Shown here one piece after another: positions 1-64,000 of a stretch of DNA of 64,000 bases. The stretch's first letter is position 1, and each line of letters starts with the position of its first letter. Below the pieces are notes generated by a model that was not told the origin of the DNA, did no database searches, and worked only from the letters and a program-made list of their open reading frames with translations. The position numbers and the translations under genes were made by a program. Origin of the DNA: Closterium sp. NIES-65 (taxonomy: Eukaryota > Streptophyta > Zygnematophyceae > Desmidiales > Closteriaceae); the NCBI GenBank assembly GCA_948144175.1, contig CANXME010002559.1:1364001-1428000 (forward strand). Direction: 5' to 3'.

Positions 1-172
1 GGTGGGGGAGGATAGAACAAGGAGCAGCGTAGCGCTCACCAGGAGGCGGGAATGGCGATGATGCAGCCATCGGCGCGCAGCCGGAAATTGCTGGAAAAAT
101 AGGCTTCAGCGGTTGGTCAGTTTAGTGCGAATTGTTCCGAATCGGTGACGGAAAGCTCTAGGCGAAACAAAA

Positions 173-244
173 CGCCGATGCCGGGGATCGAACCCGGATC
201 TTCCGCGTGACAGGCGGAGATACTGACCATTATACTACATCGAC
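173..244 (-). tRNA. trnD-GUC: tRNA-Asp (anticodon GTC)
   Basis: The minus strand folds as a 72-nt cloverleaf. Acceptor arms at 238-244 and 174-180 pair over 7 bp with one G-T pair, followed by discriminator G at 173. The anticodon GTC lies at 209-211 inside the loop CTGTCAC. The T-arm carries the B-box GGTTCGATCCC and the D-arm looks normal. No intron is present and CCA is not encoded, as expected for a nuclear gene. Four T residues follow directly on the minus strand (169-172) and can act as the RNA polymerase III terminator. Confidence 0.96.
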
Positions 245-1458
245 ACATAACATTGGAAATAGAATATATTCAATAATTTTAATAACAATTACTTTCAGGA
301 ATTTCTTTTTCTAGACTGCTATATGTGATGATTCATTTGGGGAATAATTTCTCTTGTAAAAAAAAATTGGAAGATTCCAGCAACACCTGGATGTTCTCTG
401 GAGGTCTGGAACGACAAGTCAGTGTTGACATAGCTTGTAATTCGTGTTGACTTATGATTAATGCATTGCTAGTGTATATAAGCTGGTAATCTCGCCTATA
501 TTGCATAGGACCACGTGGCTTTCTCACGTGGAAGAAAGATGCCACCTAGTGCCCAAAAACCAAGACATCGTGGCTCCTGCTCAATTACAGATTATCTGGT
601 GGCTGAGATCGGCGCCGAGATTTTTAAACTGTGTCCCTCATGATTCGCTTGCTTCTCGAATGCGAATGATTGGATGGGTCATTTATACCAGCTGTCGAGT
701 TGATGGTTGCGGATGAGAGATGCAAACGAAGGTGTTTCCATTTTGTCGTTTCTCGATCTTTCTTATGGCTCACGTTCGATTTCACGACAGCGTAAGCGCT
801 CCACTCCTTACGTGTCACCTGATTTTTGCATTGAACCTGACCGCGACATCCGCGAAAGGAGGGGAGAAAAAAATCCACTCACACCACAAAACACCAATGC
901 GCGGCTCGAAAGCACATACATGTCGGTGGACATCGGCCAAATTCCTATTTTTTCGCGACGCGTAGCATCTCCACGCTGAAGCTACAGTTCGCTGCCCCTC
1001 CTGCTGTCCGTCCATCCATCTCCCCTCACCTCGGAATTTCAGCAAATTTCGCTGCAATTTGCATTTTACGCTGTACACACAGCCGCTCCTTTGCTTTGCT
1101 TCCCTCGTCTCAAAACAAGACAAACTATGCTGCATGCCCTTCCGCTGCTTTCCTCCTGGGACGGAGCGAAACGTCATCGTTGGCGCGACCACTCTAGGAT
1201 CGTCCTTACGCAGCACACGCACCAAGGGACGAGCTATATTTACCACCTCGCGCGACACTGTCGTCTATAGTCCACCGTCTCCTGGTGCCGACCTCCCGTG
1301 CTACCCCCAGTCATTCTTACTCCTTCACTCGCGAGTTTTTCTCCAAGTCACACAAACAACTCGTGAGTAAACTCGTCCGTAGCTCTTCCTGCGAACGAGT
1401 ACAGCTTTGTGAGTGTGAGAACAACCAGTCTGGTTGCCTCTCTCTCTCACCTGCAAGG
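245..1458. other. Intergenic region upstream of the 1459 gene
   Basis: No convincing coding sequence is seen; the small open frames lack plant-protein character and overlap on both strands. The 3' part should hold the promoter and 5' UTR of the gene at 1459. A TATATTTA string at 1235-1242 is a possible TATA box, and a pyrimidine-rich stretch follows it. The first 172 bases of the window, before the tRNA, also show nothing recognisable. Confidence 0.5.
1235..1242 (+). promoter_or_regulatory. Possible TATA box for the 1459 gene
   Basis: TATATTTA lies about 215 bases upstream of the chosen ATG, which would leave a 5' UTR of about 180-190 bases. The assignment rests only on sequence resemblance and position. 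Confidence 0.25.
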
Positions 1459-2595
1459 ATGAAGCCAACGGGGAAGATCCTCGCGATGCTGATCGCGCCC
1501 GACACCAACGTCGCGCCCGCCTTTTCGCAGCACCAGTCCGTCTCGACGCGCCGCAGCTCCTTTTCGCGTCGCAGCACGTCGTCCCTCATCGCATGCCCAC
1601 AGCCGCTGCACCACACCGACCCTTTCGCCAGCAGCTCCGTCGCCAACTCCGCGATTCCATCGCACGCGACCCACTCCTTCGCCACCCACTCGCACGGTAC
1701 GGTCGCAGCGTCGTCGTTCCCGGATTTCGCCGGCTATGGTAATACGGCGACCGCGGGATTCTGCAGCCATTCGCGAAGGTCGTCCTTTTCGTCCACGGGG
1801 CAGCTCTCCCTCGCCGCACCAGCCGCCGCGATCACCGAAGCCCTTGAGCAGCCTCCGCCATCACCGGAATACACGCCGCCAACTGCGGCGCCGACGGCGC
1901 TTCCCGACTCGACCGCCCAGGCGATCACCGACGAACTCAAATCCGCATCCGCCGCCGGCGCGGAATCCGCCAAGTCCGCGGTAGTTATCGCGGAGGACGC
2001 GCGCAAGCGCGCGATGGACGCCGTGATCGGCGCGGGGTACTGGGAGACGGAGTTTCTCGACCGTCTGATGTTCCTCGAAGCAGATCCGACCTTCACCCAG
2101 CTCCCAGCCGACCAGGTTCACCAGATGAACCTGTCCCAGGAACTACCTGCCCCTCTTGAACTTCTCGCGCTCGGGCTCGGCGCGGAGGTGGTATCTGAGG
2201 AGGCGATTCGGAAGGACCTCCACGCGGCGCGCATGCGCGTGGTCGACGCGCTGATGGAGGCGCAGCATCTGGAGCGCGTCGCGCAGATGTACAGTTACAG
2301 CGTGGACGCCGCCGCGGCGTCTGACATCGGCGGCGCCGCCGCCACCGCCGACGTTAAAGTTGCCAAGTCTCGCACGCCCGCGCCGCGCGCGGCGACTGCG
2401 GGGACTAAATCCTATGGCTCAGCGCGTAGAAAGGTGCCCAAGGGAGGCAAGGCCGCGGCAGCGGCGAGTCCCAAGGCAAAGAAGGCTTCCCAGGAAGGTT
2501 CCGCAAAGCCTGCGGAGAAGGGTGGAGAGCTCAAGGCCGCTCTGAAGAAGTCGCCTACTCTGAAGCAGTGGCTTAAATTCGCAGCGACCATCTGA
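1459..2595 (+). CDS. Unrecognised Ala-rich protein, single exon, 378 aa
   Basis: The ATG at 1459 is chosen because the open frame upstream of it has no other ATG and its composition is unlike coding sequence. The protein starts MKPTGKILAMLIAPDTN. It has a Ser-rich N-terminal third, then a Pro-rich stretch. A conserved-looking helical centre follows (about residues 150-300, including AGYWETEFLDRLMFLEADPT and a second helix around MRVVDALMEAQHLERVAQ). The last 70 residues are Ala/Lys-rich and basic (KVPKGGKAAAAASPKAKKAS), resembling a nuclear or nucleic-acid-binding tail. No signal peptide, membrane segment or known domain is recognised. High GC, strong codon bias and uninterrupted length support a real gene. 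No function is assigned. Confidence 0.75.
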   Translation: MKPTGKILAMLIAPDTNVAPAFSQHQSVSTRRSSFSRRSTSSLIACPQPLHHTDPFASSSVANSAIPSHATHSFATHSHGTVAASSFPDFAGYGNTATAGFCSHSRRSSFSSTGQLSLAAPAAAITEALEQPPPSPEYTPPTAAPTALPDSTAQAITDELKSASAAGAESAKSAVVIAEDARKRAMDAVIGAGYWETEFLDRLMFLEADPTFTQLPADQVHQMNLSQELPAPLELLALGLGAEVVSEEAIRKDLHAARMRVVDALMEAQHLERVAQMYSYSVDAAAASDIGGAAATADVKVAKSRTPAPRAATAGTKSYGSARRKVPKGGKAAAAASPKAKKASQEGSAKPAEKGGELKAALKKSPTLKQWLKFAATI

Positions 2596-3034
2596 GTCAC
2601 GGTGATGGAAAAGCTGGTATTTTTAATGTCTCCGCACTAACTTATTACCGTATATCACGCTGCTCGTAAGCAGTGGCTCTTTACCGTCTGCCTCCACCGT
2701 TTTGAGAGCTGAGATTTGCAGCAGGTGGTTCCTAGTGTGCAGAGTGTGGTGAGCGCGTGTGTGTGTGCGTTAGTGACTGTGCTAGGGTGTGTGCGTTGTG
2801 TGCGGGGTATAGATTAATGGATGCATTTGTTAATACCTTATACTAATTCTGCTAACCATTAGTGGACACATGAATCTTAAACCACCCAGTCAACAGTTGC
2901 ATCACTTCATACTAAGAACCTGGCGTGCAATACAAATTCCTCTCACGTCATGTTGCTGACATCTACCATATACATCCGCATTCCCAATCTAAATCTACAG
3001 ACACAGTAACTGATGTGCTCGCAATGCACCATAA
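2596..3034. other. Intergenic region between convergent genes
   Basis: It holds the 3' ends of the two flanking convergent genes. A GT-rich stretch lies around 2738-2800, and AT-rich sequence follows that could carry polyadenylation signals. No gene is seen. Confidence 0.5.
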
Positions 3035-4750
3035 CTACACACCTCCCCACCACTTCTTCAGCCTACCTCGGCTTCCCATGCCAGCCCCTCCCCCATCATC
3101 TTCCCCAACCCTCCCTCTGTCACATCCCCTCGCGCACGCTCCTCTTCCTCTGCTGCCCTTCGCACCAGCCCAGCATTCCAACAACCGGCAGAACTTTCTT
3201 GAAAGCTGCTGCCGAGGGGAGAACGGAATGTCAGATGTCATCTTGCTGTCCGCTTCATTGTAGGGCTGGCTGTCCCCTTCAGTGTCCTTTGGATAAACTG
3301 CAGCGTCAGAACATGTCTTTCTGTCCCCTTCAGTGTCCTTGGGAAAAAATGCAGCATCAGACCAGGTCTTGCTGTCAGCTTCAAATTTCTCTCCAGGACA
3401 AACAGCGGTTACCGATCCAGCCTTGCCCTCCTCTTCCCGTAGCAATGTTTGCGAACAATAGGAGGACATTTGAACCGTCCAGGAGCTTTCCTCCCTCCCA
3501 GTAGGAGCCGCTCGCGGTGCTGCCATTGCCTGCTCCTCCCAAGCAACAGAGGATTCTGACGAGCCCGCTTCGTCCGAATTGGGGTAAAATTGTGAATTTC
3601 TTAATAATGCTGGCTGTGCTTGCCCCGTGCCGACAGCAGCAGCAGAGCTTTCTGACGAGCCTGCTTCATCCGAATCCAAGGACAGGTTCTCAAACGACGA
3701 CTCCAGCCTGCTGCTTCCCCGCGTTTCACCTGCTGCTGCACCAGCATCTGAAGAAGCACCTGAAGAGACGGGCATTAGTCCCCCCGTCACTGACACGTCT
3801 CGCGGGCATCCCTTGTCGGCCAGTGCCTGCTGAGACAGCGTTTCCGCTTGCCATGGGTCGACTGGCGTTACGCGGGTCGAAGAGGAAGGTGGGCGGCTCG
3901 CGGCGGCGGAAGTGGAAGCGGAAGCGGAGGGAGAAATGGCGGGAGGCGCGGCGGGAACGCAGACGGCGGATTCAGAGAGGCGCCTACTGCGGGAGAAACG
4001 GAAGAGAGAGTTGGGGGGGTAGGCGGCGGAGGGGAAAGGGGGGAGATGCGCGCGCGAGGGGGAGAAGAACGACGGGCTGCGGCGCGACGAGGAGATCCGC
4101 GGGGAACGGCGCGCCAGGCACGAAGTTTCCGCAATGTCGCTCTCGCCGTAATCCGTTTCCAAGAAATCGTTCTCCCTTTCGCAACTTTCGCCACTCTCGC
4201 AACTTTCGCCCACGCGAAAAAGCGTCTGGAAGTACGACGAGGTGGACATTCGTCGCCCGGAGGCGAACCCCGCGCGCTCTGCTGCTTCCCCCATCCAGTT
4301 CCGCTCAGGGGACGCTTCCATCGCGGAATAACCTCCGCCTTCCCCCCACATGCGCGGGCCAAACTGCGCGGAGAGGCGCCCCTTGGCGTCCGCGGGGGAG
4401 AAGAAGGAGGGGGAAGCGGGCGCGCCGGCGGTGGAGCTGGTGCTGCTGCCGCGATCTAAGCTGCGGTAAGAAAACAGATTGTCGGATTCGGAAATTCCGC
4501 TGGCGATTCCGGAGAAAAAGGACGGTGAAACTTGGATGCCTTGGGGATCCACGCTGCGGCCTGCAGCGCGATCGGCGGCGCAAAACTCGCCGGACGAGTC
4601 GACGAGCGTGGAATGGGGTGAAAGTCGAGGGCACGATGGGAGCTCCGGTGTTTGTCTTCTGCTCAATTGGCGGATGAATTGGCTGTTGATGTGGCCGCTT
4701 CCGAGCTTCTGACGCGACCCGCCATAACTGTAGCTCCGCCTAGCCTTCAT
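3035..4750 (-). CDS. Unrecognised Ser-rich protein, 571 aa
   Basis: The ATG at 4750 (MKARRSYSYGGSRQ) is preferred; the frame is open further upstream but only with a non-ATG start and across a 10-bp tandem repeat. The N-terminus contains SGHINSQFIRQLSRRQTPE, a compact basic motif that looks conserved. The motif SPSFFS then recurs several times (SPSFFSG, SPSFFSPAD, SPSFFSPSR). The rest is Ser/Ala-rich, with repeated acidic patches (two copies of SDEAGSSESS; two copies of YPKDTEGD-like sequence). The C-terminal 60 residues are Gly/Arg-rich and may lie beyond the true coding end, so an unrecognised intron is possible. No enzymatic domain, signal peptide or membrane segment is seen; it is likely a disordered regulatory protein. 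Confidence 0.55.
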   Translation of the reverse strand: MKARRSYSYGGSRQKLGSGHINSQFIRQLSRRQTPELPSCPRLSPHSTLVDSSGEFCAADRAAGRSVDPQGIQVSPSFFSGIASGISESDNLFSYRSLDRGSSTSSTAGAPASPSFFSPADAKGRLSAQFGPRMWGEGGGYSAMEASPERNWMGEAAERAGFASGRRMSTSSYFQTLFRVGESCESGESCERENDFLETDYGESDIAETSCLARRSPRISSSRRSPSFFSPSRAHLPPFPSAAYPPNSLFRFSRSRRLSESAVCVPAAPPAISPSASASTSAAASRPPSSSTRVTPVDPWQAETLSQQALADKGCPRDVSVTGGLMPVSSGASSDAGAAAGETRGSSRLESSFENLSLDSDEAGSSESSAAAVGTGQAQPALLRNSQFYPNSDEAGSSESSVAWEEQAMAAPRAAPTGREESSWTVQMSSYCSQTLLREEEGKAGSVTAVCPGEKFEADSKTWSDAAFFPKDTEGDRKTCSDAAVYPKDTEGDSQPYNEADSKMTSDIPFSPRQQLSRKFCRLLECWAGAKGSRGRGACARGCDRGRVGEDDGGGAGMGSRGRLKKWWGGV

Positions 4751-4778
4751 CTCCACGTTCTGCTCCGAGAGGCTGGAG

Positions 4779-4834
4779 TACGGCGGAGTCCGGCGGAGTC
4801 CGTCGGAGTCCGTCGGAGTCCGTCGGAGTCCGGC
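4779..4834. repeat. 10-bp tandem repeat (GGAGTCCGTC-type)
   Basis: About five units of a 10-bp repeat with G/T variation at one position lie just upstream of the start of the minus-strand Ser-rich gene, in its presumed 5' UTR or promoter. Confidence 0.85.
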
Positions 4835-7015
4835 GCCGGCGACTCCGGGGAACGTGGGAATGCAGGAATTTCTCAAGATGTGTAATCACCGCGGGAAAAA
4901 GGAATAGAATCGCACAAGGTGTCGGACACGGCTTCTGCGGCGCCCTTACTAAGCGAAACGATTGAAGTGAGTTGCAAGCGGCACGACTCTCAGGTTCGAA
5001 GATAAGGCACGAGTTATCGGAAGAACGAACGGCTAGGAAGTCAGCTAGTAGTATTACTACTACTGTACTACCACCGCAAGGCGTCACACGGGGTGGCTAC
5101 GCTCAGATATTCTTAGAATTCCCCGCAAAAGCTGGCGTCGCTCTGCCTTACTGTACAGAGGACTTTGCCAGGCAGTCATAGGCTGCATTCGCACAGTGAG
5201 AAGGCGAGAGACCAACAGAAGGTGTGAGCAGAAGCCTCAACATTACCCAATGGGAAGACGAGAGACCAGAGCGAGCGTTGATGAAGGCTGTAAACCGTAC
5301 TTTGAACTGTCTCACAGCATTCTAGCTTGTTGTCGATTGGTTACGAGTGGAGTGGAGGCAGGTGGACGACGCCGGGCAAGAACAGCAGCATACTCGGTAA
5401 AACGAGATGCTATGCCTTTTAGAGCGGTTTGCTTGCTCCACCGCTTTGAACCGCCACCCACCAGTCTAAAAAGTGATTCGTGAACTGAAATCGAATAGGC
5501 CTGACACGCGTTGTCATTGCGATACCCGTCACACGGGTTATAGTCCCGCAACCATTTCTATGCGTGGTGCCCTTCAAACCATTGTGGCAAACGCAGTGAA
5601 CGTGGAATGGGACAGAACTAAAACTCAATTACTGCCCCTGCTTTGGCCAAAGTTTCGGCGGGCTGGAACGCAGTGGAAATAACCGTCTTAAACCCTTAAT
5701 GGTGTCATGGTTGAGATTCATGTTCTTGCGCGTACAGCTGCGTTGGTTCAACAGTTTCGAGTAGTGGTTTCTCGAAGAGGTAAAACCTGTAGGGAAAGAA
5801 AATAGAATGGGAGTGTAGTGTGCTTGTGCGGGTTCATAAATTGTGACGGCTTGTTTGTTCAGAATCCTGACTGAACTGAAAACTCTCGAGTAAAGCTGCC
5901 TGAGATCTCAAGGAATAAATCCACACTGGACAGTGGGAGGAGATGAAACAAGAGGAGCACTGAGGTGAGCAGAAGTAAGTGGGCCCTGTCAGCCGATGGG
6001 ATTTCTGGAAACAGAAGCTTCTGCGTGTAGCTGGAGAAGGATGCACACCTGTAGGCCCTGTTCGGCAGCCTTCCATTCACACTGGGCCCACTCGAACTGG
6101 GGAAGCCTACAACATGTTTCGTAGCCTCGGGCGTCCACTCACACTGAAAGGAAGTCTCGTCCACAAACGCAACAAGTACCGTGTGTTTCTCGAGAAATTA
6201 CTGGTCGAAACTTTTACTTCTGTACGAGGCTGCCCAAATCACTAACAAAAAAACAGCCTGCCAAGTTTAACACCCTCGATATGGATAAAAGAAAATCACG
6301 AACGGGCACGATCTCTCGTTGTTTGAAAGAGCAGGCTGAAAAACGTAATTTGACCCGATTAGAAACTAATGCAGCGTTTACCCTACAGCGTGCAACTCAG
6401 AGCGGGCCTGCCTGAGTGGAACTGGAAAGCAGAAATGGGGCTGACTTTCACTGGCGGTGGAGCTTGCCTGAGCAAGCATTTTCGTGGTAGCGTCCTCAAC
6501 TTCACTCGGGCTGGGTTTCACGCGTTCGGCAGGTATGGTGTTCTAATTACGGTTTGGTGGGTTTTAAGGTGAGTCGAAATTGGGCTGAGGAAGAGCTTCT
6601 GCACCAACCGCAGTGTGACTGGGGGGGCTACCGAACAGGGCCGTAGTGTGCACCGTCGTTTTTTTCAAAATTTTCTGCCCCGCGGACCTTCCTTGTGGTC
6701 CAAAAGTGCTTTCTCAGAAATGTCGCGTTGCGAGAAAGCTGGGAGAACCGCACCAACCCACCCAATGAAAAGCGCTACGCATGTCGTGAATCTGGGATTT
6801 CTCCAAGTGCTTTCTCAGAAATGTCGCGTTGCGAGAAAGCTGGGAGAGCCGCACCAAACCACCCAATGAAAAGCGCTGCGCATGTCGTGAATCTGGGAAT
6901 TCTCCAGGTTCCGTGAACGCGCGCCACCGCTTTTGTTGGAAAAGCGAGGTTGGGCTGGGCGGCGGTGCGTGTGTCACAAAAAATGGTGACTCAAAAAGAG
7001 TTGAGGTTTGAGGCT
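4835..7015. other. Intergenic region, no gene recognised
   Basis: Open frames are short and unlike any known protein. The only clear structure is the 101-bp tandem duplication at 6704-6905. Confidence 0.5.
6704..6905. repeat. 101-bp tandem duplication
   Basis: Two adjacent copies, 6704-6804 and 6805-6905, differ at only a few positions (for example ACC/GCC and CCAACCC/CCAAACC). They begin AAGTGCTTTCTCAG and end just after TCTGGGA(A/T)TTCTCC. No filler sequence separates them. Confidence 0.93.
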
Positions 7016-7194
7016 GCATTCCGCTGCGGTCACATGTCCCAATCGATGTGTCCCAATCGTTTTTACCGTACTGCATCGTATAAAACCACATCGCACCCTA
7101 GTTTCGAAATTTTCGCATCTCTGATTTAGTTCGGTTCGGAGCGGTACACTCGATTGGGACACATCGATTGGGACATGTGTCCCCAGCGGAATGC
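7016..7194. mobile_element. Small terminal-inverted-repeat element (MITE-like)
   Basis: Two 44-bp arms, 7016-7059 and 7151-7194, are inverted copies with two mismatches; the inner 29 bp are identical. Each arm holds two direct copies of a CGATTGGGACA-type string, and the loop is about 91 bp. Outside the arms the right end reads GCCCTG and the left GAGGCT, a weak resemblance to the CAGGG termini of hAT elements. I could not find a convincing target-site duplication, so boundaries may extend a few bases. No open reading frame is present, so it would be non-autonomous. Confidence 0.65.
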
Positions 7195-7675
7195 GCCCTG
7201 AGTCCATCTGAGGGAATGGGCTTTCACTTGAGACCAGAAACAATGACAAGGGGGAGTCAAACATTTCTCTTTTGCTTGGAAAAACGAAGGGATTGATTTG
7301 AATGGTGTTCAGCAATCCATGGCACTTTTGCCACCTTCATGAACATCATCGTTTCGCCAGGTGCGTGTCGCCAGCTGTTCAAAAAGCGTGGTTCGCTTTA
7401 CCCGTTATTGAACGGAGCGGTGCAAACTGCAATAATCACTGTATGGTTCTCCCATCACAGATACAGTCAACAATATGTTGTATCATCCACAGTAATTCCA
7501 CATCGACAGGTTGTTTTCCGACCAACAACCCAACACTATGAACACAATGATGAGGACTGCTCTCGATGGCAGACTAGTATGCTTACTTGTGCGCAGTAGA
7601 AGCAATAAGGTCATGTTTCTTGTGCTATTTGTGAGTTCATATTTCTTTGGATGGTAAATGGGATTGCGATGAACT
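7195..7675. other. Intergenic region, nothing recognised
   Basis: AT-richer sequence between the inverted-repeat element and the LTR element. No gene or repeat is seen. Confidence 0.5.
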
Positions 7676-7804
7676 TGTCAGAATGATTATTAGTGGGGTA
7701 CTCTATTGTGAGTACATCCCTATTAAGGCTTACTATATGTATTCCATTGCTTACGAGTGAAACCTCTCTTCTTCTGTTAACCATTATAGCTTCTTGTTCT
7801 GACA
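7676..7804 (+). repeat. Left LTR, internally deleted
   Basis: At 129 bp it aligns to both ends of the 285-bp right repeat but lacks about 155 bp of its centre. Shared landmarks are TACTCTAT(T/A)GTGAGTACAT and the final CTTCTTGTTCTGACA. Confidence 0.8.
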
Positions 7805-7816
7805 TGCTATCAGAGC
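7805..7816 (+). other. Primer-binding site (initiator Met tRNA)
   Basis: TGCTATCAGAGC immediately follows the LTR end; the consensus is TGGTATCAGAGC. Confidence 0.7.
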
Positions 7817-7969
7817 GAGTACGCTCCTGGCCTGTGGGCCCACTTGCTTCCGCTGTTGTTCTGTCTGTCGCGCGCCCCGTGAAGCGCGACGTTTTTTCTT
7901 TCCGCCACGCGCCCGGGGCGCATGGCGATTTTTTCTGCCCGCCGCACGCTTCGGGCGCGCGGCGGTTTA

Positions 7970-8330
7970 CTGCTCCCGTCGCGCCGCCCCGGGCTCCCGT
8001 CGCGTCGCCCCCCGTGCACCCGTCGCGCCGCCCGAGGCTCCTGTCGCGTCCCCCCCCCCCCCCGTGCACCCGTCGCGTCGCCCCGGGCTCTCGTCGCGTC
8101 GCCCCCGTGCAGCCCGCGAGCTGCTCTGTGCGCCCCGCGCGACGCCTCGCTGGACTCGCGCGCTGCCCCGTGGAGCCGCGCGCGGGCCCTGTGCACCCGT
8201 TGCGCTGCCCCGTGGAGCTGCACACGGCCCCCCGTGCGCCCATCGCGCCGCCCCGTGGAGCCGCGCGAGGCCTTTCGTGCACCCGACGCGCAGCCCTCCC
8301 CCCCCCCGCCCCCCCACTGTAGCCGCGCGA
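7970..8330. repeat. GC-rich degenerate CGTCGC/GCCCC repeat
   Basis: Interior of the LTR element. Irregular repetition of CCCGTCGCGCCGCCCC-type units gives overlapping long open frames in several frames and both strands; these are compositional artefacts. Confidence 0.7.
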
Positions 8331-9313
8331 CAACCTCCTGGTGTGGGGGTGGGGGGTATGGGGTGGCTGGTATGGGGTGGCGAGTGTGTGAACTCCCCTG
8401 CTCGTCCTCCTCCTCCTCTCTCCCACCGCTGCAGCTGCTGCTGAAAGGGGGGGGGGGGTGTATGGAAGCCGTAAGAGTGGTGGTAGAGATGCTGGGGGGG
8501 ATGTGAGAAAGGGGTTGGGGGCTGTTACAATATGAAGTTTCATGAGAAGGCATTCCTGTATGCTGCAGGAGCCGACTCTACCGAGTACGAAGTCGAGAAG
8601 TCAGAAGAGTCGAAGCGACGCAGCAACCGTCTGACCAAGACCGATGCAGGCAGAAACATTTGAAGTGAAAAGAGCGGGAATAGGTTCAAAACAGGTTCAA
8701 AACGGGTTCACGCGCCGCACAGTTTGAATTCGCTGCAATAAGGGAATGTACCCCTTAGATTACATGGCTAGCCTAGGACTTTTCGTATTCCTCTGTATTA
8801 TATAAACTTGATGTATGCATGCTATTATCAACTCAGTCATTTACATTCACTCTGACCTGAGATTCAAACTTCCGCTGCAACACTACTTTGCGATCAACCC
8901 TGAGCAATCCTTTGCTAAGTCCCTTTTGGGATTGTAACAGGGGCAATAGGGGGAGGTTGACCGGAGGTAGCTGTTGTGGAGCCAGCAGCGCCTGTAGTCC
9001 GGATGTCCTTGCTCCGGTAGCCAGCGAGCCCGTTGCGCCAGTCGCCCGTGGGTTCGTTGCTCCACCGCTCGTCTTAGCCGCGGCGCTAGTTACTCCAGTA
9101 GTTCGCGGCCCTTGCTCCGGTAGCCAGTGTGCCAGTTGCTCCAGTCGCCTATGTGCCAGCAGCTTCAGCAGCCGCCTCCAATCTCTTCTCCTCTCATAGT
9201 CCCTCCTCCTCCCCACGAACCTTCTATGTCTGCCACTAGCTTTACTTGTGCTTGTGAACTTATTATGCGACTGCTTGCTGTGATAATTATACCCCATTTT
9301 GCCTATGGGGGTG

Positions 9314-9598
9314 TGTCAGAATGTTATATTTGTCTAGTCTGCAGTATGGTACTCTATAGTGAGTACATGTCAGAATCCCAACCACTAGACCAGTGGGATA
9401 AAAGGGCTTGTTAAGTAGCGGGTCAGTGCGCCCATAACCCCCCAGGCCAACATGCCTGTAACATTTCCCTAGGATCAACCGGGGATCACCAATGGACCTC
9501 TGACAGTACAGCCCTGTTAGGGTTTGCTATGTGTAACCCATTGCTTGCCAGTAAAACCTCTCTTCTTTTGTTATCCATTCTAGCTTCTTGTTCTGACA
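9314..9598 (+). repeat. Right LTR, full-length copy
   Basis: 285 bp from TGTCAGAATG to TTCTGACA. It holds the central part that is missing in the left copy. Confidence 0.8.
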
Positions 9599-10289
9599 AA
9601 AGTTGATGTATGGGGACAAATAAATGCAAAGTAATTTAGGTACCTCTGTTCCATTCTTTTCGTGTTTGTTGGCCCCCTCATTCTGCCTGGCCAGTTCTTA
9701 TTTTGCCAGCCATGATCCCATATCTATGCAACCCTACTTGGGCTATCACACTGTACCACTGCCAGCATTGCTGCCCTGCAATGGACCAAATAACGTGCCT
9801 GCCCCACCAGGTCGCATATAGTGTCAGCAATAAACAACAGACAGTAATCACATGCTTAGCATCCGCGTTTAGCCTAGTAGTTTCTCGTTACATGATTGTT
9901 GGCAGGTAACCTATGTAACAATCCGTAATTCACTGGTCAATTCACATACATTCCTCACAATAGAATCTGCCTGGCTACATTCAACTACAGTAAGTCATCC
10001 CGTAGCATGTACCAGATTTGAGAAAGACCAGCCAAACATGCTGCTGAGAGCACAGCACCAGTCGCATCACATTGCCTGGACGGCAATCTCATCTGGCGGC
10101 ATATCCGGCACAACTCCCACTTCGCTGCTCAGCTCCCCTCCATTGCTCCCCGCCTGCAGCCACAAGCTCACTACTGCTGTGAGAAGGAGCACAGAAGCAT
10201 CCAAGTTTTGGGAAAAAAAACATAAGAGAGACCGGAGAAAACGGAAACGGCAACAGCAGCATTCCACCACTCTCCGCCCTTGAACAGCA
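9599..10289. other. Intergenic region downstream of the BBX gene
   Basis: No coding signal. It should include the 3' UTR and polyadenylation region of the minus-strand BBX gene. Confidence 0.5.
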
Positions 10290-10458
10290 TCAACCGGAGA
10301 GTCGAAAGGAGTGGTAAGCATGTGCTAAGCCCCGTCCATACCCCTCACCGTTTTCAGAATAGCCCACCTTTTTTTGGGAGGGTTCGGTGGATCGTTGAGG
10401 CCAGGAGTTCAGATCGATCATGCCCCCCCTGCCTTGATTCCCCTCCTCTCGCTTCTGG

Positions 10459-10494
<36 letters not shown>

Positions 10495-13400
10495 TGCTGT
10501 TGCTGCAGCTGCTCCTGCTGTTGTTGCTGCCGCTGTTGCTCGTGCTGTGGCTGATATTCCTGTGCTTCTACAGCAGGTGACAACAACGCAGGGATCTCAT
10601 CATCCCCCACAGCTATAGCCACAGCAGGGGCGTCACTCACGTTGCCCATAACCATACTCCTAGCCCCCCCTTCCTCGCCTCCTCTCCCTCCTCCTGCTGG
10701 CCCCGCTTTCCGAACCCCCATCCCAGTCCCCATCCCCATCCCTATCCCCAACCCAGCAGCACCGGACCGCAAACCATACAACCCATTCCCTGCCACTGCC
10801 CCTACCCCTACCCCACCCCCACCCCCTATCCCTCCCCCTACCCCTCCCCCTACCCCTGCCCCAGCCCTCTCCTGTAGAGCGCTCCCACTGCCCCCCTCTC
10901 CCCCACCCCCCCTTCCGCCCACGTTCAAGGTCAGAGCCCGCATTGTCCCCGTCGCCGTACCTGTCAACCCTCCCGATCCTCCCCCACCCTCTGTCCCCCC
11001 CGCTCCCCCTGTCCCTCCCCTGCCTCCGCCTCCTGTCACCCCTCCTCCACCTCTTCCTCCTCCACTTCCCCCCGCCCCTCCTCCACCCCCTCCGCCTGCT
11101 GCTGTCCCGCCTGATCCCCCCTCGCCCCCATGGGTTGGAAGCACCACGCTCATTGGCGTTGGGTCGTTCTCCCTCCCCCCCGTCTCCCCTCCCTGCTGCA
11201 TGTGCATGATCTCGTCCTCTTCTCCCCCTCTCCCTCCTCCTCGTCCGCCCATTTCACCATCCTTACCTGCAGCAGGGCTAAAACCGGCACCATTGTCAAT
11301 ACCTCTCTCTCCCTCACCATCCCCACCGCCATCCACATTCCCCCCACCTTGCCACAAACCAACCCCCCCTTGCACGTTCCCCTGACCTGCCCCCATGTGC
11401 CCCCGCCCCCCATGCACATTATTCCCCACGTTCCCGTTCCCCATGTTCCCACCTCCCATATCTGCATTTCCCATGTTCCCCATGTGGTTACCAGTGGGGT
11501 TACCAGTCGGGTTACCACCCCCACCACCCCCCTGCGCGCCTGGGCGGAGTTGGTGGTCCGGAGGGCCCCCCCCTGGGGAGGGGAGGGCAGGCTGGGTGGG
11601 GTCTTCAGCTGGAGCGGGGGGAGTCTTGGGGAGCTGGGGGGAGAGAGGGGGTAGATGGGAGGGGGGGAGGGGAAGAAGGAAGGCGGAAAGAGGAGCAGGC
11701 GAAAGAAAGGGGAAAAACAGGACAAGGAGGGGAAAGTGAGAAGGGGAGAGGAGTGAGGTAGGGCGGGATGGGGTTACCACCCCCACCCCCTCCTGCCCGC
11801 CTGGCTGGAGTAGATGGTCCGGAGGGGTTCCCCCTGGGGAGGGGAGGGCGGGCTGGGTGGGGTCCTCCGCCAGAGCAGGAGAAACCTTGGGGAGCGGGGG
11901 GGAGGGAGGTGGCAGGTGGTGAAAACGGGGCGGGGAGGGGAATAGGAGGTGAGAAGAGGAGCGAGGGGAAGGGCGGGCTGGGTAGCGCCTGGGGGGAGTA
12001 GGTGGTCCGGAGGGGTTCCCCCTGGGGAGGGGAGGGCGGGCTGGGTGGGGTCCTCCGCCAGAGCAGGGGGAGTCTTGGGGAGCCGGGGTAACGGGGAAAG
12101 AGAGGGTGAGGGGGAAGGGGCGGGAGTGGGAATGGGGGAAAACGGGAGGCAACAAACAAAAGGGAGGGGGGGTGAGGAAAGTTGCGGGCTGGGTAGATTC
12201 TTTCGCCAGAACCGGGGGGAGGAAGGGGGGTGGGGAGCGGGGGGGAGAGGGGACGAACGGGGAGGAGGGGGAACGAGGGAGGAGGGGGAACGAGGGAGGA
12301 GGGGGAACGGGGGAGGAGGGGGAACGGGGGAGGAGGGGTAGGCGGAAAGAGAAAGGGGAGGCGAGGGAAAACAGCTGGGAGTGGAGAGGGGTGAGGGAGG
12401 AGAAGGGCAGGGCGGGCTGGGTGGGGTCTTTGGTCCGAACAGGGGGAGTAAGTGGCCATCCCTGACAACCCTGCGTCATAAGAAACGTCTCACCTCCCAC
12501 GCTGCCCCATGAGCAGGTACCGCTCGTGTGCCTTCTTGCCGCCTATGTGCACGTCGAGGCCAGGTATATGCCTGTGAGTGCATCCCTCGCCTTACCTCCA
12601 CGCGCTGCCCCACCCACATCCCTTGCCCCCCACCATCCTTCCACCACATCACCCCTCGCCTTACCTCCACGCGTTGCCCCATGAGCAGGTATCGCTCGTG
12701 CGCCTTCTTGCCGCTATGTGCACATCCAGGCCAGGTGGGCCTGTGAGAGCACCCCACAGGTCAATTAGCCCCCACCACTCACCGCCTCTGATCCCTCTCC
12801 CACCCCCTGACAGCCCCTCACCTCCACGCGTTGCCCCATGAGCAGGTATCGCTCGTGTGCCTTCTTGCCGCCTGTGTGCACATCCAGGCCAGGTGGCATG
12901 TGTCTTGTGAGTGAAGCCCACAGACGGGTCAAGTCAAGGGTTAACCAGCCCCCACCCCTACCCTCGAGGGTCTCACCTCCACGCGCTGCCCCATGAGCAG
13001 GTACCGCTCGTGTGCCTTCTTGGTGCACTAAAGAGTGGATAGATTCCCAAACCCCTCAACATCCCCTCTGACCGCCGCAAACCGCTCTTCCATCCCTTGT
13101 CTCACCTCCACGCGTTGCCCCATGAGCAGGTATCGCTCGTGCGCCTTCTTGCCGCCTATGTGCACATCCAGGTCGCACTGCAGACAGAGAGACGTGCCGT
13201 CCACTGCACAGTAGAAGAAGGCTGTGGGAGAGGCGGGAGGGGTTAGTGATTGGGGGCAAGAGCGGGATGGGCAGCATGAGGGGTGTGGATGGGGAGGTTG
13301 GAGCGTCCCTATGTGCACTTCCAGGTCGCACTGCAGACAGAGCGACGTGCCGTCCACCGCACAGTAGAGAAACGCTGTGGGGGCAGGGGTAGGGGTTGGG

Positions 13401-15020
13401 GGAATGGGGTGGGGGAAGGGGGCGGGGAAAGGTAGTTTAAGAAAGGGGTGGGGAAAGGGGTTTGTGCGGATGGGTAGGGGGGGACGGGCTTCAGATCAGT
13501 GGCACAGCAACGTTCACAGATCTGTGCCATTTTTTTTTTCTTTCTTTCGTTCTTTCTTTCTTTCTAAGCGGGGTGTATGCATGCATAGTTCACTGTAAAT
13601 TTCTCGCAGATGTCACAGCGGGGGATGGGGATGGCATGGCGCGCGCCTCTGCCAGTTCTAGGCGCCTCTGCTGCATGCAATCAGAATGCCACGCCAGTCC
13701 AGACATAAGCCCTCCCGGGAACAACCACTCACCAAGCGCGTTCTCGCAGATGTCACAGCAGGGGATGGGGATGGCATGGCGCGTGCCTCTGCGAGCTCTC
13801 AGCACCCCTGCACGCTACTCTCCTCACCAGGCCATTTTTACGCCCTTCCACTCACCCCTCCAGCTCAATCCACTAGTACTCACCAGGCGCGTTTTCGCAG
13901 ATGTCAATTCTACTTTTGAGAAATCTGATTTTTTTTACTACTTTTGAGAATTCTCAAAAGAACAATTCTTTTGAAAATTCTCAAAAGTAAAATCCACTCA
14001 CCCCTCCCGCTCAACCCACCACTCACCAGGCGCGTTCTCGCAGATGTCACAGCGCGGGATGGCGCGCGCCTCTGCACGCTGTACTCACCAGTCCCGCTAT
14101 AAGCACGTTATTCAGCCCCCTTAAAAGCCCCCCTAGGGGCTTATAAGGCACTCACCAGGCGCGTTCTCGCAGATGTCACAGCGCGGGATGGCGCGCGCCT
14201 CTGCGAGTTCTAAGCGCACGTGGCGGCTGGCCAGCTTGTTGCACCCATGCACCTGATGGTGGGGCGGGGGGAGAGGGAGGGAGTGGGAGGGAGACGGACA
14301 ATTGCCCTGGCGTGCTCCAGGCGCACGTGGCGGCTGGCCAGCTTGTTGCACCCATGCACCTGATGGTGGGGCGGGGGGAGAGGGAGGGAGTGGGAGGGAG
14401 ACGGACAATTGCCCTGGCGTGCTCCAGGCGCACGTGGCGGCTGGCCAGCTTGTTGCACCCATGCACCTGATGGTGGGGCGGGGGAGAGGGAGGGAGTGGG
14501 AGGGAGACGGACAATTGCCCTGGCGTGCTCCAGGCGCACGTGGCGGCTGGCCAGCTTGTTGCACCCATGCACCTGATGGGGAGGGGAGAGAGTGAGGGAG
14601 TGGGAGGGAGACGGACAATTGCCCTGGCGTGCTCCAGGTGCACGTGGCGGCTAGCCAGCTTGTTGCACCCATGCACCTGATGGGGAGGGGAGAGAGGGAA
14701 GGGAGAAGAGGGTGGGAAGGGGAGGGAGAAGAGGGTGGGGAGGCAGGGTAGGAGGTTGGGCTATGCATATTGGTCAGAGGGGGGTGGGGGGGAGAGCAGA
14801 GGGGAGCAGGCATGGGAAGAAGAGCAGTAAAGAGCCAGTCAGCACTACACTAAGTTTTTGCAAACATAGTATAATGCTGTGCAATGCAGAGCAGCGAGTT
14901 ACGAGTAGCTAGTGACGCGGCTGTTACCTTGTTATCGCATGCCAGGCATAGCGCCGCCTCGTCTGCAGCACAGAACACCTTGGCGGGCGCCGCCTCGCAC
15001 ACGTCGCACAGGATGCGCAT
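10290..15020 (-). CDS. BBX: Double B-box zinc-finger protein, BBX18/BBX19 (DBB1) type
   Basis: A plant transcription cofactor with two N-terminal B-boxes; family members act in light and circadian signalling in the nucleus. Exon 1 (15020-14928) gives [17 protein letters not shown] and the first B-box half, ending CDNK. Exon 2 (14252-14156) gives [19 protein letters not shown] and [10 protein letters not shown]. Exon 3 (13221-13106) gives [17 protein letters not shown], then [19 protein letters not shown]. Phases 0, 1 and 0 join exactly, and all zinc ligands are present. The last exon, ending at 10290, has a long Gly-rich and polyQ region and then the conserved C-terminal [10 protein letters not shown] motif. 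Each internal exon is surrounded by partial copies, and the length and exon structure of the C-terminal part (10290 to about 12480) are uncertain. The gene is much larger than plant homologues of about 200 residues. Confidence 0.88.
10463..10545. repeat. Imperfect GCT/CAG trinucleotide repeat (polyQ)
   Basis: Encodes a glutamine tract of the BBX C-terminal exon on the minus strand, just before the MIDLN motif. Confidence 0.85.
11520..12470 (-). repeat. Tandem copies of a BBX C-terminal exon/intron segment
   Basis: A block encoding [20 protein letters not shown] on the minus strand recurs at about 11520-11620, 11765-11870 and 11985-12065, with weaker copies at about 12180-12215 and 12415-12445. 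Spacing is about 220-245 bp. The purine-rich spacers between copies are also related. Only one copy is likely to be the native exon. Confidence 0.75.
12487..13023 (-). repeat. Four partial copies of BBX exon 3 (3' half)
   Basis: Copies of the segment encoding [17 protein letters not shown] plus its splice donor lie at about 12487-12560, 12660-12730, 12817-12885 and 12963-13023, downstream of the complete exon 3. Two keep a GGCGGCAAGAAGG reading, one (12660-12730) has a 1-nt change that shifts the frame, and the copy nearest exon 3 is truncated after TKKAHERY. They lack the first part of the exon and its acceptor. Confidence 0.85.
13311..13375 (-). repeat. Upstream partial copy of BBX exon 3 (5' half)
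   Basis: Encodes [20 protein letters not shown] followed by HIG and then diverges. It includes the acceptor CCCACAG but lacks the GGKKAHERY half and the donor. Confidence 0.85.
13536..13566. repeat. TTTC microsatellite
   Basis: A short pyrimidine microsatellite of TTTC units within the BBX intron. Confidence 0.85.
13600..14075 (-). repeat. Copies of the 3' end of BBX exon 2
   Basis: The sequence encoding CDICENA with its donor (plus strand CACCAGGCGCGTTCTCGCAG) recurs at about 13603-13660, 13730-13795, 13881-13906 and 14025-14072. Upstream (minus-strand) context is partly shared. The complete exon is the copy at 14156-14252. Confidence 0.8.
13941..13987. repeat. Two adjacent CTTTTGAG/CTCAAAAG palindromes
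   Basis: CTTTTGAGAATTCTCAAAAG (13941-13960) is a perfect 20-bp palindrome; a second, near-perfect one follows at 13968-13987. They lie exactly between two copies of an exon-end duplication (13850-13906 and 13993-14050). Confidence 0.9.
14210..14690 (-). repeat. Five tandem copies (about 105 bp) of the start of BBX exon 2
   Basis: Copies encoding [14 protein letters not shown], each with the acceptor CATCAG, begin near 14215, 14322, 14429, 14535 and 14640. Only the first continues as [16 protein letters not shown]. The others change to EHARAIVR and run into intron-like sequence, so they look like truncated pseudo-exons. Confidence 0.92.
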
Positions 15021-18000
15021 AGCTGCTTGCCGCAGCTGCCCGGTGCTGCTGCCGCTGCTGCTGCCACTGCCACTGCCACTGTCACTGCCGCGCAAGTGGG
15101 TGTTCCAGCTACGTCCCCTCCCTCCTTTCGGTAGTTGCTGCGGGTGGTTGCTGCCCGTCCACTGCCGGAATCCCCTTGTATCTAGCGCTCTGGCAGAGGC
15201 GTGGCCGAGCCTGGAGGTGCAGGTTGGTAAGGCACCGCCTGCGGTGTAGGCTCGGTGTGGCACAGGGCGTTGGCCCTTCAACCGCGTTTGGTAATTTCGC
15301 GCTGAGCTCGAATCTGGTGGTTCAGCAGACTTCTGGGTCACCTCAGAAAGTTAGATAACCTCACGATGAGCTCGTTTCTGGTTTAGCAGGGACTGAAGGC
15401 TTGTCGAAGCCACAAGCCACAATATCTTCTTGACCGTTCGAAGTGAGTTTTAGTTAAAAGTGGGTGTTACTTGAAAGCAGAAGCGAGGTTTTCAGAAGCA
15501 AGTGTTTTTCTTCGAAGCAAGAAAGGGGAGTTACTGGAAGCGACCGTTACTGTAACGCGAGTCAATCATGCATGGTTGCGTGAGACATTTTCGAAGGCCG
15601 CTTCGGGAAAGAAACTCTACTTCGCGAAGGACGAGAGAACAAGGACCTCAACGACAGAACTAAAGGGGAAGGGCCATAGTGACTCGTGCGGCATTGTGAG
15701 CGCTAACGACATAGGCGGCTTATCAAGAAAGTCTGTTCCATAGAATCAGGACTCCTAGCGACCGAATCAGGACTCCCTCGGTTTTTGGACCCGACGGACC
15801 ATCGATATTTTTAACGAGTTGCTTGGTGACTTGTAAGGAGAAACTACTTGGAATGGCAGGTGATAGTACGCCGGCAATCACATGACAGCAGCAAGCGGGG
15901 GGTACTACGAGAAGCTGGAATTTCCTAGGCGTACTAAGCGGCAATGAATGTCGGCAACATATTACTGCGGCTCATGATGGTGACATTGCAACAGAAGAAT
16001 TCGCAGCTGGTCGTTCAAGAGCTTTCTTGTCGCATGTTTCGTCGCATTTGTCGCATGCCTGTGCGATGGTGATCGCAGCAGAAGGACGGTGCAGAATTTG
16101 TTATCTTGAAAAGAAATTAACGCGGAATTCGGATGTCGGGTTTCTTCCAGGCTGTCAAACCCAGCGCATGTTCGCATTGACGTGGCCTAAACCGCGTGAC
16201 CAGGGCATTAGGGGGCTGTGAGTGGAAATTCCTGGTTTATACAATCTTCTGGGTTGAAATCGGCCCCTGCATCAGCATTGCATAGTGGGTCACTTGCACT
16301 ACGTAGAATCCCACCGGGCGATGAGGAAGCAGGAGACTAGTGGTCCAGGAATATGCTGCCTTGAAAACGACGTGGATTCACGTGAACGCTGTGCTGTACA
16401 GGAACTGAGAGTGGGCAACTAAAAGAATTAATAAAGGATTGGCTAAAATTAAACAGCAATGAGAAGGTGACGCGCTGTAAATCTAAGAAGATCGTTCGGT
16501 ATGAGAAGGCTGTGGCTGAGCTCGAGTGTCCTGGATAGGATGCAGCTATGGCGGCTTCGTGATGGCTGAAATCAGTCCTGTGGTTGAGAGTCACCCTTGA
16601 GAGCTTCGGCATGGCACGGCAGCATCAGGGGGAAGAGCTCTCAAGGGTAAGTTTACCCTGTAATAGAAACAATTTACTGGGCTGACTCTTGTTTACCGAT
16701 GATATAAACTCTCCCACTTATGAGACTCAATGAGAGTTGACGGGTGCTGCACTCTTAGTTACGACTGCAGTTGTGTGCTTCTACAGTTTACGCTCTAGCT
16801 CACCACTGGGCGTTGAAATTTCCTCTGCCTTCAAAAGGCCCGAAGCGTCTTGCAAAGTGCAGCTGAGCCACAACCTTTGGCGCGAGCGAGGCCAATCTAG
16901 TTCTGAGGGTTGACATTGTGCCACGCTGGCTTCAAAGCAGCACCACATCTGACCCTCGTTTTCCGCAAAAGAGATTTTCGCCTGTCAAAAAGGAGGTCAG
17001 AAAAACAACCGCGGTATTTTCTTGACCCGAATATAGTCCTTAATAGCAAAACATGATTATGCAATGTTACATATTCTGGACTCACCCATAACTACTCTCG
17101 AACGCTGGAGTGGCTTAGAAAGATTCAGAAACATTTTGAAGTTTAATTAAATCAAATCTCTGTCCCCATTGCTGTATTGGATTATGTTTTCAGCTGTTAT
17201 AAATATACACTTGTAATCTCTTCTGAAAGGATATGATGGTAACAATGGCAAACCTATCATGTATAGCGGAATCTACTCCTTACCGTGTCAACGCAATCCG
17301 ATTGGCTGGGCTGGCTGGTTGACTGCCCTTCTTCCCTGTTCGTTCTTTTCGGAGATTTCGAGGAATACCGTCGAAAAGATGCATCAATAGCAGACCCTTG
17401 CTTGTTTGCATCGAGGCAACGAGCAAACTGGTAGGAACTACCTGTAAACTGACAAGATGGAATAATGAAATTCTGTTGCTCACAACCGTCCATCCTTCGG
17501 CAAAATCGGTGCTGTTGAGAAAGCTTTTTATTGACGCTTGACGCTGCCATTCTCACTTGTCTCCCTTTGAGCTTTCCTTTCTCTTGGATTTTTCCTGTCG
17601 TTCCTTCTGCTCTAGCCGACCAGGTGTACATACACCGCCGGTTGCGTGCATGACATCGAGAGTGTTCAGTCAGTTTCGTCGTGCGACCCGACCTGGTCGG
17701 TGATTTGCCACGCGGCGAAACAACCGCGTCTGTCCTTCCCTGATTGGCTCCTCAAGTGTCGAAACACACAGATTCGCAATGCTTACTGGAACGCATGTAT
17801 CAACCAATGCCGTGACAGTCCAAACATCCTCCATCACAGAGTCGATACCAGCCTCAACCTCTATCGCGACCTTGCCTCGCTTTTGGAGATACTCTTTCCT
17901 GGTTCTCCTTGATTCCTCCCGAGGCTGCAAGTTATCTGATGAGCGTATTGTTCAACACTCTTTTCATTCGCGTAGAATAAGGCTGTCTGTGCTTCTTCCT

Positions 18001-18123
18001 GCGTAGGCCAGGCCTTCGGTTTCTCAATATACGAAGGGTGCTTTCGGTTCCAGTGGAGGAATTCGTACATTTACAAGGATAAAACACCAGCACTACTTGA
18101 ATCTCGTTCTTCTTGCCGTCCCC
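15021..18123. other. Intergenic region between divergent genes
   Basis: It contains the 5' regions of the minus-strand BBX gene and the plus-strand EMB8/CAAX gene. A minus-strand ATG frame at 18070 (MYEFLHWNRKHPSYIEKPKA, about 69 aa), followed by another open stretch at 17930-17670 in a different frame, could be exons or remnants of an unrecognised gene. Homology cannot be judged from sequence alone. Nothing else is seen. Confidence 0.4.
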
Positions 18124-21100
18124 ATGACGCTACCTTCCTACGACCGGCCCCTTCGGGACATCGCTGCTCCTCCTAGGATCCGCTCCCGTGCAGTTTCGAG
18201 GAAAGTCCGTGCCCGACCTCACTCCTTAACGGGCTCGTTGCTAACCAGCGACCATCATTCGCCACCAGAGCTTCGCAGCAGCGTCTATGGAAAAACGCCA
18301 GGGAGGTACCAGGGAGTGGAAGTCACGACTGCTCAACACGGAGCCATTGGAACGCAGAGATTAGTGACTCTAACCGTGAGAGGCAGCTATGGGAGTGTTT
18401 CTGGCCTCTGCAAACCCAGACACGAAGATTCCGGTACCTGCTTTGGTCCCTCAAGCACTTCGTCTGCTCCACTGTTCAAGAGTGAAGTTGGTGAATCAGC
18501 TCACCATCCACTCGCCGGTTTTGCCACGTCAGCTGGCCGAGGGAGGCGGAGCAAATGGGCTCGTTTTTCGGTTTCTGTTCTACCTGCTGATTTCTCTGCT
18601 GGTGCTGGGAGCAGCAGTGACACGTGGCACGCCGTGATAGGAAGTGTTGAGGATTTAGCATTTAACGTCGCACCGGATGTTGCATTGACTGGGGCATTAG
18701 ATTCAATGGGTGACCTGCTGGTGGGAGCGGCTCTGGCTCTTTCAGGCTTTGTGATTGGTGCTGCTGTTCGTGATGTTGGCTCACTTGGTGTTGCTGCTGG
18801 CGCTGGTGCTGTCGCTGCTGCTGCTGCCGCGGGTGCTGCTGATGGTGATGACAATGATAACGGTGCTACTACTGCTACCTCTGCTGCTGCCTCTGCGTCT
18901 AGCGTTGGTCCTTGGAGATCAGATGCATCGGAGCAAGAGGAGGTTTGTGGAATAGAAGACGGAGGATGGGTGAACAGTGATTCGGAAACAGAATCAAGTC
19001 AAGGTTTGGGAATGGAAAGTGGTGCAGAGTTTTTCTTGCTGCCCGATTTTGACAAACGCGGCCTCCAGAAGTATTTTCTGGCTCGGTGCCCGTCTCTTCC
19101 CCCTGCTGCTGCACCAAACATGCTCTTCCAGAAACCGCCTGATTATGCTCCTGCTGTGAGTGCTGATGGAACCAGAAAGGCTAAAGTAGGGATCGGAAAG
19201 ACTGAGATCGGGATCGAATATACTAAGCTGCAAAGTCTCGGATTCCAACAGCAGATGCCACTTCTGGAGATTCACTCACCTCCATCTTGGGAGGGTTCTG
19301 ATGCACATAGAGAGGTAACCAATGGGAGCGAGATTCTTGGGCGGCAAGTGGACGGCGCAGCAACGCAGAGAGAGCTTTCGGGGCGGCAGCAGCTGGATGG
19401 AGCTGCAATCCAGAGGCGGCTATTTGGGCGGCACTGCATCTCCACGCCAGATGGCGGGACCTTATCCCTGGATTTTCTCAAGAACCTGCCCTCAGGTTTG
19501 TCACAGCCTATGGGATCACAACCTTCAAAGGGACATCAGGTGCAGCAGCAGCAGTTGGGGCTGAGGGAGCAGCTGAGGGCAGGTTCGGGCATGGTGGTGC
19601 TGGTGGTGGCAGGCACAGCAGCAGGCAGCGCGGACCCCTTCATTCAGCGCCTGGCGTGCAGCATTGCTGCCAGAGGCCACGTGCCCGTAGTTCTCAACCT
19701 CAGAGGATGTGGTAACAGCCCCGTTACCTCCCCACGGTGAGTGATTGTGGTGACTTTTGAGTCCATTCAAAAGGCACGGCAGCAGGCAGCGCGGACCCCT
19801 TCATTCAGCGCCTTGCGTGCAGCATTGCTGCCAGAGGCCATGTCCTCCCCGTGGTTCTCAACCTGCGAGGTTGCGGTGGCAGTCCCGTTACCTCCCCCCG
19901 GTGAGGTCGCTTGGGTGCGTGAGTGTGAGATTCTTCGGTGAGGCACTGCTGTTGGGCGTGAGGGAGAGGGGAGTCATCGGTGTGCTAAAGGCCATGTCAT
20001 TCCTGTTTCCTTGATCACCCCCCTGTGACTTCCCCCGTGACTCCCCCTGTGACTCCCCCTGTGACCCCCCCTGTGACTCCCCCTGTGACTCCCCCTGTGA
20101 CTCCCCCTGTGACTCCCCCTGTGACTCCCCCTGTGACTCCCCCGGTGACTCCCCCGTTGACTCCCCCAGTGACTCCCCCTGTGACTCCCCCTGTGACTCC
20201 CCCTGTGACTCCCCCTGTGACTCCCCCTGTGACTCCCCCAGTGACTCCCCCTGTGACTCCCCCTGTGACTCCCCCTGTGACTCCCCTTGTGACTCCCCTT
20301 GTCACTTTCCCTTATTTTGTTATCGCATTTACCATTCCCCTTGTCTCTCGTCGTGCTCCCTTCATCCCCTCCTGTCTACTTCCCTCCTTTCCCTTCTCCA
20401 TCCCCTTCACCCTCCCTCGTGTCTCCATACCTCCCCACCCGTCAGCTTCTTCTCACCAGCTGACAGCGCGGACGTGGCACTGACAGCCAATTTCCTCACA
20501 GCTTCCTACTCGGATTCCCTCCTAGTGGCCGTGGGAGTCGGCTTGGGGGGGCATGTGTTACTGAGGCACCTGGGGGAAGCAGGGAGGGGGGAGAAGGGGG
20601 AAGAACGGGGCCCGGGGGAAGCAGGGAGGGGGGAGAAACGGGGGCCGAAGAGGAGGAGGGGGAAGAGAAGGAGCGGAAAGGCAAGTGGGGAGCTGGTGGA
20701 TGGCTGGGGAGGGGCTGGGCCCGGGGGAGAGACTGGTGGTGGGGCTCAGGGGAGTTTTGGTGGTGGGTTGCTGAAGCAAGGTGGTGGGGTGTTGAAACAG
20801 GGCCGGAGAGGAGCCATGGGGCATAGGGGTATCGAAGCGGCTATTGTGGTTGACTCGCCCACCTGCTTGCACCACCACCACCGGGGCTGCTCCTCTTTTG
20901 AGTCGACTCAAAACCACCACCGGGGCTGCTCCTCTTTTGAGTCGACTCAAAACCACCACCGGGGCTGCTCCTCCAATCATCTCTGCCCTGACGAGGAGGA
21001 AGACGTTTCCAGGAAGATGGTCCAGGATTACCAGCATCTCCTGTGCACGCATGAGGTTGTGCTACTTGCCCTCAACACTCCCTTCCCACACACTCCCCAC

Positions 21101-24100
21101 TCCCTACTCACCACCCACCAGCCTTTGACCCACACCCTCTCCCACCCGCACTCCCCTCCAACCGACCTCCATCACTCCCGCATTCCACAGTCATTTATGC
21201 GTATCTCCTCTCCCTGCCATATGGTTGGGTGAGTGGGACCCATTCATCACACGATGCATCGTTTTCACATGTACATGGCTTTAGATGTCTCAAAAGTACA
21301 TGGCATCCTCTTCATACAGGAAAGTCGTAACTACCAATGCTCGCCTTCTCTGCCACACTCCCTTTTGAGGCGCCTCAGAAGCCATCCATCATACGATGCA
21401 TCGTTTACACATGTACATGGCATCCTCTTCATATTGGAAAGTCCTTAGTACCAATGCTCGCCTTCTCTGCCCACCGTCGCCCTCCTCAGATGATATTTTC
21501 TGACGCGTGGGGCCCTCACGAGCCTTTCGACCTGTCAGCAGCGCTGGCAGCTTCGTCGCTCAGCCAATGGGACGACGCTGTGTCACGCCGTGCCCTGGGC
21601 TGCGGGTCGATCTCAACGTTTTATGCTGCGTGCTGTGCGTGTGGTGTGCTGGAGCACGTGTCTGTGCCCACTCTGTGCGTGCAAGTGAGTGGGTGAGGTG
21701 GGTGGGGTGATTGGGTTAGCTCTTAAGTATTGGAAGACTCAACATGTCTGCGTTTTATGCCGCATGCTGTGCGCGTGGTGTGCTAGAAGGTGCATCAGTG
21801 CCCGCTCTGTGCGTGCAAGTGAGTGGGAGGGGAAAGGGCAAGGGGCTGGTTCTTGAGAGAGATTAAGCAGCCAGTATGGGCTAGGGGTTGACCTCGGCGA
21901 TCTACGATGACTGCTGTGTGTGTGGTGTGCTGGAAGACATATTGGTCCCCACTCTGTGCGTGCAAGTTGAGTGGGTGGGGTGACTGGGTGGGTTGTTTCT
22001 TGGGTGTTGCACGAATCAAAGTGTCAATGCTTTACGATGCATGCTGTGCGCATCGTTCGGTGGAAGCCGTATTACTCCCCATTCTGTGCGTGCGAGTGAG
22101 TGGTAAAGAGGGGGAAGAGTTTGGACATTGCACAGGAATGGGTTTCAGCTGCATCCCAGCTCTCGCCCTTCCCATACCTCACGTGCTCCTTCTCATGTGG
22201 GCTCTTTGTTGTGTGTTCTGGTTCGTTTCTTTGAGCAGAGAGGGAGTGTAATTGCAGGGAGCAGCACTGCGTGCGCCACTGCTGTTCCCTCCTCGTCCTC
22301 TTCCTCCTCTGAGCCTTCTGTCTGGCGGCCCTTCCTCACCAACTGCAACCTCTCTCTCTGTGTACTCTCCAACACAAGAACTGTTTCGAACACTGCTGCT
22401 GCCGCCGCTGCTGCTACTGCTGATGGTGATTCTCCTAATGGTCCCGTTGCTGCTGCTGCTGAAGGGATCGGTTCGTCTGTTCCTCTCTCTTCCGCTCATG
22501 CCTGGGCTCCTGATTTCACCAACCGTGTTCTGCAAATCGTGGATGAGGTGGGTGAGTGAGTGTGCACGGTATTGTATCGAACAGGTGCGTACCCTGTATT
22601 GGCGGGCTCTTGAGGATTCTCAAACGTCAGTCTGCTCATGCCTGGGCTCCTGATTTCACCAACTGTGTTCTGCAAATCGTGGATGAGGTGGGTGAGTGAG
22701 TGTGCACGGTATTGTATTGAACAGGTGCGTACCCTGTATTGGCGGGCTCTTGAGGATTCTCAAACGTCAGTCTGCTCATGCCTGGGCTCCTGATTTCACC
22801 AACCGTGTTCTGCACATCGTGGATGAGGTGGGACTGCATCGTACAGGCCAGCCAGCCAGCCAGCAGCCGCTGTTTCCCAGTTGGCATGCCGTGGTTGAAT
22901 TGAACCTGCTTGTAGCGCATCGTACAAGACCAGCCCTTGCATGGAGGGAAATGAACATACTTTTGAGGCACCTCAAAAGTACAAGCCATGGTTGAACTGA
23001 ACCTACTTGTAGCGCATCGTACAAAAACAGCCCTTGCATGGAGGGGAACGAGCATATGATGAATCGTGTCTCGGTCAGTCAGCCGTTTCATCCGTTCACT
23101 CCCCTTCCTTGGCCCCTGCCATTTCCCTTCCCTTCCCTCCCCGCCCCTGACTACCCCCGCGTGCAGTGGTTACCAGCTGTCGAGAGTGCTCTGCTGCAGC
23201 AACGACTGAGGGATTTCAGGCGTGGATACTTGGTAAACTGTACGTCTGACCCTTCCCCCCATCGACCCCTCATGCTCCCCTCTCCCCCTTGTTTCCCCTT
23301 CCAACCACTCACTACCCCCGCATGCAGTGGTTACCAGCTGTCGAGAGTGCTCTGCTGCAGCAACGATTGAAGGAGATCAAGCAAGCGCGGGACAAGGTTA
23401 AACAGGGCAAGAGGAGGGCATCAGCAGCAGAAAGCCGAGACTGGAGGCATCACAGTGACAAGCAGCACACAGGGGAAGCGAGAGAGGGTTGGGGAGTGAG
23501 GAGTGCTGGAGAAGGAAAGGGGAACACAGGAGCAGGGAGTGCAGGGGATGGAGAGGAAGAGAGGAGTGGGCATGCATTGGAGGCGCCTCCTGACGGCAAT
23601 GCTTTAAACTCTCCTTCTCCACCCACATCACCATTTTCACCTGACGATACACCTGCTCAACCTGCCCCTCAACTTGCCCAACCTGCCCCTCCGCCTGTCC
23701 AAACTGCCCTTCAGCGTGCCCCTGAACCTACCCAACTTACTGCTGGGTCTGCTCAACCCTCCCCTCCGCTTGTTCAAGCTGCTTCTCCCTCCATCCAACT
23801 TGCCCCTCCGCCTGCCCCTCGATCCGCGCAGCCTGCTTCTCTGCCTGCCCAACCTGCTGCTCCGTCTGTCCAACCGGCCAGTGCATCGAGCCAACCTGTC
23901 TCAACACCTGCGACTGGTGCTGGCAGTTCTGCTTCAGCAGCCTCGTTAGGTGCTCCTTCAGGTGCTGCTGGGCTTGCTCAACCTTCCCCTCTGCCTGCCC
24001 AACCTGCTGCTCCTTCTGTCCAACCGACCAACACATCGAGCCAACCTGTCGCAACAGGTGCTGCTTCAGTTGCCTCCTTAGGCGCTCCTTCAGGTCCTTC

Positions 24101-27100
24101 CTCGGGTGCTCCTTCAGGTCCTTCCTCAGATGCTTCTTCAGGTGCTTCTTCAGGTGTTTCTTCAGGTACTGAGGTATCAGGAATTTCCCTGCCATCACTA
24201 GCACAACTGCACAGGGGTAATGTGAACTCAGTGGGGGCGATGCAGGGGGGTGCTGCACACTTACCTACAGCAGCAGCGGCGGCAGATGTTTCCGCAGAAG
24301 CAGCAGCGGCTAGAAGTGAGGCGGCAGCAGCAGCTGCAGCATCAGCCGAAACAACAGCAGCAGCCGTTAAACCAGAAGCAAGAGCGGTTGCATCTTTAGC
24401 AGAGAAAGGAGCTGCAGCAGTAGCAGCAGAACTGGCAGCAGCCGCAGCAACAGGAGCAGCAGATGAAAGAAACGCCGAGGCTGAGGCAGCAGCAGCAGCA
24501 GCAGCAGTGGCAGCAGCACCGTCGGTGGCACAGTGGGCGGAGGTGGCTCTAAACCTCGTGGATGCTGCCATGCCTGGTGCTGTGGGTTCAAATGAGAGGG
24601 CGCAGGTGCGTGTTTAAGCATGAGTGAGTGAGTCCGTGAGTGTGTGTGGGTGTGTGTGTGTCTCGACGAGCAGCAGTCAGTGAGGCCGGGTTGCACCTCA
24701 AGTCATTCCCTTTACCTCGTTCCCTCACCTGTCCTTCCCTCATCTGCCCTTCCCTTCCCCTCTACCCTTCGTCACTGTGCGTTCTCCTAGCAGCTCCTGT
24801 TAGCCATAACGAGGGGGCAGAGCATAGCAGATGCAGTGCAGCAGGTACTGCCACACGAGCAGCAGACAGCAGTGGCCACCACTCTCAGACACTGCCTCGA
24901 GGCTGCTCAACGCTCAGCAGCAGTACTTAGATTCATTCACTCTGCTTCCTTTCCCTCCCCCCGCCCTTCCCTTGCTCCCCGCCCTATCTTGTACCGTGCT
25001 CCCCCTCCCAGCTCCCAGCAGCCACAACGAGGGGGCAGAGCATAGCAGATGCGGTGCAGCAGGTGCTGCTACCAGAGCAGCAGACAGGAGTCGCCACCAC
25101 TCTCAGGCACTGCCTTGAGGCGGCCCAACGCTCAGGTGTACTTGAATTCATTCACTCTGCTTCTTTTTCCTTCCCCCGCCCTTCCCTGCCCCTCTGCCCT
25201 GCCTCTGCCCTTCCCTTGCCCCCCGGTCTTCCCTGTTTCACTGTGCCTTCCCTCCCAGCTCCTATCCGCCATAACGAGGGGGCAGAGCATAGCAGATGCG
25301 GTGCAGCAGGTGTTGCCACCAGAGCAGCAGACAGCAGTGGCCACCACTCTCAGGCACTGCCTAGAGGCCGCTCAAAGCTCAGCTGCACTGGAAAGCACTC
25401 TCAAGCAGGCGGCTTCTCTGCTTCCCCAGGCACGTGCGATTCTTGAGGCGCCTCAGAAAGAGCCACCTAAAAAAGAGGCGCCTCAAAGCGAGGCGCCTAA
25501 AGAAGAGGCACCTCAATTTCCGGTTCCTGCTGTGGAGCGGAGCGAGCAGGAGCAGCAGCAACAGCAGCAGGAGGAGGAGCAGGAGGAGCGTGAGAAGGGG
25601 CAGTGGCAAGAGCATGAGGACATGCAACACCAGACAGAGGAGAACGAGGCGCAGCAGCAAGAGAAGGAGCAGCAGCGGCAGAACCAGGTGCTTGACGAGT
25701 TGTGGGACGAAATACCCGAGTATGACCAGGCAGATGCGGCCTCTTCTGCTGGTGATACTCATAATGGCGAGAAGAAGAAAAAAACTGGCAGCAATAGCAG
25801 TGGCAGCAGCAGTGGGGACAGCAGCAGCAGCAGCAGCGGCAGTGGGGACGGAAGCAGCAGAGGCAAATCCAGCAGAACGAGCAGCAGCACCGCTCCATCC
25901 GTCTCCTCCCAGACTTCTGGCCCATCCCCACAGCCCTCTCCCCTCCTTGCCCACGCCCCTCCTAGCCCCCCTCCTTCGCAAGTCTCCCCTCCAGTCTCCC
26001 CAGCCGCCAACACACCCCCTGCCGCCTCACATCCCCCTGCCGCCTCCCCTCCCCCTGCCCCCTCACCTCCCCCTGCCACCTCGCCCCCCTCTGCCACCTC
26101 GCCCCCCTCTGCCACCTCGCCCCCCCCTGCCACCTCGCCCCCCTCTGCCACCTCGCCCCCCCCTGCCACCTCACCTCCCGTTGCCACCTCACTTCCTCCT
26201 GCCAACTCCCCTTCCCCATCTCCTGTTCCACCCTCTCCTCCATCTATCCCTCCCCCATCGTCCATTCCCCCACCTCCCAGCTCTGCATCCGCTATCAGCA
26301 GTCTCCCTGCTCCTCCTCTCACCTCCCCTAATACCCCTTCCCCCAACCCCCCTCCCCCCACTCCCCCTCCCCCTACTTCTCCTTCCCCCAGCACTCCCGC
26401 CTCCACCTCCGCTTCCCCTCATCCCCCTTCAGGGGCTTCAACCTCTTCCTCCCCTACTCTCCCCAACTCCCCTTCTGCTACCCCTCCGCCCTCCAGCCTC
26501 CCCCCAACCTCCCCTTCTCCCACTTCTGATGCGCCCTCCCCCCCAACCCCTTCCCCAGATCCCTCCCCCGCCTCCCCTCCTTCAGAATCTCCACTTTCCC
26601 CCAACCCCCCTCCTTCTCCCCCCCCACCTGCATCCTCCGCTCCTCTATCTCTCAGTGGGCTGAATTTGTCTGTAGCGGTGCAGGCGTTATCTGGGGTAGA
26701 TGATAACTCGCAGGTGGCGGTGGCGAGTGTGTTCGATGCTGTGGGTGGGATTTTAGCAGAGCTAAAGCAAGAAAAAGAGAAACGGGAGGAGGAGGAGGAA
26801 GAGAGGAAGGAGGAGGAGGAAAAGAGAGAGGAGGAGGAGGAGAAGAGGGAAGAAAAGGAGAAAGAAGGTAAGGAGACAGGGGAAGAGAAGGGTAAACTAC
26901 GGGATGAGGAGAGGGAGGTACGGCACGAGGCAAAGAAGGGGGAAAAGGAGGAGGGAAACGAGGAATATGGGCGGTGGGCCTTCTCAACAGGCTCTCCCAT
27001 GGGTAAGATGGTGGGCTCTGCTACAGCCATGGCTGCTACAGCTCTGGCCATGAATGCTACAGGTGGGACTCATGGAACGGCTGCAGGGGCCGGATCTGCA

Positions 27101-30100
27101 ACGCCTTGGGTGGAGCATGGTGGGAAGGTAGTGGCAGGAGGGGAGGGGGAGGTAGGGGACGCAAGAGGGGCTGAAGCAATTGCAAGAGAAGGGGCAGCAA
27201 AAGCAGCAGCAGCAGCTGGAACAGCATGTGGTCCAGCAGCGGAACTAAAGCAGGGAGCAGAGGAAGGAGGAAGAGGAAGCGCAGAGGGAGGAGGAGAGGG
27301 ACGTGGGGAGGGGGGAGCAGCAGAGGGTGCAGGAGAGGGGATCCTGGAAATAGCAGAGAGGGCGATAGAAGTGGCGTCCCCTGTGATTCCCAGGAAGCAG
27401 GACGGACAGATTGACCTGAAGAGGTGAGCCAAGTTGGAAAGACAGAATATTGTAGGAGTCTGAGAATTCTTGAGTATGCACGAGGGCGATAGAAGTGGCG
27501 TCCCCTGGGATTCCGAGGAAGCAGGACGGATAGACCAACCTAAAGAGGTCAGTCAAGCTGCAGAGGTGAGTCAAGCTGGAATGAGACTGATGTTTCTGGT
27601 GCCTCAAGAAAGAATTGTCTCAACACACACAAGTGGCACCCCTTGTGCTTCCAGTGGAGCGATGGACTATCACTCGTAAAGAATTGTCTCACCACACACA
27701 AGTGGCACCCCTTGTGCTTCCAGTGGAGCGATGGACTATCACTCGTAAAGAATTGTCTCACCACACACAAGTGGCACCCCTTGTGCTTCCAGTGGAGCGA
27801 TGGACTATCACTCGTAAAGAATTGTCTCATACCTGCAGAGAGAAGCCAACCTGACGCGGTTAGATGCGTCACTAAGGGGTGGTGAAAGCGGCACCTCTCA
27901 CCTTCCCTCCTCCACTCCCGTTCCCCCACCAACACTCCACCCTGCAAGCAGGTTATCCGAGATGATACAGCAGTGGGGATCACAGGGGCGCATGCTGAGA
28001 GTCGTGGGGAAGGCGGCTCTCTTTGCTGAGGGGCTGTACGGCGCTGTGGGGCTGTGTGAGCAGCTCATTGCACTCACTGACATCCACAAGCGATCTCTCA
28101 CTACAAGGTAAGCAGCTGAGTGCACTATCGCAATGCACATGCTGCCTCTTTGCGGAGGGGCTGTATGGCGCTGTGGGGCTGTGCGAGCAGCTCATCGCAC
28201 TCACGATCGCCTGCTTGTATTACCAGGTGAGGTGCTGATAGTACAAGCAGGTGCTGACAACACGATTGAGGTGCTGATCGCACCTGATAGTACAACCAGG
28301 TGAGGTGCTGATAGTACAAGCAGGTGCTGACAACACGATTGTACTCTTGTGAAATCTCAACAGTGTTCGTCCGTCTCATCCACACTGCCTCTCCTCCCAA
28401 ACCCGCATCTGCACACCTTCCTATCTCCTTACTGTCGTGCTCTTCCCCACCCCCTTTCCATCACTTCTCCTCCCCACCTCCTCTCCATCGCTTCTCAACC
28501 CCTCTCCCTCCCCCCACCCCCCAGGCTCCTCTTCTCTCTCCTCCTCCTCATCCTCCTCTGGTCGCCCATCCTCATCCCTCTCCTCCCCTCCCTCATCACC
28601 ACACTCACCTCCGCCTCGGCCAATCCCGCGGCGCCACCTGTCGTCACCACAGCCCTGCTGGCCGTGGGTCTGTACATAGCCCTTCTGCTACTAGTGCGCA
28701 TCTGGGGCAGGAGGGTGAGGAGATTCGAGCACCCCATCGAGCAGTATGGTTTGCGAGTGTTCGAGTCGACACAGGATGTGAGTTGGGTATGTTGTTATGA
28801 TTGTATGTTGTTATGATTGTATGTTGTTATGCTTGTATGTTGTTATGCTTGTATGTTGTTATGCTGGTATGTTGTTATGCTTGTATGTTGTTATGCTTGT
28901 ATGTTGTTATGCTGGTATGCTGTTGCCACAGCCCTGCTGGCCGTGGGTCTGTACATAGCCCTGCTGCTGCTGGTGCGCAGGAGGGTGCGAGGATTCGAGC
29001 ATCCGATTGAACAATATGGCCTCAGGCTCTTTGAGTCAACGCAAGAGGTGAGTTGTGCAAGCTGTGACCACAGAGTTGTACATAGCCCTGCTGCTATTAG
29101 TGCGCATTTGGGGAAGGAAGCTGCAGGGATTCGAGCATACTGTTATGCTGGTATGTTGTTATGCTGGTATGCTGTTATGCTGGTATGTTGTTATGCTGGT
29201 ATGCTGTTATGCTGGTATGTTGTTATGCTGGTATGCTGTTATGCTGGTATGTTGTTATGCTGGTATGCTGTTATGCTGGTATGTTGTTATGCTGGTATGC
29301 TGTTATGCTGGTATGTTGTTATGCTGGTATGCTGTTATGCTATTTGGCTTTTGGGCTGTGGGGTGTGGAGTGGAGAGACAAGCTTTTCATCCTCCTCCCT
29401 AACCCGTTCTCTTATAGTTCATAGTTTTGCATTCCCATTGACTAAAAATGCCCGTTTTCCTTCCCACCCCATCACCACCAGGTGGCATGGTTGGGACAGG
29501 GTCTACTGCTGGGCTCATCCCTGCTGCTACTGCTGCACGCAATACGACTCCATCCGCGCCTCACCTCTCTCAATGCTGCACCTTTCCCTCTCCCCCTTGT
29601 TCACCTCTCCACCCCCATCACCACCAGGTGGCATGGTTGGGACAGGGTCTACTGCTCGGCTCATCCCTGCTGCTACTGCTACATGCCATACAGCTACATC
29701 TACGCCTCACCTCCCTCAACCTCCCATTTGACACTCTTCCAACCTTCCACCTTCCATCTCTTCACCTCCCAACCTTCCACTTCCCATCCTTCCACCACCT
29801 TCCCACCTTCCATCTCCCAACTCTCGCCCTCATCTCCTCGCACCTTTCCTCTTCCTTCCACTCGCTACTGCTTCTCCTGCACCAATCCACCTCCTCCCTT
29901 CCGCATTGGCTGCCCCTTCATTTCCCTCCTCCCTCAACCCTCTCAGCTACCCAACCCCTACAAACCCCAATCCTCGCTGCTTCTGCTGCTGCTGCTGCTG
30001 CGACTGCTGCGGCTGCCACCCAAACTGTCACGCCCGCCCTCCTAGTCTCGCTCCTCCCCTCTCTCCTCCCATCTCTCCTCTCTGCCCTCCTCTCTCTCCT

Positions 30101-30949
30101 CGTATCCACCACTCGCATCCTTCGCCTTGTACTGGAGTCGCTACTAATGAGTACGGCTGTAGCAGTGGTGGAGGAGTTGGTATTCCGAGGCTGGCTGTTT
30201 GAAGAGGTTCGGCAGGACCGAGGCTTGGCGTTTGCTTCGGGATTCACTGCGCTGCTGTTTGCTCTCGTGCATTGGTGAGTGCAAGTGCTGTCCCTGTCAT
30301 TCCCACTTCTCACCTGCCTCTTGTCACACATGGCCCCACCTGCCTCTTGTCACACATGGCCCCACTTGCCTCCCGTTACCCCTCAACTTCCCCTCTCTCC
30401 AGGTCTATCCCGACCACTCCTGGTCTCTTCCTCCTCCCTCTCATCCTCTCCCTCCTCTTACACAGCACCTATCCTACCTCTCCCACTGCCCACCTGTCTC
30501 CTGTACATACACACCCCTCCCCAATCCCCCTCCCCCTCTCCCTTTCTATCGCTTCCCTCTCCAGGTCAATCCCGGCCATGCCAGGCCTCTTTCTCCTCTC
30601 CCTCATCCTCTCCTTCCTCCGCCATCGCTGCACCACCAGTCTCTCCCTCCCCATTGGCCTCCACACCAGCCTAGTCGCCGCAAATCAAATCATATCTTTC
30701 TCCGGAATCATATCCTACCGCCCAGGAGCGCCTGTGTGGCTCACAGGAGTGCATAAGAGGAACCCTTTGGCTGGGGTGATTGCACAGGGGCTTTTGCTGG
30801 TGATGGCTGTGGTGCTGTGCCCTTGGGGGGAACTAGTGCAGGAAAATAAGGGGTATTTGTATCATGATAGTGATATTGATATCGATGGTGACAGTAGGGA
30901 TAGCGAGGATGAGTACTTCGACTCATCCTCGCATGCTACAAAACAGTGA
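18124..30949 (+). CDS. EMB8-like alpha/beta-hydrolase fused to CAAX-type (CPBP) membrane protease
   Basis: Matches the architecture of a large plant plastid protein family. Exon 1 (ATG 18124 to 19736) has a Ser/Arg-rich N-terminus, probably a chloroplast transit peptide, and ends with VVAGTAAGSADPFIQRL and NLRGCGNSPVTSPR. The next clear exon starts at 20446 in phase (FFSPADSADVALTANFL). AVGVGLGGHVLLRHLGE marks the nucleophile elbow, but Ser is replaced by Gly. A Pro/Ala/Glu-rich middle follows, then VQALSGVDDNSQVAVASVFD. The C-terminal membrane protease carries EELVFRGW (EExxxR motif), FALVH (FxxxH motif) and several hydrophobic helices, ending at 30949. Internal exons recur in partial copies, so the mature exon set is uncertain. 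In CPBP proteases the Glu/His residues cleave peptides within membranes. Confidence 0.85.
19612..19905 (+). repeat. Duplicated hydrolase exon end with palindrome at the junction
   Basis: Copy 1 (19612-19753) and copy 2 (from 19773) both encode GTAAGSADPFIQRLAC through SPVTSP and the splice donor. CTTTTGAGTCCATTCAAAAG (19754-19773) separates them exactly. Copy 2 has a 3-nt insertion (VLPVVLN). Confidence 0.92.
20030..20300. repeat. 12-bp minisatellite (GTGACTCCCCCT)n
   Basis: About 22 units in the intron before the exon at 20446. It reads as (TPPV)n in one frame and (GGVTGGVT)n on the other strand; neither is a real protein. Confidence 0.95.
20875..20975 (+). repeat. Three 20-bp copies separated by two identical palindromes
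   Basis: CCACCACCGGGGCTGCTCCT occurs three times. Between copies stands CTTTTGAGTCGACTCAAAA (20895-20913 and 20934-20952), giving a period of 39 bp. Confidence 0.95.
21239..21475 (+). repeat. About 100-bp duplication with one palindrome at its junction and one inside copy 1
   Basis: Copy 1 starts at 21241 and copy 2 at 21383 (CATC(A/C)ATCA.ACGATGCATCG). CTTTTGAGGCGCCTCAGAAG (21362-21381) is at the junction. Copy 1 additionally contains CTTTAGATGTCTCAAAAG (21279-21296), flanked by two copies of TACATGG; copy 2 lacks this insert and has one TACATGG. Confidence 0.92.
21597..22105 (+). repeat. Four copies of an EMB8-domain exon
   Basis: The sequence encoding STFYAACCACGVLEHVSVPT with LCVQ and the donor CAAGTGAGTG recurs at about 21610-21700, 21748-21832, 21892-21976 and 22020-22108. 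It corresponds to the conserved VPTLC.. strand before the catalytic Asp region in EMB8-like hydrolases. Copies 2-4 carry frame-disrupting differences. Confidence 0.85.
22494..22835 (+). repeat. 140-bp tandem triplication including an exon
   Basis: The segment starting GCTCATGCCTGGGCTCC occurs at 22494, 22634 and 22774 with nearly identical sequence. It encodes AHAWAPDFTNRVLQIVDEVG followed by a GTGAGTGAGTG donor in the first two copies. Confidence 0.95.
22888..23055 (+). repeat. About 70-bp duplication with palindrome at the junction
   Basis: Copy 1 spans 22888-22958 and copy 2 starts at 22985 (GCC(G/A)TGGTTGAA(T/C)TGAACC). CTTTTGAGGCACCTCAAAAG (22960-22979) lies between them. Confidence 0.93.
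23149..23372 (+). repeat. Two copies of an exon encoding VQWLPAVESALLQQRL
   Basis: The copies are offset by 161 bp (23162 and 23323). Copy 2 reads on into the long exon EIKQARDKVKQGKRRA, so copy 2 carries the functional exon and copy 1 ends in unrelated sequence. Confidence 0.92.
24800..25400 (+). repeat. Three copies of an exon encoding QSIADAVQQVLPPEQQTAVA
   Basis: Copies begin near 24813, 25033 and 25275, each with a polypyrimidine tract and CAGCT..CAG acceptor-like sequence upstream. Copy 3 is continuous with the downstream Pro-rich exon; copies 1 and 2 run into stop or intron-like sequence after about 40 codons. Confidence 0.9.
25441..25516 (+). repeat. In-frame GAGGCGCCTCA palindromic repeats in coding sequence
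   Basis: TCTTGAGGCGCCTCAGAA (25441-25458) and related units at 25473-25489, 25489-25500 and 25504-25516 encode repeated EAPQ/EAPK motifs. They resemble the dispersed CTTTTGAG/CTCAAAAG palindromes with a GCGC core. Confidence 0.75.
27355..27600 (+). repeat. Duplicated exon end (AIEVASPVIPRKQDGQIDLKR)
   Basis: Copies at 27359-27435 and 27480-27560 share GAGGGCGATAGAAGTGGCGT and the sequence up to GAGGTGAGC/GAGGTCAGT. A third fragment follows at about 27553-27580. Confidence 0.85.
27613..27830 (+). repeat. 69-bp tandem repeat, three full units plus start of a fourth
   Basis: AATTGTCTCA begins units at 27613, 27682, 27751 and 27820. Units are almost identical and the period is a multiple of three, leaving frames open. 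Confidence 0.95.
28020..28345 (+). repeat. Duplicated exon (AEGLYGAVGLCEQLIALT) and intron repeats
   Basis: Copies at 28021-28082 and 28146-28205 encode the same 20 residues. Two copies of a GGTGCTGATAGTACAAGCAG block follow at about 28240-28275 and 28300-28340. Confidence 0.9.
28650..29140 (+). repeat. Three copies of a membrane-segment exon
   Basis: TTALLAVGLYIALLLLVR with FEHPIEQYGL..FESTQ is encoded at 28650-28780 and 28925-29050; a fragment (VHSPAAISAHLG frame, same nucleotides) lies at 29070-29140. The copies are separated by 16-bp minisatellite blocks. Confidence 0.9.
28795..28922. repeat. 16-bp minisatellite (GTATGTTGTTATGCTT)n
   Basis: About eight units in the intron between duplicated exon copies. 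Confidence 0.93.
29142..29342. repeat. 16-bp minisatellite with 32-bp higher order
   Basis: TATGCTGGTATGTTGT and TATGCTGGTATGCTGT alternate for about 12 units. Confidence 0.95.
29475..29705 (+). repeat. Duplicated exon encoding VAWLGQGLLLGSSLLLLLHA
   Basis: Copies at 29480-29560 and 29627-29700, both preceded by the acceptor CATCACCACCAG. They differ by a few substitutions and both are open. Confidence 0.92.
30285..30600 (+). repeat. Duplicated exon start (SIPTTPGLFLLPLILSLL) and CACCTGCC repeats
   Basis: A copy encoding SIPTTPGLFLLPLILS (30405-30460) precedes the full exon beginning SIPAMPGLFLLSLILSFL (about 30563 onward). Each is preceded by CTCTCCAGGTC(T/A)ATCCC. A short TGTCACACATGGCCCCAC duplication lies between 30320 and 30370. 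Confidence 0.85.
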
Positions 30950-31392
30950 ATGGGTAGGTAGGATTGTTCTAACACAGACAACAATGTACAGTGGTGTACT
31001 TTAGATATACGGCGTTCATGGCATTTTCAAGCAACCAACTTATTCAAAAGCTCCCACATCCCTGTCGTCACACTCCCTCATCAATCAGGCCTCCTGCTGC
31101 ACCCCTCCCCATCTTCCGTGCAACCAGCACAATGACTGTAATCGCCGCCTCCACACTCCAGTTCTGCACTCCTTGTGCGAATCACTCCTTGGACAGACAT
31201 CCTTTGAGTACTAGGCCCAGCAAGAGTCGCCTCACCTCCTCTCAAGCCTGCTGCAGCCCCATCTTCCGTGCCACCTGTGTGTTGGCTGCTATTGCCTCCT
31301 CCACACTCCAGTTCTGCACCTCCTCCAAAGGCAATCCCTCCTCTCCTCACACACCTTCAAGTCAAATCAAGAGATGCCTTCTCTCACGCCTC
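30950..31392. repeat. Convergent intergenic region with copies of the LysM gene 3' end
   Basis: Two degraded copies of the last LysM exon (about 31105-31185 and 31245-31330) precede the complete one at 31393-31480. All three share CATCTTCCGTGC and CTCCACACTCCAGTTCTGCA. If one of these is the true last exon, the LysM gene ends further left than annotated. Confidence 0.75.
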
Positions 31393-34312
31393 TCAGCCCT
31401 GCTGTAGTCCCATCTTCCGTGCAACCTGTGCGTTGGCTGCTATTGCCTCCTCCACACTCCAGTTCTGCACCTCCTCCAAAGGCAATCCCTCCGCACACAC
31501 CACCTTTATGCTCCCCTTTTCTCTCGTATTCCCCTCCTCCAGGTTTTCCTCCCCCTCGCTAAGCCCCTCCTCTCTGATTCCCTCATCCTCTCTCATCCCC
31601 TCTTCTCTGCCCCCTCCTCCTTCTCTACTCATTTCTTCCACCCTGCTCCCCTCCTCACTGCTTTCCTCTTTGTTACTCCCCTCCGCTCTGCTCCCCTCCT
31701 CCCTGCTCGCCTCTGCTTGACTTTCCCCTTCCTCCCAGCTCCCCACTTCATGTCTCCCCTCTTCGCTACTCCAGGCTTCCTTCCTGCCCCAAGTCGTCTC
31801 ACTGCTCCCTGCTTCCTCTCCCACCCGTAGCTGCCCGTTGCCTTGACCCGACACACACCTATCCTCTTGACTCTCCATATTCACTTGACTCTCCATAATC
31901 TCCTGATTCTCGTATGTCTTGAGCTCAATAAATTTAATTCCCACGCCCTCAGCAGCATCAGCAGCAGCTGCGGCAACAGCTGCGGCAGCATCAGACGCTG
32001 CACCAGAGCCTGAGCTATCATGCGCTTCAGCAATAGGGTATCGGCTCCCTACCAAGCTCCCTGCCAACGATTCTGTGGTTCCGCTCGCCTCCATGCTGCT
32101 GCCGCCACTGCCCCCTCCGCTGCTGCTGCCGCTGAGTAAAGAATTGCTACTAGTGCTACTGGTGTCGCTGCTGGTACCGCTGCTGCTTCTTCCTGGCAAG
32201 TCAGCCACTGCTACAGCTGTAGCAGCCGATACAGCCACGCCATCCGTAGCAGCCGCCTTGGAGCTTAAATAATTCCTCAAAACCCTCTTAGAATAATCGA
32301 GGTCCTTCCTCGAACCGACTTCCTGCTGTCTCCCCTTGCTCGCATCATGCCCCCCACCACCAAACAATCCCCTCATCCCTTCATGTACACTGGTCGTTGC
32401 GCCTGTTGCCCCCCCTGATGCTCCAACCCTGCCGGCCAATGCCGCCCCTCCAGCAGCAACGGCAACAGCCACGCCAAGAGCCACCGCCCACCTCCCACCA
32501 TGCTGCGACCCAGCGAGAAGTTTCCCCTCGGGCAGCAGAAACTGCTGCTGCCCGACCGTGGCTGTAAACTGTTGGGCAGAGCTCCTGTGTTGCTTACCCA
32601 CTGATCCCCCTCCCACTTGCCCACCTGCTATCCTCTGCTGCCCCCCGTCCGTCCTTCCCGGATGTTGCAGCTTCAACTGCTGTGGCTGCTGCAGTGGCTG
32701 TTGCGGTTGCAGCCGCCGCAGCTGCAGCTGCTGCGGTTGCTGCCTGAATGCTGTTGCAGCGAGGCGTGAAGGAGCAGCAGCAACAGGCGAGCAGTCAAGG
32801 TACGGGATCTGAAGGGGGGCGCAAGATGCAACAGAGGGATAAGGAGGGATGGAGAGGGATAAGGAGGGAAGGAGAGGGATAAAGAGGGTGAGGAAGATAA
32901 GGGTAGCGACCATCAGATTAGGAGAAACACGCACGAATATCCCTGAGGATGGGCAGGAGAAAAAGAAAACAGACGGGATTGCGACAGCACGCGAACAAGA
33001 GCAGCAGGCTCAGTTCCAGGAAACTTCCTCACCTTGGGAGCACCCACGCTAGCAAAAGCGGAAGCCACCTCCCTCTCTTCGCACACCTCTATTCGCTGCA
33101 AGCCCGCACCAGCAACCGCCCTCCCTTTTCTCGCCCCCTCTCCCTTCCCAGAGCTATTACTTCTCAGGCTTCCTCTGCTGCCTCCGCCACCACTCTCCCT
33201 GCTTTCCTTCCGTCCCCCCAACAGCCCCCCCTCCCTTCCCCCTCCGCCTCTCGCCTTCCCGCCCTCCCGCGCTCCAGAATTGTTTCTCTGCTGCCCGACA
33301 TTCGGACCGGCCACGTACTTTCCAGGGTAATTTCCCCCGGGTTTCTCTCTGAACTTCAGGGCGAAGTCCTGCGATACCTTGATTTCCGAGTCTTCTTGAC
33401 TAAGATGCTTATTACTGGGTTGACTAGGTTGACTCAGACGTTGACTGCCAAGCTGACTTGGTTGACTTGTTTGACTTACACGCTGCTGCTGCTGCGACCC
33501 GTTATCGACATCCCCTCTCTCTACCGCCGCTCCAGCCGCGTTACCACCTCCTCCTTCCGCTCCATTCCACCCTGCCAAGTCACCGCCTTTCGTGGTAGCA
33601 CTTGGACGCGTCGTGAAACTCGTCACGTCGTCGACTTTCGCCACGGTCGGCAGGAATATCACCTCCCCCACTCGCACCGCGGGCGACGGCTTGTCGTTTA
33701 CCGCGAGGAGCGCGTCCAGGGGGAGGTGGTAACTGGCGGCGATGGAGAAGAGGGTCTCGCCTGGTGCTACCTGGTGAAGGCGCATCGACACTGATACGCT
33801 ATCTCTTTTTGTCGTTTTCCCGTTGAGTTTTGGATGTTGTTCCCGCGGCGGTGCACCGGTGGAGGCGCGGTGTGGAAGTGCGGCGCGAGCTTGCGACGAA
33901 ACCTGCAAGATGGTTGAACAAAAGCAAGTAGTAGAAGAAAGAAATAAAACTCAAGACGGCATTTGAGGAGTCCAAGCGTCCATGATTCTGGAAAAAAACA
34001 AAAAAAAAGAGGGGCGAGGAGAAAGGAGGAAGGGGGAGGGAGGAGGGGAAAGAAAGACGGAAAGAGAAGGTACGACGCAATTAACGAAAATGACAATGCA
34101 GAGTTGCAACGCACCTTCTGCTGCTGCGCTGTGCAAATGGTCGAAGGATCAGCACCGGCTGGGCCTGCTGAGCTGCGGCAACTATTGAACTGAGCGCTTG
34201 CGGTGCCCCCGCCGCAACCATCGGCGCCCCGCGAGCGAGAATGCGAGGCTAGAAATCCCATGTTTGAAGCCACAACGTTTTTGGCGGTAAAGGGAACGGA
34301 TCGGAGCGCCAT
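31393..34312 (-). CDS. LysM-domain protein with one predicted membrane segment
   Basis: Exon 1 is 34312-34115 (66 codons: MALRSVPFTAKNVVASNMGF, a likely plastid or mitochondrial presequence). Exon 2 is 33902-33033 (290 codons), carrying one LysM: MRLHQVAPGETLFSIAASYH and NDKPSPAVRVGEVIFLPTV. Exon 3 runs from about 32808 to 31393, after the acceptor CCCCTTCAG. Both exon junctions are phase 0. Exon 3 has a Gln-rich stretch, a hydrophobic segment (WAVALGVAVAVAAGGAALAG), a motif DYSKRVLRNYLSSKAAA, and long Ser/Glu-rich sequence ending VEEAIAANAQVARKMGLQQG. LysM modules bind N-acetylglucosamine polymers such as peptidoglycan or chitin. A plastid location would fit a peptidoglycan-related role, but that is inference. 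Confidence 0.75.
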
Positions 34313-35035
34313 GCTCGCACCACGATAAACTTGGAACTAGGAGAAAGATGAAGCAGAGATTATTATGCCTGAAAATAAGGGACCGTGGTGGAACAATCTA
34401 GGTGCATGAAAATGAAATGAAACGAAATATGACCAGACCCGTGGATATCTAGGATAGGACCAAGGCCATGGCGGGAAATATGTACCCCTTCACCTTTGGC
34501 GTTGGCCTCGGATCATAGCCATGGCGGGCTGTGTGGTGGTTCGGAAGCACACCAGAAGTTCGGGCAGCCCGGCGAGCATCCGTACAGGACTCGAGCAGCG
34601 GCGAGTGATACCTGAGCGCAAACTGCGCCGAGGCTTGTATCTTTCCGCGCTAAACGGTTTATTAGGGTACGGTCTATTTTACTAGCAGCTATGCTGATTG
34701 CAAAGCGGTTCTCAGGGCAATGACCACGGCGGTGAGGCTTGCCCGTAGAACACCGCCAACTGGGGAAACGTGAAGCGATGGGCAGGCGAATGTTGAGGTT
34801 CATCAACAGGTATGGTTTGGAAGTAGAGGTATGGATGTCGAAGCGCTGATGAGGTAGATCCGAACCAGACGGGAGTTCGCTTTGGTCTATTTAGAGTCCG
34901 AATCTCTGAAGAGATTTTCTCAAGAAATATAACAACCTGCATAAAACACTGCATATCCTAGGTTAACCCCACTTAGCACCCTCCAAACTCAAACGACACA
35001 TAACTAAGCATAGAACTACATTTCACGAGGCGAAA
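34313..35035. other. Intergenic region, no gene recognised
   Basis: Promoter side of the LysM gene and 3' side of CCDC124. Short open frames only. Confidence 0.5.
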
Positions 35036-36367
35036 TTACTGTTGATTCATGGGGTTCTGTGGTGACTTCTTCCACGCCTTCCAGATCTGCTCCTTGTACT
35101 GCGTGAGGGTCAATCCAGGCCGCTCCTGCTTCATGCGAGGAAGCTCCGCTTCCTCAAATGCCTGAAGGAGGAAGAGCACAGGAAAAAAGGGCAGAAGGAA
35201 TGAAACAGTCAGGTGGAAGAAGGTGGGCAGTGGGCACTCGTCAAGCATGGCCCTGAACTGAATGCACCGACACTAGTTTGTGAGGGTTGGGTCAAGCCAG
35301 CTCCTGCTTCATACGAGGAAGCTCCACCTCCTCAAAGGCCTGACGAAGGAAGACCATAGGAAAAGGGTGGACCGTAAAAGGAAGGAATGCCGAATAACAT
35401 AAAAATCATGGGAAGGCATCATGCATCAAGCATCAGGCCCGAGTGTCATACTTGCATTGCACTTGCCTTTGAAAGAAACATCCCACAACCCTTTCAACCA
35501 CCCTCCCTCCCTCCCACCTTAGAGTTTCACCTTCTCCAGAACCCTTTCTCAAATATTCTACCCTTCCCTCCCCTCCTCCCCCTTGCCTCAACCCTTCCTC
35601 TCACCCTCCTTTCACCTCATTCTCCTCTCACCCACCTCTCTCCTCCCCTCAACCCCCTCCTCACTCTCCTCTCACCTTGAATGCAGCATCCTCCTATTTT
35701 TCGGGTGCTTATCCACACTGCTCACCCCCCCTTCCCTTCACCCTCCTCTCACCTTAAATGCGGCCTTCATTCGCTTCTCCGGGTGCTTATCCACACTGCT
35801 GCTCCCCTCCTCTCCCGCAGCCACGCTCAGCTGACTCAGTGCCTCCCCCACGTTCCGCGCATCTACCGCCACCGCCATGCGGTTCGTATTTTCCACCTCT
35901 AGCATCCGCGCATACTCCGCCTCTTCCGCCACCCGCGCAGCCTTCTTCCGCCTCTCCGCCTCTGCGCCCGCCAGCTCCTTCTGCTCGCGCTCTTTGATCA
36001 GCGCAAGCTCCGCCTGGGTCACTTTCGCGCCTCCCCCGCCGCTGCTCCCCGCGCCTGCGCGCCGAGCCCCTGCGCCCGCGCCCGCGGAGCCTCCGCCACC
36101 GCCGGAGACCCCCTTCCCTGAGATCTTGGCCATCTCTCGCGCCTCGATCTCCTCGAGTCGCTTCTTCTCAGCGCGTTTCGCGGCGGCTTCCACGCGCTTC
36201 TGCTCGTCCTCCTCCTTTTTCTTCGCGGCGCGGCCTTTCGGGCCCTCGTCCGCCCATCGCGCGTCCTCCTTGGCTTTCTCCGCCGCGCGCTTCTTTTCGT
36301 CCGCCACCGCCGCCTTCCGCTCGCGCGCCTCTTCCGCCTTGGTGTTCGGAGCTAGCTTCTTCGGCAT
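35036..36367 (-). CDS. CCDC124: CCDC124 / Oxs1-family coiled-coil protein
   Basis: Conserved eukaryotic ribosome-associated coiled-coil protein. Exon 1 (36367-35753) begins MPKKLAPNTKAEEARERKAA. It contains a highly charged coiled coil of about 90 residues, a Gly-rich linker, KVTQAELALIKEREQKEL, and the conserved VGEALSQLSV...KHPEKRMKAAFK. The last exon (35161-35036) reads AFEEAELPRMKQERPGLTLT and ends KSPQNPMNQQ. The phase-0 junction gives AAFK-AFEEAEL, as in animal homologues. The total of 246 residues is close to the usual length. Partial copies of the exon 1 end and of the last exon lie in the single intron. Known family members bind ribosomes and act in hibernation or recycling and stress. 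Confidence 0.93.
35269..35350 (-). repeat. Partial copy of CCDC124 last exon
   Basis: About 70 bp matching 35100-35175 (RPG..EEAELPRMKQE..AFEE and acceptor), with substitutions. It lies inside the intron. Confidence 0.88.
35664..35726 (-). repeat. Partial copy of CCDC124 exon 1 end
   Basis: Matches 35738-35803 (VDKHPEKRMKAAFK plus donor), but the KHPEK-RMK region carries deletions and substitutions. Confidence 0.85.
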
Positions 36368-36967
36368 TTTCGCCTTAAGCAGTGTAAGCGCGCCTGGAGG
36401 CGAAGGTGATTTGAACAACTCTAGGCGCGCGATTTAAAATACCACCAAAGCGCGCTTCGAACGCGCGATGTCGATGTTGCTTTAGTGCTAGAATCTTAGA
36501 AGGGCGGCGGAAGGAATAGTACTTTCGAGAGGGGGGGGGGCGGAGGGGGGGTAATGTGGCGGATCCAGGCGAAGGCAGGCTTGCTGGCCGAGAAAACGAT
36601 CGGAAATGCTATGCGCGCAAGCAACGGGAGTGCCGACGAACATATGACAGAAATCCGCAGATCGACCGTTAGGAGTGAATCCGCACATCCATGTGAAGCA
36701 GGGGAACCGAGAACATGCCAAAAAGTGGGACACGCTACCGCCCAAAATATTAGGCCCAGCATGACCACGAATGGGGGAGTTCGACGCACGCGATACAACA
36801 TATTGTTCTGAGAATATTACAGTGCAAGGAACAAGATAAACTCCGTTACAAGACAGCAAATGCACAAGGAACCTAATCTTACATAATTAATTAAACCACT
36901 TCCAATAACAGTACTTGTACTATGCCGCTACGTATATACGCGGCTATTAGTTATTATAGCTAGCTAC
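36368..36967. other. Intergenic region, no gene recognised
   Basis: CCDC124 promoter side and CIP7-like 3' side. A G-rich run lies near 36530-36550. Nothing else is seen. Confidence 0.5.
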
Positions 36968-39900
36968 TCAAAAACCGAATCCAAACATCTTCATCAGGCT
37001 AGACCCTCTCTTCTTTTCAACAAGCGAATCCTCCACAGCTGCGGCCTTTCGTGCTGTGTCTCGGGCCCTCAGCATTTCAATATACTCCTTCTCCTGCTTC
37101 TTCCTTGTATCCTTTAATTTCACCTGCTCGTCAGTAGCCTCCCTCCTCGTCTCCACAGGCACCTCCTCCAAAACTCCAAACGGCCCTTCCAATCCCAACT
37201 CCGAGTACGCGTTATTCTCACCCAATACACTCTTATTCCAAACACCGCCCGGGCTACTACCCCCGGGAGCTGCTTTGATCGAAGCGGATTGGGCAAACTT
37301 CATCCCCCATCCTCCAAGGTCATTGTCTCCAAACGAACCGGACCTGAAATCCAGCTCCAGCTGCGAATCTCCTCCTGGCGCATAGTTAGGAACTCCTGAC
37401 GCCGAACTCGAATGAGTCAATGGAGAATGCTGAATCAACTTATTCTCCTTCCCAACTCGGCTCCTCTCCCCCTTCCAATACTCCTCCTGGTTCTGCTCCC
37501 CTCCTGCCCCTGCCTTCTCAGCTCCTTTCCACCCACCCTTGCCTCCATACTGCACCACAGGCCCAAGGGCGTTCCCAGCAGGCAGAAGAACAAGCTCCTC
37601 TGCTCCAGCCTTCATAGACAGTTTAGGGGCATTAGCTGCATTCATCACAGCCACATTCTCATGCTCGTTAGACATGACATCCCTTATCCACATCCTTCTC
37701 TGGACCACGTTCTTTCCACTAGCCACCTGTTTATTCTCCTGCTCCTGCTCCTGTTGCTGCTCCTGCTGCTGCAGCTGCTGCTGCTCCTGCTCCTGCTGCT
37801 GCTGTTGCTGTTGCAGCTGCTGCACACCCAGTCCTTCGTCTCTGCTTCCCCCACCCTGCGTCCAGCTGAAATCAGCATCTGAATTCACTTCTCCTTGCGC
37901 CTCCCCTCTTTCCGCCTTCCCCACCGCAGCCGCCGCCACCGCCTTTCCATAGTCACTGAAATTCCAGCACTCGAGGGAAGTCACGAGCAAGGACTCCTGA
38001 CTCAGTCCATCCCCGCCCTTCGCACTCCCTACATTAGCTTCCCTACCTCGAGCAGGAGACTTGTTCCTCATCAGAACCGGATAGTCATTCTCCACAATCT
38101 TCCCTGCCCTTTCCCTTGATGCTCCTGCTGTTTTCTCCATTGCTCCTCCTGCTGCCCCTGCTGCTCCGGCTGCTTTCCCTGCTGCTTTCCCTGCTGCTGC
38201 TCCTGTTGGTTCCTTTCCTCCTCCACACTCAGCAGCAATGCGACCCCGAGCAGCAGACACTCCTCGCCCATTGTTGAACAGCTGCCCTTGCTCCTTCTCC
38301 TTCTCCTTCTCCTTCTCCTCTGCACCCTCCCTCACAACAACATGGGCGCTCTGGGACCGAACCACCCGCCCTCCTCTCACCAGCCCTTCAACGTCCCCCC
38401 CACTTCCACCTTCCCCAAATCCACCTCCCACAGAACCACCTCCCCCGCTGCCTGTCCTCCTCATAGCCAACCCGCCCCTTATGCCCGCAGCAGCTGCGCC
38501 TTGCAAGCGGCTTCCTGGGACGTTCTGAGAGATTCGCTGCTGCCCGTTTTGCTGCCCGAGCTTGCCTGTGCGGTAGAGATCGGGGCTCGGAGCGCGGGCA
38601 CGGGCACGAGACACAATTGCAGCAGAGGCGGCTGCAGCAGAGGTGGTAGCAGGGGAACCTGCACTCGCAGCTGCTGCTTTGGCTGCAGAAGCAGCAGTAG
38701 GAGCCGTGAGAGAGGAGGAAGAGGAGAGCGTGCGAGAAGCAGCACCACCACCAGCAGAACTAGGCCTGGAGGTGCGAGGAGCAGAGAGGGGGCGACGATA
38801 GGCAGTGGAGCGTGGGGAGGGTAGCTGCTGCTTCTTTTGGGTGGCGAAAGTGCTGGTTGGAGCAGCAGCCGCACGTGCAGCCCTGGCTGAAGTTGCAACC
38901 TCAGCACCAGAAGCGGAAGCACTGGCTGGGTGGGAGGCGGAGGAGAGGGACCGGCGACGCTCGGAGAGCGAGGCAGAGGAGGAGGAGGAGCGCACGAGGG
39001 AGGAGCTGCGGTGGAGCCGCTGCTGCCTTGCTTCCTCCTGCCGACGCTTCTCCTCCTCCTGGAACCACACACAGAGCGCGTGCAGGGAAATGAAAGAGAG
39101 GGTTGGGGGAAGGGGAAGGTGGGGGAAGGGGGAGGAAGCGAAGGGGCAAAGGCACATTAAATCAGGTGCTCATAAGCCTACTGATGCAAAGAGAGCAAGA
39201 GCGCTTCTACACAGAATCAAACAATGAAATCAGGAATAAGGCACATAGAAACAAAGGTCACGCACCCTGCGTTTGGCAGCCTCCTGTTGCTTCCTCTCCA
39301 TCACCATCATCGCCCTCTCCTGCACACTCATCGCCCCCGTTCCCCCTCCGCCTCCCACTCCCCCACCGCCACGCCCCCTGCCGGCTCCTCCCCCTCTCCC
39401 CGCGCTCCCAATGCTCCTGCTCCGCGCCAAAGCGCCCATTCCGCCAAACCCCATCCCCTCAGCACGGTTCCCAGGCGCCACACCCCCGTTACCTCTCCCC
39501 CCCACTGCCCTCCTCGCTTCCGTCACTCCCCCACCTCCTCTCCCCGCACCTCTCCCCGCAGCTGCCCCCCCACCTCCCCTTCCGCCCGTCCCCGCGCCAG
39601 CCTCCAGGGAGTTGCGGAGCGCCTCCCCCTTCATGACGTCTTCCTCCCCCTCGTCTTCCGCCTCTCCCCACCCGGCCATAATCTCCATTTCGAGCTCCCC
39701 AGGCACCAGTCTACGGTCGTTCAGGGCGGTCGTACCTCCCCTGAGCTCCACCTCCCCCAGATAATCCCTCCCCTCATCCGCATTCGCCCACGAGGAGCCC
39801 TTTTTGGGAGTTGAGGAGGTTACCATCAAGATATCAACTGGTCCCCCTATGCTGCCTGTGCAGCCTGCCCCCACTGCCCCTCCTGCTTCCCCTGCTCCGC

Positions 39901-42900
39901 CTGCTCCGCCTGCTCCGCCTGCTCCGCATGCTCCTCCCTCCGCCCCTCCCACCGGAAATCCCCCTGCTTCTCCCCCTGTGCCTCCGCCTGCCGCCGCGCC
40001 CCTTCCCCCGCTCCCCGCCCTCACATGATACGCGGACTGAGAGCGGATGATAGGCGAGATATGCGACGCCCTCCCGTGGCCACTCCCGCTCCTGATCAAC
40101 GCTCCGCCGTCCGATTTCATCCCCATCGCAGCGGCGGCTAAGTCCAACCCGCTTGCCGCCTCCCTCCCCGCGCCGGTTCCGCCGACCCCCGGTTCCCCCT
40201 TCGCGCCTCTCCTCTGCAGCCCTTGGACAAAATCCCTCAGATCCTGCGACGTTGCGCGCGACATAGGCGACGACGCGCGCGACCTGGGCGACGTCGCGCG
40301 GCTGTTCGCTGGTCGCAGCGGGCTCGCCGAGCAGCTGAGCTGGTTCTCTGCGACAGAGCTCGCGACGCTGCTGTCCTCTACCAAATTCCTCCCCGGAAAA
40401 AGCACACTCGGTTCAGTCACATCGTCCCTACCAAACACCGCACTGCTCGTATCCGACAAATCTGTCCACGCCCCCGCATTACTCGCCGCGAACCCCGCCG
40501 CGCTCCACGGCCGCTGCTGCCACGGCATTAACCGGCTAGCCGACTTGGACTTGAACGGCCGGCGCCGTCTAGCGGCCGCGGGCGAGTCGCCGCGATACGC
40601 GGCCGGCCCAGTTCCGTACCCGCCCCTTCCGTTAGTATCGTCCGTGCTCCATTCTGATTGGTCCTCCCCAGACCAACCCCCGGGCGTGGAAAACGGGCTA
40701 TTATACCCTGCAAAACCAGGGGCACTTCCCCAACCACCCGCCCCCGTCCCGCCGAGAGTTGCGCCACCCATTGTGCCGCCTATACCGCCACCCATTCCGG
40801 CCATGCCGCCGCTGCCCCCGGCAACAGCGTAAATCTCCCCATTGGGACCGACGAGGCCGTAAGTTACAGGGGTCCCGGTAGAGGGAGATATCCCTGGGCC
40901 CATAGCGCCGGGGATACCGCTGGGCATAGCCCCGTTAAACAGCGGAACTAAGGGGTAATAGCCCCCGGGAGTCCCTGTAACCGTGTTACCGGTGACGTGG
41001 CCGTCGGGTAACCAGATTCCGCCGCCCCGTCCCCCCGCCAGTCCAAACGCCTGCTGCTGCGGCGGCAGTGGCTGCACCGGCGGTGCAGCGCCCGCGCCCC
41101 TGCCCGCGCCTGCGCTTGCGCCGCCGCCGGGCTGCGCGGCGGCCTGCGCGAGTTGCGCGCGCGTGAGGCTTTCCGCGTAGGCAGAGTCTTGGCGGCGGAC
41201 GAGGGAGGAGAACTTCACGCACGCGTGCTTCAATCGGACGGCTCCGAAGCAATCCGCGAAACAGAGCAGCAGCGGCACCACGTCGGGGGAGAATCCCGCC
41301 GCCGCTGCGCGCGCGATTGCCACTCCTTGCTCGCGCTTGAGCATGGCCGTGCGCACGTCCTTGGCGCGGCGCAGGTGACTGCGCGGAAACAGAGGTAGGT
41401 GGGGGAACACACAAGAAGGGCCGCTTCTTGAGACGTCTCGAAAAGTATTACGAGGGACACCCATGAGTAGTTTCAACACTTGGTCTTTAGAAGAAGGAAC
41501 CAGGGAAGCGTAGCGTCACGTGACGGCTCTAAAGCCTGAGGGCCACGCATCACGCCGTGTCAACCCCAATCTCACCTCTCGCGCTCGCCGCTATCGCTGG
41601 ACGCATCCGTCTTGAATCCGCTCTGCAGTACTCACGCACACACGAAGTCACGCATGCACGGGATCACGCACACACGGGATCACGCACACACGAAGTCACG
41701 CACACACGGGATCACGCACACACGGGATCACGCACACACGGGATCACGCACACACGGGATCACGCACACACGGGATCACGCACACACGAAGTCACGCACA
41801 CACGGGATCACGCACACACGGGATCACGCACACACGGGATCACGCACACACGGGATCACGCACACACGGGATCACGCACACACGGGATCACGCACACACG
41901 GGATCACGCACACACGGGATCACGCACACACGGGATCACGCACACACGGGATCACGCACACACGGGATCACGCACACACGGGATCACGCACACATAGAAT
42001 GGGAACAGAGGACGGGAACGACCGTCAACACGAGCGGGGACGTGAGCACGAGCGGGATGTGAGCACGAGCGGGATGTGAGCACGAGCGGGATGTGAGCAC
42101 GAGCGGATGTGAGGACGAGCGGATGTGAGCACGAGCGGATGTGAGGACGAGCGGATGTGAGCACGAACGGATGTGAGCACGAGCGGATGTGAGCACGAGC
42201 GGATGTGAGCACGAGCGGATTTGAGCACGAGCGGATTTGAGCACAAGGGGGACGTGAGCACGAGCGGGGATGTGAGCACTGACAAGGCTTCGGGCGGGAG
42301 ACGGCGAGCGAGACGACGCTCGTCGGCCAGAGAGGCGGTCTCTCAGCGGCGTCGCCCCTCTCAGGGCCTCCTCCACTCTGCCGTCGCTGCCGTCCAGTAG
42401 CGGCTCCGCCTGCCGTGGCACAGAGGGTGATAAAAGTTGGGTTTTGAGACGTCTCAAAAACTCGGGCCCTCCTCCATTCTGCCGATGCTGTCGTCCAGAT
42501 GCTGCTCCGCCTGCCGTGGCACGGAGGGTAGTCAGGCAACCGCGCGCCACGGGGCAAGCAATCAGTCAGTCACGTGCGACAGGGCAAGCGATAAATAAGT
42601 CACGCGCGACGTGTCCTCATGAGCAAACACGCGACGTGTCGTCACGAGTAAACACGCGACGTGTCGTCACGAGCAAACACGCGACGTGTCGTCACGAGCA
42701 AACACGCGACGTGTCGAACAGTTTCCAAGTGGCAAGGACGCGGTTCTGGGCGGAAGAACGGGAGAGGCTCACGAGTTGGAGTTTGACTTGTTCCCCGCGT
42801 ACCTGAAACGGCTCAGAGGCAGCGGCGGGGGTATGGATGGTGTCGTCTAGGCTCTGCAACTCCGCCTCGATCGTCACCGCGTGCTCCAGCAGCCCGGGTG

Positions 42901-43664
42901 ACTTCACGAATGTTATTATCCTGTGGAAGGTGCAGACACAGACACGGTGACAGATGAGTATAGCTAGCTGTTCCGGGGCAGCCCGGGTGACTTCACAAAC
43001 GTTACGGTCGTAGCAACGCAAGAAAGTATCCTTCTCATCTAAAACCTCCAATGCAACCAAAGGGTATCTTAGTCTCGAGAATGTAAGCATGCCAAGGGTG
43101 GGAGGGAAAGAGGGGAACAGGGGGGAAGGGTGGGGGAGGAGGAGAGGCAGCGGGGAAGAGAAGCTGACCTCTCAACGGTTTTCAGGTTGAACCAGCCGAG
43201 AAGCGTGTCCTCCTCTGCTTGGTCCTCCTCCGCTGCTGCTGCTGCTAGCGGATGTTTTAGCCGCTGCCGATCTAGAAACTCGCGGCATTCGCGCGGGTCG
43301 AGCTTAATCAGGTGCGCGCCGCTCTTGAATTGGTCGTCCACGGCCTTGATGTGCGACGCGAAGGGACGGATTAGTCCAGTGGACACGATAGTGGCTTCTC
43401 CGTTGCAAGATACGACCACGTCGCATCTGCATCGGGACAGGATTGCATGCGGAGACAGCAGGATGAATGACAGGGACAATTATTATAATCGAGAAGAGGA
43501 AAACCGACGCATATGTGTTCTAGTAGCAGGATGATCCTATTGCATGACGAGCCATTCTTTGGCTCATGCTACTGAAAGCAGGATTAAGGATCGGAATTGA
43601 CTGACCTGCTCTTGGTCGTGTTGAGTTGCAAAAGGACGTGGTCCAAGATGATCGAGTCTTCCAT
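36968..43664 (-). CDS. CIP7: COP1-interacting protein 7 (CIP7)-like protein
   Basis: A plant-specific family; Arabidopsis CIP7 is a nuclear partner of COP1 linked to light responses. Exon 1 (43664-43606): MEDSIILDHVLLQLNTTKSR. Exon 2 (43426-43169): CDVVVSCNGEATIVSTGLIR to WFNLKTVER. Exon 3 (42920-42803): IITFVKSPGLLEHAVTIEAE to SEPFQ. A large exon ending near 39255 has RRAKDVRTAMLKREQGVAIA and PLLLCFADCFGAVRLKHACV. The last exon (39058-36968) starts EEEKRRQEEARQQRL and ends YIEMLRARDTARKAA..MKMFGFGF. Exon 3 ends in phase 0 but the RRAKDV exon needs phase 2, so at least one exon between 41400 and 42800 is not placed. The low-complexity Gly/Ala/Gln insertions are unusually long. Confidence 0.85.
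37735..37820. repeat. CTG/CAG-type trinucleotide tract (polyQ/E)
   Basis: Encodes QQQQQEQEQQQLQQQEQQQE in the last CIP7-like exon. Confidence 0.85.
41425..41445. repeat. GAGACGTCTC-core palindrome
   Basis: CTTGAGACGTCTCGAAAAG-type imperfect palindrome in a CIP7-like intron. No flanking duplication is seen here. Confidence 0.7.
41634..41997. repeat. 16-bp minisatellite (CACGCACACACGGGAT)n
   Basis: About 22 units with occasional GAAGT in place of GGGAT, inside the CIP7-like gene between recognised exons. It reads as HTRDHAHTGSRTHGIT in all plus frames, a repeat artefact. Confidence 0.96.
42030..42275. repeat. 16-bp minisatellite (GTGAGCACGAGCGGAT)n
   Basis: About 15 units, directly following the previous minisatellite but of unrelated sequence and the same period. 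Confidence 0.95.
42361..42533. repeat. About 67-bp duplication with palindrome at the junction
   Basis: GGGCC.TCCTCCA.TCTGCCG.. to CTGCCGTGGCAC.GAGGGT occurs at about 42363-42427 and 42464-42531. TTTTGAGACGTCTCAAAA (42442-42459), a perfect 18-bp palindrome, lies in the short spacer. Confidence 0.92.
42600..42722. repeat. 25-bp tandem repeat (CGCGACGTGTCGTCACGAGC core)
   Basis: About five units adjoining the CIP7-like exon 3 donor side. Confidence 0.93.
42885..43012 (-). repeat. Partial copy of CIP7-like exon 3 start
   Basis: CAGCCCGGGTGACTTCAC(G/A)AA(T/C)GTTA occurs in exon 3 (42892-42917) and again at 42980-43006 in the upstream intron. Confidence 0.85.
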
Positions 43665-44346
43665 CGCGATCAGATTAATAATGGCTTTCCGTTGTTTACT
43701 TCCTATGTCAGTTTGACTCTACTTGATTCTTTCCTCTCAACAAACGACTTGAGAAAAAGCTTCTCGAAGTATATATATCATACTGCTAAAGGCCAGCCCG
43801 CCTTTCAGCACTAAAAGAACTCCAGTGCCCTCTTCAAGGCTCTCTAACACTAAGAAACTTTGTAGGCTACTCGATGAGAGCCGTTTAATCTACATTATTG
43901 TTCCAAGGGAGAGGCCTGGACGAATGGCTCTCTTTCACACGATGAGAGACATGAAAAAAGGAGGTCGATAAAAGGAACTCAAGAATGAACTATCGAGACA
44001 TGCCGAGTGCACAGTGCGAGATGCGCCACTTGTAAGGAAGTATCAACTGCTACGAAGTGTGCCAGTTTCAATGAGGCGATTGAGAAGGCTAAGAGGTATG
44101 ATGGCACTCCCAAAGATACAGTACAGAATGCTGAAATTGAGCTCATCAACATCTGAGCCAAGCCGACGCGAGCATCTGGGCTGAGGCTTGCCTTCCCAAC
44201 GGGCATGAAATGTTGCCAGCTCCGTCGCTTCATCTCTTCAATTCCCCCCATGCTGGGATGCGATGCGACGCGCCCCCTACTTGTAACGGAGATTGAAGCT
44301 GGTGTGGCATGGCACTATCACTGAACACAGGGCACGAAAAAGTAGG

Positions 44347-44426
44347 GATGAGATGGGATGGGATGGGATGGGATGGGATGGGATGGGATGGGATGGGATG
44401 GGATGGGATGGGATGGGATGGGATGC
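44347..44426. repeat. (GGGAT)n microsatellite
   Basis: About 15 units of a pentanucleotide repeat. Confidence 0.97.
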
Positions 44427-45018
44427 CGGGGGAGATCATGTGATGGGTGTAAAACATGGGTTGGCGGGATGGTAGCATCCCCGGCAATGCAGTAATTTCC
44501 TACAAAAATCCTTGGGGCAGCGGAGACTGTCTATTGAAAAGGAGAAACCCGATTTCATGCCCAGAAATGCGTCGGTCTCGGCGCAAGCGCGACAGAACCT
44601 CAGTCGGGAGGACCGCCTGACCGAATGACAGTTGCACAAAGAATGGAAAGAAAAATGTCCCAGGTATGCACTCACATGTTCGAAACATAGGTGCCAAGTT
44701 CGATTTCCGAGGGAGTGGAATGGAGCGGCGGACCAGACCCGCAAGAGTCGGGTTGAAGTGGGCAGCACAAAAACAAATTGCTTCAAAACGAAAACTTTCA
44801 TAAATGCTTCCAGCCGAAGCGCTCTGGTCTGATCAGCTACGACGCAGTCGGGGGCCATGGGCGGGAAAGAGCTTCGTCAGAGGTCGGCACCTCCATAATC
44901 GCTTGAGCGACGACGACCGACTCCGAACAACGCTGCGCAGAGTTCGCCAGGCACTATGAACCGCGCTCTGCGACCAGTCAGTTCGCATAGATCGATTCCG
45001 CCCATAGCAAGGACGGTG

Positions 45019-45076
45019 TGCGATGCAGGATGTGTGCGATGCAGGATGTGCGATGCAGGATGTGCGATGCAGGATA
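45019..45076. repeat. GATGCAGGATGTGC short tandem repeat
   Basis: Four imperfect units with 13-18 bp spacing. Confidence 0.85.
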
Positions 45077-45153
45077 GCAAGGACTGTTAAGACAATCTCT
45101 GCGACTCCACTTCCAAGCCAAATGTGCGGCTCATTTTCAGAAAACAGGTTATT

Positions 45154-45432
45154 TGTTATGAGTTGTATGAAAGAAGAGTGTGCAGAATGCAATATCGCGG
45201 AAGTGATTACAACTACTGAGCAAACATCGGGGCCTAGGCATAATATAGCAAGGCTAGCTAAGCCTGAGGTCGCGAAGTCGTGCGAGGTTGGGTGTAGGTT
45301 TGGGTTTGGGAAACCCGAAGGCGACGCGGAGGACGTTCGGGAGGCGAGGTCGTCGGACCGAGCCTGAACTCCGAAAATTGGAAATGTACGCGTAAGCGGT
45401 GCCTCAGTAAGGAATTAGGAAAATTCCTTACA
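45154..45432 (-). repeat. 3' LTR
   Basis: Begins TGTTATGAGTTG and ends ATTCCTTACA; 279 bp. Confidence 0.96.
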
Positions 45433-45446
45433 CTACCCCCCCCTTC
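45433..45446 (-). other. Polypurine tract
   Basis: GAAGGGGGGGGTAG on the minus strand, directly adjoining the 3' LTR and overlapping the pol stop codon. Confidence 0.9.
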
Positions 45447-48327
45447 AAGAAAGCTGGTCAATATCAGGCACGTGTCGGCGAGAAAGATACTGCCGGAGTA
45501 CCGAGTGCCCTTGTAGTGAGTCAGCTGGGACCCACGTGTCGTCTTCACTTGTGCGATCTACCCAACGTAAGAGAAAATCGACGTGGCGGCCGGCTGGGGT
45601 CGCACGAATGCGATGATTCAATATCTTCCAGGGCTGGAGCGTGGGATCTGCTACCGGTCGGACACTGGGCGCCTGGTGGGGTCGAGCGACGTCGGGGGAC
45701 TGGGGTGCCACGTAGTGGCGAAGCAAACTGACGTGGAAAGCGTCGTAGATATGCCAGTCGTCCGGGAGGAGAAGCTTCGCAGTGACCGGTGTCAGCATTC
45801 GAACGATGCGGAAAGGTCTCACGTATCGAGGACGCAGTTTCGCGGGCTGGGGCAGTCTGAGGTTTTTGGTGTCCAGGAGGACCATCTGCCCCTCGCGGAA
45901 GGGTAAATTCCGTCGATGTTGGTCAGCGTAGCGGCTGGCGGTCGAATTCGCTTTTCGGATAAAGTCAGCTGCCTTGGCACGCGCGTCCTGGAGTTCCGAA
46001 ATAAACTGCTGTGACCTGGGTACCGGGTTGTTGGGAGTTGTCGATGAGGGTACCACCGGGTCTATCCCGTGATTCAGGTAGAATGGTGATTGCTTGGTCG
46101 TTGCAGATGGGGCGTTATTGTACGCAAACTCGAGCATGGGAAGAGAATCTTCCCACTTGGTGATGTCCGGGCAGTTCGTGCGAATCAGCTGCTCCATCGT
46201 TTGATTTGTCCTCTCTGTCTGTCCGTCGGTTTGCGGGTGGTAGGACGACGAAAATTGCAGGCGGGTGCCGTACTGTGCCCATGTCTCCTGCCAAAATTTT
46301 GACGTGAATTTCGGATCTCGATCGCTGATGATCGCCGAAGGTAACCCGTGGAGGCGTACGACGGTGGAGATGAAGAGTCGCGCTGTTTCTTCGGCTGTGA
46401 TCGTTGTACGGCAGGGCGCGAAATGAGCCATTTTCGTTAAGCGATCAACGACGACGAGCACGGAGTCGTTGCCACTTGCGCCAGCTGGAAGGCCCGTGAC
46501 GAAATCCATAGTCACCTGTTGCCACGGTCGTTCGGGTGGCTCAAGGGGCTGCAGTAAGCCAGCTGGTCGTTGTCGTGATGACTTCATTGCCTGGCAGGTC
46601 GGGCAGGCGGACACATAGCGCTGCACGTCCGACGCCATGTCGGGCCAGTAGTAGTTCCGCTGCAGCAGCTTCAATGTTTTGTCGACGCCGAAATGCCCGG
46701 AGAGGTTGGAATCGTGTACTTCTTGCGTCAGCAATTCGCGTAAGGGTCGGTAGGAAGGTACCCAAACTCGGTTAGTACCGACTTTTAGGTAGTAACTTCC
46801 ATGCGGTGTAGTGACCCCGCGGTGTTGACTGGTCCTGAAAAATCTGTCGATCCTGTAGCCGTGCTTGAACAATCCTGTCAATAAAGGGTTGGAATGGGCG
46901 ATTAGTACTGCTGCGGTCTGCATGGATGGGCGGGTCAGGGCGTCGGCGATGTTGTTGGCGCTCTTTTTATATGTGATGGTGTAGCGAAAATTCGATTCGA
47001 GGTAGTCGATCCACCGGATTTGTCGTGGGTTGAGCTGTGGTTGGTTGCGCATGTACTGTAGTGATTTGTGGTCAGTTCGGATTGTGACATCCGCTCCCGT
47101 GAGGTAGCATCGCCATGTTCGAAACGCATGCACGATGGCGAGCATTTCCTTGTCGTGAACCGGGTAGTTGCGCTCGGGCGGCTGCATTTTTCTTGACTCG
47201 TACGCGATGGGTTGCAGTCCGTTGCTGAAGTCCTGTAGTAGCACAGCGCCGACAGCGAAATCGCTGGCGTCCGTCACGACTTCGAACGGTCGAGATGGAT
47301 CTGCCAGTCGAAGCACCGGGGGTGAACTCAAAATTTTCTTCAGCTCGTTGAAAGCCAGCTGTTCTCTCTCCCCCCAAAGAAACTGCACGCCCTTATGCAG
47401 GAGATCGGTTAACGGCCTGGTTACCCCCGCCATATTGGGGACAAAACGGCGGACGTAGTTAACGAAGCCGAGGAAACTCTGCAACTCAGTGATGTTCGTG
47501 GGCGGCATCCACTCCGAAATCGCTTTTATTTTACGAGGGTCGATTTTAATGCCTTCCCCAGAGACGACGTGCCCTAGAAACTCCAACCCCGACCGTAAGA
47601 ACTCGCACTTAGAGCCCTTCGTAATCAGCCGGTTCTGCTGCAAGCGCCGGAACACTTCGTCCAAATCTTGTAAATGCTGCTCCCGTGTCCTGCTGTACAC
47701 CAGGATGTCGTCCAGGTAAACGATAACTTTTTTATCCAACATGTCGCGAAACACCCCATTCATAGTGAGCTGGAACGTCGAGGGTGCGTTCGTCAGCCCG
47801 AACGGCATCACGGTGTACTCATAACTGCCGTAGCGGGTTCGGAATGCGGTCTTCGGGCAGTCGTCGGCGAACACCCGAATTTGATGGTATCCACCTCGCA
47901 AATCGATTATCGAGAAGAAACGAGCCCCGCGAAGTTGATCCAGCAGGTCGTCTGTTCGTGGGATCGGGTAACGCGACTTGATTGTGACCCGATTCAACGC
48001 TCGATAGTCGATGCACATGCGCAGGCCTCCGTCCTTCTTCGGTGTGAATAGTATCGGGGCGGCGTACGGCGACGTGCTCGGCCGGATAAAACCCTTAGAA
48101 AGCAGATAATCCAGCTGTTTCTGCAATTCGTCGAGCTCCGGTTGGCTGAGCCGCCATTGGGACCGAACGGTTGGTTTCGCGCCTGGCTCCAGCTCGATCC
48201 TGTGGTCTTCCGGACGCTGAGGTGGCAGCCCATCAGGTAGGTCATCCGCGAATATTTCGGGGTACCTCTGAATTATGCTCGCCACGTCGTTGGGTACAGC
48301 AGCGCAGAGCGTGTCGATGTCGGCGAT
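45445..48327 (-). CDS. pol: Pol: reverse transcriptase, RNase H, integrase, chromodomain
   Basis: The conserved frame starts at about 48327 (ADIDTLCAAVPNDVASIIQR); there is no ATG, so it is expressed only as a fusion. Reverse transcriptase motifs include FIRPSTSPYAAPILFTPKKD, SIIDLRGGYHQI and the catalytic YLDDILVYS. RNase H: EVVTDASDFAVGAVLLQ and IRTDHKSLQY. Integrase: zinc motif H..H..CPTCQAMK, catalytic MDFVTGLP, ISDRDPKFTS and YHPQTDGQTERTNQ. The C-terminus ILNHRIRATPAGRHVDFLLR followed by W..DDTWVPADSL is a chromodomain, which in chromoviruses directs insertion into particular chromatin. The frame is open to its natural stop next to the polypurine tract. Confidence 0.95.
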   Translation of the reverse strand: MADIDTLCAAVPNDVASIIQRYPEIFADDLPDGLPPQRPEDHRIELEPGAKPTVRSQWRLSQPELDELQKQLDYLLSKGFIRPSTSPYAAPILFTPKKDGGLRMCIDYRALNRVTIKSRYPIPRTDDLLDQLRGARFFSIIDLRGGYHQIRVFADDCPKTAFRTRYGSYEYTVMPFGLTNAPSTFQLTMNGVFRDMLDKKVIVYLDDILVYSRTREQHLQDLDEVFRRLQQNRLITKGSKCEFLRSGLEFLGHVVSGEGIKIDPRKIKAISEWMPPTNITELQSFLGFVNYVRRFVPNMAGVTRPLTDLLHKGVQFLWGEREQLAFNELKKILSSPPVLRLADPSRPFEVVTDASDFAVGAVLLQDFSNGLQPIAYESRKMQPPERNYPVHDKEMLAIVHAFRTWRCYLTGADVTIRTDHKSLQYMRNQPQLNPRQIRWIDYLESNFRYTITYKKSANNIADALTRPSMQTAAVLIAHSNPLLTGLFKHGYRIDRFFRTSQHRGVTTPHGSYYLKVGTNRVWVPSYRPLRELLTQEVHDSNLSGHFGVDKTLKLLQRNYYWPDMASDVQRYVSACPTCQAMKSSRQRPAGLLQPLEPPERPWQQVTMDFVTGLPAGASGNDSVLVVVDRLTKMAHFAPCRTTITAEETARLFISTVVRLHGLPSAIISDRDPKFTSKFWQETWAQYGTRLQFSSSYHPQTDGQTERTNQTMEQLIRTNCPDITKWEDSLPMLEFAYNNAPSATTKQSPFYLNHGIDPVVPSSTTPNNPVPRSQQFISELQDARAKAADFIRKANSTASRYADQHRRNLPFREGQMVLLDTKNLRLPQPAKLRPRYVRPFRIVRMLTPVTAKLLLPDDWHIYDAFHVSLLRHYVAPQSPDVARPHQAPSVRPVADPTLQPWKILNHRIRATPAGRHVDFLLRWVDRTSEDDTWVPADSLQGHSVLRQYLSRRHVPDIDQLS

Positions 48328-48981
48328 TTTTTTCGGAAGCCACCACCTCGTACAGCTGTACGGCGTAGCCCTGCGCTCCCCGTTTAATCGCCCTCTTCAT
48401 CGTTATCGCGTTGACACGTGTTGTCGTCGGCTCCGGCTCCGCCCATTTCGGAAGTGTCACGCGCCCCTTGTTGCACAGCACCGTGATCGCTCCCGTCGTC
48501 CAGACGATGGTCGGATTGAAACGCTGCAGCCAATCCCTTCCGAGCAGCACATCGCAACCGTCCAGCGTTGTCGCCAACATCCGCATGGAGAACCCGAAAT
48601 CGTCGCCACACTTCATCCGAATTTGTCGGACCTCGTCCTTGATCGCCAGCGGTGTTCCGTCCACCAATCGCGCATCAATCTCTAGTAGACACCTGTCCAG
48701 CTTGACTCCGATTTTTTTGGCCGTCGCTAGGTTGACGAGACTGTGGCTCGCCCCACCGTCGACGAATAATTTCATTTTTTTCCCATTAACCCTCCCCACG
48801 ACCAGCACAGTGTGATCCACGTGTTCATCCACTTTATTCGTCCGGTTGCGGCCGATAGCCCGTATCGGTACCACCACTCGGTGTGGATGTTGATTGCCGG
48901 GCGACGGGGTCTCGTCAGTAGGTGGCCCGACTGCTACTGACTCGTCTCTTTTCCGGACCCCTCTCCGTCGTTCCTGTTTCC
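48242..48981 (-). CDS. Retropepsin-like protease region
   Basis: Frame entered from gag by a -1 shift near 48976-48982. It contains LFVDGGASHSLVNLATAKKI (active-site D-G-G-A in place of the common DSGA) and DVLLGRDWLQRFNPTI, the retropepsin flap and second conserved region. The frame continues to a stop at 48242, but conserved sequence moves to the +1 frame at an A7 run (48327-48333). It processes the Gag-Pol polyprotein. Confidence 0.85.
48327..48333 (-). other. A7 homopolymer at the protease to reverse-transcriptase frame change
   Basis: Seven A residues on the minus strand. Protease homology ends in one frame before it and reverse-transcriptase homology resumes in the +1 frame after it. 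This could be an indel in the homopolymer, a sequencing error or a slippage site. Confidence 0.7.
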
Positions 48982-50100
48982 CTGTTTCAGCTTCGGGCAG
49001 TCCTTCTTCCAGTGGCCCGGTTGGTTGCAGATGAAGCAGTTGTTGTTTCCCCGCCTCGGTGCATCCACCCCGTTGATTGTGGGCTGGCGCGGCGGTCCGC
49101 GGAATTGAGTGCCCTCCCGGGAACTCATTCTCGCCCATTGCATCAGCGCATCCGTTGATTCGGCCACCCGGACGGCTTCGATAAATACGCGTGGCCTCGC
49201 CCGTCGCACCTTGTACTGTACTTCGTACTTGAGGCCTGCGACGTATCGGTCGAGTCGTTTCGCGTCGCTCATGTCGTCCACTTGGTCAGCCAAATTGCAG
49301 AACGTCGCTGTGTAATCTTGGACCGACGCCACCTGCTTCCAGGTACGCAGCTTCATGCGAGCAGAATCCGAGGCGGATACATGCTCGAATCTTCTTCGCA
49401 GCGCGGCGCCCCACTCCGTCCATGTGCGTATCGTGGCCACTCCGAAGATTGCAGTTGCCTGTTGCGTGACAGTTGTCCAGGTCCCGTCGTTCGCACGTGA
49501 TATCCCTGCCGGAGCCCCCTCTGGCTGAAGAGTTCGCTTCCACCATTCCAACGCCGGTCCTCGTAATAGTGACACTGCAAAATTAATGCGGGTAGCATCG
49601 TCAGCAATTTGCGCAGCATTAAAAAACACCTCTACGCCGAACAACCAAGCTGACACAGTGACGGTTTTGTCGCTGGGATTGAACGGGGGCGGGTTCGTCG
49701 GTTTAATTTTAACAGTTGTTGAGGCTGTTGCTGTTGCATGCATCGGGGGCGCCATTGAAGCCATCACCGGGATTGTCGCTGTTGCCTGTCGTGGCGTCGT
49801 CTGCGACTGTTGCCTCGGTTGTGACTGTTGTTCCTGCGTCCCTTGTGCTCGTCGCGTTCGTGCTGCCCGCTCGTCTTCAGCGTCCAGCGAGTTCTGTAGC
49901 TCGCTGAGGACCTCGTCGTTAGGCACGAAACTGCTCCCTGCTTCATCCACGACGGGCGACTCCTGACGCGCTTCACCTCGCGTCTGGCGTAGCTCGGCGT
50001 TTTCCTCCCTCAGGCGCTCCAACTCGCCAGACATAGTCTGCATGTTGGCCTGCAGCGCCCGAAACTGTTGCATGAGCTCGTTTAACTCCGCCTGGTCCAT
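48934..50100 (-). CDS. gag: Gag with CCHC zinc knuckle, 388 aa
   Basis: The ATG at 50100 begins MDQAELNELMQQFRALQANM, a coiled-coil start typical of plant gypsy Gag. The capsid region includes VSAWLFGVEVFFNAAQI, FAVSLLRGPALEWW and YTATFCNLADQVDDMS..RYVAGL. The nucleocapsid knuckle CFICNQPGHWKKDC fits CX2CX4HX4C. The protein forms virus-like particles and packages RNA. The frame stops at 48934, 42 nt past a G_GGA_AAC site. Confidence 0.95.
   Translation of the reverse strand: MDQAELNELMQQFRALQANMQTMSGELERLREENAELRQTRGEARQESPVVDEAGSSFVPNDEVLSELQNSLDAEDERAARTRRAQGTQEQQSQPRQQSQTTPRQATATIPVMASMAPPMHATATASTTVKIKPTNPPPFNPSDKTVTVSAWLFGVEVFFNAAQIADDATRINFAVSLLRGPALEWWKRTLQPEGAPAGISRANDGTWTTVTQQATAIFGVATIRTWTEWGAALRRRFEHVSASDSARMKLRTWKQVASVQDYTATFCNLADQVDDMSDAKRLDRYVAGLKYEVQYKVRRARPRVFIEAVRVAESTDALMQWARMSSREGTQFRGPPRQPTINGVDAPRRGNNNCFICNQPGHWKKDCPKLKQGNRNDGEGSGKETSQ
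48976..48982 (-). promoter_or_regulatory. Candidate -1 ribosomal frameshift site G_GGA_AAC
   Basis: The minus-strand heptamer GGGAAAC lies in the gag frame as CAG GGA AAC, exactly the X_XXY_YYZ phase. A -1 slip gives QERRRGVRKRDESVAVGPP, which is the protease frame. It is positioned just after the zinc knuckle, inside the gag/protease overlap. Confidence 0.6.
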
Positions 50101-50289
50101 GTGTCGCAGGCTTCGTCTAACGGGCAGGGGGTTAACAACGATTTTTCTGGTTTTGATGAAGGCGCAAACGCTATTAGTCGGAGCGAGATAATCGTATCTA
50201 TCTCTCAGCCGACCGCTTTGCAGCCCACCAAACCTATCGCACCCCCGTACTAAACTACCCCGGAAAGTGGAGGGTAACCTAGGAAAGTA

Positions 50290-50301
50290 GCTCTGATACC
50301 A
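50290..50301 (-). other. Primer-binding site (initiator Met tRNA)
   Basis: TGGTATCAGAGC on the minus strand, two bases inside the 5' LTR; perfect match to the plant consensus. Confidence 0.95.
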
Positions 50302-50303
50302 GG

Positions 50304-50582
50304 TGTTATGAGTTGTATGAAAGAAGAGTGCGCAGAATGCAATATCGCGGAAGTGATTACAACTACTGAGCAAACATCGGGGCCTAGGCATAATATAGCA
50401 AGGCTAGCTAAGCCTGAGGTCGCGAAGTCGTGCGAGGTTGGGTGTAGGTTTGGGTTTGGGAAACCCGAAGGCGACGCGGAGGACGTTCGGGAGGCGAGGT
50501 CGTCGGACCGAGCCTGAACTCCGAAATTTGGAAATGTACGCGTAAGCGGTGCCTCAGTAAGGAATTAGGAAAATTCCTTACA
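50304..50582 (-). repeat. 5' LTR
   Basis: 279 bp. It differs from the other LTR at GTG(C/T)GCAG and CCGAAA(T/A)TTGG. Confidence 0.96.
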
Positions 50583-50587
50583 TTATT

Positions 50588-50866
50588 GGACCTGGTAGCG
50601 CTGTTACTGGAGGTAACGTGAATTCTACATTATTATCTAACTTGATCTCTTGTTACCCTATGAGGACTTTTGGGTTCTTGGTCAGTGCTGAGTCATCCTG
50701 ACCTTTACTCCCAGGTGGCCAAGATGTGAAACCAGGCCAGGCCAGAGGTCCAGAGCTTACAACTTTCACTTCATTTCCACATGCCTGCCCACATGCCAAA
50801 TCCTGGTGCACGAGGGAAGCTTCCTAGTGCACCATCTCAATGTGTTCCATCCCATGCTCTCGGCAC
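50588..50866. other. Short intergenic region between retrotransposon and kinase A
   Basis: 3' flank of the kinase gene; nothing recognised. Confidence 0.5.
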
Positions 50867-53800
50867 TCATGCACACGTCCTTTTAAAACCATGGGAAAAG
50901 CAGGGTCTAAGCACAGCTTCTAAATCTTTAAGACGGACTGGCTTCGTGAGAAAAGCGTCCATTCCTACACGTGCGCACTTGTCGCGTTCATGATTGAGCG
51001 CACTTGCCGTTAGTGCAATGATTAACGGTCTGCTTAGCGTCCTTGAAGGATTGAAGAAGTACATGTCGTTGCTGCTAACAATTGCACCATGCCCTGACTG
51101 CCTTCCAGAAGCTGAAGAATCGCCGCTGTTTGTATCAGAAATCTCGCGAATCCTTCTAGTCGCCTCAAACCCATCCATTTCGGGCATGTGCACATCCTGC
51201 AAAAGAAATTCCAGGCAAGAGCAAGAGACGAGTGAGGGAGGAGTGAAACAACTGGTTACTGAACCAACCGCATGATCCCAAAGGACATCGAAGGCGGAAG
51301 ACCCTGAACCACAGAAAAGGGACCACCGCAGACGAGGGACCACCGCAGTTTGTATCGTAACAACCACAAAAAGGCAACAGTTGCATGTAGCTGAAACTCT
51401 ATATCGTAGTTACCATAATTGCCCACCGCATCTCACCATGAAGATGACGTCATACTCCTTGGCTTGGCATGCTGCCACGGCCTTGACCCCATCCTCTGCC
51501 ACGTCACAGGTGACCTGCAGGCTGCCCAGCAGCCTCACGACCACCATTTGGTTCACCGGATTGTCCTCCACCACCAGACACCTCAGCCCGGCAAACGATT
51601 GCAGCTCTACCGATGGAGAAGAGGAGCGCACCGCTGCCGCCGCTGCCACTAGAGAAAAGGACTCCCAAGAGGCCGAATGAGGCAATGCTGCCAATGATGC
51701 TGCTGATGGTGCTGCTGATGGTGCTGCCATTGGCGCTGCCAACAGTGCTGCTGATCGTGCCAACAGTGCTGCCAATGGTGCTGTCAATGGTGATGGGGGA
51801 TTAGAGATTCTGGGTGCAAGACCGTGAGGAACCAATGCCGCCATAGTAGGTGGAATGGCAGGTGGAGCTGTGGATGAGGGCAGAGCGGAGAGCTCAGGTG
51901 AATTGGCAGGTGAAAGTGTGTATGCACCGCTGCCGCTACTGGCAGTGGCAGCTGGGAGCTGAGTGCACGGAGAGAGGAATGGTACGGAAGTGGCTGGATG
52001 TAGCCGGCTTGACAGATGGTTGTCAGGTACAGGGGAGTCACATGGAACAGGCATCTGTACTTGGCCTTCTCCCACAGTCGCTCCTGCAGTCCCACCTGCC
52101 CCACCTGCCCCACCGGCCCCAACTGCCCTAACTGCCCCACCTGTCCCACCTGCAGCTGCGACACTCCCTGTGACTCCACCACACTTAGCAACAGCACAAG
52201 TATCCGTGACCTCAGGGGAATCGAAGCAGCTCCCAGTGGGGAGAGTGAAGGGCAGGGCGAAGGAGAAGCAGGAGCCATGGCCTGGGCGGGAGGAGGCGGA
52301 GATGGTGCCCCCCATGAGCGTCACTAGCGACCTGCAGATGGCCAAGCCCAGCCCCGTGCCCCCGTACCTCCTTGAGGTGGACTTGTCCGCCTGCAGGGTT
52401 TGAGGTTTAGGGGGTGAGGCAGCGGGAGAGAGTGCAAGGAAGCGGAAATGGTGCCTCCCATGAGCGCCACACAAGAGACCTGCAGATGGCGATACCCAGC
52501 CCCGTGCCTCCGTCCCTCCTCGCGGTGGACTTGTCCGCCTGCAGGGGAAGAGGAAAGGGATGGAGGGAGAGGAGAGGAGCAGGGAGGAACAGAAAACGGA
52601 AGAGGAATGGGGCCAACCAGACAACCTCAGCGAGATGAAAGGGTCACTGGCAAAAGAGAAAACAAGGACGGAACTCGTTCGGTGTGCTTACACGAGTGAA
52701 GAAAGCGCGGGAGGAGATATACAGGCAGGGAAAACAAGGAATAAGATTAGGGGGTGATCGAAGTGAGGGCCATCAGCTGCGTGGCCGCACCTGTGTGAAA
52801 GGCTGGAACAACTTTGGCAGCATCTGCTGTGGAATGCCGATCCCAGTGTCTGTCACTTCAAAGCACACTGTAATTGCCCGCGCCTTCTCCAGGGAAAGGG
52901 ACCTGATCATCAAATTGCCATTCTCAGGAAGGCATGCAGATGCAGCTTGCTTCTCCGAGCTGGTTGCTCTGGCTATGTCTTCATGTTGTGACTTCCCTGC
53001 AGAGCCTTCAGCTGCAAGGTTAGCATCTGCTAATACAGGTGGGTGTGATTGCTCTTGCGGTGAAACAGCAACTGCCGCTGCTGGTGATGGATCTGATGGA
53101 TCTGATTGCTCCCGTGGCACACCCGCGGCGGGTGCCAGGCCAGCACTCAGCGCACTCAACTCTTGAGACGCCTCAAAAGCCATGCCTGCTGCTGCCATAG
53201 AGGGACTTGATTGCTCCTCCCGTGAAACCTCTGCTGCTGTTGGCCGACCTCGCTGCTCCTGTGAAACATCTGTTGCTGCTGACGGGCCTGATTGCTCCTC
53301 CTGTGGAACATCTGCATCAGCTGACGGCCCAGCAGACACATGCTCGCAGCAACCTCCTTCACTTGGTACTCGTGCCTCGCCGTTTCTCTCTCTCTCCTCT
53401 GGCACACTGCCATGTTCTTGGAACCCGTTTCCAGCTCTAGAAGTCCCCATTCCTGCCATCTTTGCAGCACCTAGTCTTTCCAACGCCTGCTTCTGCAAGG
53501 AATCACTCTTCTTTCCAAATTCGTATCCTGCCCTGTCGCCCCCCTTCCCCCCCTCCTCAGATCTCGCCCTCTTCTTCGCATCATCCTCTAATCCTGCCAT
53601 CCCTTCACCCGTTCCCCATAACACTCTCTTTCGGCTGGGTTTTGTCGGAGATGCTTTGGGTTCTAGTGACGATGCACGAGGATTCGCTGACGCAGTTTCG
53701 GGCTCTGCTGAGGCTGCTCCTTGTTCTGCTGACAAGGCTTGTGGGTCAGCTTTCACTGCATCTGGCTGTGCTGACGCTGGTAGAATTTCAGCTGCTATTG

Positions 53801-56756
53801 ACAGGCTCACACGCACTTTCACATGGCCCCTGTTGCAAGGAAAAGGGAACACGGGTTGTTAATATGTATCAGCAAGCACGTGGAGTTGAATTCAACAAAA
53901 AACACCTGAGAATGAAGAATCCTTATGTTTCCATTCACGACATGCACATCTCTTCTGTCCTGCACTCTGACTGCCCAGCCTGACGTGCCCGAGAGGAAAC
54001 GCATGCCTCGACTCGACAGGTCAAGCACTTACCTGGAAGTGAACTTGATGGCGTTGGAGAGGAGATTCAGCAGCACCTGGCGCAGCCTGCTGGGGTCCCC
54101 AACCACAAGCGAGGGCACGGCTGGATCCACGTCAACGAGGAGCTGAATGCAGGGCGGGCAGCATGGCATGTCCGTGCATGAGGAAAAGATAGGAGGAGAC
54201 ATGTACGTAGTAAGAGGGAGGGGTGGGCGGAGACGTGTGAAGGGTAAGAAAGGGAGAAGGGAAGAGACCTGTGCATGTCAAAAAAAAGGAGGAGACAGAC
54301 TGGCACAAGTGTGAGAATCATGTGAGGGCGGAACAGGAGAAGCAATTGTGGCAGCAGAGGAATGAGATGCAGCAGGGGATGGGGAGAATCCTTCAAGAAA
54401 CAGGAAGCACAGAAAGGGGGGAGGGAGATCCAGGGCTGCGAGCGAGACAGAGAGCAGAGCAGACACCTGGATGCCCTTTTGCAGCACGAGCACATGCACG
54501 GTCGATTCCGCTTCAGCCACCACAGCCCGCAGGTTGAACGGAACGGCCTCCAGCTGCAGCGAGTGCGCCTCCATCTTGCTTATATCCAGCACGTCCGATA
54601 TGATCCTCAGCAGCGAGTCCCCCGACGTGCGGATTACCTGCATTGACGACAACAAACAAGCACCGACTGAGCCTCCATCTTGCTTCTATCCAGCACGCCT
54701 CATACACTTTTGAGTCGACACAAAAGCATCTTGCCAATATCCAGCACACCGGATATAATCCCCAGACAGTGAGTTCCCTGACAGCAAGCCCCCAGTGAAT
54801 CACCTCGAGGAGCGACCGTTGCTCGTTGCTCAGCGGGGTTTGCAACAGCAGGTCTGCTACACCGATGACGCCATTCATGGGGGTGCGGATCTCGTGGCTG
54901 ATTTTGGCGAGGAACTCGCTCTTGGACGCGTTGGCGCGCTCCGCGTTCTCCCGCGCCTTGAGCAGCGCCTGCTCGTGCTGCTTTATGTCTGTGAGGTCGT
55001 GCCACACGGTCACAAAGTGGCTGCGCCCGTTGGCTTGCACGCACTGCCAGGTTAGCGTGTGGGGGAGGGGGGAAGCGTGTGGGGGAGGGAGGGATGGGGG
55101 GTGAGAAGGGAGGGGCAGGGTGGGGTGGGAGAGGTGTGCGTGCAGGGAGAGAGGGGTTGGGAGGGGTGTAGTGTAGTGTAGGTGATTGAAATGAGAAGAC
55201 AGAGACCCACGTAATCCAGTGCCCATGATCCCGCGCAACAAGCACACTTCAGGGACCATGCCCCAGACCACATCACACATGCCACACCCTGAACTCACGA
55301 ACCTAGCGCACCTGAACTTTTACTAGGACCGGAATGAGGGTTTTATCCGACGCATAGTGCCACCACTCGCCAATGGCAGAGCCTCCTCCTGAGAGCACCG
55401 GGCGGCTGAACTGAGCCAACTTGTCGGCAGATCTTGTCCCGTCTGGCTGGAACTCGGGCGTCAGGCTGGCAACGTCTACCTTGCCTGCAATCTCGGATTT
55501 ATCCTTGAATTTCAGGATCTTGACGGCTGCTTCGTTGCATTCCTGAATTACCATGTCGTCAGAAACGATGAAAACCGGGTCCTGAGGCAAGCAGGTTGAG
55601 GGATTGAGGCACGGAGGACGCTCCATGCAACGGATTAAAGTAGATAAAAAGCATCACAAATGTGGTGGAAAGTGCCAGTTCTAGGATCCAACATGCAGTG
55701 TAACCCCAATTCTCACAGGCTTGATATCTATTCCATTGCACACATTAACGTGAGCCTTACCATGGACATTTCAAATATTCTTCTGAACTTCTCATTCTCC
55801 TGCCCTGTCTTAAGAGTCTCTTCAACCAGTTTCAGCCGGTGCAGAAAGGTATCTGGATTTTCAAACAATGACGGAGGATCAAACTCTCCAAATGATGCTC
55901 CGCAGAGCTTGAAGCACCTTCTGAGCCCTCCCAATAGTTGCTCCTGTAACAGTTACAGTTAAGTTGGACAGACTACTAGAAGTGGTAAGGTCAGAAAGGA
56001 AACAGATCAGAGCAGCTTGCCTCACGAGGTATTCCTTATGCTTCATAAAAGGCAAAAAGGAAACAGGAAAAAAGAAGAACCGAGAGAGAGGTACAGTGAA
56101 AAAAAATACAGAGTACACACAATGTGCAGGCAGTGGTTTCGTCGCTACGTACTTCAGCAGTTTTCCGCGTGGAGATGTCATGGAACACGCAACAATATGA
56201 CGAGACTGGCCCATCCGCGGAATTTGCTAGGACCGGTTTCATGGAGACATCGAACCATGCAGTGCCGCCATTGTGACATCTCAGGCGAAGCTCGAACGCT
56301 GCTTTTTGGAGAGCCTTCTTCAGTGCACTCTGTGGGAAATGAAACGGCAACACAAGCTTGGATCAAGAGATCATGATTTGAGATTTTACTGATACAATCC
56401 AAGGGACGGCGCCTATATGGTACTCTCTAGGGGACACAGTGCACAGACACTCGGAGATGGATGTACGTGCCTGAAAACGGCTCCTGTGGTTGCAATCTAT
56501 GATCTCTTCGAACGGACGATGGATGATATCGCACTGGTCATAACCAAGCACTTTACAAAACGCCGAACTGCAGGAAAAAAAACAGTCAAGAATCTCTCAA
56601 CGGTAAAACCGTGAAGAGTAATGTTGATGCATCGTTGCGAAATACTGGAGCACGTGCAGCAGCACACCTGCAATCTGTTATATCCCCGTGCGTAGATATA
56701 AGGGCGACGCAAGCTACATCTGAAAGCGCCGGCTGTTGTGAGTCACGCAATGCCAT
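50867..56756 (-). CDS. PAS-containing hybrid histidine kinase A (PHK-like)
   Basis: A two-component sensor kinase with about 12 exons. PAS-like region 1: [12 protein letters not shown], then [20 protein letters not shown] and [17 protein letters not shown] 2: [20 protein letters not shown] to [19 protein letters not shown]. Phosphoacceptor H-box: [20 protein letters not shown]. ATPase: N box [19 protein letters not shown]1 [12 protein letters not shown] box FQPFTQ, G2 [16 protein letters not shown]. Receiver: [42 protein letters not shown]; all catalytic residues are present. The start is uncertain (ATG 56756 is the best seen). It has a low-complexity insertion of about 300 residues before G1 and a frameshifted spare copy of the G2 exon. 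Architecture and sequence resemble the PAS-histidine kinases of mosses and liverworts. Confidence 0.88.
52455..52545 (-). pseudogene. Decayed duplicate of the kinase A G2-box exon
   Basis: Encodes [20 protein letters not shown] after an acceptor CTGCAG, like the intact exon at about 52395-52310. The copy has a 2-nt length difference (GTGTGGCGCTCATG versus GTGACGCTCATG) that breaks the frame before ALMGGTIS. Confidence 0.85.
53155..53345 (-). repeat. Degenerate coding repeats with GAGACGCCTCAA palindrome
   Basis: Repeated [14 protein letters not shown] / [16 protein letters not shown] units of about 50 bp lie inside the kinase A insertion. TCTTGAGACGCCTCAAAAG (53161-53179) lies at the border of the repeat array. 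Confidence 0.8.
54568..54850 (-). repeat. Triplicated kinase A exon segment with palindrome
   Basis: CATCTTGCT..ATATCCAGCAC occurs at about 54577, 54677 and 54727. The first copy is the intact exon ([13 protein letters not shown]). CTTTTGAGTCGACACAAAAG (54707-54726) separates copies 2 and 3. Parts of the flanking TGCGG..TTCACCTCGAGG also repeat. Confidence 0.88.
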
Positions 56757-57506
56757 TTTATCCTTCCTGGTTATGGAGGAACCAGTCAAGAAACGAGCAA
56801 AGGAACTGTTAATTCGCCAAGCAGTCAAGGATGGCCCGCCGGTTGAGAAGTGTCCAGCATCAAATCACAGAAAAGGGGTCAACCTGCCTCCCAAACCTTG
56901 GTGTACGATTCGCACTTCGGGTCATAAACAATGTGGAATACTTTCCTCCAGAGGAGGCTTGTTCTGTTGCCTGGGAATTGCTCGATCCTTGCTCGAAGGT
57001 CATTCATGGAGGGAGATACGACTTCCTCTTGATTTGATGCTGCCTGGGGATTCCATGCTGTAAGGGGTTGCTCTTCTCTGCCTTATCACTGCTGAATCTG
57101 ATACAGCGACGCTCTGCTCAAGAACGACAAGCACCAGCCATCAATTACTGTGGAGAGGAGCTCGAGGTTGACAATGGAGGTAAGGGAGGTTGGAGCAGAT
57201 AAATCTGCGCCGCTGATCGCTGCACACGTGGCTCAGTGCGGCATTCTGCGGTGGTTATGCCAACCAGGCCAAGTTGTGCCAATCAGGCCAACTTCAGGTG
57301 GTGCACGTCTTTGTTGTGAACCCTAGATTTCTCTGATGCTTCCCCTCCCCTCGTTCCGATGGGCAATCCAAACTGGCCCCGAGTTAGTTGAGGTTTGTTG
57401 GTTCGCGAGAGTACATGCCATAGAGTTCGCGCTCCGAACAGCGAAATGAAGTTCTGAGGTCTATAAAACTAGAATATACACATTGCAAGTACTGGTATAA
57501 AAAAAC
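56757..57506. other. Intergenic region between the two kinase genes
   Basis: 5' flank of kinase A and 3' flank of kinase B. The plus-strand open frame here is antisense to the kinase A N-terminus. Nothing else is seen. Confidence 0.5.
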
Positions 57507-60500
57507 TCACTCCAAGTCATCCTGCTCAGCAGCATGATCCTCACAACCACCTTGCAACAAACTACAAGGTTCAAGCACACTCAAAAGATGCTGTAACCTC
57601 ACTGGCTTGGTCAAGAAGGCATCCATTCCAGCCTGGCCACATTGGTCACGATCATGCTGGAGGGCACTTGCTGTCAATGCTACGATCACGGGCCGGCTCA
57701 GGGAATGGTAAGGCTTGAAAAAACAGGTCATTTGAAAATCACTTCCCTTCCAGCACTCTGGGCAAATTCTGTTCACTGGATCATGCTTAAGCTGGCGGAT
57801 TTGTTGCGTAGCCTCAAACCCATCCATCTTTGGCATGTGAACATCCTGCAAAATATTTCAAACATAGGTAACAAGAGAACAATGAAAGCAAATACGCCAG
57901 CCTCTTTGCATGACTAATCCATGACAAATCAAGCCATCATTGCCCCCATTCCCCCCCTTCCCCTTCCCCTCGCCCCCATCTCCCCCACCTCTTTAACCTC
58001 CAGCTCTCCAGATTTAGACCAGCTGACAGACTCACCATGAAGATGACGTCATACTCCTTGGCTTGGCATGCTTCCACCGCCTTGACCCCATCCTCTGCCA
58101 CGTCACAGGTGACCTGCAGGCTGCCCAGCAGCCTCACCACCACCATTCGGTTCACCGGATTGTCCTCCACCACCAGACACCTCAGCCCTGCAAACGAGCG
58201 CAGCTCTACCAAAGGAGACGGGGACTCCAGGGAGGTTGAATGGGGTATTGAGACATGCAGGGGAGGAAGGTGCACTGATGCTTCTGCAAGTCCAGGAACA
58301 AAATTGTTCCTTCCTGAGGTGAGCATCCGAGGAGAAATCTCTGGTGGTGGGCCTGAAGCTGTCTCTGGTACTCGAAATGGCAGTGTGAAGGAGAACGTTG
58401 AGCCTTGACCAAGTGTGGACGAGATTGATATTTTACCGCCCATGAGGGTCACAAGGGACTGGCAGATAGCTAGGCCCAGCCCTGTGCCTCCGTACTTCCT
58501 TGAGGTTGACTCATCTGCCTGTAAAAACAATTCGATATGTATTAACAACAATTGTTTTAATAGAACACTTCAAACTGCCAAAATCCAGCCACATTATTGT
58601 GCACATACCTGTGTGAACGGTTGAAAAAGCGTCGGAATCATGTCCTCAGATATTCCAATTCCAGTGTCAGACACCTCAAATTGAATGAGAGAGATCGTGG
58701 GGTCACTTCTCTGCGTAGAATCCTTAGCATCACCCAGTAACCTGATCCGCTTTCCAGGCTCCTTACCCTCCGCCCCTGTCATTGTCACAAGAAGAAACAA
58801 TTAGGACAAATTCACCACTAAATCCTTCCTTGTAGATTCAAAGTTCCTTACTGACAGGATGAAGTGCATGGTGACAGACGGGGATGGACTGTCAGCGAAT
58901 CCTTGGGGTCCTTGATAAAGGCTCGTAGTTCGATTCTGCCACTGTTGACAAATGGAAGTCAATATTGCCACAAAGAAAGAAAAACAAAACAAAAGAAAAC
59001 AAAAACACACACACACACACACACACACACTGAAGCAACGTCTCCCAATCTTAATACCTCTCGGTGAATTTGATTGCATTGGAAAGCAGGTTGAGCAAAA
59101 TTTGGCGAATCCTGGTAGGGTCTCCAATGACCTCCGAAGGAAGGGCATCCTCGACAAAAGCGTTGAGCTGTTGACATTGCAGAAGAAAGAAACAGTTGGA
59201 GGAATAATCGTGGTTGAGAAAAAATATACTGGACAACAAGGAGTGCGGAAGTGTGGCATACCTCTAGGTCCTTCTGCAGTGCTAACACCCGAACTGAGGA
59301 CAGTGATTCATCAATGGCTTCTCTGAGGCTGCAGGGTATGGATTCCAACGCTATGGAACGAGCCTCGATCTTGCTGATATCAAGCACATCAGAGATGATA
59401 TTTAGAAGAGTCTCTCCTGATGAGCGAACCACCTCCAGGTATGATCGTTGCTCCTCTGTCAATTCGGTCCTTAGGAGCAGTTCAGTAACGCCAATCACGC
59501 CTGGCAGCATACTCAACATGAAGCATTATAAATGATGTAAGAATGTTGAATTCCTAAAAAGAAGGCATTCCAGGCGGATTCAAGAAACAATCACCAACCA
59601 TTCATGGGTGTCCTGATTTCGTGGCTAATGTTAGCCAGAAACTGGCTCTTGGCTTGGCTAGCAGCCTCTGCAGCCTCCTTCGCTTTCTCTAACTCAGCCT
59701 CACGTCTCTTGATTTCAGTCAGGTCATGCCATACGCAGACCATATAGTTTTTCCCATTAGAAACGACATTCTGTAGCAATAAAACGAACACATTTGGTTA
59801 GGCCTGGAGAAAATAGACCAAGCCAAGCGACCATGATGCACAAACAAGCATGTACCTGAACTTTCACAAGAACTGGAAAGAGCGTCCCCTCTGCATTGTA
59901 GTGCCACCATTCTCCCGTGACCGTTTCTCCAGCGAACAAAGGCTGGCAAAACCCCTGGAGCTTTTCTAGTGTCCTCGAGCCATCTGGCTGAAATTCTGGA
60001 GACACCATCGGCACCGTGAGCTTCTGTACAATCTCGGACATGTCGTTGAGCTTCAAAATGCGAAGAGCAGCCTCGTTACACTGATGTACCGTTGTGTCTT
60101 CTCCTATCAAGAATATCGGGTCCTGCTCAGGCAAGTGACGGCCACGCTACGCTTATGCTCTGACGTCCAGAAAAGTGAACCCATGACCAATTAAGCAAGA
60201 ACTCACCATGGACATCTCAAATATCCGTCTAAATTTCTCGCTTTCCAACCCAGCCTCAAGGGCTAGTTTCAGTTGGGACACTGGCTCCCGAAGACCCTTG
60301 TCACTTGCTGCAGACGCTTTTTCCTGATATGCATTCGACCGTGAACTAGCAAGAGCGAAACACTCTTTGAGAGCATTCTGAGCAATATCCTGCGTAGAAA
60401 CAGGGCTATGGTAAGTGCGCAGAGAAGAGTCATAACAGGCTCGTACAAAACGATTTCCTGACCTCGACTCTTCTCCATCGCGATATGTCGTGAAATACAC

Positions 60501-60915
60501 AAACGAACTGTGACGGCTCGCCGTTACGTCCGCATCTTGTCAGCTTCGCTTCGAACCATGCGAAGTCGGCCAAGTGGCGAGAAATTCGCAGGTCAATACA
60601 TGTTCTCTCTTGCCCCACCCCAAGTGCACTCTGCGTCATTAAACAACCTAATTAGAAAAGCTATTTCAGCGAACGAAACTGATATCGCTAAGGATGCTTT
60701 ACCTGGACGCAATCCCTCTCATCTCCATGTACGAAGTTCAAGAAATTGTTGCCTACAGTTTCCTCCTCCGCCAAGCCTACTATCTTGCAAAAAGCAGGAG
60801 TGCAACCTAGAATTTTGCCGTCTGATGACAGAACTAATGCTGGAACGAGGCGTTCCATCCCAAGCAGCAACGGAGAATCTTGGATTGCCCTCACAAGCAT
60901 CTTCGTCCGCTTCAT
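57507..60915 (-). CDS. PAS-containing hybrid histidine kinase B (PHK-like)
   Basis: A complete-looking paralogue of kinase A with 11 exons. Exon 1 (60915-60703): [23 protein letters not shown] start [19 protein letters not shown]. Exon 2 (60630-60463): [11 protein letters not shown] to [14 protein letters not shown]. Exon 3 (60389-60207): linker ending FRRIFEMSM. Exon 4 (60122 to about 59857): PAS 2 [20 protein letters not shown]. Exon 5: [20 protein letters not shown] and H-box [15 protein letters not shown]. Exon 6: dimerisation helix. Exon 7: N box [17 protein letters not shown]. Later exons: [49 protein letters not shown], then [28 protein letters not shown]. All key residues are intact. 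It lacks the large insertion of kinase A. It likely senses a signal through its PAS domains and feeds a phosphorelay; the ligand is unknown. Confidence 0.9.
58998..59030. repeat. (AC)n microsatellite
   Basis: About 14 dinucleotide units in a kinase B intron. Confidence 0.97.
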
Positions 60916-61866
60916 GCAACTCAAAGCGAATTCGAGAGCTTTACCTACGACTATGAACAGGCCGCACGGCAGCTAAGTAGTCGTGTGTTTGAAGAGGTGT
61001 CAAGAGAACGAAATGATCCCACTCCATTACCAACGAGTTCCAGCTCCTTCAACCAAGATTACTCGGGTCGAAGTGTCTTGTTTAGACATTGTGATTGCCA
61101 GTCTTGTTTGATCGGTGCTGGGCTGTGTTGGCTTCTCTTCCTCACGTATGGGTTGTTGGGTTGGGGGAAATCTCTCACACGGGTTGGGCTTGGACGGCGG
61201 CGGCAAGCGCTGTATCTTGGATCAGGTCAGCTTGTGAACTTTTCCAACATGCTTCCCAACGGAGCTGACAGCCCAGACTGGCGGCATTACCGATCGCTCG
61301 CTCCCAGTAAAGTCAACAACGGTCTGCCCGATGGGCTGAACTTTTTTAGGATGCTTCCATCCAACCCATTGGCACCAACTTGTGGAGGAGAATCCATCAA
61401 TACAGTACAGAGGCACCAAACCCCAAGCGTGCAACACGGGCTGCATTCGATAAAAAGGCATTCGTCCAGAATCACGATTCCATAAACGTGGAACCTCTAC
61501 AGAAGCAAGAGTGCAAAAAATTATGCACTCGACTAAAAAGCTCAATGGAAATTGAGAACTCGGAAAACACCTTAGAACCGTTCGATTTGAGTTGATCGTG
61601 AGGTGTACAATACCTGAACAAATTTCCCGCCATCACTGGCACGGCTGTCAGGTGCCACCAATCAATGAGGCGGCTCCCGCGCAAAGACGCCAAAACCTGC
61701 TTTGCTCAAACTCGGCGATTTTCGGTAACTCTGCTCACGAAACAAGTGTCGTGCTCGGCAGGACCTGATCTTCCCCTGGCGAAGCAGAATCCTCTCGCCA
61801 ACTTCCAGCCATGCGAACTGACAACCATAAGGTCCGCCGTGTTTGGCTAAGCAGCAGAAAGCAATT

Positions 61867-61952
61867 GCTCCACCCCGCTGAGATTCACACAATCACCCAC
61901 CAGCCACCACCCCGCTGAGATTCGCACATTCACCCACCAGCCAGCAATTGCT
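61867..61952. repeat. Duplicated 40-bp unit between GCAATTGCTCC copies
   Basis: CACCCCGCTGAGATTC.CAC and the following TCACCCACCAGCCA occur twice. The pair is bracketed by direct repeats of GCAATTGCTCC at 61860 and 61945. Confidence 0.85.
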
Positions 61953-62825
61953 CCCTTCTTGCTCCGTCCCTAGGAATTGCCACTATCGCCACCAGCCCAT
62001 TCCAGTTCTTTCCCTGAACCTCGAAAATTCATCTCACACTCGTTTCCATGGCGTCGTCGCATTCTTTGAGTTTTTGGGCGGGTGACATCCTATTAGCCTT
62101 ATCACCTTGTTAAATTCTTAATATCGCCGTCTAGGGCTTGAACAGCGGGTCGTTCGACGGGAAGCACCGACCTCAATCGTATCATTCTTCATTATAGATC
62201 TTTATTCCGAGTCGGAAGAACCTTCGGACTTATCAATCGGTGCATATCTCCTTGATCGCTCGGAAGTAGATTCTCTCGTTTCGTACTCTGAGGTGAGGCG
62301 ACTGCGTTGACGAAAGCAGTTAGACGTCCGCGACAGCTGTTACCTCGAAAAAGCGACGCTAGTAGTTTCCACCTGTCTCAACGATCTAGCCTTAGCAACT
62401 TGGAGTGAAAACGGACTGGAGCAGTAGGAGCGTGGTAGCGATTGGCTCTACTGGTTATATTGGAAAAAGGAGGAAGTCGAACCTTTGTTAAAGCTCCAGT
62501 GTACATTTGTCAGTAAGGTTGAGGGTTTTACAGTGTGACTCACAGTTTTGGGGCAACTTTTCAAGTTCCCAAGGATTTTGAACCCCTCCTTTCAAATGTA
62601 TGCCAGAGCTGTTGTAGCAGTTTTTCCAGGATGCTTGGTCTGGTAATGCTCGCCTTCACGATATCAATCACGTCTGCTCAAGCCGAGAAATTCCGCATTT
62701 TATTGAATCGCGTCCTGCTTACGGGAGACGTCGCGCCCTGGCTGGGAGTGCGGAACGGACGGAGCATCAAAGGAGTGTGGTGGTGATTAATTTCCTAGCA
62801 TCGCCGAATGACTAGAGTTGTCGCA

Positions 62826-62885
62826 TCTTGGTGAATCGCAACGTCGCATCTTGCTGAATCGCAGCGCCGCATCTTGCTGAATCTC
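62826..62885. repeat. 22-bp tandem repeat (CGCATCTTGCTGAATCGCA)
   Basis: Three imperfect units. Confidence 0.9.
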
Positions 62886-63000
62886 GTCTGGTCGACGCGA
62901 GATCGAGCTTTCAGCTATCAAGTGTCAGCGTCGTTCAATCGGACAGCAAAACGGAAGATGAGCCTTGACGCGAGACGGTCGACGAGTGACCGACGGCGAG

Positions 63001-63118
63001 CAGCGAACGACGACAGACGTACGACGAGCAGCGAACGACGACAGACGTACGACGAGCAGCGAACGACGACAGATGTACGACGAAAAGTGAACGACGACAG
63101 ACGTACGACGAGCAGCGA
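63001..63118. repeat. 28-bp tandem repeat
   Basis: Four units of GCGAACGACGACAGACGTAC plus GACGAGCA; the third has GAAAAG. Confidence 0.93.
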
Positions 63119-64000
63119 ACGGATGGCAAGCGACGGAAGACGAGAGATGGACGACTAGCAGCGAACGACGGGAGACGGAAGGCGTCGCGAGTGAGACGTC
63201 CGACCGAAACCGGCGACCAGCGAGCAACGACGCACGGCAAACGGCGCGCAACGAGTGCCGAGCGACACGCCTCCATGACCAGCGACGGACGAGAGCGTTG
63301 ATGAAAAAGCTTTGCCGTTCGGCCACAGCTACTTCTCGTTAAGTGCTCCGAACTTCACTCCCGTTTCAGATTCATTCTAAATTGTGTTGTCTTTCTGTGG
63401 GAGTGTGAGGGCTTGTGGCAATGGTGGGCCGTGGCACAAGGCAGCTGAGCGCATGTAGAAAGAGCTGTAGGGGATTAGAATAGAATGCATTCATCCTCAT
63501 GCCCGCGTCCTCCTCCTCCTCAGTCCCCCCTTGCAAGCTCGCTCGCTGCCAAACTGCCACGGGCTGCCATCGCCACACTCCCTTCGCCTCCCACGCTCCT
63601 CCCAACCTCTCCTGTGCCGTGCTGCCATCTGCTTCAAGTTTCCCAATGCTCATAAATTTCCACGTCATGCTTGCCGCTTCATCATTCTAGCTTAATTTCC
63701 TGCGCTACGCCAATCTCTTTGCATTTCCTTCTCGCCGTGCCTTGTTCCCCATCCATCTTCTGGCCTCAGGTCGAATGGAGTGCAGGCGGAATTGCAGCGA
63801 GCTGGGTGCGACGCGACGATGTGCAGAATGGTGACGCGACGGTGTGCGAAACGGCGACGATATGAGTTGTGTGCGACATTGCGCGGAATGGCGAGTTGCT
63901 GGGCGGCGTCGGTGACGTGCGGAATGGCTAGTTGCTGCGTGCGACGGTGTGCGGAATGGTGATGCTGCTGCTTGCTGCTCCTCCCTCGGACGAGTCACTT

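Follow-up and report, generated by a model that had tools for sequence, protein, structure and literature searches.

Why should a short palindrome with the same arms lie, again and again, between the two copies of a local tandem duplication? The question is raised by a 64-kb stretch of DNA (hereafter the window; GC 0.557, no N, many tandem repeats), where the initial annotation described identical arms around a variable 4-bp core and proposed either a mobile palindrome or a repair process that duplicates its target. Judged by its protein matches the window is probably desmid nuclear DNA, from Closterium or something close to it, because both a Ty3-type pol open reading frame and a protein joined from putative exons match that genus. 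The pol frame (45445-48285, minus strand) is matched best by Closterium sp. Yama58-4, NIES-53, NIES-54, NIES-67 and NIES-68, with identities of, for example, 85% along its full length and 93% along half of it. The protein from four putative exons (18124 to about 22560) has one significant match, a Closterium sp. NIES-54 protein with 65% identity over 60%, which leaves the palindrome array uncovered. In a Pfam search of 15 proteins, the palindrome-holding genes include a supported histidine kinase locus and a sub-threshold hint of an alpha/beta-hydrolase.

The twelve palindrome coordinates of the initial annotation all hold, that at 21279 being a shorter, imperfect copy at 21280-21295. The sites (all on the forward strand) are described below with D for a duplicated segment and P for a palindrome. 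The first is a compound site in which duplicates of 60 bp (13847-13906) and 57 bp (13993-14049), 88% identical, enclose an AT-rich filler of 86 bp (13907-13992). This filler contains a half-site at 13913 and two palindromes with core AATT (13941-13960 and 13968-13987), and its termini, as judged by eye, form imperfect inverted repeats of about 20 bp. The next pair of duplicates (19612-19741 and 19773-19905) is also 88% identical, the left copy containing a putative exon end with the donor GGTGAG. Its filler (19742-19772) consists of 12 extra bases followed by a palindrome at 19754-19773 with core TCCA, one change from TCGA. A D-P-D-P-D array at 20875-20973, with a D of 21 bp, TTTTGAGTCGACTCAAAA at 20896-20913 and 20935-20952 and units that are 100% identical, lies inside an open reading frame and is translated as FESTQN (HHRGCSSFESTQN) repeats. 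Further along, the palindrome CTTTTGAGGCGCCTCAGAAG (21362-21381) separates two outer duplicates (21240-21354 and 21382-21471) that are 92-93% identical. The left of these is interrupted by a small nested event (21271-21304), in which TTTAGATGTCTCAAAA (21280-21295) is flanked by GTACATGGC at 21271-21279 and 21296-21304. This palindrome of 16 letters, with its own 9-bp direct repeat, has more than two mismatches and is outside the 33 palindromes counted below.

A second D-P-D-P-D array (22491-22832) has a period of 140 and copies that are 97% identical, its palindromes at 22608-22625 and 22748-22765 (TCTTGAGGATTCTCAAAC), which are additional to the twelve of the initial annotation, having imperfect arms. 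Close by, two duplicates of 75 bp (22885-22959 and 22982-23056; 88% identical) are joined by a filler (22960-22981) consisting of the palindrome CTTTTGAGGCACCTCAAAAG and TA only. The duplicates at 42360-42428 (69 bp) and 42461-42529 are 86% identical, and TTTTGAGACGTCTCAAAA (42442-42459) lies within the 32-bp filler between them (42429-42460). The last D-P-D unit (54675-54758) has copies at 54675-54707 and 54726-54758, which are 73% identical about a palindrome at 54708-54725. Two further palindromes, an imperfect one with core ACGT at 41426-41443 and TCTTGAGACGCCTCAAAA at 53161-53178, have local flank scores of 18 and 28 and a dovetail score of 0. A motif match with two mismatches at 25441, in a repeated stretch of open reading frame, also has no duplication and may be there by chance.

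The dovetail score compares the last bases of the left flank with the first bases of the right one, and a duplication is called flush at a score of at least 15. The window sites that reach this value are 19755, 20896, 21363, 22608, 22961, 42442 and 54708, to which are added the array copies at 20935 and 22748, the nested palindrome at 21280 and the pair at 13942/13969 in the compound filler. That at least eight palindromes lie between duplicate copies therefore stands, although they do not do so exactly at 19755 and 42442, where there are 12-13 extra bases. The listed positions 41425 and 53161 have no clear flanking duplication. Under a stricter local-alignment rule (score at least 40, both gaps at most 15) 4 of 15 window sites qualify (19755, 22608, 22961 and 42442), against 2.1% of positions. 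On a looser measure of flank similarity, with no demand that the copies be flush, only 3 of the 15 exceed 95% of 1,268 grid positions; similarity alone is unremarkable because the DNA is so rich in repeats.

The motif itself, TTTTGAG-N4-CTCAAAA with up to two mismatches, occurs 14 times in the window where 0.13 matches are expected, and none of 100 shuffles reaches 14. For comparison 21 stretches of 10 kb from contigs C1-C21 of the same assembly were added, followed by nine more, six of which are on contigs with earlier matches. The pooled data (window and 30 other stretches) comprise 356.5 kb and are not the whole genome. The motif is present in 8 of the 30 other stretches. The 24 stretches that were chosen without looking (232.5 kb) contain 33 matches, equal to 14 independent events once arrays are collapsed, where Markov resampling (10 resamples) gives 1.1 matches each time. 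These events are clustered, all 14 being within 4 of the 24.

The same arrangement recurs outside the window, at sites given here as stretch and position. D-P-D units are found at L035:2576 (D of 53 bp, 96% identical), L035:5031-5079 (54 bp, 94%; the filler is three palindromes with a 24-bp period), L044:9679 and L029:4763 (24 bp and 88% in each), L048:6375 (94 alignment columns, 82%), L049:7158 (58, 90%), L053:63, L053:4656 (40, 97%), L055:3856 (20, 100%) and L055:6171 (33, 97%). Three more, L035:3287, L035:4183 and L035:5908, have a D of about 11, 28 and 15 bp, measured by eye since the best local alignment goes to another part of the neighbourhood. L055 also contains two arrays with D at both ends, D(24)(PD)x11 from 6431 (6407-6895) and D(46)(PD)x9 from 8454 (8408-9035). 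Both arrays are recent, because their units are 96-100% identical.

For all further counts, identical-letter matches within 700 bp were collapsed, giving 33 independent palindromes (25 with at most one mismatch), and overlapping palindromes of one compound site (13942/13969 in the window, L035:5031/5079) were kept as separate rows. Flush duplications flank 23 of the 33, whereas the other palindromes of this DNA (7-base arms, at most one mismatch) have them in 53 of 567 cases (Fisher p 3e-15). With 60 scrambled-arm motifs as a control 2 of 21 matches are flush (Fisher p 1.6e-5), and among 3,000 random positions 21% are (binomial p 3e-9). Random positions exceed the other palindromes (9%) because this DNA is rich in tandem repeats. 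A reverse search that makes no use of the motif gives 120 non-redundant spaced local duplications with a gap of 8-60 bp; strongly palindromic filler (score at least 7) is present in seven, and all seven are this motif. A few others hold a decayed form of it, and the majority of the 120 have unrelated, non-palindromic filler, so the palindrome is not a general accompaniment of tandem duplication in this genome. The same exact 20-mer in IMG/VR contigs provides an outside control: 26 stretches, some of them near-duplicates, show no duplication beside it within the length of flank that they offer, the longest word shared between flanks being 11 and one left flank being too short. The comparison of frequency and flanking duplication with controls, as suggested at the outset and run here on 356.5 kb, thus comes out in favour of the association, and it is confirmed that the link between palindrome and duplication is real and extends beyond the window.

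The duplicated segments are about 9, 11, 15, 21, 24, 28, 53, 60, 69, 75, 117 and 133 bp long, among others, within a range of about 9 to 140 bp, and their copies are about 73-100% identical. The lengths come from local alignments or were read by eye, as the dovetail alignment sometimes overextends D (at L035:3287, for example). Such variation argues against a target duplication of fixed length. The dovetail score is below 15 for 10 of the 33, including the perfect palindrome at L055:3689; palindromes without a flush duplication are also found at L044:9169 and at 41426 and 53161 of the window. If palindrome and duplication arose together they might also be expected to age together; D divergence and palindrome decay are, however, weakly correlated (rho 0.37, p 0.049, n=28; limited to two mismatches, rho 0.20, p 0.37, n=23).

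Inspection of the core alters the description of the motif. Several cores do occur, as first reported, and they fall into four classes that are all symmetric, TCGA (11 of the 33 independent palindromes), GCGC (7), AATT (5) and ACGT (3), so the whole 18-20-mer is better described as a palindrome than as fixed arms around a variable 4-bp core. A self-complementary core is present in 26 of 33, where shuffles average 8.0 and none of 100,000 gets there, and in 20 of the 25 palindromes with at most one mismatch. Of the seven asymmetric cores six differ from a symmetric class by a single change, namely GCAC (2), GATT, TCCA, GCGT and ACGC, leaving AACG as the sole core further away. The IMG/VR matches show the property in only 5 of 26 (Fisher p 6e-6). 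The palindromes are 18-24 bp long, frequently with arm extensions (GAC or GTGAC at the left, GTC at the right), and their outer edges are ragged. Exact half-sites more than 14 nt from any motif match (at most three mismatches) number 12 in the 356.5 kb, against about 11 (10.9) expected by a hand calculation from 8-mer frequency, and so are not in excess of background. One of the 12 belongs to a palindrome truncated where L053 begins, another to the compound site at 13907-13992; the filter also excluded 57580, which is near a weak match with three mismatches. The simplest reading is that the half is the unit and that a palindrome is two identical halves joined.

Related sequences with a single D and no palindrome exist for three events. 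The outer copy opposite the nested event at 21280 has, by eye, a single GTACATGGC and no palindrome; the paralogue of the 54708 site at 54556-54626 (forward strand) likewise has one D; and L035:4183 has two such neighbouring copies, from 4350 and 4526. At these three events the palindrome reads as an insertion and not as pre-existing. Candidates for L053:63, three L055 matches that are 76% identical, lie inside an L055 array and were set aside as similar repeats.

These features suggest a model for the primary event, to which an even chance is given, namely a single break-repair event with a staggered break, fill-in at both ends and a palindrome of two tails at the join. A double-strand break with offset nicks would leave single-stranded ends, complementary to each other and about 9 to 140 nt long, and fill-in of both would place a copy of D on each. 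The ends would then be joined through an insert of 18-24 bp, two copies of one short tail head to head, to give D-P-D. The tail would be about 10-14 nt long with the consensus (GTGA)CTTTTGAG-N-CG (or -AA) and would pair through its self-complementary end; in this view the palindrome would be assembled from two tails and not captured as a finished unit. The new direct repeat could later expand, by unequal exchange or slippage, to D(PD)n, a new minisatellite. The model permits a stagger of zero length, which would give a palindrome with no duplication. The variable length of D, the duplication-free palindromes, the ragged edges, the extra bases and the fillers with several palindromes all favour end joining.

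In the 356.5 kb no donor or template for such a tail was found. Nor did a telomeric source gain support, there being in the same DNA no array of at least three TTTAGGG, TTAGGG or TTTTAGGG units, nor of at least two TTTTGAG. The sole short-unit tandem repeat in the inserts there is CTTTTGA x2, which occurs twice inside the L035 filler. Local snap-back as the only origin was rejected: simple snap-back of the flank is insufficient because the arms are common to different, unlinked loci. An inverted flank, TGCAGGGTG/CACCCTGCA, is visible by eye at L053:194.

The main rival to the repair model, itself judged unlikely, is a true mobile micro-element, that is a minimal, internally deleted terminal-inverted-repeat element moved in trans by an enzyme that makes widely staggered cuts, with D as a long and variable target-site duplication. 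It would account for the same arms in four symmetric subfamilies at unlinked loci and for the empty-site paralogues, and its starting point is the 86-bp AT-rich insert at 13907-13992, which could be a longer form. If a full-length mobile element exists, its terminal repeats would be CTCAAAAG...CTTTTGAG; the ends of a longer element would be CTCAAAAGTCAC...GTGACTTTTGAG. Lone ends are to be expected of a longer element, yet in 356.5 kb they are not in excess, and palindromes that lack a duplication, have extra bases at the edge or form concatemers fit this reading poorly. A palindrome copied as DNA should also yield asymmetric subfamilies, whereas only 7 of 33 cores are asymmetric and six of those are one change from a symmetric class, although hairpin correction between the arms could hide such subfamilies. 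No transposase or integrase is known that fits a D of about 9 to 140 bp.

It is less probable still that the palindrome came first, whether as an older insertion or as a site of binding or cleavage, and that its hairpin stalls the replication fork so that a template switch copies the neighbouring DNA across it. Hairpins are replication fork barriers, arrays do expand at some sites, and there are palindromes with no flush duplication (L055:3689, L044:9169, and 41426 and 53161 of the window). The non-flush palindromes as a whole (10 of 33) may reflect blunt breaks, lost copies or this alternative. The copies, however, abut the palindrome on either side while their outer ends carry none, for which the palindrome would have to be copied once and skipped once, and the paralogues of three sites have neither palindrome nor second D. 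Other palindromes in the same DNA are also seldom so flanked (53 of 567).

Very improbable is the footprint of an excised DNA transposon, with two terminal repeats left about a 4-bp spacer by imprecise excision; the arm-N4-arm layout suits it, but duplications of about 9 to 140 bp are unexplained by it and separated half-sites are not above background in the 356.5 kb. Library chimeras can give palindromic inserts between repeats, but a chance origin, or an artefact of the assembly or of the library (adapter dimer, chimeric reads), is hardly credible, as the motif, flush-flank and core counts exclude chance, and an artefact is opposed by the divergence of the D copies (to about 73-98% identity at most sites), by the several core classes and mutated palindromes and by an array in an open reading frame.

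The interpretation of the initial annotation is thus partly supported: the association of palindrome with duplication holds (23 of 33 flush, three empty paralogues), and of its two alternatives target-duplicating repair is the more probable, a mobile palindrome the less. It is tentatively proposed that a dedicated process in desmids of the Closterium type may make or spread a self-dimerizing DNA tail of about 10-14 nt. This would be a new class of non-coding micro-element of about 20 bp. It would enter at broken ends, copy as much as about 140 bp of its target, and give rise to minisatellites as well as to peptide repeats in frame, a broader claim that is well short of probable. Within this proposal the symmetry of the element would follow from the way it is made, with one half-length template copied for both halves. 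Were the tail templated by RNA or made by a dedicated polymerase, recurrent insertions would have a new route that needs no transposon; with an RNA template the template sequence would be GACUCAAAAGUCAC. The palindrome also provides a sequence tag where events normally go unmarked: the origin of tandem duplications in repair, the length of the stagger and the birth of minisatellites.

Several known systems share part of this arrangement. MITEs and other short terminal-inverted-repeat elements have inverted repeats and a short target duplication of fixed length, and are usually at least 50 bp long. Inverted repeats and target duplication are thus common to both, but the palindromes described here are about 18-24 bp long and their duplication is variable; the fixed, family-specific length of such elements is not found among them, and some sites have no duplication. 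Among the open-licence literature matches listed (titles and the starts of abstracts) none describes an element that has such arms or is arranged in this way. The palindromic repeats of Volvox and other green algal organelles (PMC2670323) are similarly short and abundant, and are described as apparently selfish. They belong to organelle DNA of another lineage.

Closer parallels come from the repair of breaks. Small tandem duplications are reported to arise in human and mouse cells when complementary overhangs at a break are filled in by CST-Pol alpha-primase and the ends are then joined (Schimmel et al., 2021; PMC8355091). As described there, these are likewise short direct duplications of the break site that need no repeat or homology, and the variable-length, locus-specific direct duplication at the junction that marks them is found here too (23 of 33 flush). 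They differ in that near-blunt ends are described as joined directly there, whereas a recurrent palindrome of fixed sequence occupies the junction here. In the horse, breaks have received telomeric repeats, and at a few of these loci the target was directly duplicated (Santagostino et al., 2020; PMC7215372). Such interstitial telomeric sequences resemble the present inserts as short recurrent inserts, acquired in one step at breaks there and, on the repair model, here. Empty orthologues are known there, and the corresponding empty site is seen here in three paralogues. The horse insert is telomeric and is ascribed to telomerase or telomeric RNA, whereas nothing in the palindrome suggests a telomere repeat; flush duplication is frequent here (23 of 33), and in the horse direct duplication is described at a few loci. 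Given the fill-in duplications on the one hand and the break insertions with duplication on the other, as these reports describe them, the closest analogy for the Closterium-type palindromes would appear to be an insertion at breaks of the horse type in which the insert is non-telomeric.

Four or so tandem copies of an exon-like stretch together with its donor, 73-78% identical to one another, lie at 21596-22117 in the window. No palindrome is found among these copies, and local duplication here therefore also occurs without one. One exon-like stretch is present in local copies at the histidine kinase locus (51410-55298, minus strand), which contains gene pieces encoding HisKA, HATPase_c and Response_reg domains. 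The original of this copied stretch may be the copy at 54556.

Two further sites were observed in roughly 10-kb stretches elsewhere in the same assembly. At L053:185-220 a palindrome with an AATT core is placed between 9-bp repeats that are inverted rather than direct (TGCAGGGTG and CACCCTGCA), and it adjoins a tandem array of this flank. At L035:6108 the copies of an 87-bp duplication are 82% identical and are separated by a filler that begins GAGACTCAACTCAAACGTCA; this filler may be what is left of a palindrome that had a longer core and has since decayed. A further sampled stretch, L045, consists of N at 7,500 of its 10,000 bases.

The window also contains other tandem repeats. Two minisatellites of differing 16-bp units, at 41632-41994 (22.7 copies) and 42038-42279 (14.8 copies), form an adjacent pair beside the palindrome site at 42442, and a 12-bp unit (CCCCCTGTGACT) is repeated 24 times at 20019-20306 within a putative intron. 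Finally, a Ty3/gypsy element occupies 45445-50391 on the minus strand and carries open reading frames for gag and for a chromodomain-type pol; compared with proteins of Closterium sp. Yama58-4, it shows identity of up to 93% over part of its length.
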